This document shows, one piece after another, positions 1-64,000 of a stretch of 64,000 nt of DNA. A program made the position numbers and the translations under genes. Location: contig KL647307.1 in the NCBI GenBank assembly GCA_000727475.1, forward strand, positions 1,126,300 to 1,190,299, written 5' to 3'. Below the pieces are notes generated by a model that was given only the letters and a program-made list of their open reading frames with translations, had not been told where the DNA came from and searched no databases. Position 1 is the first letter of the stretch, and each line of letters begins with the position of its first letter. This DNA is from Sarcocystis neurona (lineage: Eukaryota; Apicomplexa; Conoidasida; Eucoccidiorida; Sarcocystidae).

Positions 1-1170
1 TACGTATGTGTGTGTGTCTACAGCTTTGTCTTTGTTTGTGGCTGGCTACGTATGTTTCTTCTTCTTGCGTGGAGAGTGGAACGCCTGTATCTGTCTCTGT
101 ATCCTGAACAGATAGATTAGGTCGCACCGCCAGCCGAGGACAGGAGTGCTGCAGCGGACGTCGGAAAGAAGACCGCATCTGCCGCCACTGCTGCATCACT
201 AGTGCTGCTGTTGCTGCTGCGGATGCCTGTCTCGCAGGTTCTGCTGCTGCTGCGGCGAGTGCCTGTCTCGCTGGTGCTGCTCCTGGTGCTGCTGCGGATG
301 CCTGTCTCGCTGGTGCTGCTGCTGCTGCGGGTGCCTGTTTCGCTGGTGCAGCTACTGATGCTGCTGCTAATCTCTGCCTCGCTGCTGCTGCTGGCGCCGC
401 GGCTGCTGCTGCTGAGTCATACACACGACTGCGGTGCACCTGGAGCGCAGCGCTGCTTACGCTGCTATCGCAGGTGCGGCTTTTGCTGCTCTGGCCTAGC
501 AGACACCGCCTGGGGCTTAGCAGGGCAGGCGAGCCGCCTTCCACGTGGAGAGCCGCTCGCATGCATTTCTGTTCGCCTCATATGCGTCTATGTGTATATT
601 CTTCCGCCTCGCATGCACACCCAGACGCTGTCTGTCATCGCCTGCGCGTAACATCTCGCACTCAGAACCAAATGAAAGTTCCAGCGTTGCCCTCTGGAAG
701 CGTGACGCATCGCAGCGTCCTCCAGGCTCCTGTATGTGTATGGTTATGGCCCTTGTTACACCTTTTCATACGCAAGAGTAGACGTGCATAGCCATACGTA
801 CGTGTACGTAAATATATGTATGTATGCGTATATATATATATATATTCGTGTATAGAGAAATATACGCCTGCGTACGATCCGTGTGCACATACATATATAT
901 ATATATATATGTATTCGTATGTAGAGATGTATGCGCGTGCGCACCACATTTGTGCATGGGAGCGCATATAAGCTATTGATAAGAAGCCTTCGCCACAGCG
1001 CGTTGTTTCTGCGGCGAACTCGTAGCCGTAAAGAACAAGTCTGCGTTGCACCTCAGTGTCTATCTCTGGGCGATGGCATCTGCACCTCTGACTGCATGCG
1101 TTTTTGCTGCTGCTGGATTTGTGTGGCGCGGGCACTTTGCAGAACTGGCCGCTGGTGAACCGCCTGGGAA
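1..1170. other. Non-coding: CTG tract and TA microsatellites
   Basis: No exon can be supported here. A CTG-rich block (about 202-420) gives only Leu-rich frames on the plus strand. TA runs at about 830-845 and 893-910 lie in an AT-rich stretch (780-945). By analogy with proven introns of this window the CTG block could be the 3' part of a plus-strand intron, but no following exon was secured. Confidence 0.4.
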
Positions 1171-1722
1171 GTGCCCTGCATGCTATTTCAAAGCATCTCG
1201 ACGTCATGCTCGTCCACGTATGTCCAGGGGCGCCAGCGAGCGGTCGCAACACCAAACAGCAGCAGCAGGAACACGTGGGAATCAGCAGAACAGCAGGCTG
1301 GAGGTGGGGGGCGAGCAAAGCAACAGCAGGCAGTGGTGGGAAGAACAGCGACAGGCCGTCGGGGGGGGGTAGCGGCAGCAGGCGGCAAGGAGCACCAGCA
1401 GCAGGATGTAGCGCTGGCGAGCCGCGCAGCAGCAGGGAGCAGCAGGGGGAAGCAGCAGCAGTCAACAGCAGCAGTGCACCAGAGCAGGCAGCAGCAGGAA
1501 ACAGCGCCAGTAGATACTGCCCGTAGCAATAGGACGAGGAGCAGCCGCAGCGTGAAGCAGCAGCAACCGGGCCACAGCAGGGGGGGACCACATCGAGGCA
1601 GGAGGGCATTCGTGGCAACAGAGAACCACTGCAACGGGGCATCAGTTAGCACCAGCAGCAGGAAGAAGCAGCAGTCAGTCGCGAAGCAGCACCGACAGGC
1701 AGCGGTAGAAGCAGCGTTGTAG
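1171..1722 (+). CDS. Gln/Ala/Ser-rich hypothetical exon
   Basis: The plus-strand frame is open from about 1171 to a TAG at 1720-1722, roughly 180 codons. It has sense-strand CAG triplets read as Gln, Ala and Ser, interspersed with Arg, Lys and Gly, the composition typical of low-complexity coccidian exons. The first codon of the open frame is GTG rather than ATG, so the true 5' limit is probably a splice acceptor or lies elsewhere. No domain is recognisable. It is followed by a CTG-rich block and then the exon at 2307, so it may be an upstream exon of the same plus-strand gene. Other frames across the repeat are also open, so the frame is inferred from composition only. Confidence 0.35.
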   Translation: MPCMLFQSISTSCSSTYVQGRQRAVATPNSSSRNTWESAEQQAGGGGRAKQQQAVVGRTATGRRGGVAAAGGKEHQQQDVALASRAAAGSSRGKQQQSTAAVHQSRQQQETAPVDTARSNRTRSSRSVKQQQPGHSRGGPHRGRRAFVATENHCNGASVSTSSRKKQQSVAKQHRQAAVEAAL

Positions 1723-2306
1723 AGTGGCAACAACAGCACCAGATCGCAGCTACGTCACGAGGCGGTGGCAGCAGCGGATGGACGCTGCTGCGACTCTCTT
1801 CGATGCTGCTGATTCTTTGTTTGTCTCTGCCTTGTTTTTGTGTCCTTCGGCACGCTGTTGTGCTGCGCATGCACCCGCTGCTGCTGCTTTCTTTGGCCCC
1901 CGCTGGGGCTCTTCGCGAACTGCGGCTGGCCTTTGCATGTCTTGCTGCGTCTCTCACTGCTGCGCGATCTTGCAGGCGGTGCCGCGGCTGCTGCTACTGC
2001 TGTTGCTGCCGCGTCTCTCGTATAGGTGCTGCGCCCTGCTGAAGGCGCCGTATACGCTGCTGCTGCTGCTGTGGCTCCATTTGCTGTTGCTACTGCTTCC
2101 GGTTCCTCCGGCCGTCGGTGACCCTGCAACCGCTTGTCGACGCATTGCGTACTGCTGCTACCCGCGCGGGGGCGCGGCGCTGCTGTTTGCTCTCCTGTGG
2201 CCGCTGCTGGCGCTGCTGTCTCCTTCTGTCGCTGTCGTGGGTGGTGCGCAGCTGCCTCTGCTGCTTCGCAAGCTGCTACGAGCTGCTGAGTGTGTGATGT
2301 GGGCAG
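1723..2306 (+). other. CTG-rich block, probable intron 3' part
   Basis: This stretch has many CTG/TGC/GCT triplets on the plus strand and ends in an AG directly before an exon-like frame at 2307. The Leu/Cys-rich open frames through it are best read as intronic repeat. Confidence 0.4.
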
Positions 2307-5300
2307 AGGACATGGGTTCGGAAGACGCTGCTGCACAACAGTGCCGTGTACGACTTTCTGCTGCTTCATCTTTTCGATCTTTTGATGAAGAAGTCACCTC
2401 TTCTTCCCGAGGGAGATCCTTCAGTCGTCCGCCGCATGCAGCAGGTACTTCTCCGCCACAAGCCCCACGTCCATTCGTACGCGATACTCCTGCTGCGTAT
2501 CTGCCTATGTATACCTATCTCTACTTATTTGTATCTACCTATATCCATATCTATCTATATTTATCTATATATATCTATATCTGTCCATATCTGTCCATAT
2601 CTATTTAAATCCATGTATATCTCTATCTATTTATATCTATCTGTATCTGTATATATCTATCTATATCTGTCTATATCTATCTATATCTGCATCAATCTAT
2701 CTATGTATACCCACCTACATATCTATCTATCGTTCTGTCTATCTGTTTGTCTATCTCTCTCTCTCTCCCTACTATATATATATATATATATATGTATCTG
2801 CGTATACATGCGTGTGTGTGGGGTCGTGTGCGCAGCTCTCTGTAGAGATAGAATATATATATATGTGTATTGCACACGAGCATCTCTGCGTCATACACGT
2901 CCCTCTATGTATGGACGTATATGTGCCTAACTATATCTGTAAGAGTATATGTGTACTTTACTACACATATACATTTATATGGAGGATTTTGTCCAAGTTA
3001 TCTCCACTTCCTAGGAGGTCTTGATGCTCCTCGGCGCGGCCGCAGCAACTGGTTCTCCTTCACACTTCTGCGCTGTGACACAGAGCTGCGGTGCGTGTGC
3101 ATGCGGCCCCTCGTTGGTTGTAACCAGCTGCCACCTCCTCACGTATTGACGTTCCTGAATATGTTGATACTTGGGAGAAAAGGAGTCATCTCGCATCTCG
3201 TGGATAAACGTCATCATGGAAAGTGGTGGTGGCGGCAGGCCAACTTTTCTGCTGCTGGATCTCCGCGTGCTGCTGCTGTTTCTTCGCTACTGCTGCTTCT
3301 CCGCCGACGCGTTGCTGGTCGCGTGTGTCTCTCTCGCAGCCGCCGTGGCTTTCTTCCTTTTCTCGTATCTCCTTCCTTTCTTTTTCTTCTCCTCACGTTC
3401 GTCTTCTCTGCATTACCGCGTGCTGCTGCGTTTCTATTGTCTACTTATGTTGGGGTGGTTGGCTGCCCACGGCGCTCCTTTGTCTGGGTGAGACTTCCTG
3501 CTGCTGCCGGCCCGTCGGTCCTCACGGACTGCAGCCGCAGCCTTTCTGTCCGCTTGTGCCGTGGGTCTGCGAGCGCCGCTGCTGCTGCTGTTTTTGCGTG
3601 GCGCCTGCGCACCCGGTTGTGTGGGGTGCTGCTGCAGTGCTTTGAGGCGTGGCAGGCGCTGGCGACTGTGTCGTCCAGCGCTGCTGGCGAGGCTGGAGAG
3701 GACGAAAACGAAGACTCAGGGGCCAGTGCAGCAGCAGGAGGAGGGGCCGCGGCAGGAGCACCGGCAGCTGCAGCAAGCGGCGGTCCGTCTGTCCTGCAGC
3801 AACAGCAGCAGGCCTCTCTTGCGACATACGACCGCGTCCACGCGAGCGAGAAGCAGCGGCAGCAGCTGCTTGAGAAGGAACTCCTGTGCTCCCCGCTGAT
3901 GCAAGTGGGACACGTCATCTTGGATATGGCTGTTGTATTCTACTTACGGAGGAGCTGCGTGTAAGCTACACCCATCCACAGCATATCCAGCGTACATATA
4001 TATGTAAATATATGTAAATCTGTCCACCCGCCTATATTCTGTGTATGACTGTCTGTATCTACCTGTGTGTCTGTGCGTATCTTCCCGTATCTACCTATCC
4101 GCATCTGCGTGATTCTCCGTGTAAGTACATCTCTGCCCCTCTCTATCTATGTGTACGTATCTCTCTGTATCTGCCCGTCTGCCTATCTACATGTATTAGT
4201 AGATAATACTATCTGTCTTGCTTTTCTTCTCTCGATCCCTATCTTCTTGCTCTCTGTCTCTGTATCTCTCTCGCATGGGTCCCTCTGTACGTGTAGGTAC
4301 CTCTCTGCATCGGTCTATCTATCTGTGTGTGTGCGTGTCTATCCATGTCTGCCTGTCTGATCACCTACATATGTCTTCCTCTCCCCTATCTTCTTCTCTC
4401 TCTGTCTCTCGGTCTCTGTGTCTCCCTGTACATATGCTGCTGTTTCCTTTTGTAGGTGCCCGCGGGTCTGCTCGAATCTCCTGACACATTCTCCTGTGCT
4501 GCGGTTCACACCTAAAGGGAGCAGCGTGTTGCTTCGCTGCTTGAGGCACGCAGCAGCACACGCCGTGGCGCCGGGCCCTCCTGCTCCGGTCCTCGCACTG
4601 TCGGTGTTGCGAGTGCTGCTATACTGCTGCGATTCCTGCTGCCGTTCCTGCTACCGCTGCCGTTCCTCCTGCTGCCGCTACTGCTGCGACGTCGACGACT
4701 TCTTTTCCGACGGCACACTGCCTTTGCTTCCCTGTGCCTTTCGTGCTTTTTTCCGTGGCACTTCTGTCGTATCGCTCTCCCCTCCATGCTCGTCTTTGCC
4801 GTCGTCGCCCCCATTTTCTTCATCTTCTTCATCGTCTTCTTTTTCTTCCTCTTCCTATTCTCTTCTTCTTTGTCTTCTTCTTCTCCTCGCCATTCTTCTT
4901 CTTTTCCTGTTCCTTTCCTTCTTCTTCTTCTTCGTACGCTTCCGGTTGCCGTGCTCACCGTCCTCTTCCTCTCTTGCCCAGCCTCCAAATGCTTCTCCTT
5001 TCTTTTTTCTGGTCTTTTCCTTCGATCTCGTCGTCTTCCGCCTTCTTCTCTTCATTCGTTTCTTCGCCGCTTCGTGGTTGTTTGTCTACTTGCCTCTCTT
5101 CGGTTTCTTCTCCCTCTCTTGTCTCGTCTGCCGTCTCGTCTCCGTTACACTCTCTTCCAACCGCGTGTCTCCTTGTCTTTCTTCCCTTCCTTTCGCTCTC
5201 CTCTCTAATTTTGAGCCTTTATTTATTTTCTCTTTTCCCTTCGGTTCCCCTTCTTGTCTCTCGCTCTTTTCTCGATTTCCCTTCTGGCCCGTTCCTCTTC

Positions 5301-6025
5301 TCTCCTTTTCGTGACCCCTTCTTCTCTTTGGCGCGTTCAACCCTTTTTCTTCTCCTCACGTTTGTCGCAGCTCTTCTTGCCTGTCTTTCTTGTTCCGTCC
5401 TCCTCCGTTTATATCTTCCTTTGCTGTCTCGCTATCAGCCACCAATCTTCCTTCGACCGTTCGTCTTCTCTTCCCTTCGTGTCTCTCTCTTCTTCCCCGT
5501 CATTCGTCTCCCTCTTCCTTTCCTTTTCTTCGCGTCGTTCCGCCGTTTCCGTCCCTGCCGTCGTCTCCTCCCCTTGTTTGCTGTTCTGTTCCTGTCGCAC
5601 TCGCCTTCGTATATTCCCCTCTCAACGAGACGCGCCGTGTCTTCGGCCGTTCTCGCGTGCTGCACTTCCGGAGGGCGTTTCCCGCCTATTCGTGTCTCTG
5701 TCTTTCCAGAAGAGAGTACGTCGAGCTGGGATTGGGCAACGAGACCGACCTGCTGCCTGACAAGGAACGGGACTTCTCTCGCTTCCTTCGGCTGCTGCTG
5801 CGCGAGGCCATCGCCCGCCGTTACGCCCCACGTCCTCCGCGCTTCACGCTCAGTGCCGCGTACTTCAAGGCCCTCCTCGCTTTGCTCAAGTATGTGTCAC
5901 CAAAGCCTCCACCGCCCGCGGTCGCAAAAAACGAACGCCCGGCGCTCTTTCTGAACGTCTCTCTCTTCCGTGCCCCAACAGAGGGGAGTGTTGTCTTCTT
6001 CATGCACCGCTTTTGTAGCTCGTAG
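2307..6025 (+). CDS. Unidentified multi-exon protein, helical segments
   Basis: Probable plus-strand exons, product not recognised. Exon 2307-2444 is 46 codons, phase 0 to 0, with a helical Leu-rich segment and donor GTACTT. The frame around 3015-3240 continues with either of two phases. The frame ending at 3960 carries an acidic Glu/Asp patch, Ala and Gln runs and a Lys/Gln-rich helix, and closes with donor GTAAGC in phase 2. An exon starts at 4456 in matching phase 2. Exon 5710-5889 is 60 codons, with motifs LLPDKERDF and FLRLLLREA and donor GTATGT. An alternative is that 5710 reads on to a stop at 6023-6025. The amphipathic, Leu-rich exons suggest an alpha-helical repeat protein, but no family is claimed. 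The exon chain is only partly phase-proven, and more than one gene could be present. Confidence 0.4.
2499..2798. repeat. TATC/TCTG and TA microsatellite
   Basis: About 300 bp of imperfect TATC, TCTA and CTGT tetranucleotide repeats, followed by a TA run around 2772-2793. It lies between exons and gives long, meaningless Tyr/Ile/Leu frames in several phases. Confidence 0.9.
4780..5650 (+). repeat. Long pyrimidine (TTC/CTT) tract
   Basis: About 870 bases that are almost wholly C and T on the plus strand, dense in TTCTTC and CTCTTC. All three plus frames are long and open, encoding Phe/Ser/Leu/Pro-rich strings, which is expected of a purine-poor strand rather than of coding sequence. It lies upstream of the acceptor at 5709. 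Confidence 0.85.
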
Positions 6026-8262
6026 TTCTGCTGCAGTCAACACGAAGGCGGTCACATGTGGAACGCTTTCGCTTTCCCTCTTGCCGAGAGCGTCGGCCAC
6101 CTGCGGCTCCAACGAGGTCGAGACGGGGATGCCGCTGTCGTTTGGCAGCAAATGCTGGGCAGCTCCCCGCCGTGCGCCACTAACCCGCGAAGACGCCTGC
6201 ACCTTCACACGGGTCCGCGGTAGCGCATGCATCTGCGTGGCCCTACGGCGACCTCAGCTCGTGCCCTGCTATCACAGAGGCGACACCGCCGTTGAGTCCC
6301 GCCTTCTCCGGCTGTCGTAGTCGTTGTCACACACGCCTTCCACGCACTTGGAAGCACGCGGGTTGCCACCTGCGCCTCCTCCTCCGCGGTCGATAGCGTA
6401 GTTTTTGACCCCTCCGTTCACACATTCTGAAAAGAACGCAGCTTGTGCCACCCGGACTGAATACGGTAGTATCTAATAGTTATTGCACTCTTGAGTTGTG
6501 ACGAAGACGCCCTGCGTCTTAGCGGCGAGTTACGTTGGGTCTGGAGCAGGAAAGCCCGCCGCAAGATGCCCGCGATGACCACGTTGTTCAGCGCTGCTTT
6601 TGCTTCTCTTCCCCGCCGCAGTAGCGGCAACTTAGCACCCGCGCAGGGGAGAAACGCTAATACAACAGCAGCAGGTGTCTTGGGCACCTCTCTACGTCTT
6701 TCTCCTTCTCTCTCTAGTAACTTTGTCACTCCTCTGCTACATGTATATATATATATATGTATATGCATATATATCTGTGTGTGTGCGTGCGTGAGGAGGT
6801 TGTCGTGCTTCTGAGGCCACACGGTAACAAACGTTCCGAGCAGACCACGACGTGCAGAGAGCAGCAACAGCTGCGGCGCGAAGTAACACCAGTTTTTACT
6901 CGAGTCATCCAGCTGCCGTCAACAAGGGACGAATATAGACTTTGATGAATGTAGAAGAGTCCTGAGGGACGCGCCTCAAAATCACCTCTCACTGGCCGTA
7001 CTTAGCACACCGAAGTTCACAAGTAGATGAAGCCATTACTGCATCTCAAAATATGTGTCTTCTTTCTTCTCTGTTGCTGCGCGCGGCGCACATGGTAAAT
7101 GCACTGCTGTTTACGTAAATCTATGCCTACTTACACATTAATACTACATATATATACGTACACGTATATGCACAAATATGTATGTATATATGTATATCTC
7201 ACGCTAAATATGTGTATATATATATGTATATGTACACGTGCGCGGACACATATATATGGATGCGTGTATGGCAACGTAGGCAAGGAGACAAGAGTGGGAA
7301 TCCTGCGTGGTTCGACGACACTCGCAGCGTGTTGCACGTGAGGGAAGTTCCGAGTAATAACGATAGACAGACGTGTTTCTTTCCCGGCCTTTCGTGGGCG
7401 GCCTGGGTGCTGCCACTTTTCTGCTGTTTTGCGGCCCCTCTCGCCCTACGTGAGCTGCTTCCACACTCTTCTGCAGTGTTCGTAGTGACTGGCGTTGCAC
7501 ATCCCGTTGCTCGTACTGCCACAGACTGCTGGTTTGCTGTAGTGAATTGCCGATTCTCGCTGCTGCGGCGCGGTTCGTAGCGGTGCTGCTGCGCGTGCTG
7601 CTTTCTCTGCAGCGCCACGCTCCTGGCGACGCTGGGGGTGCTGCGATTGTTGCTTCGCTGCCGTTGTTCTGCTGCTGTTGTTCCGCTGCTGGCGCTGCTG
7701 GTAGTGTTGCACTGCCGACGCTCTCTGCTAAACTGCAGCCACTGCAGCTGCTGCTGCATGCACCTACTACACGCGGCTCCTGCAGCTGTTGTTGCCGGAC
7801 TGCTCCAGTGGTTGCTGTGTTGCTGCGTCTGTTCCAGCGTTGCTGGTCTGGCGCTGCTGTGGTGCTGCAGCTGCTGCTGCTGTTGTTGCATCGCTGCTGT
7901 CGCATTGCTGCTGTTGCATTGCTGCTGTTGCGTTGCTGCTGGTGGTGTTGCATTGCTGCTGCTGGGGCTTCTCTCTGTTCCGCATGGATTCTGCTGCTGC
8001 TGGCGATGTGTTGGCGATGCTGCATTTGTTGTCTGGCTGCTGCTGCTGTTGCTGATGCCACTTCTGTTCGACTGCCGCTAAAGGAGCAGGTGATGGGTTG
8101 TTGGTGCTGGTGCTGGCGCACCGGTGCTGCTGCCGGTGCTGTTTCTTTGCTGCCGTTGCATCAACGAGCACGACTGCTGTGCTGCTGACGGAGTGCGTAG
8201 GTGTGGCTGCCGCCGTTGCATTTGTGCTGCTGGTGTCATTCGGTGCTGCACGGTGCATGCAG
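6026..8262. other. Spacer or intron with CTG block
   Basis: Contains TA/GT microsatellite around 6740-6790 and 7145-7260, and a dense CTG/TGC block about 7560-8250 that ends in a cag acceptor at 8260-8262. Weak exon-like frames at about 5982-6320 and 6490-6720 could belong to the neighbouring plus-strand gene but were not joined in phase. Confidence 0.45.
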
Positions 8263-8602
8263 GACGCGCTTTGCCGTGACGAGTCTGTGCGAACGGCGTG
8301 CTCGACGCATACGGGAGCTGCAGTTTCAGACTCCCATCTGCAGAGCCGCGGTAGAAGCGAGCTGCAGTGCTGCGGACAGCCCTAGCAATATTAATTGGCT
8401 ACACGCCCCGCTGGGTCCTGCCGCTGCTGGTGCTGCTGCTGCTGCTGCTGCCTTACCGCAGAAGTGCACGGAGCAAAACCCCGCCACCGTTGCTGCTTCT
8501 TCTTCTCCTCTCTCCCGACCGGCTGCTGCGCTGCTGCCCCTGCGTCACAAGTCTAAAAAGCGCCGGCTTCACGTCTCCGCCGGTGCCGACGCTTTGCGTT
8601 GA
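8263..8602 (+). CDS. C-terminal exons of unidentified plus-strand gene
   Basis: Two exons join in phase. Exon 8263-8350 (88 nt) starts in phase 2 after a cag acceptor and ends in phase 0 at donor GTAGAA. Exon 8462-8602 (141 nt) starts in phase 0 after ccgcag and ends with TGA. The first encodes an Arg-rich helix containing CERRARRIRELQF. The second is Ala/Ser/Pro-rich and ends with a basic stretch, RHKSKKRRLHV, that could act as a nuclear localisation signal. The 111-nt intron between them (8351-8461) is CTG-rich up to the acceptor. Upstream exons would lie before the 7.6-8.25 kb CTG block, possibly the gene at 2.3-6 kb. The product is not recognised. Confidence 0.5.
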
Positions 8603-9119
8603 CAACTCTGCAGCCGCATGCACCACAGGCGCAACCACACACGCGCACGCATATGTCCATATAGCTATCTTTCTCTCTCTGTCTGACGTCTGCCTCCTCA
8701 CTTCACCAGTTCCCCTGTATGAGAATCACGACCGACATTTGAAGAGATTTCTACTTCTTTGTCTCCACAAGCAGAAGACTGCGCGTCTAGAAACTATTCG
8801 TCTGTGCATCTGGACCTCGTCTGCAAAGGTTCTGTATAGGGCTGTACGTGCTGCGCACCGGCGTACGTGTGTTTCTATGCTTCTAAATCTGTTAAGGGAC
8901 GCATGGGTGTGTCGTACTTGAGAAAGTCGACGCGCTTCAGTACGGGGATGGACGCTGCGACAGAAGAGCGACGAGCTGGACGTGGCGGTCTCCTCGGCAG
9001 ATGCAGGTGACCCCTCGGCGGGAATGTCGCTGCGGCACCTGCTACTGGGATTGTTCCCAGTCATCCACACACCTAAAGCTACGGTCGCACTCTAATATAT
9101 ACAAATGTGTATTTACGCA

Positions 9120-9155
<36 letters not shown>

Positions 9156-12100
9156 CGTTGACGCACGTACGTATGTAACAGCCTCCGGGTAGAAGCATGT
9201 GCTTCGGTGTAACGCCACGGCCACGTAAAGCTACGACCGCATTATAGTGTACGCAAATGTATATGTATGCATTTCCGTATATATATATATATATATGTAC
9301 GTTGACGCAGACACGTGCGTGACGGCCTCCGCGTGGGGTTACGTGCTTGGACGTGACGCCACGGCTACTTCCTCCGACTGTGCCACACGCGTACATTCGC
9401 GAGCATCGCTGCGTCGACGTGTTTCTGCACAGCACTTTTTCCTCCATACACTGAACAAGTCTAATGCTACATTTAATTCATGAGTGCGTATGGATATGCG
9501 TAGATGTGCATCTATATATATATACATATACACACAGCTTTTTCCGGCAGATTCTTGTTCCTGCCTGTCTGTCTCCCTTTTATTATATACACGGGAGAAG
9601 CCGGGTCTGTATACCTGTAGGAGCTTGTGAGTGCTGCCGTGTACTTAATGATACTGCTGGGATGCATACGCCGAGCAAGGGCCGGCATCCCGTTTCTACG
9701 AGCTGCTGCGGGACAGCCGCGGAAGGACAAAAAGACGCGCGCAGCTGCTTCCTGTGCCTCTCGGGCGGCTGGCCCACTTGTGACTGGTGTGTGTGTGTAT
9801 GTGCAGAGATGTGCGTTTGTACGTGGGTAAGCACGCATGGGTGTGTCTCCGTAGGGGTGCGTTAGAAATTGTAGGGTACTTCTCGTGGCACTTCTTACGT
9901 CCGCTTTTGGTTCCTCTCTAAAGTCGTTTCTTCCGGACCGAAGGGTCCGCCCGTCATACATGTGTACACATGGGTGGAGGGGGGCGCGTAGTAATATGTG
10001 CGGTTTTAGCCGTGGAGTGTTTTCTCAGTGTGTACGTACGTGTGTACAACTACTTATCTATGTAGCTATGGATATGCCTATATATATATATATATGTGCA
10101 GGAGTGTCGTGTTCTTGTTCAGCAAGCGTGCACACATGGATGTGTACACATACAAATACGTATGGAAGGGAAGAACTTAGCAGTAACTGCGCCTACAGGC
10201 TGTTTTCCTGGTGAGGCTGCTCCGGACAAAAAGAGCACTGGACAAGTGCGACTATCCAGCCGCCACAAACATACATAAATGTGCGTATACGTATGTATGC
10301 GCACACACCTACGTGTGAGTAGGCCTACATACGTCGGACTTGAGGAGACGTGCAAGTACTGGCGTCCAATATGCGTAGGTGAAACTACACAGATTCGGCT
10401 GCCGCTACTTCCGCGTGACCGCTGGGCGAAAACAGCCACGCGACACATGAGTTCGTTAAGTGTGGCAATTTCCTTCGATATTCGTCTGCTCCTGCTACCG
10501 GAGGTACATGTTTGTATTTCTGCGTGTATTTATGTAGAGGTCTGCACGCAGGCGTAATAATAGTTTCACTGCAGGCAGCACAGACGCCGAGTTCCTCTTG
10601 TGCGTATGTTTGAGTGTGTGAGTGGGTGCATGGGTAGGTGTGTGTGCGCCTGTCTCTGCGTATATATGTATATATATATACGTAGATATTTCGATAAAGA
10701 CACAGGAAAGGCCATCGTATGTACTGTACGCCTGGAGTGATCAAACGATCTTGCTCAAGCGGAGCCGTCCGCGATAACTGAATAGGCTGGCAACCGTGGG
10801 ATGTGCTGCCGGTGAGAAAAGCAAATAAACGTGCTTTCACGGTGCAGTATTGATCGTCAGTTCTTCACTACATGACGTTGCGAGAGCCGCCTGCGAGGCT
10901 TCGGCATGTCCTGCTTCCCTTAAGGTGAAGCAGGCGACGTGAAGACACTGACTGGGGCGTACTGTGCGCTGCGCTGCCATTGGCTCAATCGATTCTTACA
11001 TGCGGGGCCTACCCAACGGTAAATCAAGCTCACATAATATATATATGTATATCCAATATATCCATATGTGCACGTTCGCAGGCACACAGACACACACGTC
11101 CCCACATGCACAGACCTCTGTACAGGCGTACATCCAGACACCAGTGTACACCTGTCCACGCATGTGTGCATACATGCCTTTACGTATGTGCAAATACACA
11201 TGTGCATCTACAAACATTAATACACACATATACACACACGCACACGACAATGTACACAGTCGCGTGTCCCGCCATAAGTGTAATGCGTACTAGGAGGGAC
11301 GGACACCCCTCGTATCGCCTGCTTCGGCGTTTCGTTTCGGCGCTCCGTCTCAGCAATAATATTGCGTTGGCTGCCGCGTGGCAGCGCGCGGGTGTGTCGC
11401 AGCAACGAAGTAGTTCACGTTCGTGCACATTGGTGACACCTTGTACATATTCTGCGAAAATAACATACCACTCTTCGTACTGTCGTAGGCGGACTTGAAT
11501 AGCTAACGTTAGGGGGCACGTAGTCCTGGCTCGTCGGCAACGTTCGCTCCGTCCAGTACATTTTCCACTTGCGGACTACTGATGGGCTAAGAGGAGCCGG
11601 ACTACACTGTGTGGCAGGGAGCACAGAGCCCCGCGCATTCTTGCGAGATCCCTGTTCTAGACAAAGCCGATATAGGTGGAGGCGCAACGTACACATATTT
11701 GTCAGTGTCTTCACCAGCCCTGGCACGGGGAAGAAGGAAAAGTACTTGGCTGTGTGATGTCTATCCGTGTGTATAGGACTGCACACAGGTATGTTGACAG
11801 CGACGGCTGGATACTGTGCGTATGTAGACGGACATCATTACGCGTGTGTGTATGTCCTGGTCAAAAACGTGCGCGACGTCACGAAACTGCGCGCTGTTCC
11901 AAGCAAACCACAGCAGCCTATGCTTGGGAGGTCTACAGCGAAACAGAGGTAGAAGTAGCTGCGCGCGGGTAGGTACTTTTTCCGTAGAGAATTCAATGGC
12001 GAAACACGCAGGTACATAAATGTGTAGGTGCGCCGGAAGCGGGTCGGTGTGTAAAGGCGGGAGCTCATGGCATAAATTTGCAGTTAACAAGGAAATTCCT

Positions 12101-12528
12101 TTTCTACATCCGGGATCCACGTGTGTCCTGTTATGAATTCTACACGCGGATACACATCCAGACCTGTGCACCTGTACACGCATGTAGATATAGTAATACA
12201 TACACATTCAAAGTTATGTGTCGCCCCTCCACACATCGATACCATTCATATCTACGTATATATATACATATATCTATATATACATATATATATATCTGTG
12301 TGAATACAGAGACATACGCACGTAGGTGGTTTATATGGGTACGCAGCTACACGTGTGTGCCGTTCTATACAGACACCATTCGCACCCGTTTATGCAAATA
12401 TACTTCGACTTGATTCTCCGTACACATCGACGTACGTGCTTCCCTGCAGTTGCTAGCAGCGCGTCATACGCCCCGAAGATGTCGGCGCGTGGTGATTCGC
12501 TTGGAAATATGGAGAACCACGTCGCTTC
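8603..12528. other. Repeat-rich spacer, weak exon-like fragments
   Basis: Mostly TA, GT and short cryptic repeats. Isolated frames look protein-like (for example 8940-9090, 9640-9780, 10330-10515 and 11775-11955 on the plus strand, 11430-11700 on the minus strand), but none shares a domain or joins its neighbours in phase. They are not called as genes. Confidence 0.5.
9074..9378. repeat. Two-copy diverged tandem repeat, about 152 bp
   Basis: The block beginning taaagctacggtcgcac at 9074 recurs as taaagctacgaccgcat at 9226. In both copies there follows a TA run, then a gtatgcgttgacgca / gtacgttgacgca element, then a cagcctccg / cggcctccg element. The copies are clearly related but diverged. 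Confidence 0.8.
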
Positions 12529-12819
12529 ATGGCGAGAGCTTCTGCTTTGAAGTGCTTTGTCAGATTCGGCTGTCTTCTTGCTGAGCTGTGCCTCTGGATG
12601 ATGCCGGCCACTTCTACGCGCGGTGTGGAAGACGCCAAAGATGCGTCAGTGAATTCAAGCGTCCGCACACGTAGAGACGCGGGCAGAGCCAAACAATTCT
12701 ACATCCTTATTAACGTACCTGGAGAGTCCAGTTCTAATGCTACTTTTTCGAATCCCGCAGGGTCCCTGATTATCAGCGTCATATCTCTTCATCCGTTTCC
12801 TTGGTTCGACGTGTTTTGA
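12529..12819 (+). CDS. Small ORF with signal-peptide-like N-terminus
   Basis: A 96-codon ATG-initiated plus-strand frame. After MARAS comes a hydrophobic stretch, CFVRFGCLLAELCLWMM, followed by a polar Thr/Ser/Arg/Glu region, which fits a secretory signal peptide or membrane anchor on a small secreted protein. The frame contains a possible acceptor, cccgcag, near its 3' end, so the last part may be chance read-through, or the ORF may be a first exon. No family is recognised, and there is no supporting neighbour. Confidence 0.25.
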   Translation: MARASALKCFVRFGCLLAELCLWMMPATSTRGVEDAKDASVNSSVRTRRDAGRAKQFYILINVPGESSSNATFSNPAGSLIISVISLHPFPWFDVF

Positions 12820-14179
12820 ACTCATTCACACACATACACACATGCAGACAAATACGCACTGCAGCAGAATCAGGAGCACCTCCATTACCATACGGACACA
12901 GCAACCCGACGCAGAGCCTGGGAGGACGGGACGCTAAGCGGCAGAGCGGCAGCAGCAGAGGAGCAGCAGCAGCTGAGGAGCAGCAGCAGCTGAGAACCCG
13001 CAGGAGAACAGCCGCAGCGCGGCCGAAAGCGTGTATTTATCTAGGTGTACATATGGATATGAGCGTATACACATATGTATATCTACACCTACACCTATAC
13101 CTACATCTATATCTATCTTTACCCTTATCTATATATATCTGTATATCTCTATACACACGTGTATATATGTATGGTGTCTGCATGTGCTGGCGCGTTGTGT
13201 CTGTGAGAAAACAGTTGGCAGCGCCGCTGCGCATGCGTCCGTGTGTGGAAGTGACTTCCTTGAATTTCTGCGTCCGTGGATCCTGTCCGCAAAAATAAAG
13301 CTGCGGACCTATCTGCGCGTCCTTCGCCACAGTCTTAAGCGGCTGCCTTTCGTTAAAGCCCAGAGATTTTTGCTGTGAGCTCCCGAGCGTGTCTATTTTT
13401 GCTCGCGAGTCGATGCTTGCAGTCTTTTCCGTGCCGTTGCCCTCCCTACACTTGTGTGTGTGAAGACACGTGTGTGCACGTATACCTGTATACGCGTTCA
13501 CCCGGGAATTTTTCACGCATTTTGATAGAGAGGAGTCTCTTCTTCCACGGGTTCTTCCCGTCCTCCCTCCATACTCGCGCGCGGTATCCTTCCTCGAGAC
13601 CGCTCGCAAAACTGCGGTCCCGCCGCGGTCCACCCAACGCATCATGCATCAACGACTCCCAACCCACACGACGCCCTCCCGTACAAAAAAGTACAAACAT
13701 ATACACATACGCATGTATATATATATGTATACTTGCCTGAACACACCTAAATCAAATGTACGCCCATTCGTGTGTACAGACAGACACGTCCGTATATGTG
13801 TGTGTGAGTGTGGGTGTCTCCCCCTCTGTCTCTCTCTCGCCCTCTCTATAGGTATATGTTTTTCCTGTGTATATACATATGTGAGGAAGGTCAGTGTACT
13901 TGCGCCTACGGAGATACTAGTGCCTATACGGACACAAGTCCGCAGGCAGCGCACACGGATACAAGAATACCACCACCCCGGAACGCGAAGGTCCTTGCGT
14001 CTCTGCGCTGTGTGTGTGGATATGATTAATTTCTTTCTGAGGGCCACCTACTCGTATACGTAACCCCAGCAGATGAGGAGGACGGATGCACAAATGTAGC
14101 GCTGTGGACAGCAAGTACGCCTAAAATATACGCGCATGACATAGCCAGTGGCATCACTACATTCCACGTACATTTGTCT
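12820..14179. other. Spacer with CAG tract and microsatellites
   Basis: A short CAG/GAG tract (about 12950-13020), tetranucleotide repeats (13070-13170) and CT runs (13820-13850). A minus-strand frame about 13446-13706 and a plus-strand frame about 13210-13378 look protein-like, but neither could be joined to another exon. Confidence 0.45.
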
Positions 14180-14830
14180 CTGTGTATCTCTCTCTATATA
14201 TACATACATATATGTGCGTAGAGCGAGAGCGGCTCGTATATTCATCTGTGTGTGGCTGCAGGGTCTGCATGGCCTGGACGCATGAAACTCGGCCTCACTT
14301 GTCTATAAACATGTAATGTGGCGTAGTCTCGCTCACTTTATATACATGTATATATATATATATTCACCTGTGTATGTATAGAACGCGAGCGGCTCCGCTA
14401 TCCATCCGTGTGTAGCTGCAGCCCCTGCATGCGTGGCTCAGTTTCAGATGTCTACACCGGCCGGGTTGCGTAGCTCACTCTAAACATATAGACGGCTACA
14501 TATATACATGTGTGCTTGCACATATATATGTATATATATAGCAAGAGCCGTGGATCCACTACCCGCCTGTGTATAGCTGGAGCGCTTTTGTGCCACTCAA
14601 ACGCGTAGAACCCGGCTACGATATCTACGCATATGTAGTGTACCTTAGTCTCTCTATATGGACTGCTAGATATATATGTTTATATATATATATATGCGTA
14701 ATTCTACCGGGAGCCACGGATCCGTATCCACCTGTATTCAGGTGTTTCTACACGTGTATTGTAGCTTAGTCTCTTTATATAGACTGTTAAATTTATATGT
14801 TTGTATATGCACATGCAGCGAGAGCCAAGG
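14180..14830. repeat. Diverged tandem repeat array, irregular units of roughly 130-200 bp
   Basis: Four to five units share an ordered set of elements: a gagagc/gagcgg element, a catctgtgtgtggctgcag-like element, a gcgtagtctcgctcact-like element and a TA/tatatg run. Element starts are near 14221, 14384, 14543, 14706 and 14819. Similarity decays between copies. It is not coding. Confidence 0.65.
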
Positions 14831-14959
14831 ATCTGGGACGTTGCCAGAAATCCCACAGGAGCACGTACACAGACAAATACATAGAGCAGCGGGGCGTGAA
14901 TTTGGGAGGGAGGCTGCTCGGACGCACGAGGCTCCTGCGGCGGTACAAACGAACGTAGA

Positions 14960-16702
14960 GCAGCAGCAGCAGCAGGTGCCACGGCGGGGTTGTCGCCACA
15001 GCGGCAGGAGAGACCGACCTGGAAGCAGCAACTGGAGGCGAAGCGGGAGTGACAGCAGTGTGGCAGCAGGAGCCAGGTGACTGCAACGGCAGCAGGCTAT
15101 CGCCCCGCGGCAGCACGAAGCTTTGGCGCAGCAGCAGCAGCAGGATTGAGGACGAAAATGTCAGGAGGCGCGATGCGGCGGCAAGGACAGCTGTCATAGG
15201 AAAGGCATGGCTAGAGTCGCTGCAGCAACAGCAGCAGCAACAGCCTGAGATAGGCGAAGAAGGACTGGAGAGGTGGCGGGCGCGCATCTGTTGCTGCTGT
15301 TGCTGCTTCCGTGTGTTGCCACCGCTGCACCCAGCGCTGCTGATGCTGTTGCCGTGTGGCGAGGCGCCGGTTTGCTCTCTCAGAGATTCTCTGCTGCTTT
15401 TCGGTAGAACGCTGGTGCTGTTCGAAGTCGCAGGAGCAGCCTCCGCTGCTGCAGCAGCAGCAGCACGGGCCGCATGCGATGCTGAATCTCGAGAGCTTCT
15501 GCGGGTGGTCTGTCCCCCGCTCCTTTTGCTGCTGCTGTCCCACCGCTGGCGCGTCAGCTGCTGCAGCTGCTGTAGCTGTTTGCCACGTCAGAGAAACGGC
15601 AGCAGCAGCGGCAGCTGCTGTGGCGATACACCGCGTCGCGTCTTTAGCAGCAGCAACACATGCACCAGCAGGCCTCGCGGCGGCCCCTGCTGCTGCTGCA
15701 GCTGCTGCCGGCGTGCCGTCGTCTGTAGCGTCAGCAGCAAACGCCACGTATGAGACCGCTTCGAAGCGGTGTGTGACTTCTGCGATGGGGTGGACTGTGA
15801 AGGCTGCTGCTGCGCTCCCTACTAAAGTGACACGTAGCTCGCTATTACGACCAGCCCCCCCGGCAACAACGCCGGCTACGCGTAACGCTGCAGTGAGGCG
15901 GGGGCTCTTGACTGCTCTGCACTGCAGCGCCTGCGCCTTCGCCGCTCTGCCTACAGCTCGTCTGCCAGCACGCGACGCATGTGAAACGGCAGCAGCAGCC
16001 CCCGCACCCAAAGCCTCCTGCGAACGAGTAGCAGCAGCAGCAGCCGGACGTGCAACAGCAGCAGCAGCAGGGCTCGCGGAAGCAGCAGCTGCAGCTCATT
16101 CTGCAGTAGGCCTAACGCATACCGCAGCAGCTACAGTAGGAGGTGCAGCATTTCCAGCAGCAGGTGCTGCTCGAGCAGCGTCTCCAGCAGCAGCAGCAGC
16201 AGGACCAGCGTCTCCAGCACCAGCAGCAGCAGGACCAGCTTCTCCAGCAGTAGCAGCAGGATCAGCGTCTTCAACACCACCAGCAGCCGCAGCGGCATGT
16301 GCCACTTCAGCGACGGTACCCGCAATACAAGCAGGGTCGTCGTCAGCAGCAACAGTGTCAGCAAGGGCAGCCTTAGCGGCCTCACGAGCAGCAGCAGTAA
16401 CGACGCCAACCCTTTCAAAAAGAGCAGCGCCTCCAGGAGAAGCGCCAGCAGCACACACAGGAGAGCGGGCTACTGTTGATGCTGCGGCGTCACCTTCTGA
16501 AGCAGCAGCAGCAGCTGCTGTAGCCTGTCACACCGGCGCTACAGCAGCCATCCCGACCGCCTCTGCAGAGCCTCAGGTGTTGGCAACAGAAGCAGCAGTC
16601 ATGAACACGCAGGAATATGTGGGCGACGTTTCGACTGAGCAAAGCGCTGCAGCAGCAGAACCAGCAGCCCTAGCTGTTCTGGGTAAGATGAACCTTACGT
16701 GA
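14960..16702 (+). CDS. Ala/Gln-rich hypothetical coding region
   Basis: Plus-strand, CAG-rich. One frame from about 14960 to 15600 is acidic then Ser/Arg-rich, with a Gln run and segments such as GKAWLESL and SLLLFGRTLVLFEVAG. A second frame, open to a TGA-type stop at 16700-16702, is strongly Ala-rich, with non-repeat islands such as NTQEYVGDVSTEQ near its end. An intron or frame change between them is needed and was not resolved. Minus-strand frames over 15700-16460 are also open and Ala-rich, so the strand of the second part is inferred only from sense CAG. No domain is recognised. Confidence 0.35.
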
Positions 16703-17826
16703 AGTAGGTGAGCTAGGAACAACACTACCAACGCAGTCTGCTGTCTTGAGCCCTTCTTGCGCGCATGCAACCCGACAGCACGACTTCACGCTGGCAATGC
16801 CGTCCTGCTGCTGCTCCTGCATGTTGGCGCGCTGTGTTCACGCTGGTGCTGCCGACCTACTTCTCGCGCCAGGGCTGCTACGCCGTGCTGCCTCTCTGTC
16901 CCTTTCTTTCGCCCGTTGTTTGGGCAGTGGCGGAGGGCGGAGAGTCTGCTTCTGCTGCTCGCACGGCTGCCGTAGCTGCAGCTGCAAGCGGTTCTGCTGT
17001 TGCGCGTTGCGTTAGTATCACTGGTGCTGCGGGAGCTGCTGCTGTTCCACGCGCAGCCACAAGCATCACTGCTGCTTCCGAGCATTGAAGCCTCCTCACC
17101 TGTCTTTCCGCCGGTCCTGTCGACTAAGTTGATTTGTCGAAAATGGCTGCTGGTGGGTCAGCTGCGGGTCCGGGAGTTGTTGCTTCTGTTTTCGCTGCTG
17201 CCGGGGCTGCTACAGCTAGCGGGGATGACGCTGCTGCTGCTGCCCTCGCTGGTGCTGCTGCTGTTGAGACACAGTGCTGCGCTGCTGCTGCTTGCAGTAG
17301 CTTCCCTTTCCTGCAGAGTACCTTCGGGCTTCGCTTATTCAAAATTTGCACGCACCGAAAAGGGCGCATATTCCCCTCTGCATTGACGTGCACACACGTA
17401 CGCTCTTCTACTATTCTACTTAAGTCCACACGTGTTGGTCCACGTATATGTGTGCGCATCCCCATGTATATATGCAGCTTTATATAGGCATATACATCCA
17501 TGTGTATATAGGGATTTTTGCCCTATAAGACGTATGCATGCACCTGTATCTCTCTGTGGACTCATCCGTGTCTTTCCCTCCCTGCGTCTCTCTTTTTCTC
17601 TCCACATATATATGCGTACAAGTGCATATGTGTACACATACATACATCCACACGTAAATATATAAATACACATACATATATACGTGTATATATATATATA
17701 CTTCTGTGTACGATTACATATGTGTCCCGACGGTATGGGTTTGGCACTGTTGTTGCGGTGTAGATGGCGTCTTGCCGATGTGGCTGTGTGTGGGGCGCTG
17801 GTGCCGCTGCTACGGCATCGCTGCAG
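16703..17826 (+). other. CTG-rich block and microsatellite
   Basis: CTG/TGC/GCT triplets about 16800-17300 end at cttttcctgcag-like acceptor sequence near 17323. A short frame after it (17324-17385), ending in a TGA, could be a terminal exon. 17440-17710 is TA/GT microsatellite. Confidence 0.4.
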
Positions 17827-18546
17827 CGGCTGTGGCAGCAGCACGTCGACTGTCTGTCCGTCGCGTCAAAGCAGCAGAATTAGACGGGACAGCAGGAGAG
17901 ATGGCTCTGCTGCCGTACGCAAGAAAAGTTATATTTGGCCCCACTGTCTCGCCTCGCGCTGTGAAAGAACTCCTTGCACTGCAGCAGCTGTTCTGCGTCT
18001 CGGGTACCGAGTGAGCAAAGACAAAAACAAGCAGCAACAGCAACAGCACGGAGTCCTCTTCGCTGCGGTTGGAGACGCAGCAGCAGCAGCACAGAGAGCA
18101 ACACACTGTCGCGGTCAGCAGCAGCTGCGGGCGGGGTGCAGCGGTTTCCGGTGCGATGCTGAAAAAGCAGCAGCAGATAACAGACAGCACGTACAGCAGC
18201 AGCGGCAGCAGCAGCGGAAGCAGCAGCGGCAGCAGCAGCGGCAGCAGTAGCGGCAGCATGAACAAGGTGCAGAAAGAGCTGGAGCAGATACAGGAGCAGC
18301 AGGGGAGAGTCACCACCTGCGGCAGGGAGGGCAGCAGCACCAGACCTAGCAGCAGCAGCACCAGCAGCAGGTCTGGCTGCAGCCGCATATCCAGCAACCA
18401 CAGCTGTAGAAGCAGCCACGCCAGCAGCGGCAGATCTATCGAGAGCAGCAAGGACAGGAGCTGCTTCAGCAGGAAGTCCAGAGGCAGTGTGTGACATACA
18501 CACAAAGAAGCGGCAGCTGGTCTGCACCCTGAAGAGCAGAGAATAG
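17827..18546 (+). CDS. Hypothetical exons, Ser/Ala/Gln repeats
   Basis: Exon 17827-18003 (177 nt, phase 1 in and out) follows a ctgcag acceptor and ends at GTACCG. It encodes a conserved-looking segment with ARKVIFGPTVSPRAVKELL. After it, 18060-18500 is a plus-strand CAG tract that can be read as (SSSG)n-type Ser repeats, Ala repeats or Gln repeats. The Ala frame runs to a TAG at 18544-18546 with a non-repeat tail, AVCDIHTKKRQLVCTLKSRE, while the Ser frame stops at 18494. The correct splice and frame are not settled. No family is recognised. Confidence 0.35.
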
Positions 18547-18689
18547 AAGCACATGAAATTGCCTACGCTTCGTGAGGCAGATGCGGGCAAAAGATATGCG
18601 ACTCACGTGCCTATGCTGTACGCAGACATATATACGGTTATATATGGAACATGTAGTATAACTACCCAAGTACAACTATGTACCCATAT

Positions 18690-18786
18690 GTGTATGCAAC
18701 TACATATAGATATGTATACATATGTCTCTCTCTCTCCATATATATATATATATATATATGTACAGATATGTGTACATATGTCTCTA

Positions 18787-18817
<31 letters not shown>

Positions 18818-19690
18818 CTGTATCAATATATATATGGCTATGTATACAGATGTCTCTATCTCTCTCTCCATGTATATATATATATATATCTATATCTATA
18901 TGTATATGTATACATATGCCTCTATCTCTCTCTCTACATATATATATATATCNNNNNNNNNNNNNNNNNNNNNNNNNNNNNNNNNNNNNNNNNNNNNNNN
19001 NNNNNNNNNNNNNNNNNNNNNNNNNNNNNNNNNNNNNNNNNNNNNNNNNNNNNNNNNNNNNNNNNNNNNNNNNNNNNNNNNNNNNNNNNNNNNNNNNNNN
19101 NNNNNNNNNNNNNNNNNNNNNNNNNNNNNNNNNNNNNNNNNNNNNNNNNNNNNNNNNNNNNNNNNNNNNNNNNNNNNNNNNNNNNNNNNNNNNNNNNNNN
19201 NNNNNNNNNNNNNNNNNNNNNNNNNNNNNNNNNNNNNNNNNNNNNNNNNNNNNNNNNNNNNNNNNNNNNNNNNNNNNNNNNNNNNNNNNNNNNNNNNNNN
19301 NNNNNNNNNNNNNNNNNNNNNNNNNNNNNNNNNNNNNNNNNNNNNNNNNNNNNNNNNNNNNNNNNNNNNNNNNNNNNNNNNNNNNNNNNNNNNNNNNNNN
19401 NNNNNNNNNNNNNNNNNNNNNNNNNNNNNNNNNNNNNNNNNNNNNNNNNNNNNNNNNNNNNNNNNNNNNNNNNNNNNNNNNNNNNNNNNNNNNNNNNNNN
19501 NTATATATATATACATATGTCTCTATCTCTCTCTCTCTCCATACATATATATATATATATATATATGTGGATATGTATACATATGTCTCTCTCTCTCTAC
19601 ATATATATCTGTATATATGTATTAATATGTATACATATGTCCCTATCTCTCTGTCTCTCTCTCTCTGTATATATATAAACATATTTGTAC
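18690..19690. repeat. CT/TA minisatellite flanking the gap
   Basis: Units of roughly 60 bp with the order tatacatatgtctct, (ctctat)n, (ta)n repeat at least four times before the gap and three times after it. The array very probably fills the gap and caused it. Confidence 0.85.
18953..19501. other. Assembly gap (549 N)
   Basis: A run of N with the same minisatellite on both sides. Its length may be an estimate. Frames crossing it are meaningless. Confidence 0.99.
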
Positions 19691-20165
19691 ACGTTCGTAT
19701 GTAGGTAGCCATACAGCGTTTGCGTACGGGAGCGGGGCAGCCCGAGGATCGTCACGCCGGTGGTGGAATGGGCGGAGAGTGCGACGAAGGTGGGCAGCGC
19801 CGATATATTCTATATATGTGCATCTGCGTATGGCCATCCTTGTCTCAGTACTTTCCTTACCGCCCGTGGATAAGTGTGTGGTACGAGAATAAAGTCGTAT
19901 ATATTCGGGCGAGATTTCTGACCACATTCATATATATATAAAAGAAGAAGTATTCTGTGTCTGCATGTATAAACCTTCATATGCAAGCGCGTTTGCAGCT
20001 TCAGATGAAAACGGCACCACCCATGTGTTTGCATGTAAATGCAGGAGTTATTCTCCAAATAGTGCGTCCGCAATGTAATTTGCGTATATACATATGTATA
20101 TGCGCATACACTTGCATATATGTATTTACATGTGGAGAGAAAGGTAGAGCAGAAGAGGCTGAAGA

Positions 20166-20610
20166 GAGCGATCGCGTGGTGGGAGGTCGGGTGCTGCAGA
20201 GAGAGCAGAGCGGGAGCCAAGATGTGACGCAGCAGCAAAAGCAGAAACGGCGGACGGAGACTTGTCGCTGTCCCATAAATACCGGCGTCTTCTGCAGCAG
20301 CTGATGGATGCTGCTAGTGAAAACGCATTTGAAGACACCGGGGATCCACACAAATATTTGGCACCATCTGTATTTATCCACGGACAGATACACATATACA
20401 TATATTTATATGTACTTATTCATGTATGTACACTTGTACATATCCTTACGTATACGTATTCTTGTGTGTACATATGTATATATATGTATATAGGTATATA
20501 CGTGTACGTGTCTGCTGTAGTGGTGGCATACATCCGTGGGACTGACTGATAGAAGCGAAGGGGAAGCACCGCCAATGCAACAGGAGCGTCAGGAACTCAT
20601 GCACCAGTAG
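20166..20610 (+). CDS. C-terminal exons of hypothetical protein
   Basis: The frame opens after an in-frame TGA at 20160-20162. It encodes an Arg/Glu/Ala-rich part and then a helical segment containing HKYRRLLQQLMDAASENAF. It reaches donor GTATTT at 20370 in phase 0. The next exon, 20521-20610, starts in phase 0 after ctgctgtag and reads WWHTSVGLTDRSEG, then a Gln/Glu-rich end and TAG. The 151-nt intron is TA/GT-rich. The first exon's 5' limit is unknown and it probably belongs to a longer plus-strand gene, perhaps with the exons at 17.8 or 15 kb. No family is recognised. Confidence 0.45.
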
Positions 20611-21002
20611 CGGGTCTTCAACAGCACACACCCGTGGCTGCTGCAGATTTACATATGTCAATTAAAAATATATATGGAGAGAGAGACAGAGATGCATTAC
20701 TGCACGTGTAGTTACATATACTCAAGGAGATACACTCTCTGGAGAGAATATATAAATATTTTTTATACATACAGAGAGAGCCCCGGCAGCAGCAAGAGCT
20801 GTTGCGTGTGCATTAGCAGGTACCGCGTTCTCTTGCATGTCTAACAAGCAACAGCACCAACAGCAGTGTGTACCATGGACAAATATATAGTATAGGCTCG
20901 TATACGCATATATGTTATATAACATATATATATACATATATGTGTGTTTAAGGTGACTTATGTATGCGCTTATGTGTAATATAGTACATATGTATATGAT
21001 AA

Positions 21003-21033
<31 letters not shown>

Positions 21034-21683
21034 ATACACACACTATACGTGTATATATACATAGTACATATGTATATATATAGTATACATATATATATAT
21101 ATGTATATACAGATATATGTATGTGTATATATATATACAGGTATACGTATATATTTAGGCGTATGTATATATAATGTGAATTACGTACTTATGTGTGTAC
21201 TCCTTTATGTGTGTATCATTCTGTCTATCCATCTATCTATCTACCTATCTATCTATCTATATATATATATCTCTACATGTATATACATATATATGTGCAT
21301 ATATATTTGTATACACAAGCTACCTTATTGCTTTACTATTTTGAATGCCGCTTGTACAGGCCTGTTTCCACTCATTTACGGATTCTTCAATCTCCCGTAA
21401 GCCTTCTTGAAGAGAGCGAGAAGCAGGACCTGTATCATCAGCAGCAGCAGTGTACCAGCAGCAGCAGCAGTAGCGGGGCAATGCAGCGGGAACAGCAGTA
21501 GGGGCTTAGTCGTAGCAGGAGTAAAGTAGACCAGATTTACACAGCAAAACAGAACAAGTGACGTGAGATATTTGCACGGTGGTACTATCGCTGCGAGCGT
21601 GCACAGGTGGCCGCTTCCACATAGCCTTCTACGGCTGCTTCATACGTACTGCTGCCGCTTGATCTGTGTAATTGCTGCTGGAT
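20611..21683. other. TA-rich spacer with short CAG exon-like frame
   Basis: Dense TA microsatellite 20880-21180 and an (ATCT)n run about 21223-21262. A plus-strand frame about 21320-21501 ends in Gln and Ser runs from CAG repeats and may be an exon, but it has no partner. Confidence 0.5.
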
Positions 21684-22637
21684 CTATACTGCGGCAGCTG
21701 CTGTTGTTGCTGCTGTTGCGCTGCTGCTACATCTTCGTTGCTGCTGCTGCGGTGTCGGCTGTTGGTGATGTTGCTGCTGTTGCTGAGGAGGCGGTGGTCT
21801 TTCTTCTGCGCGGCTGTCGCAGCTTCCGACGGTGCGGCTGCTGTTTCGCTGCTGCGTGCAGAGCCGAGCTTGCGCGTTACGCAATATCTGCTGCACTGCT
21901 TGACCTGCTGGTGCTCCCACACTTTTGCCACATCTTTCACCTGCTGCTGCGGAGCCCGTCGGCCTTGCCGTTGCTACCAGAGCCTTTGCTGCTGTCCAAC
22001 GTCGTGGGTATAGTTTGCGTCTGCTCCACCTGCTGCTGCTGCTGCCGACTACAACTTCGTTCTGCTGCAGCTCCCCTGCGACTGCTGCACCTCTTGCGGC
22101 AGATGCTGCTGCTACCTGCCCCAGTACGCGCGCAGCTGCCGTGCCTCGCTGTGAGAATAGCTGCTCTTCTTGTTCTCCTTCTCCTTTCTCTGTTGCCGAG
22201 GCTGTTCCTGCTGCGGAGTTGCAGGAACGCGTTGCCCGTCTGCTGCCCTGAGGCTTCTCCAATTTCATCGCTGCAACACATAGGCACAAACACAACGCCT
22301 GTAGCTGCTCGCAGCTCCCGTACGTCCGTTCCTTGGTCGTCGACGGTCTGATGCTCTCCTTTTCCCTCTCCTATACTGCCTCTTCTGGCTGCTGCTGCTG
22401 CTCCTGCCCCTGCTGCTGCTTGTACGCGCCCAAACGCTGCGGCTGGGGGCCCTGGCTGAGCGATGACGCCAACGTGCTCGGTCCTGCCCGAGAGCCTGCA
22501 CGTTGCTGCTGCCTCTTCTCCGTGTGAATGCTGTGCTGCTGCTGAGGTATAGCTTCTTTGTCGCTAGCTGCACATGTCATGGGTCTTTGATGTACCTGCT
22601 GTTTACCCACTAGCTCAGGTATTCTAGCCTGTTGCAT
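21684..22637 (-). CDS. Gln/Ala/Ser-rich hypothetical protein (minus)
   Basis: A minus-strand ATG at 22637-22635 opens a frame of about 88 codons with MQQARIPELV and several Gln runs. Downstream, a second minus frame (about 22295-21684) is Ala/Arg/Gln-rich with low-repeat stretches such as AVQQILRNAQARLC. The join is unresolved: the only phase-matched intron found (22376-22348) would be 29 nt, which is implausibly short. The strand is chosen because CAG is on the minus strand here. The rival view is that the block is a CTG-rich intron of a plus-strand gene, but no exon follows it directly. No domain is recognised. Confidence 0.35.
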
Positions 22638-22712
22638 CTACGCGTCTCTTCAAAAGCACAGATATACACAAGCACGTACGACCACGTGTATGTATGCATA
22701 TGTAGATATATA

Positions 22713-22933
22713 TGTATATATTAAAGTAGGTGTACACGCGTGTGTACGGACACGTGTATGGACACACATATGTATATGTTAATATATATTTAGGTAGAGA
22801 TATATAGTCAGTACTTTTGACATATACACATGCGTGTACGACCAGGTGTATGTGTACACAATATATTAACATATACATATGTGTGTCCATACACGTGTCC
22901 GTACACACGCGTGTACATCTACTTTAATATATG
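22713..22933. repeat. Long inverted repeat, about 70-bp arms
   Basis: The left arm (about 22713-22786) and right arm (about 22860-22933) are near-perfect reverse complements over at least 65 bp with one clear mismatch, separated by about 73 bp. The arms contain the palindrome-rich core acacgcgtgtgtacggacac. The loop repeats part of the left flank directly (tacgaccaggtgtatgt against tacgaccacgtgtatgt). Confidence 0.9.
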
Positions 22934-23143
22934 TATGTATATGTATATATATATAAACACGTTATATATTCGAGGAGGAAAAAAAGAGGTAGAGATCAAA
23001 AAAGAGATGGGATGCTGTTCATGCTGGAGGCCCAGTCTTCCGTTGCGCTGCTGGTGCTGACGTGCGTTGCGCTGCAGCGGGGAGTGTGGTTGCTGCTGGG
23101 GCTGCTAAAGTGTTGCATTTGCTGAGGTTTTCATCTGTTGCAG

Positions 23144-26100
23144 CGTACCAGAGAAACTGCAGCTTGTGCGAGTCACAGCGCACTGCCGTTGAAAGAGGGG
23201 GATTTCGTCTACTACATGCGAGGAGCGGACGCGTTGAAGCAGACGCAAGACGAGCTGCGCCCTCCTCTCGAGGCGCAACTCCGGCGACAGCAGCAACAGC
23301 AGCAGCAGGCGCACCAGCAGCGGAAGAGGGGCCGCACGAAGCGGCAACGACAGCAGCAAGGTCCTGAGGAGCAAGGGCGGCAGCACGAACAGCATCAAGT
23401 GGTGTCGGAGGTGCAGAGGTCGCCGCAGCAGCAGTCCGCAGGAAAGGAAGACCAGCGTGGGGCTAGGCAGCAGCAGGGCGGAAGAGCAACGCAACAGCAA
23501 GAGAGAGAAGCGGAGAAATCGCGGAGGAACGAGCAGCAGCAGGACGAGGAGGTGCCGCAGCTTCCAGGAGAGGTGCAGCTGCTGCGCCAGCGGTGAGGCA
23601 ATGTCTGCAAGGTGACCTGGACACAGGACTGTCTATCACTCCCTAGTCTCCCCACGTTAAATAGCTGCGCGCGGTTTCTCGAGCTGTAGCTGCGTACAGC
23701 GCGAGCGGTGGCTGCTACATTATGTGCTGCTGCCGCCCGGTGCTGCTGTGATAGCTATATGGCGCCTGCTCGTGTTCCTTTGTGAAAATGTTGCTGCGCA
23801 TCTCCGGCGAGACAGGGGGCGTTGTAGCATCCTTCCTCCTACGCAACGGTGTCGCGCTGCTGTCTGTGAGGATGCCCCGCTGCTGCCGCCCACGCTGCTG
23901 CTGCTGTTGCGCAGGCTGCTGTTCAAGGACACCGACTTCCTGGTGATCAATAAACCGTACGGACTGCGTACGCGTGGCCCGCGTCATAACAGGCTCCAAA
24001 TAGCTGCTGAAGAGGTGAATTTCCTCCTCGCAGATTAGCTGCTGCTGATCCTGCTGGGAGTACTTCGCTGCTGCCTTCCCTGCCACTGCTGCTGCGACTG
24101 AAGCAGGTGCCGCGCTGCTGTACATTCACTCTTGCCGTTGGTTCCAACCCTACTGCCACTACTACTACTACTACTAGTGCTACTACTACTACTACTACAC
24201 TGCTGTTTCTGCCGGTACTGCTGTTGCAGGTGGTGGCTGCTGCTGCTACGCATTTGCTGCCGCTGCTGCTACTGTAGCCATCGCTGCTGCTGCGCACTCC
24301 TCGTTGAGCTTGCTGCAGACGTCGCCGCTATTCCTCCTCCGGTGCTGCCTTTCCTGCTGCTGTTGAAACGGGTGGCTGCTGCTATACATCCGCTGCTGCC
24401 CTGCCTCGTGGCACTCCTGCTACCAGGGTGGTTCCTTCCGCTTGCCAGTGCTCTGCTGCTGCTGAAGCTCGTCTCTACTGATAGCAATCCCACGCTGCGC
24501 TTGCTGCTGTTGATCTGATGCACGCGATTTTGCGGGTTGTATATATTTAATATAACGAAGTTCTCCAAGTGTCTGATGGACTGTGACAGGGGTGAGGACA
24601 GCGGCAGGAGCGGCGCCAACAGCATAACAAAGAATTCTCTTGTACGTAGGGATGTATACACACGTGTCTACAGAGACCCTGTGGACTGCGTTGCTGCTGC
24701 AGCGGAGTGCGACGTGTGTCTACTCGCTACGCGGCCAGCTGCAATTCTCCATGCGAGAGGTAAGCAGCTGCGAAGATATTTTCAGACTAACGTATGAAGC
24801 AGCATCTACGTGTCTCTCTATTCGTAAACACATACACAGCTACTCGAAGCGATACAGCTCCAAGGCAGTTTGACCGGTCGTGTCTCTTTCGTCATTTATC
24901 CGAGTTATACATCTATGTATGTATCTGTGTCCTCGTAGGTATGGATGCGGTGTTGGGTCCCACCCTGTATTATACACTGATATATGTGCATATATATATA
25001 TACGTATATGTAGGAAAACGTTGCGCCTTTGACTGTGTAACAGCACACGCGTGTAGAGATTGATGCCGCGTGGTCGCACGGCTTTGCAGTAGCCATGCTG
25101 AGCAGCTGTATGTAGTTATATTTATATGTATATATGTATATGCATATATATAGACGTAGATATGGTAGACACATACCGACACACGTAGACGCACATATGC
25201 GTATATAGGTAAGAACTGCCGCTTGAAACAGGACCGATATGCCGGCTGGCCTATGCATTCACTACTGACCGGCCAACGGCGTAAATCTACACACACTGAC
25301 TTCTGCGCCTCCACGGGGCAGTGCCATATCTTCGACTAGAAAACATCCTGTAGTCATATCTTTTTTTGCATGCTCCGACTGTATCATACACGCGTGTATC
25401 TATATCTATTACATCTACATCTATATCTGTCTGCCGGTCAATCTTCATCTATCTATCTATCTCCGCGTCACTCTATATACACATATATATCTGTTCCTGT
25501 ACAAGTGTATGTGTCTACGCATCTTACTATCGAGTGTAAGCGTACGTGTGGCGTATGCGCCGGTTCCAGGGTTGTGATACGAGTTTGCAGGTGGGTCCGT
25601 ATAGGCAGGTGTCCACACGTGCAAGGCGTATGTGTGTAGCTAATAACAACAGTATGATCGGGAATGCAAGAAACTTTGCTTTCCCTATATCACTCCCGAG
25701 TTCCCCCACGCGTCTACGTTTTGATGCGCGTCTCCTCTCAAGAGGTACGGCCTGGTACGACCACGCCCCTCTCACACACGAACACAGAGACATACACACA
25801 CAAACGTATTTCACGTTGGCGTCACACGCAGTCCACCGGAAATGTTTGCCTCCGGTCTTTTATTTTAATGGCGGTAGCTTCCCTGACTCGTCGTACGTCT
25901 GACACTCGTATGCGGGACCCTGTCTATCTACTTACATATATATGCTGCCGTCCAAGCGTCTTCGTGGGTTCGATTCCCCCTCTCTGTCTCTGTCTATACG
26001 CGTAGATGCAGCTTTTCCGTTTCGTCCATATCGTGAAGAGTGTGTGCCTCCGTTAATATCTAGGCGTCACAGCTGCACAGAGCCTCTCTGTTAAGTTGTC

Positions 26101-28160
26101 GACACGTGGGTGGATGCTTACCAACGCGCGCGGTTTTGATCCTGCAGCCGGTGGCGCGGCCTCTCTGCTGTCTTCCGGTCGTCTACATATAAGCCACTTG
26201 GTGGCTCGGCCACCCAGCAGGCGCGGCCCATCGCGAGGGGTCTCCACACGTCGTCCTCTCATGCAGTCATAAATGAAGCAATTCACACACGGCAGCGTGG
26301 ACTGGGTCTCTGCAGATGCCTGTGCTTGCCCTTCTGGTTTGTCTCGCTCCGCTTTGCGGGGGGACACCCACGACTTGCCCGTGTTTTCCTCGTCCCGCCT
26401 GTGTGTGTGTCTGTCTCACCGCGTATAAGGTTGTCACGCTACCTGTAGCTTCTGCTGAGTCTCGTCTGTCGCCCCGCAGCCGTCTACGCGTTTTGGCGAG
26501 TTTTCGCTGATGCGTCTCTTCTCTCTGTCTCTGCTGGATGGGGTGGTGGCGGTCGCTGGCCGCGCGCCTCCGCACCGCTCTCAGCCACGTCGTTGTAGTA
26601 GGCTGCAGCAGCCACGCGCCGCCTCCTGCGGCGGCCTTTCTGCGTATTTCCTGCTGCCCGCGCGCGCGTAGCTCTTTGGTACTTTGTGGACAGGCAGACG
26701 CTGCGCAGCGCGTGCTGCTCTCCTGGCAGCAGCCAGCAGCAGGAAGCGCGGCAGCTCCTCCTCCTCGCAGCAGCAGACAGAGCCCCACACACGAGTGCAG
26801 CAGCAGAGGCGGCGGCACACACGCAGAGCCGCGTGTCGCGGGCGCAGAGTCAGACGGCGCAGGATCGCCGCAGCAGAGGATGGTGCACACCTCTAGCGGC
26901 TGCCTTTTTGCCTCGCTTAATGCCACACACGAGCTGCTGTCCTTTGCCACGCGCTGAAAAAGCAGCAGCACTAGGTGTCGTTTTGAAACACACGTCCTCA
27001 CAACAAACCGTATTTGGGGTGTAGATACACTGAAAATGCGTGTGTTCTCTTGCGAAGCGCTTCACGGCCGCGACGAGCATGCGCTTGTGCACAGGAAGGT
27101 GTTCGTATTATGCAGAACAACGAAGAAGAAGAGGTCCACACCGGTGTCTCGCCTGTCGTATCACGTACATATATATGTGTGTGTATTTCTTTGTGTGGAA
27201 CTTGTACAGCAGCGATGCTGCTTTCACCTGCTTGATCGTACAGGCTTACGGATCTGCTTCCTGCATACGGAGTGACGCCGCTGCCGCCCACCTGCAACTC
27301 TGTTCAGCTACGCTATACATACATACGTCTATGTATGCACACGGTTTCTTTTCTGCTGCTGCACCTGCGACTCTCTCTCTCTCTATATATGTGTATATAT
27401 CAGTTTGAACACTGTTGCTGCTGTGCTGCTGCACCTGTGGGTCAATTCGTACACAGCAGACGTATGTCGGTGGTTCCTGCTGCTGCTGCTGCACCTGTAA
27501 GGATTTCCACTTTTACAGTGTATCTGTTTATGTGCAAACCTGCGTGGTGGCACATTCCTGCTGCGTTGGCAGAAGCCGAGTCTGGTGCACATGTTGGGGA
27601 AAGAAGTGACAGGCGTTCTGCTGCTGGGACGCACGCGAGCGACTGCAGCTGTCGCGGCGGAGAAAATTAGAAGGTAAACCAGCCGCGGCTGCAGTATGAC
27701 GGCCCACGTTATCCCACGGCCTACTATAGAAGAAAAACCTCTACGTAACCTATGTACTATCACTCTTTTGTGTGTATGTGTGTGTGGGTGGGTGTGTGTG
27801 TGTGACTATCATGTGGGTAAAGCCCGAGCATATACCGCTAGAAATGTGTGAACGTGTGTATACGTATATTCGTGTGTCTGCTGGACGGTTACGAAGACGC
27901 ACATGCGTACATAATCGGAGACGTATATTTGAATATGTCTCCGCGTGTACGTCTATGTTCGTGGAGGACGTGGAGCTGCCCGCGCAGTCTGCAGCGTGAT
28001 CCTCGTTTTGTCAAGTACGTACTTCTCTTCGAGCGGGAAGGACGCATGCGTTAGAGGAGGAGGCGGAGGACGCTGCTGCGCCGACACGCACGAACCATTC
28101 CACTTTGCTTCTTCTGCCGTCTCGCATGAAAGTTACCTGCTTCACATGCACACCAAATAT

Positions 28161-28193
<33 letters not shown>

Positions 28194-31100
28194 ACATTGA
28201 GCAGTGGGTGTGCAACAAATCCTACTATGTGTACCGCCCACATATGCATACCGCTGTACTCGCCAAACGACACGTGGATGTACGCCACGTATCTCGTATT
28301 GACTTTTGTGTGTATATCTAGCCACGCGTCTCTCCCTCGCTTCGGAGTCTCAGATCTTGCACAACTTACACTGCCTCGCGCTTTGCAGACGACGGAGCGA
28401 CAGTTGGCCATGGACGTGTGCATGCGCGACCACGCCTGTGTGGACGCTTAAACTACGTTCCTACTGTGTTGCATGTATGTGTTTGAAGTGCGTTACTTAC
28501 CTGTATGTATGTATTGCACACACGTGTACGCGGATATATCTGGACGACGTATGCGTTCTGGAGAGACATCTTCAGATACGCTCTGGGAGTCCCTCGTTCT
28601 GCCCACCGGCGCTTGAGGCTGCAGGAAGAAGTGCCGGGCAGGTGTGACGCCTCGCTGTTGCAGCAGTGCTGTGACGCACCGTCGTACTATCTGCTTTGAC
28701 GCTGCTGTGTTCTGCCGTTGCGGCGGAATGCTCTTGCGATGCTACTGACGTTGGTCGGTCTCCTCGCGAGTGCCGCCGCTGTTGCTCAGTCCACCTGATG
28801 TTGCTGCCGCTGTTGCGCAGTCCTCTTGTTGCTTATTTTTAATGTTGTTGTTGCTGCTGTGTCGAACGGTGTAGCTGCAGTTGCTCTCGGTGCAGCCGCC
28901 ATCGCTGCAATCTGTACGGCCGCTGACGCTGCTGCTGCTCCTGCGACTGCTGCTTGCACTTCTTGCTCTGGCGGCCCCTCTCGCTTCTGTTGCTCCTGTC
29001 ACCGCCACAGATGCTGCTGTTACTGCCGCTGCTGGTCTGCTATTGCGACGCTTCTCGCTGCGGTGTCTACGGCGGCTGTCTCTGCTGTAGTTGTCCTGCT
29101 GTAGCTGTCCTGCTGTAGCCGTCCTGCTGCAGGTGTCCTACTGTGGCTGTAGCTGCTGTGGCTTTTGAGTCTGCTGCTGCTGTGCTTTCGTTGTGGCCCT
29201 GTGTACAGCGGCACTTTCTGGACGTGCTTTTACTGGGCAATTGTATTGGGACGGCCTTCCTGCGGTCAAAGACAGGGCGTTATACGCATTCCACTCGGAG
29301 AAATACAAGCTGTGCGTTGTCACACAACCCTATCAGCATAACCAAATACAAACGTATCCATTTGTGTGCCTACATTAACACATTTGTATACGCATGTACG
29401 CATTCGCATGCATGTATATGTGTACCTGTATCTACACAAGTGCACTTTTCATGTATTGCTGCACTTGTGTGTGTTGTGTCAATGGATGTGTGTGCCACGT
29501 AGCTTTATAGATGGGTAGAAGTCAACAACAGTTAGTATTGAAGACTACGCTAAAACACGTGGACAGCCTTTCTGTGCGGGTGCCGCCGTCTGGAAGCCGC
29601 AGTGTTCGCTTCAGCATGTTTCTCTTGAGATTCACGGCAGCGGCAGCCACCTGCTGTCTGCATTTCTTCTTCTTCTTCTCCTTAAAAACAGACGGATGAT
29701 TTCTGCGAATCTGCGTCCGTGACGGCGGCCATTCGTTCTCTCACTCGGTATCTCTCTCCGCGGCCCTCCCTGGCGATCTGCATGCCAACTTCTGGTCATG
29801 CATGCATAACTCTATAATATCTCTCTTCGGCTGTCTGCGTCCTTCCTTGCCTGTTTGACCCGGGCATGGCAAAACTGCCCACATGTGTGCTTGTGCGCCC
29901 ACCTTCCCATTAATTAATTATTAAGCAATCGCGCGTGCATGTCTGGGTTTACGTGTGTGTCTGTCTGGTGCGTGGAACGCCTCGTTAATCCTCCTGTCTA
30001 AAAGCCCACTGCCTGCTGTCCTGCCCACCCGTCTCTGCGTACGCAGGCAAGTGCCCCTCTGCTCAGGCGTCGGGATGGCGGCTGCACATCTGTGGAGCGT
30101 TCGTAGATGTGTCTATGTATGAAGTTGCTTGTGGAAGATGACCACAGGATGTGTCCACTGCGATTATAAGTTGCTGTCAGCGCAGGCCTGCCGTTGTTAT
30201 TCGTTGCTTCGCTTCATTTTCCCCTCTGCTGTCTGTCTACATCCATGCATTCTGTATCTACTCAAGCGCATCTATATGTCCGTTGCAGGCTTACATATAT
30301 ATATATATATATATTAGACCCTCTCGCTCTATACAGATATACACATAACCACATCTTTGTCCCTTTTGTTGCCCTTCTTACGCTGTTTTCTGTGTGCGCA
30401 CGTGTACATATATCTATGCGTATGCACTTGCCTGACTTTGGCCTCACATGTGGCGTAGACAGAAGCACATACCCTCGTATGTAGACCTACACGTGAGCCA
30501 GTGCTCGTAGCTCTCTCTTCATACATACACACGTACCTCTCTGTACATATATATATATATATAGGGAGAGAGAGATTTGTATACATGAAAACGTACGTAT
30601 ATACACGTACATGTATGTAAACATTCGCACACACATACTTGTACTTTTTACACATATAATATACCGTTTACACGACGTAAGGTCGTGTCTTCTGTGCAGT
30701 ATAGGGGCGTGTTACGTATCTCGCATGGTCCTCGCAGAGGTTTCTTGTGGCTGCAGCCGCTGCTGCATTGCTTGTTCGACTGCGCGTGTGGCTTCTAGGT
30801 ATTAATCTTGCTTCCGTGCTGCTGATGCTGTAGCTGCTGAGCGCAGCTGGGAAAGCAGCTGGTGCCACAGAGTTTGCTGGTTTGTCCGCGCAGCTGCTGT
30901 GCTCTTGCTGCCGCTGTTGCTCCTGCTGCTGGTGTTGCTCCTGCTGCTGTCGTGTTGCCTAAAGCTGTTGCTGCTGCAAGTACAATCGCTGCTGCTACGG
31001 CCGCTGCTGTAGGAGCTGGTGCTGCATTTGCTGTTGTCGTCACGGCTATTGCTACACTTTCTGCTGCAGCTGCCGCTCTCGTTCTACTGCTGCTACGGCG

Positions 31101-34100
31101 TCTGCTGCTGGTGACGCTGCTATTGCTTTGTCTGCAGCAGGTGGTACTCGTGCGTGACGCTTTTTTCTTCTGTAAAATGCTGCAGCAGCAAGGTGATGCC
31201 CCAAGCGTCATAGTCACGCCACGCGCTGCCCACCGAGGAGGAACTACTGCTGTGTCCCGCTGGCGTCTGCTTAAGACCACTCGCGTGCCCTCAGCAGCAG
31301 GAGCAGCAAGACGCGGACAAGCGACAGGAGCACGAGGAGGAAATGCAGCAGCTTCTGCAGGGAAAGGCTGCAGACCAGTCGCAGAAGAGGAACGAGGAAG
31401 AGAGGAAGAAGAAGCAGCAGCAGCGCCCAGCTACGTGTCCCTTGTGCAATTTGAAGTGACTCAGCAGCTCGTGAAACATCAAATCAGAGCGCACTGTCTG
31501 TACGGTAAGGAAACACCGATCAGCAATAGACGCGTGTGAGATCGTCATCTCCCCCTATATATAATAGAAATATACAAAAAAGATACATATATACATATGT
31601 ATATATACATATATATATATATATGTATGCCTGTGCATACACGTGTGTATAAAGGGTGCAGGTACGGTATATATATCTGAGTTTTTCTGTATGTGAAAGT
31701 GTATGTAGCTGGCTACACAGATGGTAACCCACGTACGCGTCCTTGTACATCTGCATACAGGCGTCCACGCATGCGTGTACATCCACTTTTTGTATACTGG
31801 CGCAGTAAATTAGTACACGCATGGTGGCAAAGTCTGCTGGAGCACAAGGTTCATCTGTGTAATCTGTATGTACATGTAGCTGTCTGTCCGAGTATATGCG
31901 TACATACATACACATACATATACATATATATGTAGGCTTTGTGTGCACCTCCATGTGCCAACGTCGGTCCTACTCTATGTACGAGCTCCTTGATTTGTAT
32001 CCCTGAATCTATGCAGGACTCGGTTGCAGCATCCTGGGTGATAGAATCTACGGCTTTTCCTTTTCCTCCTCATCTTCGTCTGCCGCTGCTGATGCCTCTC
32101 CGCTAGTGCATGCGTACGCCGGCGGCAATAGCGGCAGCGACCACTACGGCAATACCGACAACGCACGCAGCAGCGGCAGAACCTGTGCAGCTACCGGCAG
32201 CAGCAGACGCGAGAGTAGGCTCGCCGACACGCGAAGGCGCCATGAGACCGAGCACTTCAGGAGAAACAGCACCACGAGTGTCCGCAACAACAGTAGTTCT
32301 TCTCGCAGCAGCAGCAGCCCTAGCAGCGGTACAGTGCTCGTAGCCCCCAGCAGCGGTGCCGGCACTGCTGTGAAGAGTTCACTTGGCTGCAGCATCGCCA
32401 GACACCCTGCAAAGAGCGGCGGTGAGCGCTGCGGGAAGGGCGACGAGGAGAGCACCAACAGCAGCAGCAGGCAGTGGAGCAGAAGTGACGGAGAAGATGC
32501 GGACGAGGAAGCAAGACGACGTCGCGAACGAGCAGCTCTGCGCATGCTGCTAGGCCCGAGCATTCCTGGGATGCTGCATCTGCATGCACGAGCTGTGCGC
32601 TTCACTACGTTTGCAGGCATGTTTGCGTTTCTCTTGGTCCCTTCGTCTCTCTGTATCTCCACGTACAGCGGACGACTGCGTGAGCGTGACGCTCTGCGCT
32701 ACTTGTCCAAGGCTGCTGAAGTAGTTAATAGCAGTTACGCCAGCCCCGTGATGATGCAGGCTTTGCGAGGCTGTGGTCGGTGCTCTGTACAAGGACTACC
32801 AAACCCTCTGCGTCTTCATTTCCTCTTCGTGTTATAATACTGCTGTGCACCGCTGCAGCAGCAGCGCTATCTCCCGTCTATGCTCCTACGTCACCAAGTA
32901 GCCATAGTGCCTGACTGTCCACCAGCACATACGTACTTGTGCATCTACGTACAAAAACGTGTGTATGTACACATATATTTCTGTTCCCCCAGAATGTAGC
33001 TGCCTCGTGCACACCTATCTACGCACGGACACTACCGTGACAACACCAACTATCAGCTACGGCTGCTGATGGTACTGCCAGCGACGCCACACCTTGTAGC
33101 GTATGCAGCTGTTGCTGCTGTTGCTGCTCCAGGACGCGTAGTGGACGTCGTGGCTCCCCTACCTCCCCACATGCGCGTGACAGCGGAGCGTTTCGGCTGG
33201 TGGCCCTCTATCGAGCGACAGGAGCATCAACAACAGCACCTGAAGCAACAGGAGGAAGAAGACGTGACAGAGCAGCAGCTGCTCCTCCAGCAGATACCAG
33301 GAGCTGAGGATTCGCGGCGGTCGTGTTTGCAGGATGCGCCGCTCGCAGACGCTGCGGATGAAGACAGCTCTCTTCCCGAGACTGCAGAAGCCATCCTACA
33401 TGATGTATCAGTGCAGAAAGGTGAGCGATGCAGCGGACTAGCAGCAGCACAATGCAGGACCGGCACCGTTTGGTGCGAACGGTCCCCTTCAGCAACAACG
33501 CTGACATGAAGCGAGAATTGCAGAAGAACAGGAAAATTCCAGCCTCTTTCACAGCCGCTGTGCGTACCAGCGCATCTCGCGGCGCAGGGCTTCCGACAGC
33601 AGCGAACTTGCAGCAGCGGCAACCCTGCTGCAGCAGCAAGACTGTAGCAGCCCTGCAGCAACAGCAGCCCTGTTCCTTGACAACAGCACTGTTAGCAGCA
33701 GCAGAGAGCAGTGTTGGCAGCAGCAGAGAACAGTAAGAGTACCATACACTAGTTTGGCGCCGCTGAGCAGCGGAACCACTGCTAAGCAGCCGTAAAGCTG
33801 AGTTTTCCTTATGCAGCGTCGCGCTGCCTTCAAAGGGCATCAGCTAATAATATTCGAGCGCATTCCTTTGCTGGCTACGTAAATGCAGATCCACAGAGGT
33901 GGTGGAGAAGGTCGCTGCATTAACGAACGTAGAACGTAGGCTGTCTCCGTCCTGACTAGTTGCAGGGGTACTGCTACGAGAGGAGCGCAAAATGTGGTGG
34001 TCTTCTGCTAGTATTACTGGGTGTGACGTACGGGCGGGGCACACGAAGAACAGCACTGTAGACTCACTCAACCCATATGTCTGTAGTCCTGCAATATATG

Positions 34101-34485
34101 TATGAACACGTGCCTTCGTGTACCTACATGCCATGCATCCACCTAGGGGTGTGGGTAGCAGATGTAACGTTCTCACAGTAGCGAAGAGCGGACTGCACAT
34201 GTTGATATTGCACGCTGCCATATTGGTGAGGCTTCCCGTTGATGCTGCCGCTTTTGTTGGTGTCGCCGTTGCTGGGGACGGACTGTTGTTGCTCGATTCC
34301 TGTTGCTGTTCCTGTTGTTGCTGATGCTGCTTGCTGCTACCATGCGTGGTGCAGACACATCTGCAGTTGCACCGCACTGGATTGAGCGCTTCTACCGAGA
34401 GCGCGAAGCCGCACGCGAGCGGCGCAGTAAAGAAGCAAGCAGACGGCCTGTTGCTCCTCCGTCAATTCCCGAGGGCTTCGGTTAA
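23144..34485 (+). CDS. RluA-type RNA pseudouridine synthase
   Basis: The family isomerises uridine to pseudouridine in RNA. The exon model is 23144-23592, 23915-23967, 24674-24759, 26877-26938, 29209-29311, 31186-31504, 32017-32616, 33133-33420, 34355-34485, and all nine exons join in phase to TAA (697 codons with stop). Family motifs in order are FKDTDFLVINKPYGL, SSGCLFA, FYWAIVLGRP, AVSRWRLL, KHQIRAHC spliced to SILGDRIYG, LHLHARAVRFTTF and VVAPLPPHM. The N-terminal exon has a Gln/Arg-rich tail after LPLKEGDFVYYMRG, and a Ser/Gly insert follows the HQIR motif. In the usual HRLD position the spliced reading is ERMV, so the catalytic Asp seems lost. The seventh exon ends at a GC donor (32617); an alternative GT donor ends it at 32679. 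The true start codon lies upstream of 23144 and was not found. The cellular target is unknown. Confidence 0.85.
28163..28192. repeat. (GT)15 microsatellite
   Basis: An uninterrupted GT run within the fourth intron of the pseudouridine synthase gene. Confidence 0.95.
30740..31150 (+). repeat. Intronic CTG/GCT block before exon 31186
   Basis: About 400 bp of imperfect CTG/TGC/GCT triplets on the sense strand at the 3' end of a 1.9-kb intron. It ends about 35 nt before the acceptor at 31185. Open Leu/Ala/Val frames in it are not coding. Confidence 0.75.
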
Positions 34486-35315
34486 TTGTGTATGAGATGT
34501 GACATCTGTGTCGACTTCTACAGACATGGATTTTGAAGAACATCTCTGCATTCTGAGAGCCCCACATTTTAACATACATATATATATATATATACATACA
34601 CATTACATGTATGTATGTTTACCGCAGTGTACAACGATACATCTATGCAGTGATATTAAATACTTGTTTGAAAAGACAAGGGTATAAAAAGCCCGTACAG
34701 TCACTTGAGATTTGCTTATCTCACAGAACAAAAGTGAGCTTGTGAGCGTTGACGGAGGCGTACTGTGTGGGTCTTGGAATACCTTCAGACACGACCATCC
34801 CTGTGCAGCGCAGTTTCGCTTGAAGAAGTTTCTGTGCGTGTCGGTCTGCTTACGGACCTGTTCACGTGGACAACAACTGCAGTGGGAAGAGGCTCTGGTT
34901 ACTGGTGCGAGAACGCGAAATACGCCGATAATGGAGCAGCTGGAGGGCTGCTGCATGTGCACTGCGTGATCGGGAGACAGAGCGTAGACGCGAACTATTT
35001 CATCCATCGTATGTATACATAGAGATAAACATATATATATACATGGGGATATATCGACTGTTACTCGGTATCCGAGAGAAATAATAAAAGAGTCTCATGC
35101 ATGTGCCGGCCCACGAGAACCTTTTGGCGTAGCTGCCAAAAACGACTTTCGAGGGACGCATATTTAGCAGGAGCGCGATGCGTGTGTGATGACAGTGAAG
35201 ACGTGATAATTTTGGCGTGTGTGTGTGTGTGGGGGGTGGACACTACGTCAAGAAATCCCCTGAAGTTGTTTAGACGGGCCTGCTGATATCGTGACGGGCG
35301 CGGGGAACGTAGCAG
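34486..35315. other. Intergenic spacer
   Basis: A short TA run near 34580-34600. Overlapping frames at about 34600-35010 are open on both strands with no preference and no motif, so nothing is called. Confidence 0.5.
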
Positions 35316-35767
35316 ATGAACAGACTGGGGGGTGCCGGTGAGGTGTCTGTACACCTTGGCATGTACCTGAGAAAAGGCGCAAGCCGAGAGCGAGCTCCTT
35401 GGATCGCTGCTGCTGCAGCTGGCGCAAGTAGACGTGCCCTGCAGCATCTGCAGGTGCTGACTGTCCTACTGGAAAAACTGGGGAGATACAAATATTCCTA
35501 TATACACACATATATGTATAGATTCATGTCTACAGGCAGAAACACGGAAAGGTACATACATATATACGTCTACCTGATGAGGCTTGAATAAACCGTGTGC
35601 TGGGGGCAACGCGTGTTCTTCTGCCCAAGAGGGCGGACAGAGACCTCAGGATCGCCTGCGAAAATGTGTATGCGTGTTGCCTGCTTCTGGCGTCTACAGT
35701 AGCACAGGATACGCCAGAGGAACGGGAGGTACTTTTAGAAGAAAAGGTAGCCACGATAAATTTGTAG
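35316..35767 (+). CDS. Small helical hypothetical protein (91 aa)
   Basis: A two-exon model: ATG at 35316 to 35453 (46 codons, donor GTGCTG, phase 0) and 35630-35767 (46 codons with TAG, acceptor tctgcccaag, phase 0). The first exon has MNRLGGAGEVSVHLGMYLRK and an Ala-rich stretch. The second is strongly helical, RADRDLRIACENVYACCLLL followed by an acidic segment TPEEREVLLEEK. A donor GTACTT inside exon 2 (35729) is a possible alternative that would continue the gene to further exons. The size and helicity recall small mitochondrial assembly factors, but no family signature can be claimed. It lies between the 3' ends of the pseudouridine synthase and LEO1 genes. Confidence 0.4.
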
Positions 35768-37314
35768 AAAGTGGGTTGGACGAACGTCCAGAAAAAAAAG
35801 TAAGCGGGAAGAATTTCTCGACGAAACATGAATCGTCCCTGTTACCACCAGCTCACGGATTTCACTGCGTATGTCTCTGGGGCTTGTAACAGCAGCCGCC
35901 GAGATCAAAACGCCTCACGTGTCGCCTAGCGGTCTACCCGGTACACTCGCATGAAGCAGCAAGTGGACTCGGCCTTGGGGAAGCCATCCCGGCTGTCCTT
36001 CTCTCTTCTCGGGAGAGGAAAACGTTCCTGTACATGTGCCTCTGTATGTTCATGTCTAGCCACTGCTACACGGGCGGTTCCATGTCCTGACACACTCTGC
36101 CTGCATGTTTCTCTCTCTGTCTCATCTCTTTCGATAAAAATGGATCCACCTATCCCTAGCGGTGAACTTACCTTCTCCCTTTCTTTGCCTGGTTCTCTAC
36201 TGTACAGGCATCCACCTACCTATCAGCAAACCATCTGCTTTCTCTCCCTGCCTCTCTAGCTCTCTGTACAGATGTGGTCGCTGCTGTCTCAGCCCAGGGA
36301 TCTATCCCTCTATACGAGTGTCCACCTCTTTTTCCATCTATCGATCCACAAGCTTCTCTTCACCCTCTCTCTCTCTTCAAACGGGGTCGTGAAGGGAAGA
36401 ACTGCTGACTGGCCATTGCATATGTTCTTCTATAAATCTCAAGATACTACTCCTGCTCAACTACTCAAACGCGTGCATGCAACGGCAGCATCTTTGACTA
36501 TGCGACTATACCACCGAACACGTACATTGACTGCTGCTCTTTAAAGAAACATACCACACACACATCGCCTACCTATTGGCCCATCCCTAAGCACATACAT
36601 ATATATATATATATATGTGCGGTCACTGCTGCCTATTGTATGTAACACACGGGAACTACTGGGTGGGGTAGATCACATATATATATATATATAGATACAT
36701 ATTATATATATATACTAACAGATATAGATATAGGTGCTCACTAGCTATACTCAAAGATGCGTACTCTTTTGTGCTGAACATTGACTCTGCTGACGATGAA
36801 AACATCGTCAACTGTGAAAGTCGTCCCAACGAAAATCGATCTGTTCGCAAGGACGCCGACAAAATCTATAAAAACATCACGCTTCTTCTTGCTGCCTTGC
36901 TTTTCTTTTTCTTTTTCTTCTTCTTCCTGTCCTTCGTTTTCTGTTTCATCTTCTCGGAGGGGGATATTTGCGCTTTCCAGATATCAAGTTGCGCCTACCT
37001 GCGTGTTCTTCTTCCGCTTCGTGACTTTTCGTGGCTTCGTATCCGTCCACTTCTTCACCTGATGCCGCAGTATTTTCTCTTCTACTTTTCTCTGCCGTCT
37101 TCGCTCTCCACACTTAACTCCTGCTTCGTACTTCTCAACAATAAAAAGCCCCCCTCGTCTTTCTCTCCTTTCTTTTTCTTCGTATTAAACCACTTGATCT
37201 TCTAGTTCCTTCCCTCGGGCCCACCTACATTTTAAATACTTCTTCTTCTTCTACTGCCTTGGTTGAACACATGTTTTGCGTGAACAGCGGCACCTCATTT
37301 CCATACGGGCACTA
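35768..37314. other. Spacer with CT, TA and T-rich tracts
   Basis: CT-rich repeats about 36100-36390, TA run 36596-36616, T/C-rich 36890-37200. Frames at 36390-36543 and 36771-37200 (plus) are open, but the second is a T-run artefact rich in Phe. It also contains the LEO1 3' flank. Confidence 0.45.
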
Positions 37315-40300
37315 CTACTTGTAGCGCTGCCGTTTGTATCTCTCCTTTATCTGCGCGAGAGAACCGCTGCCTGCTAAACAGCAGCACCACACAGCACCAC
37401 CAATAGCAGCATTTGTAGTCCCCATCGCCAACGGCAGACGCATCATGCTACTGCATGCCGACATTACTTCAACTTGAAACACTGCGCGCAACTGGAGCAG
37501 CAAAAAGGAGCGGCATGCAGCCGCCACCCGCAGCAGCAGCAAGAAGCGGAAGCAGCATGCATTTAGCAGCAGCGGCAAGCAGCAGCAAGAGCAGTAAGCA
37601 GCAGCATCAGTAAGCAGCGGCAGCAGCATTAAGCAGCCGCAGCAGCAGGCAACAGCAGGTGCACGGTAAGTCCCGCAGCCCGAGGAAGGGGCAGCAGAGC
37701 AGAAGACCAGGTAGAAGCCCGAAGCGAATGGAGGAAACGCAGGTGAAACAACAGTGAAGTGCAACGTTAGCAGCAGCAGCAGCCGAGGTGCACGCATGCG
37801 CAGAATGCTGTCCCGCAGACCCGCCGGGAAAGGGGCCGAGGTGAGCAGCAGAAGAGGCAGCAGCGGGAGCAGCCTCAACAACGCAGCAGCACACGGGCAC
37901 CTAACAAGACCCAACAAGAACAAGACAGGGACAAGGACTTCCTCCCGCATGCACTACACTGCGCAAGGATACGACATGCGCTAGTATCCATCTGGTCACC
38001 TGCGTACGCGTACTGCATACCTACATATATAGCGACAGATATATCCACATACAAATATAAGTAGAAAAACGTATACACATACATACATGCATATATCTTT
38101 ATGTTCTAGAAGACAGCGCGTACCCGTTTCTCTCCTATATGAGCGAGCGGCATTTTCTCACTTGCATTTAAACGAATAGGTACGCACAGACGAGTACATA
38201 CCAGCTTGTACATATATATATATATATATGTGTTTATCTCTTTTACCGCCATCATGTCGCTCTCTCTGCTCCTATATGTATACGTTTATACAGATCCAAG
38301 TATGTATATATATGTATATATATACATGTACACATGGGACTACACACCGACAACCAAATACCCATATGCATCTGTTGTGCACGTACACACGTGCGCTTAC
38401 ATATATATATATATATATAGGTGACGAACAGTTCATGGAAAGAGCGTCGTCCATCAAAGTCAGGAGTATCTTTAGAAAAACCCACGTATGGTGTACATAT
38501 ATGTAGAAGTATACACAAACGCCAACACAAAAGGAAGGTCAACACATGTTGATCTTCCTGTCCATCTTTCTCTACCTTTCAGCCTCTCTCTCTCTGTCTA
38601 CACATAATAGACGTGGGCGCGTCAAAATGCAGCGACTGAGACGCATTGCAGGCTCTTCAGACGACCGACGTACTTGCTGCCGGCTTCCTGAGACACACAG
38701 GTGGTAATAAAGTCTCACCTCCTTCCTCCATACTAGACGCATCGTCGGCGTCGCCTGCTGCATGCATTGGTTGCGTGGGCTGCTGCTGCTGTTTGCCCGT
38801 GTTGCTGCTGCTGCCGCGCTTGCCGCTGCTGCCTGCCTCTTCCTCTTCGCTGCTCTCGGCTTCAAGAAATCGGCGGGTCAAGCCACGGTCGAAGCGCGCG
38901 CTCTCCTGCTGTCGTCTTCGCAGGCGCGCCGCTTCCACCCGCCGCTCAACCGCCTGCAGGAGCCGCAGCAGCAAACGAAAACGGCAGCCGCCTCCTACCC
39001 ATTCCCGTACAACCGTCCTGACACTGCCACCGCGCTTCCCATTTAAAGACAAGAAATGCATCCGCCTACGTAGGTACACATATATGCATAAATATATGGA
39101 CGCAATAACCATATAAACACACGTCTATACACGTATGATATATTCGTCTACGTACAACCCACACTGCAATGAAACGTGCCGCAGTCTGCTCAACAGGATC
39201 TCCCAAGACTGCAACTGGTACTATAGTGCTCGACACACACACACACACACCCGTGAATATACGTACGTATATGCGTGGGACATACGGAGCAGGAGAGAGA
39301 GACGTATACGTACGACGGCAGTCTCCCTGCGAAGGCGCGTGCAATCCTACACATTCTCGTAAGAAATACATCTACGTAGACACATTTACATATATATACG
39401 AGGACGTATATGTACGCATGTGTGACGATAGGCAGTGGCAATACAAAGGCCTGAAGCCACATGTGTAGGGCTCTCAGTATACTGTCATTCTTCTATATCC
39501 TCCGCCCGCGACCCACCGCTAGCGCCGGGTCTTCCACTACTAATTTAGCGAGGCCCCCGTGTCTCTATACGAGTCGCCTGCGTGGGCGTGGGAGTCGCCA
39601 CACACTGCTGCCAGCCACGTGCACGTACGTGTGCACCGCGGCACCCGTCCATATACGTAGGATCGGCCGTGATTACAAACGTATGCAATAGAGCCTGCAA
39701 CGCTGCAGACTTATGTAGCGCGAGAACGCTACATATATATATATATATATAATATGTAATATATGTTTATATATATATATATGCGTCGCATGCGCATACG
39801 ATATGTGGCAGCTATATATATATATATATCTATATATATGTACATACGTGTCGCGTCGAATGTATGCATAGCGCCGCGGGGGGCGACTCCATCTACGTAC
39901 ATACATGTCCACATGTGCAAGGAATCCATATAAGGCAGCTGGTGGCTACCTCGACGCAGCAGGCTCCACTTTTCATCGCCTGCAGGTAGAGAAATGTCTG
40001 GCGAGAGCCCCGGCAACAGGTCTGCTCGGCCACTTCTCAACAGACAGGTCTGACGCGATTCAGTCGTTCTACCCTCTACGTACGTGTTCACCTCTGCAAG
40101 TCCATACAAATACATATATATGTGTATATATCTGTATTTATCTCTGTACGTATAGATAGTCACAAGCCGAGAGATATGCGAGCACCTACCCCTGAATACA
40201 GATGATTCCATTCATCTAATTACGTTCTATATGAACACGTCTACACATCTGCATGCGTCTCTCTCTCTTCCCTATAATATATATATATATATATATATGT

Positions 40301-41604
40301 ATGATTACATGCACATCCGTATACACGCACACGCGCATATGTAGACACGTACAGACATCTATACCAGCGCTCTCCCCTGAATATGCATCCTTCTATTCAT
40401 GTAATTACGTTCTATTCGAACACACACACACACCTCCATACGTACATATATATGTATGACTACGTGTACCTAAGGATACACGCACACACGTACACGGGCC
40501 ATGTATACGGGCATCTGCACCTGTACACATATATATAATCTACGTGTGACGACTTCACTGAATAATATAATTTACCTTGCGCGTGAGCTGGTCAGCTTTC
40601 TCGATTTGATCCTGCGTCGTGAGCGCCGTTTTTTTCTTGCCCTGCATCACCCGCCGCCGGGACAGCAGCTGGGTGTAGCTCATCAACTCTCCAAGACGTA
40701 CTTGCAGACGCGTCTCCGCTTGGCAGTGGAAAGGCTTCACCGTCTCACTCTATGAAGAAAAATACATTCGGACACAAAAAGGATGCATCACCAATATAGA
40801 AGTATATCCTTCCTCACATGTATATATACAGAGCGACACATAGATAGACAGATAGAGACCGAAAGTCCCTCACTACATATATATATATATATACATTTGT
40901 GTATAGATAGACTAGATACATAGGTACACAGACACACTGATATACGTACACGACCTATAGGCGCACCTCGTCACTTGCTCATACATATATATATGTAGAG
41001 ACACAGAGACGCCCACACACAGATACAGGCAGATAGATGTAACTTAGACAAACGTACGTCTATGTCTCATATGGATATATCTGCATTCAGCGGATTCCTG
41101 TACACATTCACGTACGCAAAAATCTACGTATACAAAAACGTATGGTAACCACAGGATATGTGTATATAATGTGGAGGTGCGCTGGCCACATGCTCTTGTA
41201 GAAGAGATAAAAAATAATCGACGGCACACGCCTCCTCCTGCAGACCTGCTCCGCGGCGTGCTATACATACGACTGTCGAAGAGCCACCACTTTTGCTTTT
41301 TCTCGTGAGCATGCAGTTGACGCTTTGCCGTCTAGAGAAACACTCGACTGCCCCTCTACACGGGCACCAGCGTCATCACCGGCGCGTTACACATATATAT
41401 ATATATATATATACACGCACACATACATTTATTCGTGTGTACGTACAGAGCTATATAGACACACACGCATATACACACCTTTACAGCAGCATGGCAAAGA
41501 CGTGTGCATGTATATATACATACACGCATACATACATTTATTTGTATGTGTATACAGGTCTATACAGAAGTATACACACACACGTTTGCAGCAGCACGGC
41601 AAAC

Positions 41605-41642
<38 letters not shown>

Positions 41643-44600
41643 GTGTATATATATACGTATGTATGTATGTATATATATATATATATGGATACACAGACAG
41701 ATATATTTTACCAGATGTGTATACATTCCGACGCAACAGAGATATACAGTCGTGTGCGCGGACCCTCTGGCAAAACGCTAATCAGTCCTCAGCCACCCAG
41801 CACGCATACACATGTATATATCCACATATATATATATGCGTGTACGTATGGTAGAAGGTAAAAGCAATACCTCACATATATTTACATACATATATATATG
41901 TATATATATAGGTTGAAAAAGGACATGTCCTTCAGTGTATCTATACACATATATATATATATATATCTGTACGGACAGCAGGTAGCACTTCGTCCATACA
42001 GTTGTACATATGTATATATATATATCCCCTCAAGGCCGAAGGCAGGTCCTCTAGAGTTAAGAATAAAAAAATATATATCCGTACATATATACGTATACAT
42101 TCGCGTAGGACGTAGGAAGCGTATAGACTTACGTGCACACACACATGCACGATCCACTTATACGTCTACATGTGTGTAGCTACATTGACCACTTCTTCAC
42201 GGGATACGCGCTGGGGAAGATATCACATGTACATCTTCAATATATATATATATATACATATCTAAATGTATATATATATGTATCTGTAAGTGTGTAGGTA
42301 AATGCGTAGACAGTGCTTGTGTGATATACAAGTAGGCGGAGAAATGTCGTGGGGAAGCGGCTTGCAAGACGGGGCGCAGTGCAGAAGCACTCACATATGA
42401 ACACAGGTACACACACACAACGTCAGTATACACATACGAACACTACATAAAACCGTGTACGTATACATATTACCACATATACAGAGGTGCACATGTATCT
42501 ACGTACGCTTGAATCTTCGAAGAAGAGAGTAGGGTCTCGCTTGACCTGCAGCAGAAACGACAGACAGTCAACGGCACTCCACAATTCCGCAGAAGCCACT
42601 CTCCCGCACCTTACACGCATATACGTTTACACACATATATGTAAGGGTATATACATATCTCTTTATGAATATATATATATATATATATCTGTGTGCGCAT
42701 ATATATATAAATATGTATCTATCTACCTATCTGTCTATATATATACATACATCTACGTCTTTATTTATGTTTGTGTACACAGTGGCGCTTAAGTACATAG
42801 TACACACGGATGTTCTACACCCGTGGGATTGACTACATGAATCTACGCATTTATACACGCACACACAACTACACACAAATATATGTATGTATTTTCTGGG
42901 TACTGACATGTGGCTATATCATATATATATATATATATATGTATGTTACCGGCAGTGACAGATGACTATATCATCGACGCATGGACGTATTTATCTATCT
43001 CTCTCTCTATCTATATATATATATATATGTATACCTGTATACCGATCCGAATATATAGATCTATTTGAACAGTTGAATTCTACAGCGACATGACTGTTAT
43101 TATCAGGAAACCAGCAGAGATACGTCTGTCTACCCTACGTGCCTCTTGAGAGTAGTGCCTGTTCTTCGTTTGGCTCCTGCAGGTAGCAGGTGTGCCGCTG
43201 CGGGAGACGATCCTCTTGCTGCGCGCCTGCGTCGTCCACCAATATACGCGGGATTCGTATAAGGAGCAGGGAAATCAGTAATAAAGCTGACGAGCACAGC
43301 TACGGTTGCTGCTGCTGCTGCTCCTGTTGCCTGTGTCCTGCGGCGCGCTCTGCTGGGCCCTCTCCTGCGCCACGTGCACGTCTCTGCCGTCCCTCGGCTG
43401 CCATTCTTCCTCCACAAATGCAGTGCAACATTCGCTCTGATATGAAACACTCCTGCTAAGGCTGTTTCTGCTGCCGCCGTGCTGCAGCCATGCCGCTGTT
43501 ATGCTGCTACTGTGCCGCTGCTGGTGTTGTGCTGCTCCTGCTGTGGTGCTGCTGCTGCGGCTGCTTCGGGAGCTGCTCTGTGGGCTGCCGCCTCTGTGAC
43601 TGCTTCTTTCGCTAGTATGTCTGCTGTTTCTGCTGCTCTTTCTGCTTCAGCGTTTCCTGCTGCCTGTGCCGCTGGCGCAATTGCGGGGGCTTCCGCCTCG
43701 CCTCTTCCTCCTGCTGCCTCTTCTGCTCCTGGAGGTGTGCGGTGCTTCTCGCTGCTGAAACTGCCTCTCGGGTCAGCAACAAGCGTCGTTCTCTGCTGCT
43801 GGAGAAATTCGCTCCGGGCTGCTCCTCTGGCGGTGCGACTGCCGTCGTAATGTTGCTGCAATGCATTGTCTTCTTCCTCGTCACCCTTGTCACAACCGGC
43901 CTCTCTGCTGCCGCTGCCGCGTGCTGGCCCGTTGCCACTGTTCTACTTCTCTTTGACTACCAAGTCGTCTCCCACTTTCTCTGTCCCTGTTTCTACTGCT
44001 GCCGTCCCTCTGCTATTGCTGTGCTATTGCTGCTGTGCTGCTGCAGTTCCTCTGCTGCTGCGCGTCTACGACTGCGGCGCGCTGCTGCTACCGTGCAGTT
44101 ACTGTGCTGGGTTGTTATTGCTGCTTTGCTGCTGCTGTCGTTTCGCTGCTGCCGCTGTTGTTGTCTTGCTGCTGCTGTTGTCTTGCTGCTGCTGCTGCTG
44201 CTCTCTTGCTGCTGCTGCTGTTGTCTTGCTGCTGCTGCTGTTGTCTTGCTGCTGCTGCTGTTGTCTTGCTGCTGCTGCTGTGGCTTGCCTGGACTTCGAA
44301 CGGCTGCTGGCCGATGAAGAGCGAGTAGGTGCCGTCCTCCCATTCGATCAACCGGCAGTTGGACGTCATCTCCCCTCCTCCTCCTCCTCCGCCGCCGACC
44401 TGCAGTCCGCACAGTCTCTCTGTCTTCACAAGAGTCCCTATTTTTCTGCCCACGTCCTGCGTTCAACGAAAGTACCTCTGTTGATGCATGCACGTGGGAA
44501 TCTTTGGAGAATACCCCATCTTCGTGCCACGTTCCTTTACATGCATCACACACGCTACCCCTCCATACACGTCCCGCTGCGTGGCGGTCTACTTCGACGC

Positions 44601-47600
44601 AGGAGAGGTCCACCTCTTCTTGCTGTTCTTCCTGTTCTCGACCCACGGACCCGGCAGCCATGTGGCACTGCAGGGGCCAACTTCCTCGTGAACCTCCCCG
44701 TCGAAGACGACGCGGGGCGATTCATTCTCGCCTACATCTCTACATTTATATATACGCACACCGCCCTGCATCTGCAACACATACATATATATATTTAGCT
44801 AGAACCCCTACGTATATAAATATATATGGCTAGACATTATATACACATACGTTGTAGGACAGCGTCTGGATACGTATGAACGCGTTAGAATGGACGTCTT
44901 GCCACGTATAATCTGTATGCCCATATATGTATCCCGACACCTCTGTACCTATACGTATACGTGCAATATTACGGTATATATATATGTTTATATGCACCGA
45001 TAACTATGTGATTATACGTAGGGTATCATGTAAATATACACACGTATGTATATATATATATATATATGTATGATGTAGGAGGCATCTAGCTTTACCTAAA
45101 ACGACCCCCGTACAACCAGATATCCGTACTTGGACAACTCTATCTCTCTCTGTATATATATATATATATATGTACGTGGTACGGTGTATGTGTATGTATA
45201 CATATCCGTATAGCTCTCTCTGTCTTCTGTGTCTCTCTGTCTCACTGTGTATATACGTATATATATGTATACACACAGATATATCATCTCATTTAGCTAC
45301 CCTGATAAATATATCTACCTACCTATCTATCTACCTATACATATATGTATAGGCAGAAAGACGTGCTCACGGGAGACTACATACGTATGGGTATATATCT
45401 GGAGAGAGAAACGGGTACAGCAGCGTCTACACTTCCACGCAAGAAATATTTACGCATACACATAGACAGACAGCAAACGCAGAAGGGTCTGTCTACAGCA
45501 CGCCTTACCGCAGACGGTGATGACGCACACGCTGCTGCTGCTGCTCCTGTCGCGTCCTCGTCCTTTTTGCATGCGGCGTCCGCCTCCTTCGCTGTCTCTG
45601 ACGATCCCCACCTGCGTTGCAGCAGCACCAACGGCAGCAGGAGCGGCAGCAATAGAAAAAACACTTCCGCAGCAGCAGGACCAGGAGCCGCAACAGCAGC
45701 AGCAACAGCAGAAGCAGGAACCGCAGCAGCAGCGTCGTGACTGCCAACAGCAGCAGCGACAACAGCAGCAGCAACACGTTGAAACGCCGCACCAGCAGAA
45801 GCGGCAGCAAGATCAGGAGCGGCAGCAGCAGGAGCAGCACCACCGCCAGCTACGTAGCAAAGACCACTAAGGAGGCAGCAGGGAGCGAGCACCAGTACGT
45901 TACAGCAGCAGCCGCGGCGGAAGCGGAAACGACTGCAGCAGAAGCAACAGCAGAAGCACCAGCCGGCGTAGCAACAACACAACTACGACATCAGCGTCTG
46001 ACTCGAACTATTTAGTGCCTTGGGGGTTGACTGCTGCTGCTTCTCCTCCTCCCTTCACAGCAGAAAACGTCCGCTTCCCCTACCAGACACAATACTTTAT
46101 ACACACATATATATGCATTGTCACAGGGATACACCCATACGTACATACACACGTATACACACAGCTATGCATATATATATATATCGTATCCATACACAAA
46201 GACATATATATATATACACACACACGGGTTCACTGCTTTACACACACACATGCATTGTCACAGGTATATGCCCATACGTACATATATACGAATACACACA
46301 TATCTATTCATATACATATACATATACATATATATATATATAGACAGATAGATAAATACAGTCGTATCGATATACAAACAGGTACATATATATGTGAGTT
46401 CGCGTATGCGCTCGTATACAGCCACGTCCACTAACTCATCCCCATCCCTTTTGTTGTCTCACACAGAGTGTGATACAGTGGCCTTTTATATATACGCAGA
46501 ATGCCCAAAGAGCAGGCATATAACTGTTGAGCGGAACTTCATTGCTGCGTCAGCCTGTGCGCTTTCTGCCGCTGTTGCTGTTGTGTGCTAGTCTCGTGCG
46601 GGGCAGGCCTCTGGCGCCGGGCAGCCCACATCGCCTGCGGATGTTTTCCTGCTGGGCTGCGAAGCTGCTCGCGTGTGCGTCTTCTGCAGCTTCGAATTTG
46701 CTGCTGCTGCAGTTTCCATGTCCTGCTGCTGCTGGTGGTGCCGGGTCCTGATGCTGCTTCACCCCGGCAACAATCCCTTTCCCAAAATTCAGACGCTGCT
46801 TGCTGCAATTCTGCTGCTGCTTCCACTCTGCCGCGCCGATCCTGCTGCTGTTGCTACTGTCCTACTGCTCTCGCCGCTATCCTGCTGGTGTTGCTGCTCT
46901 GGCCTGCTGCTGTTGCTGCTCTGGCCTGCTGCTGTTGCTGCTCTGGCCTGCTGCTGTTGCTGCTCTGGCCTGCTGCTGCTGTTGCTCTGTCCTGCTGCTG
47001 CTGGTGCTCTGCCCCGCTGCTGTTGTTGCTTATTCCACATATTCCTCTTGAATGACTTACTCTATAGTGTACTGTCCAGCGGGCGCAGTAGCTGCAGCAG
47101 GCGTACTGCGCACTCGCACCGAGACCGTCGGCGGGAGCCGCATGGTCAATACCTGCGGCAGCACCCCCGCAGCAACATGCACGCGGCCTCCAGGCGCACG
47201 CAGCACGGGCAATTTGATAGAAGCTCCGCCACCAGAAGCAGGCCCCCTCCCAGCAGCAGCAGCAGCAATTTGATGGACGCAGCACACCAGCAGAAGCAGG
47301 GCCCCTCTCGGGCAGAGGCAGCAACTTCCTGGACGCAAGACTTGCAGAAGCAGGCCCCCCACGAGCAGCAGCCGCACTTTGTTCGTAGAAGCACCAGTAC
47401 ACAGCCGCAGCAGCAGACGCAGCAGGTCACCAGCTGCGCGCAGGCAACTGCAGCAGCTTTGTCTCAACCACAACATCAGCCGTCGCAGCAAAATATCAAC
47501 AGCAGCGGCAACCAAACAGCCGCGGGAGTCGCACACACACACACGCACACATAACAGCAGCCGCTAGGAGAGCCAGCAGATGACGCAATGTCAGGAGCAG

Positions 47601-48949
47601 CAGCAGCAGCAGAGACGCAGCTACCGCGAGAGCATGGGAAAAAACTTCAATAACTACGGCAGCAGAACGACTCCCGCGCAAGGAAAGGACAGAGGTAGCA
47701 ACAGCCCCATGAGCCAGAATTGCTCGAGATACCACGCCGCATAAAGCAACGGTATGTCTTAACGGCAAGTCTCTGTCTCTCTACGACCGGCTGATATCCA
47801 CTGCTGATAACATTCCTACGATTCTCTACTCAAAAATACATACGCGCACAAGCATACAGGTCGTCCTACGCAGTGGCCTCCTATATATATATGTATATGC
47901 GTATATATATACTTCTGCAAACGAGCTCTGCAACCCTTTTATATGGACATCTACAAGTCTCTCTGTCTCTGTATATATTCGCGGTTATGACCCTTGACAG
48001 AAGTATGCAAAACTCACCAGAAACGCGGTCTACGTCAGGCGATCTACATATACATATACAAGTCAGTCTGTCTCTGTGTATATTCGCCGGTAGGTCCTTT
48101 GACACATATATATATATATATATTCGTATATACGTATACACATATACACATGCTGAAGAAATGCGGTCTCCTGTGGGCGATCTCTATACATGTATATGCA
48201 TCAGTCTGTCCCCGTAAAAATTCCCCTCCATACGCCTTGGTAGACGCTTCCTACACATCTCTGTGTCTCACAGAGAGAGAGAGAGAGACATATTCATACG
48301 TACACATTCATATATGAGCGCAGTTTTCCCTATATTATATATATAATATATACGTATCTGCATATATATAAACATAAGAGATACGTGTACGTCTCACATA
48401 TATACACGTGGACACACTCATATACGTACATCTGTCCCGGTACATATTCATACGTATGCAGTCTGTCTGTACGTAACACACTTATATACATACCTACATA
48501 CCTTCAAATGTATGAAACTACATATACAACATATATGTATGTGTGACACATATACAGACATACACACTTGTATACTTATATCTATCCCTATATATATATA
48601 CATACATGTATATAGCCTATATGTATAGGTCACATATATACATATGTACACAATTGTAGACATATATCTCTCCCCCCTATACTTGGGAACACGTATATAT
48701 ACACATATATATATATATACGTATATATGTATATACATATACGTATGTGCATATATACACATATATGTATATGCATATCTATCTCTTCCTCTCTAACTCT
48801 CTCCCTCTCTCATATGTGTACATGCAACTCTCTCTACATACACTTACGTATGTGCATCTCTCTCTCTCTGGATATATATATATATATATACATATATATG
48901 AATAACAGACTGTTCAGCATATTTACATATATATATATATGCATCTCTA

Positions 48950-48986
<37 letters not shown>

Positions 48987-50722
48987 CAGACTGTTCAGCA
49001 TATGCATATGTATATATATATATATATATGGCTATGCATACCTCCGTCTCTCTGTCATTCTATATTTAACACACACTCTTCAACACACGTGCAAATATGT
49101 ATATATATATATATCACGTATATGTGTGGTTATATCAAGGCATGAATGCATGCGTATATATGAATATATTCACATATACACATATATATATATATATACA
49201 TGTCTGTGTTGCAGGTATATGTGAATAGTGTGTAAATGTATCTATACACCGATATATATATGTATGTGAACAGAAAGGGCGTGTGTGAATGAAGCGCTGA
49301 AGAATACGGAGCGAGCAGCCGCAGAAGCGACGGGTTGCTGCTGTTGTGGTAGTCTACCTGGGCATCGCTGGCGGAGAAGGGGAATCCGAGAGAAAGCAGC
49401 TCAACTTCTTCCTCTTGCGCGTCGGGTTCTTCTGCGTCTCCGCCGTCTGCAGCTGCTGCAGCCGTCGCCAAGAAGTCCTCGTCCTCCCGTCTCGGCGTCC
49501 CTGCAGCAGCTTCTGTGGGACGCTGCAGTCGCAGCTCTTGTTCCTCTGACGTAGAAGCAGCAGCAGCTGCAGCGGCAGGAGAAGCAGCAGCAGCACCGCC
49601 CCCGGCGTCGGGCGTAGCGCTGCTGCCGCCGTCCCCTGCTATGCTGCCAGAGGTGAACTCCGACGCATCTGCTGCTCCCTGCGGAAACAGCTGGACAACA
49701 TCCCCTTGCTCAGTCTGCTGCTGCAGACTGCTGCTGCTCCCTCCGCGTTGCTCCCCCGCGCCTGCCCCTGCTGCTGCATACGCAGCCCCTTCCTGCGACG
49801 CAGCAGCAGAGAGTCCCTCTTCTTGCTCTTCCTCTTCTCCGCCAAATAAATCAGCAACGTCTTCCTCTTCCGCAAATAGCTGCGCCTCTTCCTCTTCCTC
49901 TTCGCCCTCTCTTCCCGAACCCACAACGTGGCTGCTGCTGCTGCTGCTGCTCTCACTGCTGCTGCTGTCGACCCCTGCCGCTGTGGGGAACCGTCCGGGG
50001 GACTCCACTGTCGCTGTCGCTGCTGCTGACGATTCACACGGCCCTTCCGCAGCAGCCTCGTCCTCCACAGAAGAGGATGCTCCTGCTCCTGCTGCTCTTT
50101 CCTCTGCTGTCTGCTCTTCATCTATTCTCTCGTCCTCTGCTTCAGCCGCCCCACCCTCTTCTTCTTCAGTAGGTCGTTGTCCTTCTGCCGCTTCTTCCTG
50201 TTCTGATTCTGCTGCTGCTGCTTCATCGACTGCTGCAGCTTCCACTTCACCTGCTGCTTCTTCTACGGCTGCCGCGTGGTCTGCGGCTGCGCCTCCCTCC
50301 TCTGCCGCTTCTGCTGCTGCTCCTTCTTCTGCCTCTGCTGCTGCTTCTGCTGCTGCAGCATCGTGCTCCGCCTGCAAGTCTTCAACGTATGTCGCAGCAG
50401 CGGATCTCTCGTTCCCGACGGCAGCCTGAACGTCCTCCGGTTCCGACTGTGAACCAACATCTGCTGCTGTCTGCGTACTCGCAGGGACTGGTAAAGCCAC
50501 GGACGAAGAAGAAGAAGCCTCTGCTGGAAGCGTCTGTTCCTCTTGCTGCTCCTCTCGCCTCTCCTGCTGTTCCTCCTGCGTCTCCTGCTCCTCTTCCTCT
50601 ATCTGCTGCTGTTCCTGCTCCTCCCCCTCTTCCTCGTGCTGTTCGTCAAGCTCTTCCTCTTCCTGCTCCTGTTCCTGCAGCAGCTCCTCAGCCTCCTGCT
50701 GAGGCGATGCTTCCGCTGCCAT
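37315..50722 (-). CDS. LEO1: LEO1, RNA polymerase II-associated Paf1 complex subunit
   Basis: LEO1 is a nuclear Paf1-complex subunit acting with elongating RNA polymerase II. Minus-strand exons: 50722-49358, 47152-47061, 45611-45509, 44399-44289, 43855 to about 43500, 43226-43139, 42545-42507, 40749-40576, 38953-38719, 37370-37315. Exon 1 (455 codons from ATG) is highly acidic, Glu/Ala/Ser/Gln-rich, with a VADLFGG motif near residue 291, as in LEO1 N-termini. Exon 4 has the diagnostic SNCRLIEWEDGTYSLFIG block. Exon 5 has ADPRGSFSSEKHR, matching the P..S..S..HR part of the core. Exons 8-10 give LLSRRR, ARFDRGLTRRFLEAE and the ending SLAQIKERYKRQRYK. Exons 1 to 4 and 7 to 10 join in phase; the exon 5 to 6 join is unresolved. 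Exon 4 uses a GC donor. The frame is open upstream of the ATG, so a 5' exon is possible. Confidence 0.85.
41390..41700. repeat. TA microsatellites with 100-bp duplicated spacer
   Basis: TA runs at 41393-41413, 41605-41643 and 41675-41687. The segments acgcacacatacatttattcgtgtgtacgta (41414) and acgcatacatacatttatttgtatgtgtata (41523), each followed by a cacctttacagcagcatggcaaa / cacgtttgcagcagcacggcaaa element, show a diverged duplication in the LEO1 intron. Confidence 0.7.
44110..44288 (-). repeat. Tandem CAG-type repeat in LEO1 intron 4
   Basis: On the minus strand this is (CAG)n with a higher-order unit of about 21-24 bp containing acaacagcagcagcagcaag. It starts immediately after the GC donor of exon 4. 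Read through, it would give Ser/Ala/Gln runs and a TAA at 44115, and it holds no GT on the minus strand. Confidence 0.8.
46885..47010 (-). repeat. 21-bp tandem repeat in LEO1 intron 2
   Basis: About five copies of a 21-bp unit (plus strand: ctgctctggcctgctgctgtt). The minus strand reads CAG-rich. Because the unit is a multiple of three, all frames stay open. A minus frame at 46762-46550 next to it looks protein-like but could not be joined into LEO1. Confidence 0.8.
47950..48240. repeat. Diverged tandem repeat, about 104 bp
   Basis: The block agtctctctgtctctgtata plus tattcgcggttatgacccttgac at 47957 recurs at about 48061 as agtcagtctgtctctgtgta plus tattcgccggtaggtcctttgac. A weaker third copy lies near 48200. 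Confidence 0.7.
48770..49035. repeat. CT/TA minisatellite with repeated unique element
   Basis: Units of ctctctct, (ta)n and the element cagactgttcagcatat recur at 48908 and 48988. It resembles the array around the assembly gap at 18.7-19.7 kb. Confidence 0.75.
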
Positions 50723-51127
50723 CGCGCACGAACGCCTTCCCCTCCTTCTTCTCCTTCTTCCTGCTGCTCCTGCTGCTCGTCTGCGACTGCTGCTGCCACG
50801 CGCTGTGGCTGCTGCTGTCACTTGCAGCTGCCAGTGCTGCTACGACCTTGAAGCCTGCGCTCCACACCCTGCAGAGACAGTTGACACGAAAAGTATTAGT
50901 GCTGCCGCGACCGCGTCTGCTCGTGCTGCTGCCGCTGCTGCTGCTGGGGAGGGGGGGTCATGTCGCTGTCGCCGAAAGGTGTTGCTGCTGCTCGCCTTGC
51001 TGCTCGGCAAAACGGTGGTATGGGCGAAATGCTGCTGCTGAAGTGCTGCCCCTGCGGTACACACCGAAGACGCTGCTGCCTCTAGACCGCTGCCGGCATA
51101 TGCTTACTGCTGCATTGTCAATCCCAC
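50723..51127. other. LEO1 5' flank, CAG-sense on minus strand
   Basis: Minus frames stay open upstream of the LEO1 ATG to an in-frame TAG near 50846. A minus acceptor (ctctgcag near 50870) could mark a small exon. A short hydrophobic minus frame lies around 50870-50930. Confidence 0.35.
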
Positions 51128-53694
51128 CTCCGCTGCACATGTGCGTCTGCAGTGCTGCCACTGACAGGGTATTCCGCTCGTGCTGCTCTGCTGTTGTTGC
51201 TGCTCGGCTGCAGCAGCTGCTGCGGCTGTCCTGCTTGTGCTGTACTGCTGCTCCCCGCGCGCGTCTTGTTGCGGTTGCAACCGCTGCTGTTCCCGTCCTG
51301 CGACTATCTGCTGGTATTGTATCGCCGCTACACCTCGTCTTCCGCTGCTCTGCAGTCGCTGTCCTGCTGCTCCTGCTGTCCTGTTGCTCCTCCTCCTTCG
51401 CTGTTGCTCCCCCCCTGCTGCTGTCGCTGCCACCCGGCGGCTGCTTCGCGCGTCTACTGAGCCGGGACGCCTGACACGAGGAACGGCAGCTGCTCAACGG
51501 CAGCAGCAGCACAACGGCAACAGTGCCAAAAGGGACACAGCCGCCGTGTTAGAAAAGGAAGCAGCAGGGGTAGACAGCAGCGGCTGAACCAGGCGGTGCC
51601 AGTGCCAACAGCAGCAGTAAGTGGCACCAGGAAAAACGAGAAGCAGAAGCAGCAGCAGCGAGTGGCGGGGAGAGGGGCGGCACCGGAGAACGAGCAGCAG
51701 CAGCCAGAAGGTAGAAGCACCGCATCAGCAGGGAAGAGCTTAAATAATAGCGTCACAAGTCATAGGCACAGGAGGTTCACTTCTTCCCTGAGGCACAGAC
51801 AGCGAGCTTCGCCAGCAACCAGGAAATCTTCAGCACCGGCGGGATGAAATGATTCTTTCAGCGTGGAGAGCCAGAAGAGGAGGAGGACACTTGACGAGGA
51901 AGAGGAATGCGCGCATGCAGCAGCAGCCGTACTTCACAGCAGCTGCAGGAGAAGAGGCTGCTTTTCTCACGTGCGGATACAGCCACTAGTGACTCTACGC
52001 AGGACCCGCCAAGGCACTTAAAAAAAGCAGCGGAAGAACGCTGCAGGACGCACAAGTGGGTCGTGACCGCCCGACAGCAACTGCAGAAGCTTGGCATCAG
52101 GAAGAGTAAAGACGCACACCGGACGGCAGGGAGGCGTTTTCTGCGGCGACGCAGGAAGGTCACAGAACACGCGACCACCTACGCAAGGGGAGGCTCCCTA
52201 CCGCGACTAACCCGACGAAAAGAAGAAGAAAGTCGCTTCTTTTTACTTGTATCGAGACGGATGCAGCTGCCAAGTGAAAGAGAGGTGATGTCCTTTGTAG
52301 CAGATGTCGTTGTCATCATGGCGCGGTGCGCATGCAGCCGCACTTTTTATCGAGGAAGAAGAACCGACGGGTGTCCTGCTGCATGCGCACACCCGCTACA
52401 GGCTGAGCAGCAGCAGCCGCAGCAGCAACAGGAGCAGCAGTCGTACTAGTGGAACGTCGTGTCAGACAGACGCCGAAGAAGCGGGAGAGTACGCATGCCC
52501 ACTGCAGGCGGACTAGCGCAGTACCAACAGCAGCAACAGCGGCGGCGACTCGAAGTCAAAAACGAGCACAAACGAAGGGTTTCGAGAGACAAGAAGCCCC
52601 GAGCAGGACCTCTGTCAGCAGCAGTCGAACAAGCGTCTGCGCGGCAGCATTTTAGCGGCAAGAACGGCCAAAAAATCCCTAGTGGCCGGCCCCAAGTCAT
52701 GCATGTGCGGGCGGATGCCAACCGCTCTTCCACATTCACTTACATACATACATATACATATATATATATATGTAGGGAGAAGCGGAAATACGTGTAAGCG
52801 TATACATATGTGCGGGTTTCTTTTCATCAATGCCTTGTTGCGGTGTGTCCCCCTACTCCCACCATCTCTATACTTCTTGTCTCGTATACACTGCCGCTCT
52901 GCACACCGCTATCAATCTGTCTACTGTCTGAGACTCCCTTTCTCTCTGTATACACATATCTATATATATATATATATATATTTGTATTTGCCGTATTTGA
53001 CCGCATATGCGTCTACACGTCGGCAGAGGACGACACGCTGCGGTAGAAACCTCAGTGAAAGTGAACTGTCGTCTCGCCTGCTCTTCACGAGACGCCTGTC
53101 TCCTCCGCGGCTCTGCGCAGCACATGCCCGCCTCGGCATTTCCTCCTCCTTCTGCTGCTGCTTGAGCCGCTCTCACCTGTGGCACGCAACTTCTCGACTT
53201 CCCGAGACGCTCCGGTCGCGTGCTGCTCCTGCTGCCGCGGTCCTTCGCGTCCACAACAGCAGCGACTGCTCTTCTGCTTCCCGTACACTGCATGTGTTGC
53301 TTTCCGCTTCTTTTGCTCTAGGGGGCGGCTGCTGCTGTTCCTGCGCCGTAGGGTTGCAAGCGTGAGCCACCACCGCTGCTCTGCTGCCTCTCCGCCGCAT
53401 CTGCTGCCGCTGCTGCTGGTGGCTGCTCTCTTCTCCGCGAACAAGGCAGCAGCTGCTGCTCTTCTCCTTCTCTCTCTGCTTCGCGTCGTCGACGGCTGCT
53501 GCTGCGTCTCCAACTCGCTCTTCGTCCCCAGACAGAGCACGCGAAGCTGCTTGCTGCAGCAGCAGTAGCAGCTTGAACTGCTGCTGCCGACTTTTCAACT
53601 GGCGAAGGCTGCCTCCCCGGCGACAGCCCTGCGTCAACAGACAAACGGCCAGCAGGCTGAACGCACTGCGTTGCGCCGCCGCTACCGGCGGCAT
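51128..53694 (-). CDS. Gln/Arg-rich hypothetical protein, two phased exons
   Basis: Exon 53694-53177 begins with ATG and a signal-peptide-like stretch (AFSLLAVCLLTQGC). It continues with Glu/Lys/Gln-rich sequence including ALSGDEERVGD and QQQRQQMRRRGSR, and reaches an excellent donor, GTGAGA, in phase 2. Exon 51470-51128 starts in phase 2 after gtgtcag and is Gln/Arg/Ala-rich with VAAIQYQQIVAGREQQRLQP. It ends in phase 0 at GTGGGA. The intron (51471-53176) carries CTG triplets on the minus strand just before the acceptor. The exons may be a separate gene or 5' exons of LEO1; a secretory signal would argue against the latter. A plus-strand ORF (51907-52449) lies inside the intron. No domain is recognised. 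Confidence 0.35.
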
Positions 53695-54339
53695 CGACCG
53701 CGTCAGGACGGCGGCGCGGCAGAAGCAGCGGAAGCAGCACACGGCCCCGCAGTAGCGGCAGCCGAAGCAGCAAGGCAGCCGAAGCAGCAAGGCAGCAGAA
53801 ACAGCAAGGCAGCAGAAACGGCAAGACAGCAAAAACAGCAAGACAGCAGGAGCAGATACACAGCGGAGACAGCAGCACCACGGGCCAAAAAAGAGCCAGT
53901 AGGAACGAAAGGAGCAACAGGAGGCCGAACACGAGATTCAGCCAAGACGGCAGCAGAAGGAGCAGCAGCAGCAGGAAGAAGAGCAGCAGTGGCAGCAAGG
54001 AACTCCGGCGAAGGGAGCGCGAGCCTCGGATCTGCATCAGCCGTTACGCGCTGCAGAAGCCGCAGCAGAAGCCGCACGGGCGTCAGAGCCTCAGCAGCCA
54101 GGAGAGCAGCAGTGCAACAGCAAACACCCAGCGCAGCAGCAGCAAAGCACGGGCGGGGGAAGCAGCAACGACAGAAGCAGAAGCAGCAGCAGGAAGAGAC
54201 CGGCGGCCACAGCAAAGGAACCTCCCCGCGTGTCCCGGAGGTCCGGCGTGGGCCGTGCGAAACGGCAGCGTCGCCAACACAGCGCGGCAAGCGCGTAGTA
54301 GGGCTACTCAGTAGCAGCGGAGTTTAGCGAAGGCAAAGG

Positions 54340-57300
54340 ATGACAGAGAACGCCGGAAGCAGCTGCTGCTGCTTCTCGAACAGCAGGCTGCCCCAACGCC
54401 AGCAGCAGCTGATACTGCAACAGCCAGAACAGCAACAGTTGCTGCAGCTGCAGCAGGAACAGGAGCATGAACAGCAGCATGAACAGCAGCAGGGACAGCA
54501 GCAGGAACAGCAGCAGCGAAATCCGCAGGAACAACAGCAGTCGAGGAGGAAGACAATTTTGCTTGTGGAGGCAGATGCGTTACTGCTGGACTGGGGCTCG
54601 TTGCTGCAGTGTCTGCTTCAGGGGCTGCTGGGGAGGAAGCTGCGCGACGGGGAGAAGCGACTGCTGCTGCTGCCCGGCGTGACGCTCTATGCAGCAGCTA
54701 AACGTGTGCTGCAGCAGAGCACCTCGCTGCCGCCCTCTCCGCGCTACCCGAAGTGCAGACAGAAGCTGCTTCAGCAGCAGCAGCAGAAGCTGCAGCAGTC
54801 GCTTCCCCAGCACCAGGGCGGCACAGAGCAGCACCAGCCCTGTGAAAAGCTGCAACCGCCGCTGCAGCCGCAGCAGCGTGAGCGGCAGTGGCCTCAGAAA
54901 GAGCAGCAGCAGACAGACAAGGTTGAGCAGCAGGAGTGGCTGTACAGCGAGCTGCAGGACACCTGCAAACAGCAAGAGCAGCAAGGGGCTGCGACCCATC
55001 TGCTGCGTGTCCTTGCCGGGGCAGACTTCCCTCCGCATGCAGCTGCAGACGCAGCAGCAGCAGCTGGACCAGCACCGGCAGCAGCATCACACGAAACGGG
55101 AGCAGCAGGGGAAGAAGCGGGAGTAGCAGCAACAGGGGTACAGAGAGACGCAACAGCAGCAGCAGCGAGTGGGGAAGTGGCAGGCGAAGAGCAGCTCCAT
55201 ACGCTGCTGCAAGTGCTGGGCGCTGCGGTGAAGCCCCATATAGGCGCCTGCCGCTTCCTTCATGCACTGGCTCTCCACGGTCAACAGCGGCAGCAGCAAC
55301 CCGTCCACCTCCACCGGGAGCAGGAGAAGCTGGGAGGGCAGCAGAGGGCGCTGCAGCGGCAGCAGCAGGAGCAGCAGCTGCAGCAGCACGCGGGAGAGAG
55401 GGGAGGCAGCTGCCGTGCTGTTCACGTGCTGCTGTGCACCAGCAACGTGGCGCTGTGGAGACAGCACGTCTCCCAGCTCCGCCAGCAGCAACAGCAGGAG
55501 GCGCTGGAGCAGCAGCGGCAGCAACTTAAGGATGCGCGACAGCAGCAACAGCTGCAGGAACAAGGTGCGGACGACCCGAGGGAGCGACAGCAGCTGGAGG
55601 ACGAGAAAGAGGAGCCGGCTTCCTGGACTCAGCAGCAGCTGCTGGGCCATTTGCCGAAAGATAGTGCAGCCCTGCTGCAGCTGCTTGACAACGGGGCAGC
55701 TTCCTTTGTGAATTTGCAGCAGGGCGCAGCAGGCATGCGTCTGGCCGTCCTGCAGGCGAGCAGCAGCAGCATCGACTGCAGCCCCAGAGGCAGCTGCAAG
55801 AGCAGGAGTTACAGCTGCTTCCTGACCACCGACACCAACGTGGAAAGAAGCAGCAACAGTTGCAGCATCAAACGAGACAGCAGCAGCAACAGCACCGCAT
55901 GCAGCAACAGCAGGGAGAGCAAGACAGGGGCAGCGTCAGGGGAGAGAGTACCCGGTGCCGAGGACTTCGTAGCGGCGATAGCGAAGACGCCCGAGTTTGC
56001 TCGCCTGGCGCTGCATGCAGGTAATGTTTGCTTCTTAGACTAGCATCAGCGGCAGCAGGAGCAGCGCAGGAGCTGCAACAATAACGGCAGCAATGGCAGC
56101 AGGAGCACCAAGAGGCAGCGCAGCGGCAACAAGAGCAGCAGAAGCAGTTCGAGGAACGCCAGCAGCAGTTCTTGCAGCAGCACCAGTTCTAGCAGCAGCA
56201 GCACTTCTCGCAGCAGCATCAGTTCGAGGAACACCTGCAGCAGTTCTAGCAGCAGCAGCAGTCCTCGCAGCAGCAGCACTTCTCGTAGCAACAGCAGGCC
56301 TATCAGCAGCAGCAGCGCTGTGGATATGTCTATCCCGTATCCTTCACCACATGCATATACATATATGTATGTATACGTATATATATATATATGTGTATAT
56401 GTCTATCCGTATATAGTCCTTAGTGTGTATATATATATATATATATATCTGTATGTGTGTGTAGGTATCTGCTGTATATGCATCCGTCTACCGCATATTC
56501 TTCAACATATACAAATGTACATATATATATATATATATATGCTTCCGTATACAGTCTTACACATACGTGTATATATATATATGTATGTAGTTGTGGGTGC
56601 CTGATGTCTACGTATCTGTCTATCTGAATTCATTCACAACACATATATATATATTAGATGTGTACTCCTTCCTTTCTGGCCGGCACTGCAGGATGCAGAT
56701 GTTTTGCTGCTCCTTCACCGTTTTCGTCGAACGACGTAACAGAAGGTCGGCAGGCGCCTGCTCCGGGGGTGTTGCAGCTACTGGGCGCAGCGGCAGCGCC
56801 TGCTGCAGCCGCAGCAGAGACCGCCGGGACACGGGCGCCCACCACGTGGCAGCAGCGTCAGTTGGTACAGCAGGAACATCTGGAGGGGCAGCAGGAACAA
56901 GCCCAGCAGCGGGAGCACCTGCAGCGGCAACAGGACGAAGGGCAGCAGCAGGAGGAGGGGCAGCAGCAGGAGGAAGGGCAGCAGCAGGAGGAAGGGCAGC
57001 AGCAGGAAGAAGGGCAACAGCAGGAAGAAGGGCAACAGCAGGAAGAAGGCCAGCAGCAGGAAGAAGGCCAGCAGCAGGAAGAAGGGCACCTGCAGCAGCA
57101 ACAGCAGCGGCAGCGACAGGAGGAGGAAGTGAAGCGGGAGGAGGAGCGGTCCGATGGCGCTTTTTCGTTTTGTCTCTGTTCCGCTGAAGGACAGCAGCCA
57201 GAGGCAGCTACGGGAAGTGAAAAGGCAGGGAAGCCACTAGTACTGGACGCCCGTAGCAACGGCAGCATGCGGAGGAGTAGCAGCAGCAACAAGGACACCA

Positions 57301-60300
57301 GCAGGAGCAGTCGCAGTCTCGACAGCAGCCGCATGTGCGACAGTACTGACTGCAGCAGCGTCAGCAGTAGCAACTGCGCTGACAGCAGCGAGAATAGCGG
57401 CAACAACGCGAGAGCTGCCAGCTGCTGGTGCAGCCTACGTGGACAAAATCTTATCGACATCCTTTTGGGCAGCGCCAGCAGCAGCACATGTGGAAAGGAG
57501 AGGAGAGAGAGCACCGACGGCCGCAGGTCGAACAGCAGCAGCTGCTGCTGTTGTGGGGAGCATTTTCTGCATGAGCCACCTGCGGTGGATCAACCTACTG
57601 CATTCCAGCCATTTGTTTGTGACGCATGCGAGCAGCAGCAGCTCCTGCCTGCGCTACTTGTAGAAACGGTCGAACAGGTAAACCTCGCTGCTCTGCTGCG
57701 TGACTCGGGGACTCCAGCTGCACGGCTCGCGCGCAAAGCAGCAGCGTCTGAAGGAGGCAGTGGATCGGCAGCAGCAGGACCAACAGTCACAGCAGCGGCA
57801 TCAACAAGACTCGCCGCAGCGCCAGCAGGCGCAGCAGCAGCAGCCTCAGCAGCAGCAGCACCGGCAGCAGCAGACCCAGCAGCAGCAGCACCGGCAGCAG
57901 CAGACCCGGCAGCAGCAGACCCGGCAGCAGCAGACCCGGCAACCACAGGAGCCACATCAGCAGCGCCAGCCCCAGGAGCAGTAGGAGCAGACACCGGTGC
58001 AGCAGCAGGAGGAAATATGCTGCACAGCGCAGGGAATGCTTCAGGAAGAGAATCCTCAGCAGCTCCAGATAGCAAAACACGAGCAGCCTCTGCACCAAGA
58101 GCTGCTTTGGCGTCAACAGCGGAAGCAGCAACAAACGCATTGAAAGACAGCGTCGCAGCTCAGGACAACAACAAACGCAGCAGCAGCGGCTTTGCTTTTC
58201 TAAGGCATGCAGCTGCGTTAGCGCCCCCCGCCTTCCTGCTGCCTCCTCTGTATCCACAGAAAGTAGCGCCGTTGGGAGTCTCGCTGCCGCAGCCTGCTGC
58301 TCCCTGTGAAGCAGCGTCTCACGCTTCAGAAGAGCCTGCGTTCTGCAGAAGCACCAGTTTAGCAGTGACAAATCCTGGCGACAGCAGCAGCAGCAGTCTA
58401 GCAGGTCCAGATGCTGCTGGCTGCTGCTGGGCCGCTTCTTGTGGAGCCTGCGCACGTCTTCACCAGGAGTGGAGGGCTATGCTGGACCAGCACCGCATGC
58501 GGGGACAACCGCAGCAGCGAGAGCAGGACGAACAGCGGCGTGCAGACGCGTTGAAGCAGCACCTTCAGCAATCAGTCGAACAGAAACAGCAGCAGCAGCC
58601 TGTCAAGCAGCTGCAGCACGTCGAACAGCAGCAGCAGCATGTCAAGCAGCAGCAGCAGCACGTCGAACAGCAGCAGCAGCATGTCAAGCAGCGGCAACAG
58701 CATGTCAAGCAGCAGCAGCAGCATGTCAAGCAGCGGCAACAGCATGTCAAGCAGCAGCAGCAGCAGCATCTCAAGCAGCAGCAGCAGCATGTCAAGCAGC
58801 AGCAGCAGCAGCATGTTGAAGAGGAGCAGCAGGATGTCAAAGAGCCGCAGCAGCATGTGCAGCAAGAGCAAGACGTCGAACAGCAGCGGCAACGGCGCAG
58901 ACAGGAGCAGCCTGCACCGACGCAACACCCTGGAGAGAAGGTCGCGGGCTTTTCTCGGTCGGCTATCCCAAGACGGGAGCTGCAGCTTCAGTGGATCGCG
59001 CATGCAACGGGCCTTAGCTGCTGGAGGGCAGCCGTGTGTCTCTCTGCACCATACGTTTTCAGCGGCATCGTCGTCAAGGGGTTCGGTCGCGGAAGCAAGT
59101 TGCTGGGCATTCCCACTGCGAACGTGGAGCTGCTGCTGCCGCCTCTCGTGGCTCCGTTTCTCTCCGCTTGCGCTTCCTCCTCTGCAGCGGCGTCCCATAC
59201 CGCGGGACCTGCTGCTCTCGCTGCGGCTCCTTCGTCTGGAGCCGCATCCCCTCTCGCGGGACTTGCTGCTTCCGCTGCTGCTTTTATTGCTCTGGGCGCG
59301 ACTCTGCCTACTGCAGCACGTACGGGCTCAAGGTCTGCCGGTCCCCCTCCTCCTGGCGCCTGCTTGGTGGCTGCGTCTTCTGAGGCGGCTGCGAGGAAGG
59401 CGGCCGGGTGTGAAACGCAGCAGCGGCAAGGAAGCATACAACAGCAGCAGAGGAGCCCGCAGCAGCAGCAACTGGAGGAGTCGACACAGCAGGAACAAGA
59501 AGGACCAGCCGTAAAAAATTTTTCGAGCGAAGGTGGCGTGTCCTTCAGCAGTTGCAGGCAGCTGCTGCCCGGTACGGCCGTGTCCTTCCGTTCAGACTCT
59601 CGCAGCAGCCACGCACCCAAGTTTCTTTCCCCCGTGATATGGCTAGTGCAGGCACCCACCTATTTAAGTGGCTATGCGCATGCGTGACTGTGCAACTATA
59701 CATCTCCTCCCGGCAAATAGGCTTCTCTGTATGTCCTGCGCTACTTTGCATGCGAGTCTACGAAGAGCTCCTCGTGAGGCGGACTGCGACAGCTGCGGCT
59801 CCTGGCTCTGTCCGACGGTCGGTGGGAGTGGTTATCTGGCAGCTGCAGCAGCTGTCGAGCCGCAGAGAAGTGCGGAGAAAGTGTAAATCCCGGCAGGCCG
59901 CTGCATCTCAGCGCGCTTTCCCATATTCCACGAGACGAAGAAGGCTCTTTTCTGTTGCTTGCGCACTAAATATTAGTCGCACACGTACAGACAGAAAGAA
60001 GAGTTGCCCTGTGCCGCCGCCTCTTCACCGGCCAAGCGTTGCGCTCAAGGTTGGGTCTGCTGCTGTTGCTTGTAGATCCCGTGTGATGTGAGGCAAGGAA
60101 GTCGGGTGCTGCAGGCCGCCTCCTCCCGGTGCGTCTCGCTGGTGGAGAAGGGGGAGCGACCTGCTGCTGCTTCGTTGCGCGTGTTGCTGCTGCTGGACAC
60201 GTCTGCCTTTATGTGTCTCGGCGTGCCTGCCAGACCAGCCGGCGTGTCTGTGATCCACTCAGGCGCTGTACACTTTATCGTCTTTTCAGAGATGTCTGCC

Positions 60301-61030
60301 GTTTGTGGTAACGCACGTGTTGTTCCTTCTGCGTAGATATCGACGACAGCAACGTAGTGCATGGGGCGCAGCAGCACGTGTCGCTGTGCTGCGATGTACT
60401 TCCTCCCTCCACGTGTGACCTTCCCCAGTGGACTGGTCTCTATACGCGGTCGGAGCCATACCCCTATATTTATACCACATATATATATATATATATGTGT
60501 CACGCACTTCTATGAAAATCTACCAGCTACGCGTATATATAGACAGTTGAGAGGACTGCCTGTAGAGGTGTAGAGGTGCACAAAAATGTAGGGATATGTG
60601 TCCACATACATGTATGTTACGGTGAGACTGATGGGCCCCTCCACAGATATATATGTAGGGGCGTGTACGTGTACACACGAGAGCATCGCGCTCGATTAGA
60701 CGCTACCTGAAGAGGATACACGTGGATGTGTAAAGAAGGATGCCAGGACACACGTATATATGTACGTGCTGCTCTCTATCTCCCCTATATTTATATCTGT
60801 ATGCGTATGGGACGAAAGTGCGGCTTTGCAAGCACCACACACATATGTGTACGTAAACCCAGAGCGCCATATACAATATGTACAAATACGTACGTATACA
60901 TGTATATTCCTGCGTATACGTATACACCACTATATATATATATATCCGTAGACGTCAATATACATATGTACATATATATAAACTGAAGAAGTGCGTATGA
61001 GGATGCACATGTTCAATGTAAATAAGTAGA

Positions 61031-61070
<40 letters not shown>

Positions 61071-63116
61071 GGTGTCTGCGCATATATATATATGTATCTG
61101 TCTGTAGCTTATACTTTGTCTATATATGACGGAGAGGCACATACACACCTATGTTTGCACCGAGAAGAGCGCGAGTGTGCGTGTGCTATATATACAGGCG
61201 TATACTACGGCTGGTGCGCGCTGGACCCGTTGCGACTGAGCAGCAGGAGCAGCAGGAAGAGCGACAGCAAGACAGCCAGCAGCCCTCTGACTGAAGATGA
61301 GAGCAGCAGCAGCGGCAGCAGCGGAGCAGGCGACGCCAGGAACCGGGACTCTCCGCGCATATATAAGACGGTGGTGTCCGTCGGCTATAATCCACACTTC
61401 GACAACGCTGCCCTTTCCATCGTACGAGAAGAACTTTCTCACCTTCTTCTCGCGCCGACTTTCTGCTGCACTCTGCGCTGCTTCGCGCCGGTGTTCTCCT
61501 TCGGCGGCGTGGGATGTCTTTCATATTCTCTGCCTCGCTGGCCTTCAGCAGCCTCTTCTGTTGCAACGTGTAGACACGCTACTGCGTATATTTGTCCAGG
61601 AAACCGGGTGTCCCTTCTGCGTGTGGGGTATCTAATGACGCTGCAGAAGCACTTCCATAGCACTGCTGGGGTAGACAACTCAAGTGCTGTACACGTTCGT
61701 GTACGCATCTGTAGACAAGTACATGGCCACATCTATATCTATCTGTCTACCTGTATATATATATGTATATAGGTGTGCAAATCTGTGTAGGTGACTGTAT
61801 CAACGTATACATATATGTTTGTATGTGTGTAGATACACAGGTGTGTGCGTCGACATATACATGTGTGTGTGTATGTACATGGGTCGGTGTGTTAGTGGGA
61901 AGAGCGCAGGCTGCTGTTCTCTGGTAAGATACTGGCTGTGAAAAGCACCTGTCTGTGCCCACGACTGTTGCTCTCCATATGCGTAAAGAAACAAAGGTGT
62001 CCGGGAGTATTCACACATATGTAGGTATGCCTATATATATATATATATACGGAGAGTAGAGAATGCAGACGTATAGTGGACGATGTGTGTGTATGTTCAG
62101 ACATATACGGCTTGTGTGCTAAGGGACGTGGGTGTGTACGTGGCCATTATATATGTGTGTCGTATGAAGACACCCGCGTATAGTTATGAAGCGGGGATGT
62201 GATGGTCTAAGGACCCACATATGTAAATATCGAGCGAAGATAAAGAAAGTACAGGAATACTACAAAGACGGCGCCTTTTCTTCCATGAATTGTACACCAA
62301 GCATCGTGCCCTCTTCGCACTGGGGGCTCTTACAAGCCAAAGCAGGACGCGTGTATCCCCCGCCCACGCGTCTCCCTACGTGCGTGTATGTACGTGTGTA
62401 CGACGTGTCGTAGAGGCATATATATATATATATACATATATGTATATATATATATATAGGTCTAGTGTGTCTTCTCACGTATTGTCTGTAGTGCTGCAAG
62501 GAGTCGCCTAGTGAGTGCTATGCGAGGGACGTCCGGAGAACACGCCTGCGGTGCTTGCGATATCCGTGTCCAACATATATATATACATATATGTATTCTT
62601 TACCTCTACATTACGTACATACGTAAGGCATACACATATACATATATATATATGTGTATATGTATATTTTTATCTGTACGTTACACACATACATGCTTGA
62701 ACTGTGCGACGCCCTGTTGCTGCCAAAACTGCTGTATTGCTGCTGTTTCACGTATGGTACGATGGTGACACTGCGCTGCAGCACGCTGCGGTGCTGCTGG
62801 CGTTGCTGGGTGATGCCTCGGCTGCTACACCTGTTGCTGCCGCGTGTTTGACTCTCGCTGCTGCCGGTGTCGGGACTGCTGCGCTGCTGTACGGTCACAG
62901 GAAGCGTATCTCTACCACGAGTTCGAGCAGGACTTTGTGGCCAGCCCCATTTCCCTCGTCCTCACGGGTTTCCTACGGAGTGAAGCCGCTTTTCTTTCGT
63001 GCTTCGGTATGTCCATTCATTGACCTCTTTGCTGATATGGAGTTGCTTTTCATAGGATTCCTACAGACATGTGTGTGTCGCACAAATTGGCACAGCCGTC
63101 AGTGCACCACGCGTAG
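54340..63116 (+). CDS. HAD-like domain fused to riboflavin kinase
   Basis: Riboflavin kinase phosphorylates riboflavin to FMN. Exons 54340-56020, 56692-59571, 61198-61421, 62901-63006 and 63067-63116 join in phase (1647 codons with stop); an in-frame TAG precedes the ATG. The kinase domain (from about residue 1350) shows GFGRGSKLLGIPTAN, the splice-made LLPGVYYGW, SVGYNPHF, then YHEFEQDF and LTGFLRSEAAF, all family hallmarks. The last exon (DMCVSHKLAQPS) is tentative. Upstream, a HAD-like fold aligns to plant FMN hydrolase/riboflavin kinase: ILLVEADALLLD (residues 73-84), GACRFLHALALHG with LLCTSN (near 367), GRQAPAP (579-585) and PLVLDARSNG (742-751). The acidic residues expected in motifs I and IV are missing, so this part is probably not a phosphatase. 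Long Gln/Ala linkers separate the motifs. Product of the kinase half is secure. Confidence 0.88.
56050..56320 (+). repeat. CAG tract in intron 1 of the riboflavin kinase gene
   Basis: A sense-strand CAG-rich block just after the donor at 56021, with a duplicated segment of about 65 bp (the gttcgaggaac element at 56147 and again at 56221). It cannot be coding in the phase of the flanking exons because exon 1 would meet a TAG at 56041. Confidence 0.7.
56930..57095 (+). repeat. 18-bp coding repeat (GQQQEE)n
   Basis: About nine in-frame copies of an 18-bp unit coding GQQQEE within exon 2 of the HAD/riboflavin kinase gene, inside the insertion between HAD motifs III and IV. Confidence 0.9.
58600..58880 (+). 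repeat. 21-bp coding repeat (QQQQHVK)n
   Basis: About ten in-frame copies of a seven-residue unit, QQQQHVK or QQQQHVE, with QRQQHVK variants, lie just before the riboflavin kinase domain. The heptad spacing with Val at a fixed position could form a coiled coil. Confidence 0.9.
61035..61069. repeat. (GT)17 microsatellite
   Basis: A GT run in intron 2 of the riboflavin kinase gene. Confidence 0.95.
62705..62892 (+). repeat. Intronic CTG block before exon 62901
   Basis: CTG/TGC/GCT triplets on the sense strand fill the last 190 bases of intron 3 and run up to the acceptor ggtcacag at 62893-62900. Confidence 0.8.
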
Positions 63117-63943
63117 TACTTGAGAAGCATGACTCGCTTACGTGGACCTGGTTCGCCTTTCGCTTTGGTGCCGTCTTCTTTGTAATAAATAAAACACGTA
63201 TGTCTCTCAGTACACCGGTGGTTGACGACCGGCCGTCCTCTACCTGGCCGTCAGTGTGTGAGGTAGAATACGAGAGAGTGTCCACAAGAACGTACGCGTG
63301 AGCCTGTGTAGCTATACCTACAAGTGTATATATATAATCGTAAGTACTGTGTAGTTTAATATCCTGCGGAGGGAAGTTAGGTCCACACACGCACATGCGT
63401 GTACACGAGCGTATATACATACACAGATACACACATGCATGTGAAAGATTCTTTGACGATGCGGTCTTTCCAAGTGAGCGAACGGACGTGACAGATCTAC
63501 AATATTTACGTATAGTGTAGGGGCGAACGCACGTAGGGAAATGTGTATGCATGCATATATGTAGATATGTGTATGCCTGCGGCCACGAGTGTATCAGCAC
63601 GTGCGGGCCGGTGTGTATTTAGACGACGTCTGTGTCCTTAGAAATCTACCGATGTGCACCTACATGTAGAATTTTCTCCGGACGTCTTGGCGTTCGGGGC
63701 TCTTTTTGAGGCGTCTGTTTTGATTCAAACAAAAGTGGGCGCCAGTCCGCAGACTCACACGTGCGCATGTACATGTTTGTGTCGGTTGTGCAACTCTATA
63801 TGTGGAGGGGTATGGATCCTACATATGTGTGTATATGTGCCGACGCCTGGACAAAGAGGGTATACATTTATCTGAGATTTGTTCACTTGCGTCGTATCCC
63901 CTCTTGTACATACATACGTACATTTCCGCACTTTTGTACGCAT

Positions 63944-63975
<32 letters not shown>

Positions 63976-64000
63976 AATATATATATATATATATGTGTAA
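63117..64000. other. 3' flank of riboflavin kinase gene
   Basis: AT-rich with TA runs at 63943-63971 and 63978-63995. No polyadenylation signal is claimed. A plus frame at 63654-63875 is open but has no acceptor in phase with the gene and no motif. Confidence 0.5.

What the first reader, a model, noticed from the sequence alone, without database searches (positions are those of the whole stretch)
23042..62900. Strand-asymmetric triplet repeats: CAG in exons, CTG at intron 3' ends
In the hand-built genes most exonic triplet tracts read CAG on the sense strand, whereas many introns carry sense-strand CTG/TGC/GCT tracts that end at or near the acceptor. I count this at about 15 of 26 acceptors examined: 2307, 8263, 8462, 23144, 23915, 29209, 31186, 33133, 34355 and 62901 on plus; 51470, 47152, 45611, 38953 and 37370 on minus. 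On the minus strand the asymmetry flips, as expected if it follows transcription. CTG tracts may replace a polypyrimidine tract, recruit CUG-binding splicing factors, or be able to pair with CAG tracts of neighbouring exons in the pre-mRNA. Counter-examples are sense-CAG blocks in introns at 56050-56320 and 44110-44288.
Basis: partly seen in the sequence, partly recalled or inferred. Interest (0 to 1): 0.88.

Follow-up and report, generated by a model that had tools for sequence, protein, structure and literature searches.

The report
CTG repeats before splice acceptors
In this coccidian parasite genome the common CAG/CTG repeat tends to read CAG in coding exons and CTG just before the ends of introns, most likely because two ordinary filters (which amino-acid runs proteins tolerate, and keeping false AG splice signals away from the true one) act on a repeat that has no strand preference of its own.

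Summary
The asymmetry is real. In Pfam-anchored introns elsewhere in this genome, perfect CTG tracts outweigh CAG in the last 100 nt in 21 introns, CAG in 3 (106 examined; p=0.0003). It survives a gene finder blind to the repeats and an acceptor model cut to positions -3 to +1 (15 v 2 of 71). Genome-wide, CTG lies upstream of the acceptor-like TTTTGCAGG at 59 sites, downstream at 25; CAG 35 and 34. Anchored exons favour CAG (28 v 10 of 114); their CTG tracts sit mostly in the alanine frame (45 of 65).

CTG belongs to a wider A-poor, AG-poor zone about 200 nt long: A is 9.7% at 8-30 nt, G 29.6%; A-free runs without CTG tracts cover six times more than T-free runs. The acceptor is the first AG after the tract in 15 of 20 introns, 7.6 expected. 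Best reading: A/AG exclusion before acceptors plus a protein-level filter in exons. Pairing is weakly supported; CAG near donors has no side preference (35 v 41). Models inside the window itself show no bias. The organism looks Sarcocystis-like, not Eimeria. No RNA evidence.

The parts
61509..62900 (+). Homology-anchored intron of the riboflavin-kinase gene
   Evidence: Joined exons on both sides match PF01687 Flavokinase, E 1.9e-13, profile 2-105 of 124; GT at 61509, AG at 62899-62900
62725..62900 (+). Imperfect sense CTG/TGC/GCT block running up to the acceptor
   Evidence: Last 200 nt: 60 CTG-family and 5 CAG-family trimers; previous AG 117 nt before the acceptor AG; sequence read
59320..61197 (+). 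Second homology-anchored intron of the same gene; no CTG block at its acceptor; donor uncertain because the exon frame stays open to 59684
61198..61508 (+). Riboflavin-kinase exon with sense CAG tracts
   Evidence: PF01687 profile 38-73 alone (E 0.017, below cut-off), part of the joined match
54340..59319 (+). Predicted exons 54340-56020 and 56692-59319, rich in sense CAG (Gln/Ala/Ser runs)
   Evidence: end of the second exon matches PF01687 profile 2-30
56050..56320 (+). Sense CAG block given as counter-example; lies after a predicted donor at 56021
   Evidence: prediction, not homology-anchored
44289..44462 (-). Leo1-like exon (start inside the open frame not determined)
   Evidence: PF04004 Leo1, E 3.4e-9, open frame 44118-44462; weak Leo1 matches in solved structures, E 0.0083 at best
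44110..44288 (-). Sense CAG block given as counter-example; begins at a candidate GC donor CAG|GCAAGC (44288-44283); frame also open to 44118, so it may be exon
2207..2306 (+). 100 nt before listed acceptor 2307
   Evidence: 28 CTG-family v 7 CAG-family trimers
8163..8262 (+). 100 nt before listed acceptor 8263
   Evidence: 27 v 6
8362..8461 (+). 100 nt before listed acceptor 8462, with a perfect 7-unit CTG-family tract
   Evidence: 35 v 7; tract 8431-8451
23044..23143 (+). 100 nt before listed acceptor 23144
   Evidence: 30 v 5
23815..23914 (+). 100 nt before listed acceptor 23915
   Evidence: 25 v 4; acceptor also chosen by the repeat-blind gene finder
29109..29208 (+). 100 nt before listed acceptor 29209
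   Evidence: 31 v 4
31086..31185 (+). 100 nt before listed acceptor 31186
   Evidence: 28 v 6
33033..33132 (+). 100 nt before listed acceptor 33133
   Evidence: 22 v 8; also chosen by the gene finder
34255..34354 (+). 100 nt before listed acceptor 34355
   Evidence: 26 v 1
51471..51570 (-). 100 nt before listed acceptor 51470
   Evidence: 23 v 5
47153..47252 (-). 100 nt before listed acceptor 47152
   Evidence: 21 v 3; also chosen by the gene finder
45612..45711 (-). 100 nt before listed acceptor 45611
   Evidence: 41 v 2
38954..39053 (-). 100 nt before listed acceptor 38953
   Evidence: 13 v 5; also chosen by the gene finder
37371..37470 (-). 100 nt before listed acceptor 37370
   Evidence: 18 v 7; another AG 1 nt before the acceptor AG

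Best explanation
The CAG/CTG repeat arises without strand preference and two independent filters sort it by transcription. In exons, selection on the protein tolerates Gln, Ser and Ala runs, so CAG is kept in all three frames while CTG is kept mostly in the alanine frame. In introns, the stretch up to about 200 nt before the acceptor must be poor in A and above all in AG, because the spliceosome takes the first suitable AG. A sense CAG tract there would be a row of decoy CAG acceptors; a CTG tract has no A, no AG and no GT and runs straight into the consensus end TGCAG|G. Shown on gene models: the asymmetry, its distance profile, the A/AG depletion, first-AG use, the frame bias in anchored exons. 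Inferred: that scanning for AG and protein selection are the causes.
For: CTG over CAG in the last 100 nt: 21 v 3 of 106 anchored introns, 15 v 2 of 71 with a -3 to +1 acceptor model. AG per 100: about 1 at 2-12 nt, 2.2 at 12-25, 4.0-4.5 at 25-150 nt from the acceptor, against 6.5-11 at the same distances from the donor. A 9.7% at 8-30 nt rising to 20.5% at 200-250 nt (59 introns). A-free runs of 20 nt or more 2,669 nt v T-free 379 nt in the last 100 nt; not touching CTG/CAG tracts 1,913 v 321 (85 introns). First AG after the tract in 15 of 20 v 7.6 expected (p=0.0009). CTG upstream/downstream of TTTTGCAGG 59/25, CAG 35/34. Anchored exons CAG 28 v CTG 10 of 114; CTG frames Ala 45, Leu 12, Cys 8. 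Repeat strand-neutral on the assembly: (CTG)6 1,613 forward, 1,685 reverse.
Against: CTG exceeds CAG also in intron interiors (1.41 v 0.44%), beyond the reach of a 200-nt zone. CTG is enriched before acceptors over the interior (3.61 v 1.41%), not just CAG removed. Without stop-codon restriction the flanks of matched exons show only 23 v 15 (p=0.26); introns with both exons anchored alone give 5 v 1 of 34, and introns with neither anchored 2 v 2 of 28. Window gene models show no bias at acceptors. The alanine-frame preference is not seen in unanchored predicted exons (Ala 27, Leu 28, Cys 3) or window models (Ala 17, Leu 25, Cys 13). No branch points and no RNA data.
Confidence: 0.6

Rival explanations
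1. CUG tracts are positive splicing elements: they serve as the U2AF-binding tract or recruit CUG-binding (CELF- or MBNL-like) proteins that define the acceptor.
For: CTG is enriched before acceptors over the intron interior (3.61 v 1.41%) and TGC and CTG exceed base-composition expectation 2.1- and 1.8-fold there.
Against: A-free runs without CTG tracts are just as one-sided (1,913 v 321 nt); most anchored introns have no CTG tract in the last 100 nt. No binding protein was looked for.
Confidence: 0.15
2. Mutation or repair linked to transcription makes or keeps repeats in one orientation within introns; splicing plays no part.
For: CTG exceeds CAG in intron interiors too, and T exceeds A in introns.
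Against: The bias depends on position: CTG share is highest near acceptors and reaches parity 600-1000 nt upstream; exons of the same transcripts lean the other way.
Confidence: 0.1
3. Sense CAG near the donor pairs with CUG near the acceptor of the same long intron (or with CAG of neighbouring exons), looping the intron and bringing the splice sites together.
For: In 24 high-confidence introns the first 200 nt have CAG in 7 and CTG in 0, the last 200 nt CTG in 5 and CAG in 0; CAG lies upstream of CTG in 15 of 19 gaps with both; two introns pair far beyond shuffles (z -6.1, -4.1).
Against: In the larger set the donor side is 14 v 8 (p=0.29) and only 8 of 14 introns with both have CAG first; mean z -0.87 over 20 introns; CAG is as common before as after the donor motif (35 v 41).
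Confidence: 0.07
4. Model artefact: acceptor-like AGs are picked because TGC|AG resembles the consensus, or CTG blocks are CAG-rich exons of antisense genes.
For: The learned acceptor consensus resembles the end of a TGC tract; 9 of 16 CTG-bearing intron ends have a positive antisense coding score (mean 2.6).
Against: The bias persists with positions -8 to -4 removed from the acceptor model and with no splice model at all beyond in-frame stops (15 v 3). Matched exons score 22.4 in sense and 7.4 in antisense.
Confidence: 0.08

Closest known systems
AG exclusion zone upstream of 3' splice sites (scanning to the first AG; concept recalled, the term was seen only in the listing)
   Same: AG depleted upstream of the acceptor and the acceptor is usually the first AG after the tract
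   Different: Here A as a whole is depleted with no loss of G, and the zone is often filled by the genome's main triplet repeat in its A-free orientation; branch points unknown
CAG-encoded homopolymeric amino-acid repeats of Eimeria (passages of PMC7564333, PMC4287421, PMC9131526)
   Same: CAG-family repeats in coding sequence read as Ala, Gln and Ser
   Different: Host genome is 123 Mb, lacks the heptamer repeat in the 238 kb scanned and is not closest to Eimeria; those passages say nothing on strand in introns
Polypyrimidine tract of U2-type introns (recalled)
   Same: T rises next to the acceptor (36% at 8-30 nt)
   Different: G is 30% and C+T only 61%

Membership tests
AG exclusion zone / first-AG acceptor choice | AG depleted between branch point and acceptor | tested here: met
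   About 1-4.5 AG per 100 within 150 nt v 6.5-11 at the donor side, 85 introns; extent relative to branch points unknown
AG exclusion zone / first-AG acceptor choice | Acceptor is the first AG downstream of the zone | tested here: met
   15 of 20 introns with a CTG tract within 150 nt, 7.6 expected
AG exclusion zone / first-AG acceptor choice | Branch point lies upstream of the zone | not testable with these tools
   needs lariat sequencing
Classical polypyrimidine tract | Strongly pyrimidine-rich stretch before the acceptor | tested here: not met
   C+T 60.7%, G 29.6%, A 9.7% at 8-30 nt, 59 introns
Eimeria-type CAG/HAAR genome | CAG repeats in exons read as Ala, Gln, Ser | tested here: met
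   Gln 46, Ala 42, Ser 27 tracts in 114 anchored exons
Eimeria-type CAG/HAAR genome | AAACCCT heptamer repeats | tested here: not met
   0 doubled heptamers in 238 kb
Eimeria-type CAG/HAAR genome | Closest relatives are Eimeria | tested here: not met
   Named best hits are Sarcocystidae; no Eimeria name among the 120 listed of 7,691 hits or the 6 listed
CUG-binding-protein recruitment site | A CELF/MBNL-like protein binds the tract and affects splicing | not tested
   no search for such proteins was made; binding needs experiment

The most novel reading that the evidence does not exclude
Long introns of this coccidian use the two orientations of the genome's main repeat as splice-site-specific parts: sense CAG at the donor end and sense CUG at the acceptor end, which pair to close the intron while the CUG arm also serves as an A-free landing zone for acceptor choice.
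Probability: 0.08. Interest if true: 0.75.

Novelty: new variant of a known kind. Interest (0 to 1): 0.45.

Why it matters
It explains why a repeat that is symmetric between the two DNA strands looks strand-specific around genes, and it gives a rule of use for gene finding in repeat-rich coccidian genomes: a sense CTG block suggests an acceptor just downstream. It also suggests that acceptor definition in this lineage rests on absence of A and AG rather than on a pyrimidine tract, which RNA-seq and minigenes can test directly.

Tried and rejected
Donor-side CAG as a general rule: perfect in the first 24 high-confidence introns (7 v 0) but 14 v 8 in the larger set, and CAG is as common before as after the donor motif. 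Intron-closing duplexes: mean z -0.87. Pfam on 20 single window ORFs gave only riboflavin kinase and Leo1 above their cut-offs. A joined model over 23012-33441, which I took from recalled motifs for a pseudouridine synthase, gave no Pfam match, so its introns are not claimed as anchored. The rest of the Leo1 domain was not found by motif in 40.7-44.5 kb. Window gene models are poor: 13 genes, the first (1-6223) with 20 in-frame stops; in their 24 introns of 400 nt or more the first and last 200 nt hold 61/41 and 98/98 nt CAG/CTG. I gave that result little weight because of the models, but it is against the reading. Searches with PF00063, PF00118, PF01602 and RF01960 did not complete. Of 68 regions wanted 40 were fetched, so 34 of 110 exon pairs were not examined. 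Rows dropped before counts: 10 of 76 gaps with an open frame throughout; 13 of the 66 others (more than 20 missing profile positions) when splice sites were modelled; introns with N; introns shorter than twice the end window. Papers: only passages found by term were seen (PMC7564333, PMC4287421, PMC9131526, PMC8785600, PMC6381282, PMC3315734, PMC3505466, PMC5354109). The paper searches listed no paper whose title or abstract start is on the strand of triplet tracts at coccidian acceptors; the library lacks most subscription papers, and two Eimeria genome papers asked for by DOI are not held.
Full report
What was tested. The window is part of a 123-Mb, 74-contig genome. To test the claim without hand-built genes I used Pfam matches in six frames over the whole genome for four families (kinesin PF00225, protein kinase PF00069, tRNA-synt_1 PF00133, SNF2-related PF00176): 251 exon pieces, 110 consecutive pairs. 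Sequence could be fetched for 40 of 68 regions, giving 76 pairs, 66 of them not one open frame between the two matches.

Acceptor side. In the 66 gaps perfect CTG tracts (three or more units) outweigh CAG in 23, CAG outweighs CTG in 9, 34 are equal. For 53 gaps donor and acceptor were modelled (consensus near CAG|GTAAGC and TGCAG|G). In the 34 high-confidence introns the last 100 nt hold 93 nt CTG and no CAG; in all 53 it is 102 v 20 nt (5 v 2 introns). A small gene finder trained on these data, in which CAG and CTG tracts score zero so that they cannot influence the models, predicted 183 introns in 219 kb. In the 106 with at least one Pfam-anchored exon and 200 nt or more, CTG dominates the last 100 nt in 21 and CAG in 3 (p=0.0003); with both exons anchored 5 v 1 of 34; with neither 2 v 2 of 28. 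Because TGCAG resembles the end of a TGC tract I repeated the run with positions -8 to -4 removed from the acceptor model: 15 v 2 of 71 introns with an anchored downstream exon (p=0.002). With no splice model, counting only DNA beyond the first in-frame stop upstream of each matched exon, it is 15 v 3 (p=0.0075); without that restriction 23 v 15 (p=0.26), where unmatched exon may be included (107 flanks).

Genome-wide count. CTGCTGCTG within 30 nt upstream of TTTTGCAGG occurs at 59 distinct sites and downstream at 25 (p=0.0003); CAGCAGCAG at 35 and 34 (Fisher p=0.019). How many of these motif sites are real acceptors is unknown.

What the zone is. In 85 anchored introns of 300 nt or more, CTG tract density is 3.61% in the last 100 nt, 1.41% in the interior and 0.98% near the donor; CAG is 0.69, 0.44 and 1.19%. 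AG runs at 6.5-11 per 100 on the donor side, 4.0-4.5 at 25-150 nt from the acceptor and 1-2 within 25 nt. A is 9.7% at 8-30 nt and climbs to 20.5% at 200-250 nt, while G is 29.6% at 8-30 nt (59 introns). A-free runs of 20 nt or more cover 2,669 nt of the last 100 nt against 379 nt T-free; leaving out runs that touch CTG or CAG tracts, 1,913 against 321; near the donor 781 against 1,006. So CTG is one filler of a general A-poor zone. In 20 introns with a CTG tract ending within 150 nt of the acceptor, the acceptor is the first AG after the tract in 15, with 7.6 expected. The interior excess of CTG over CAG is not explained by a 200-nt zone; decoy acceptors inside introns are a possible reason, not tested.

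Exons. In 114 Pfam-anchored exons CAG dominates in 28 and CTG in 10 (p=0.005). CAG tracts read Gln 46, Ala 42, Ser 27; CTG tracts read Ala 45, Leu 12, Cys 8. The shortage of Leu and Cys runs points to selection on the protein. In unanchored predicted exons (17 v 11, p=0.35; CTG tracts Ala 27, Leu 28, Cys 3) and window models (26 v 12; Ala 17, Leu 25, Cys 13) the frame preference is missing; some of those may not be exons. Published passages on Eimeria describe CAG tracts as Ala, Gln or Ser runs (PMC4287421, PMC9131526).

The window itself. All 15 listed acceptors are AGs at the stated places and all are CTG-rich. The gene at 54340-63023 ends in riboflavin kinase (PF01687, E 1.9e-13 over three joined exons). 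Of its two anchored introns, 61509-62900 ends in about 170 nt of imperfect CTG repeats with no other AG in the last 117 nt before the acceptor AG; 59320-61197 has none. The two counter-examples follow a predicted donor (56021) and, at the Leo1-like exon (PF04004, E 3.4e-9), a possible GC donor CAG|GCAAGC at 44288; in the second the frame stays open through most of the block, so exon is possible. Across all my window models there is no acceptor-side bias (98 v 98 nt, 24 introns); these models are unreliable in such repeat-dense DNA.

Donor side. CAG near donors looked striking in 24 introns, but the larger set gives 14 v 8 (p=0.29), and CAG flanks the motif AGGTAAGC equally on both sides (35 upstream, 41 downstream; CTG downstream 11). 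CTG upstream of that motif was not counted. The donor-side CAG may be exon-type repeat that continues past the donor, or exon proper. It stays open.

Pairing and antisense. Donor-side against acceptor-side 250 nt of 20 high-confidence introns: mean z -0.87 against dinucleotide shuffles, 4 of 20 below -2; own pairs average -126.4 kcal/mol, exchanged pairs -120.9. Antisense coding score of CTG-bearing intron ends is 2.6 on average (16 ends, 9 positive), other ends -12.9 (41), matched exons in sense 22.4 (53): antisense exons are not supported, nor fully excluded.

Organism. A single-exon kinesin is 52-57% identical to Cystoisospora, Toxoplasma, Neospora and Besnoitia proteins; Cystoisospora and Toxoplasma are 69% identical to each other. 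A second kinesin is 89-94% identical to proteins filed under pika, bobwhite quail and sperm whale and 69-71% to Neospora, Hammondia and Cystoisospora; I read the former as parasite contamination. Size and GC (123 Mb, window 52.2%) resemble Sarcocystis neurona (128 Mb, 51.2%) rather than Eimeria tenella (51.9 Mb) in a table of PMC5354109. Doubled heptamers are absent from 238 kb. Sarcocystis-like is inference; no rRNA was read.

Verdict. A real transcription-linked asymmetry, best explained by two ordinary filters on a strand-neutral repeat. The less ordinary part is that the acceptor zone excludes A rather than collecting pyrimidines. A function of the CTG tracts beyond being AG-free is not shown.

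Noticed in passing
L062 predicted kinesin (G000:C2:3442739-3444981): Its closest proteins (89-94% identity) are filed under Ochotona princeps, Colinus virginianus (labelled UNVERIFIED_CONTAM) and Physeter catodon, probably coccidian contamination of animal genome records.
   Followed up: partly
G000:C2:8347424-8355619: Two pieces of one protein-kinase domain are separated by 8,196 nt that stay open in the same frame without a stop (797 nt CAG, 289 nt CTG tracts): either a giant in-frame insertion or an intron without stops.
   Followed up: no
window 44283-44297, minus strand: The Leo1-like exon may end at a GC-type donor (CAG|GCAAGC).
   Followed up: partly
window 54340-63023, plus strand: Riboflavin-kinase gene with a repeat-rich N-terminal part of well over 1,000 predicted residues in which the single-ORF Pfam scan found no other domain.
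   Followed up: partly
G000:C22:1246891-1247047: A short cluster of regularly spaced copies (26 or 52 bp steps) holding both AGGTAAGC and CAG triplets.
   Followed up: no
window 18953-19501: 549 bases read N inside a TATA/TACA-type low-complexity stretch.
   Followed up: no
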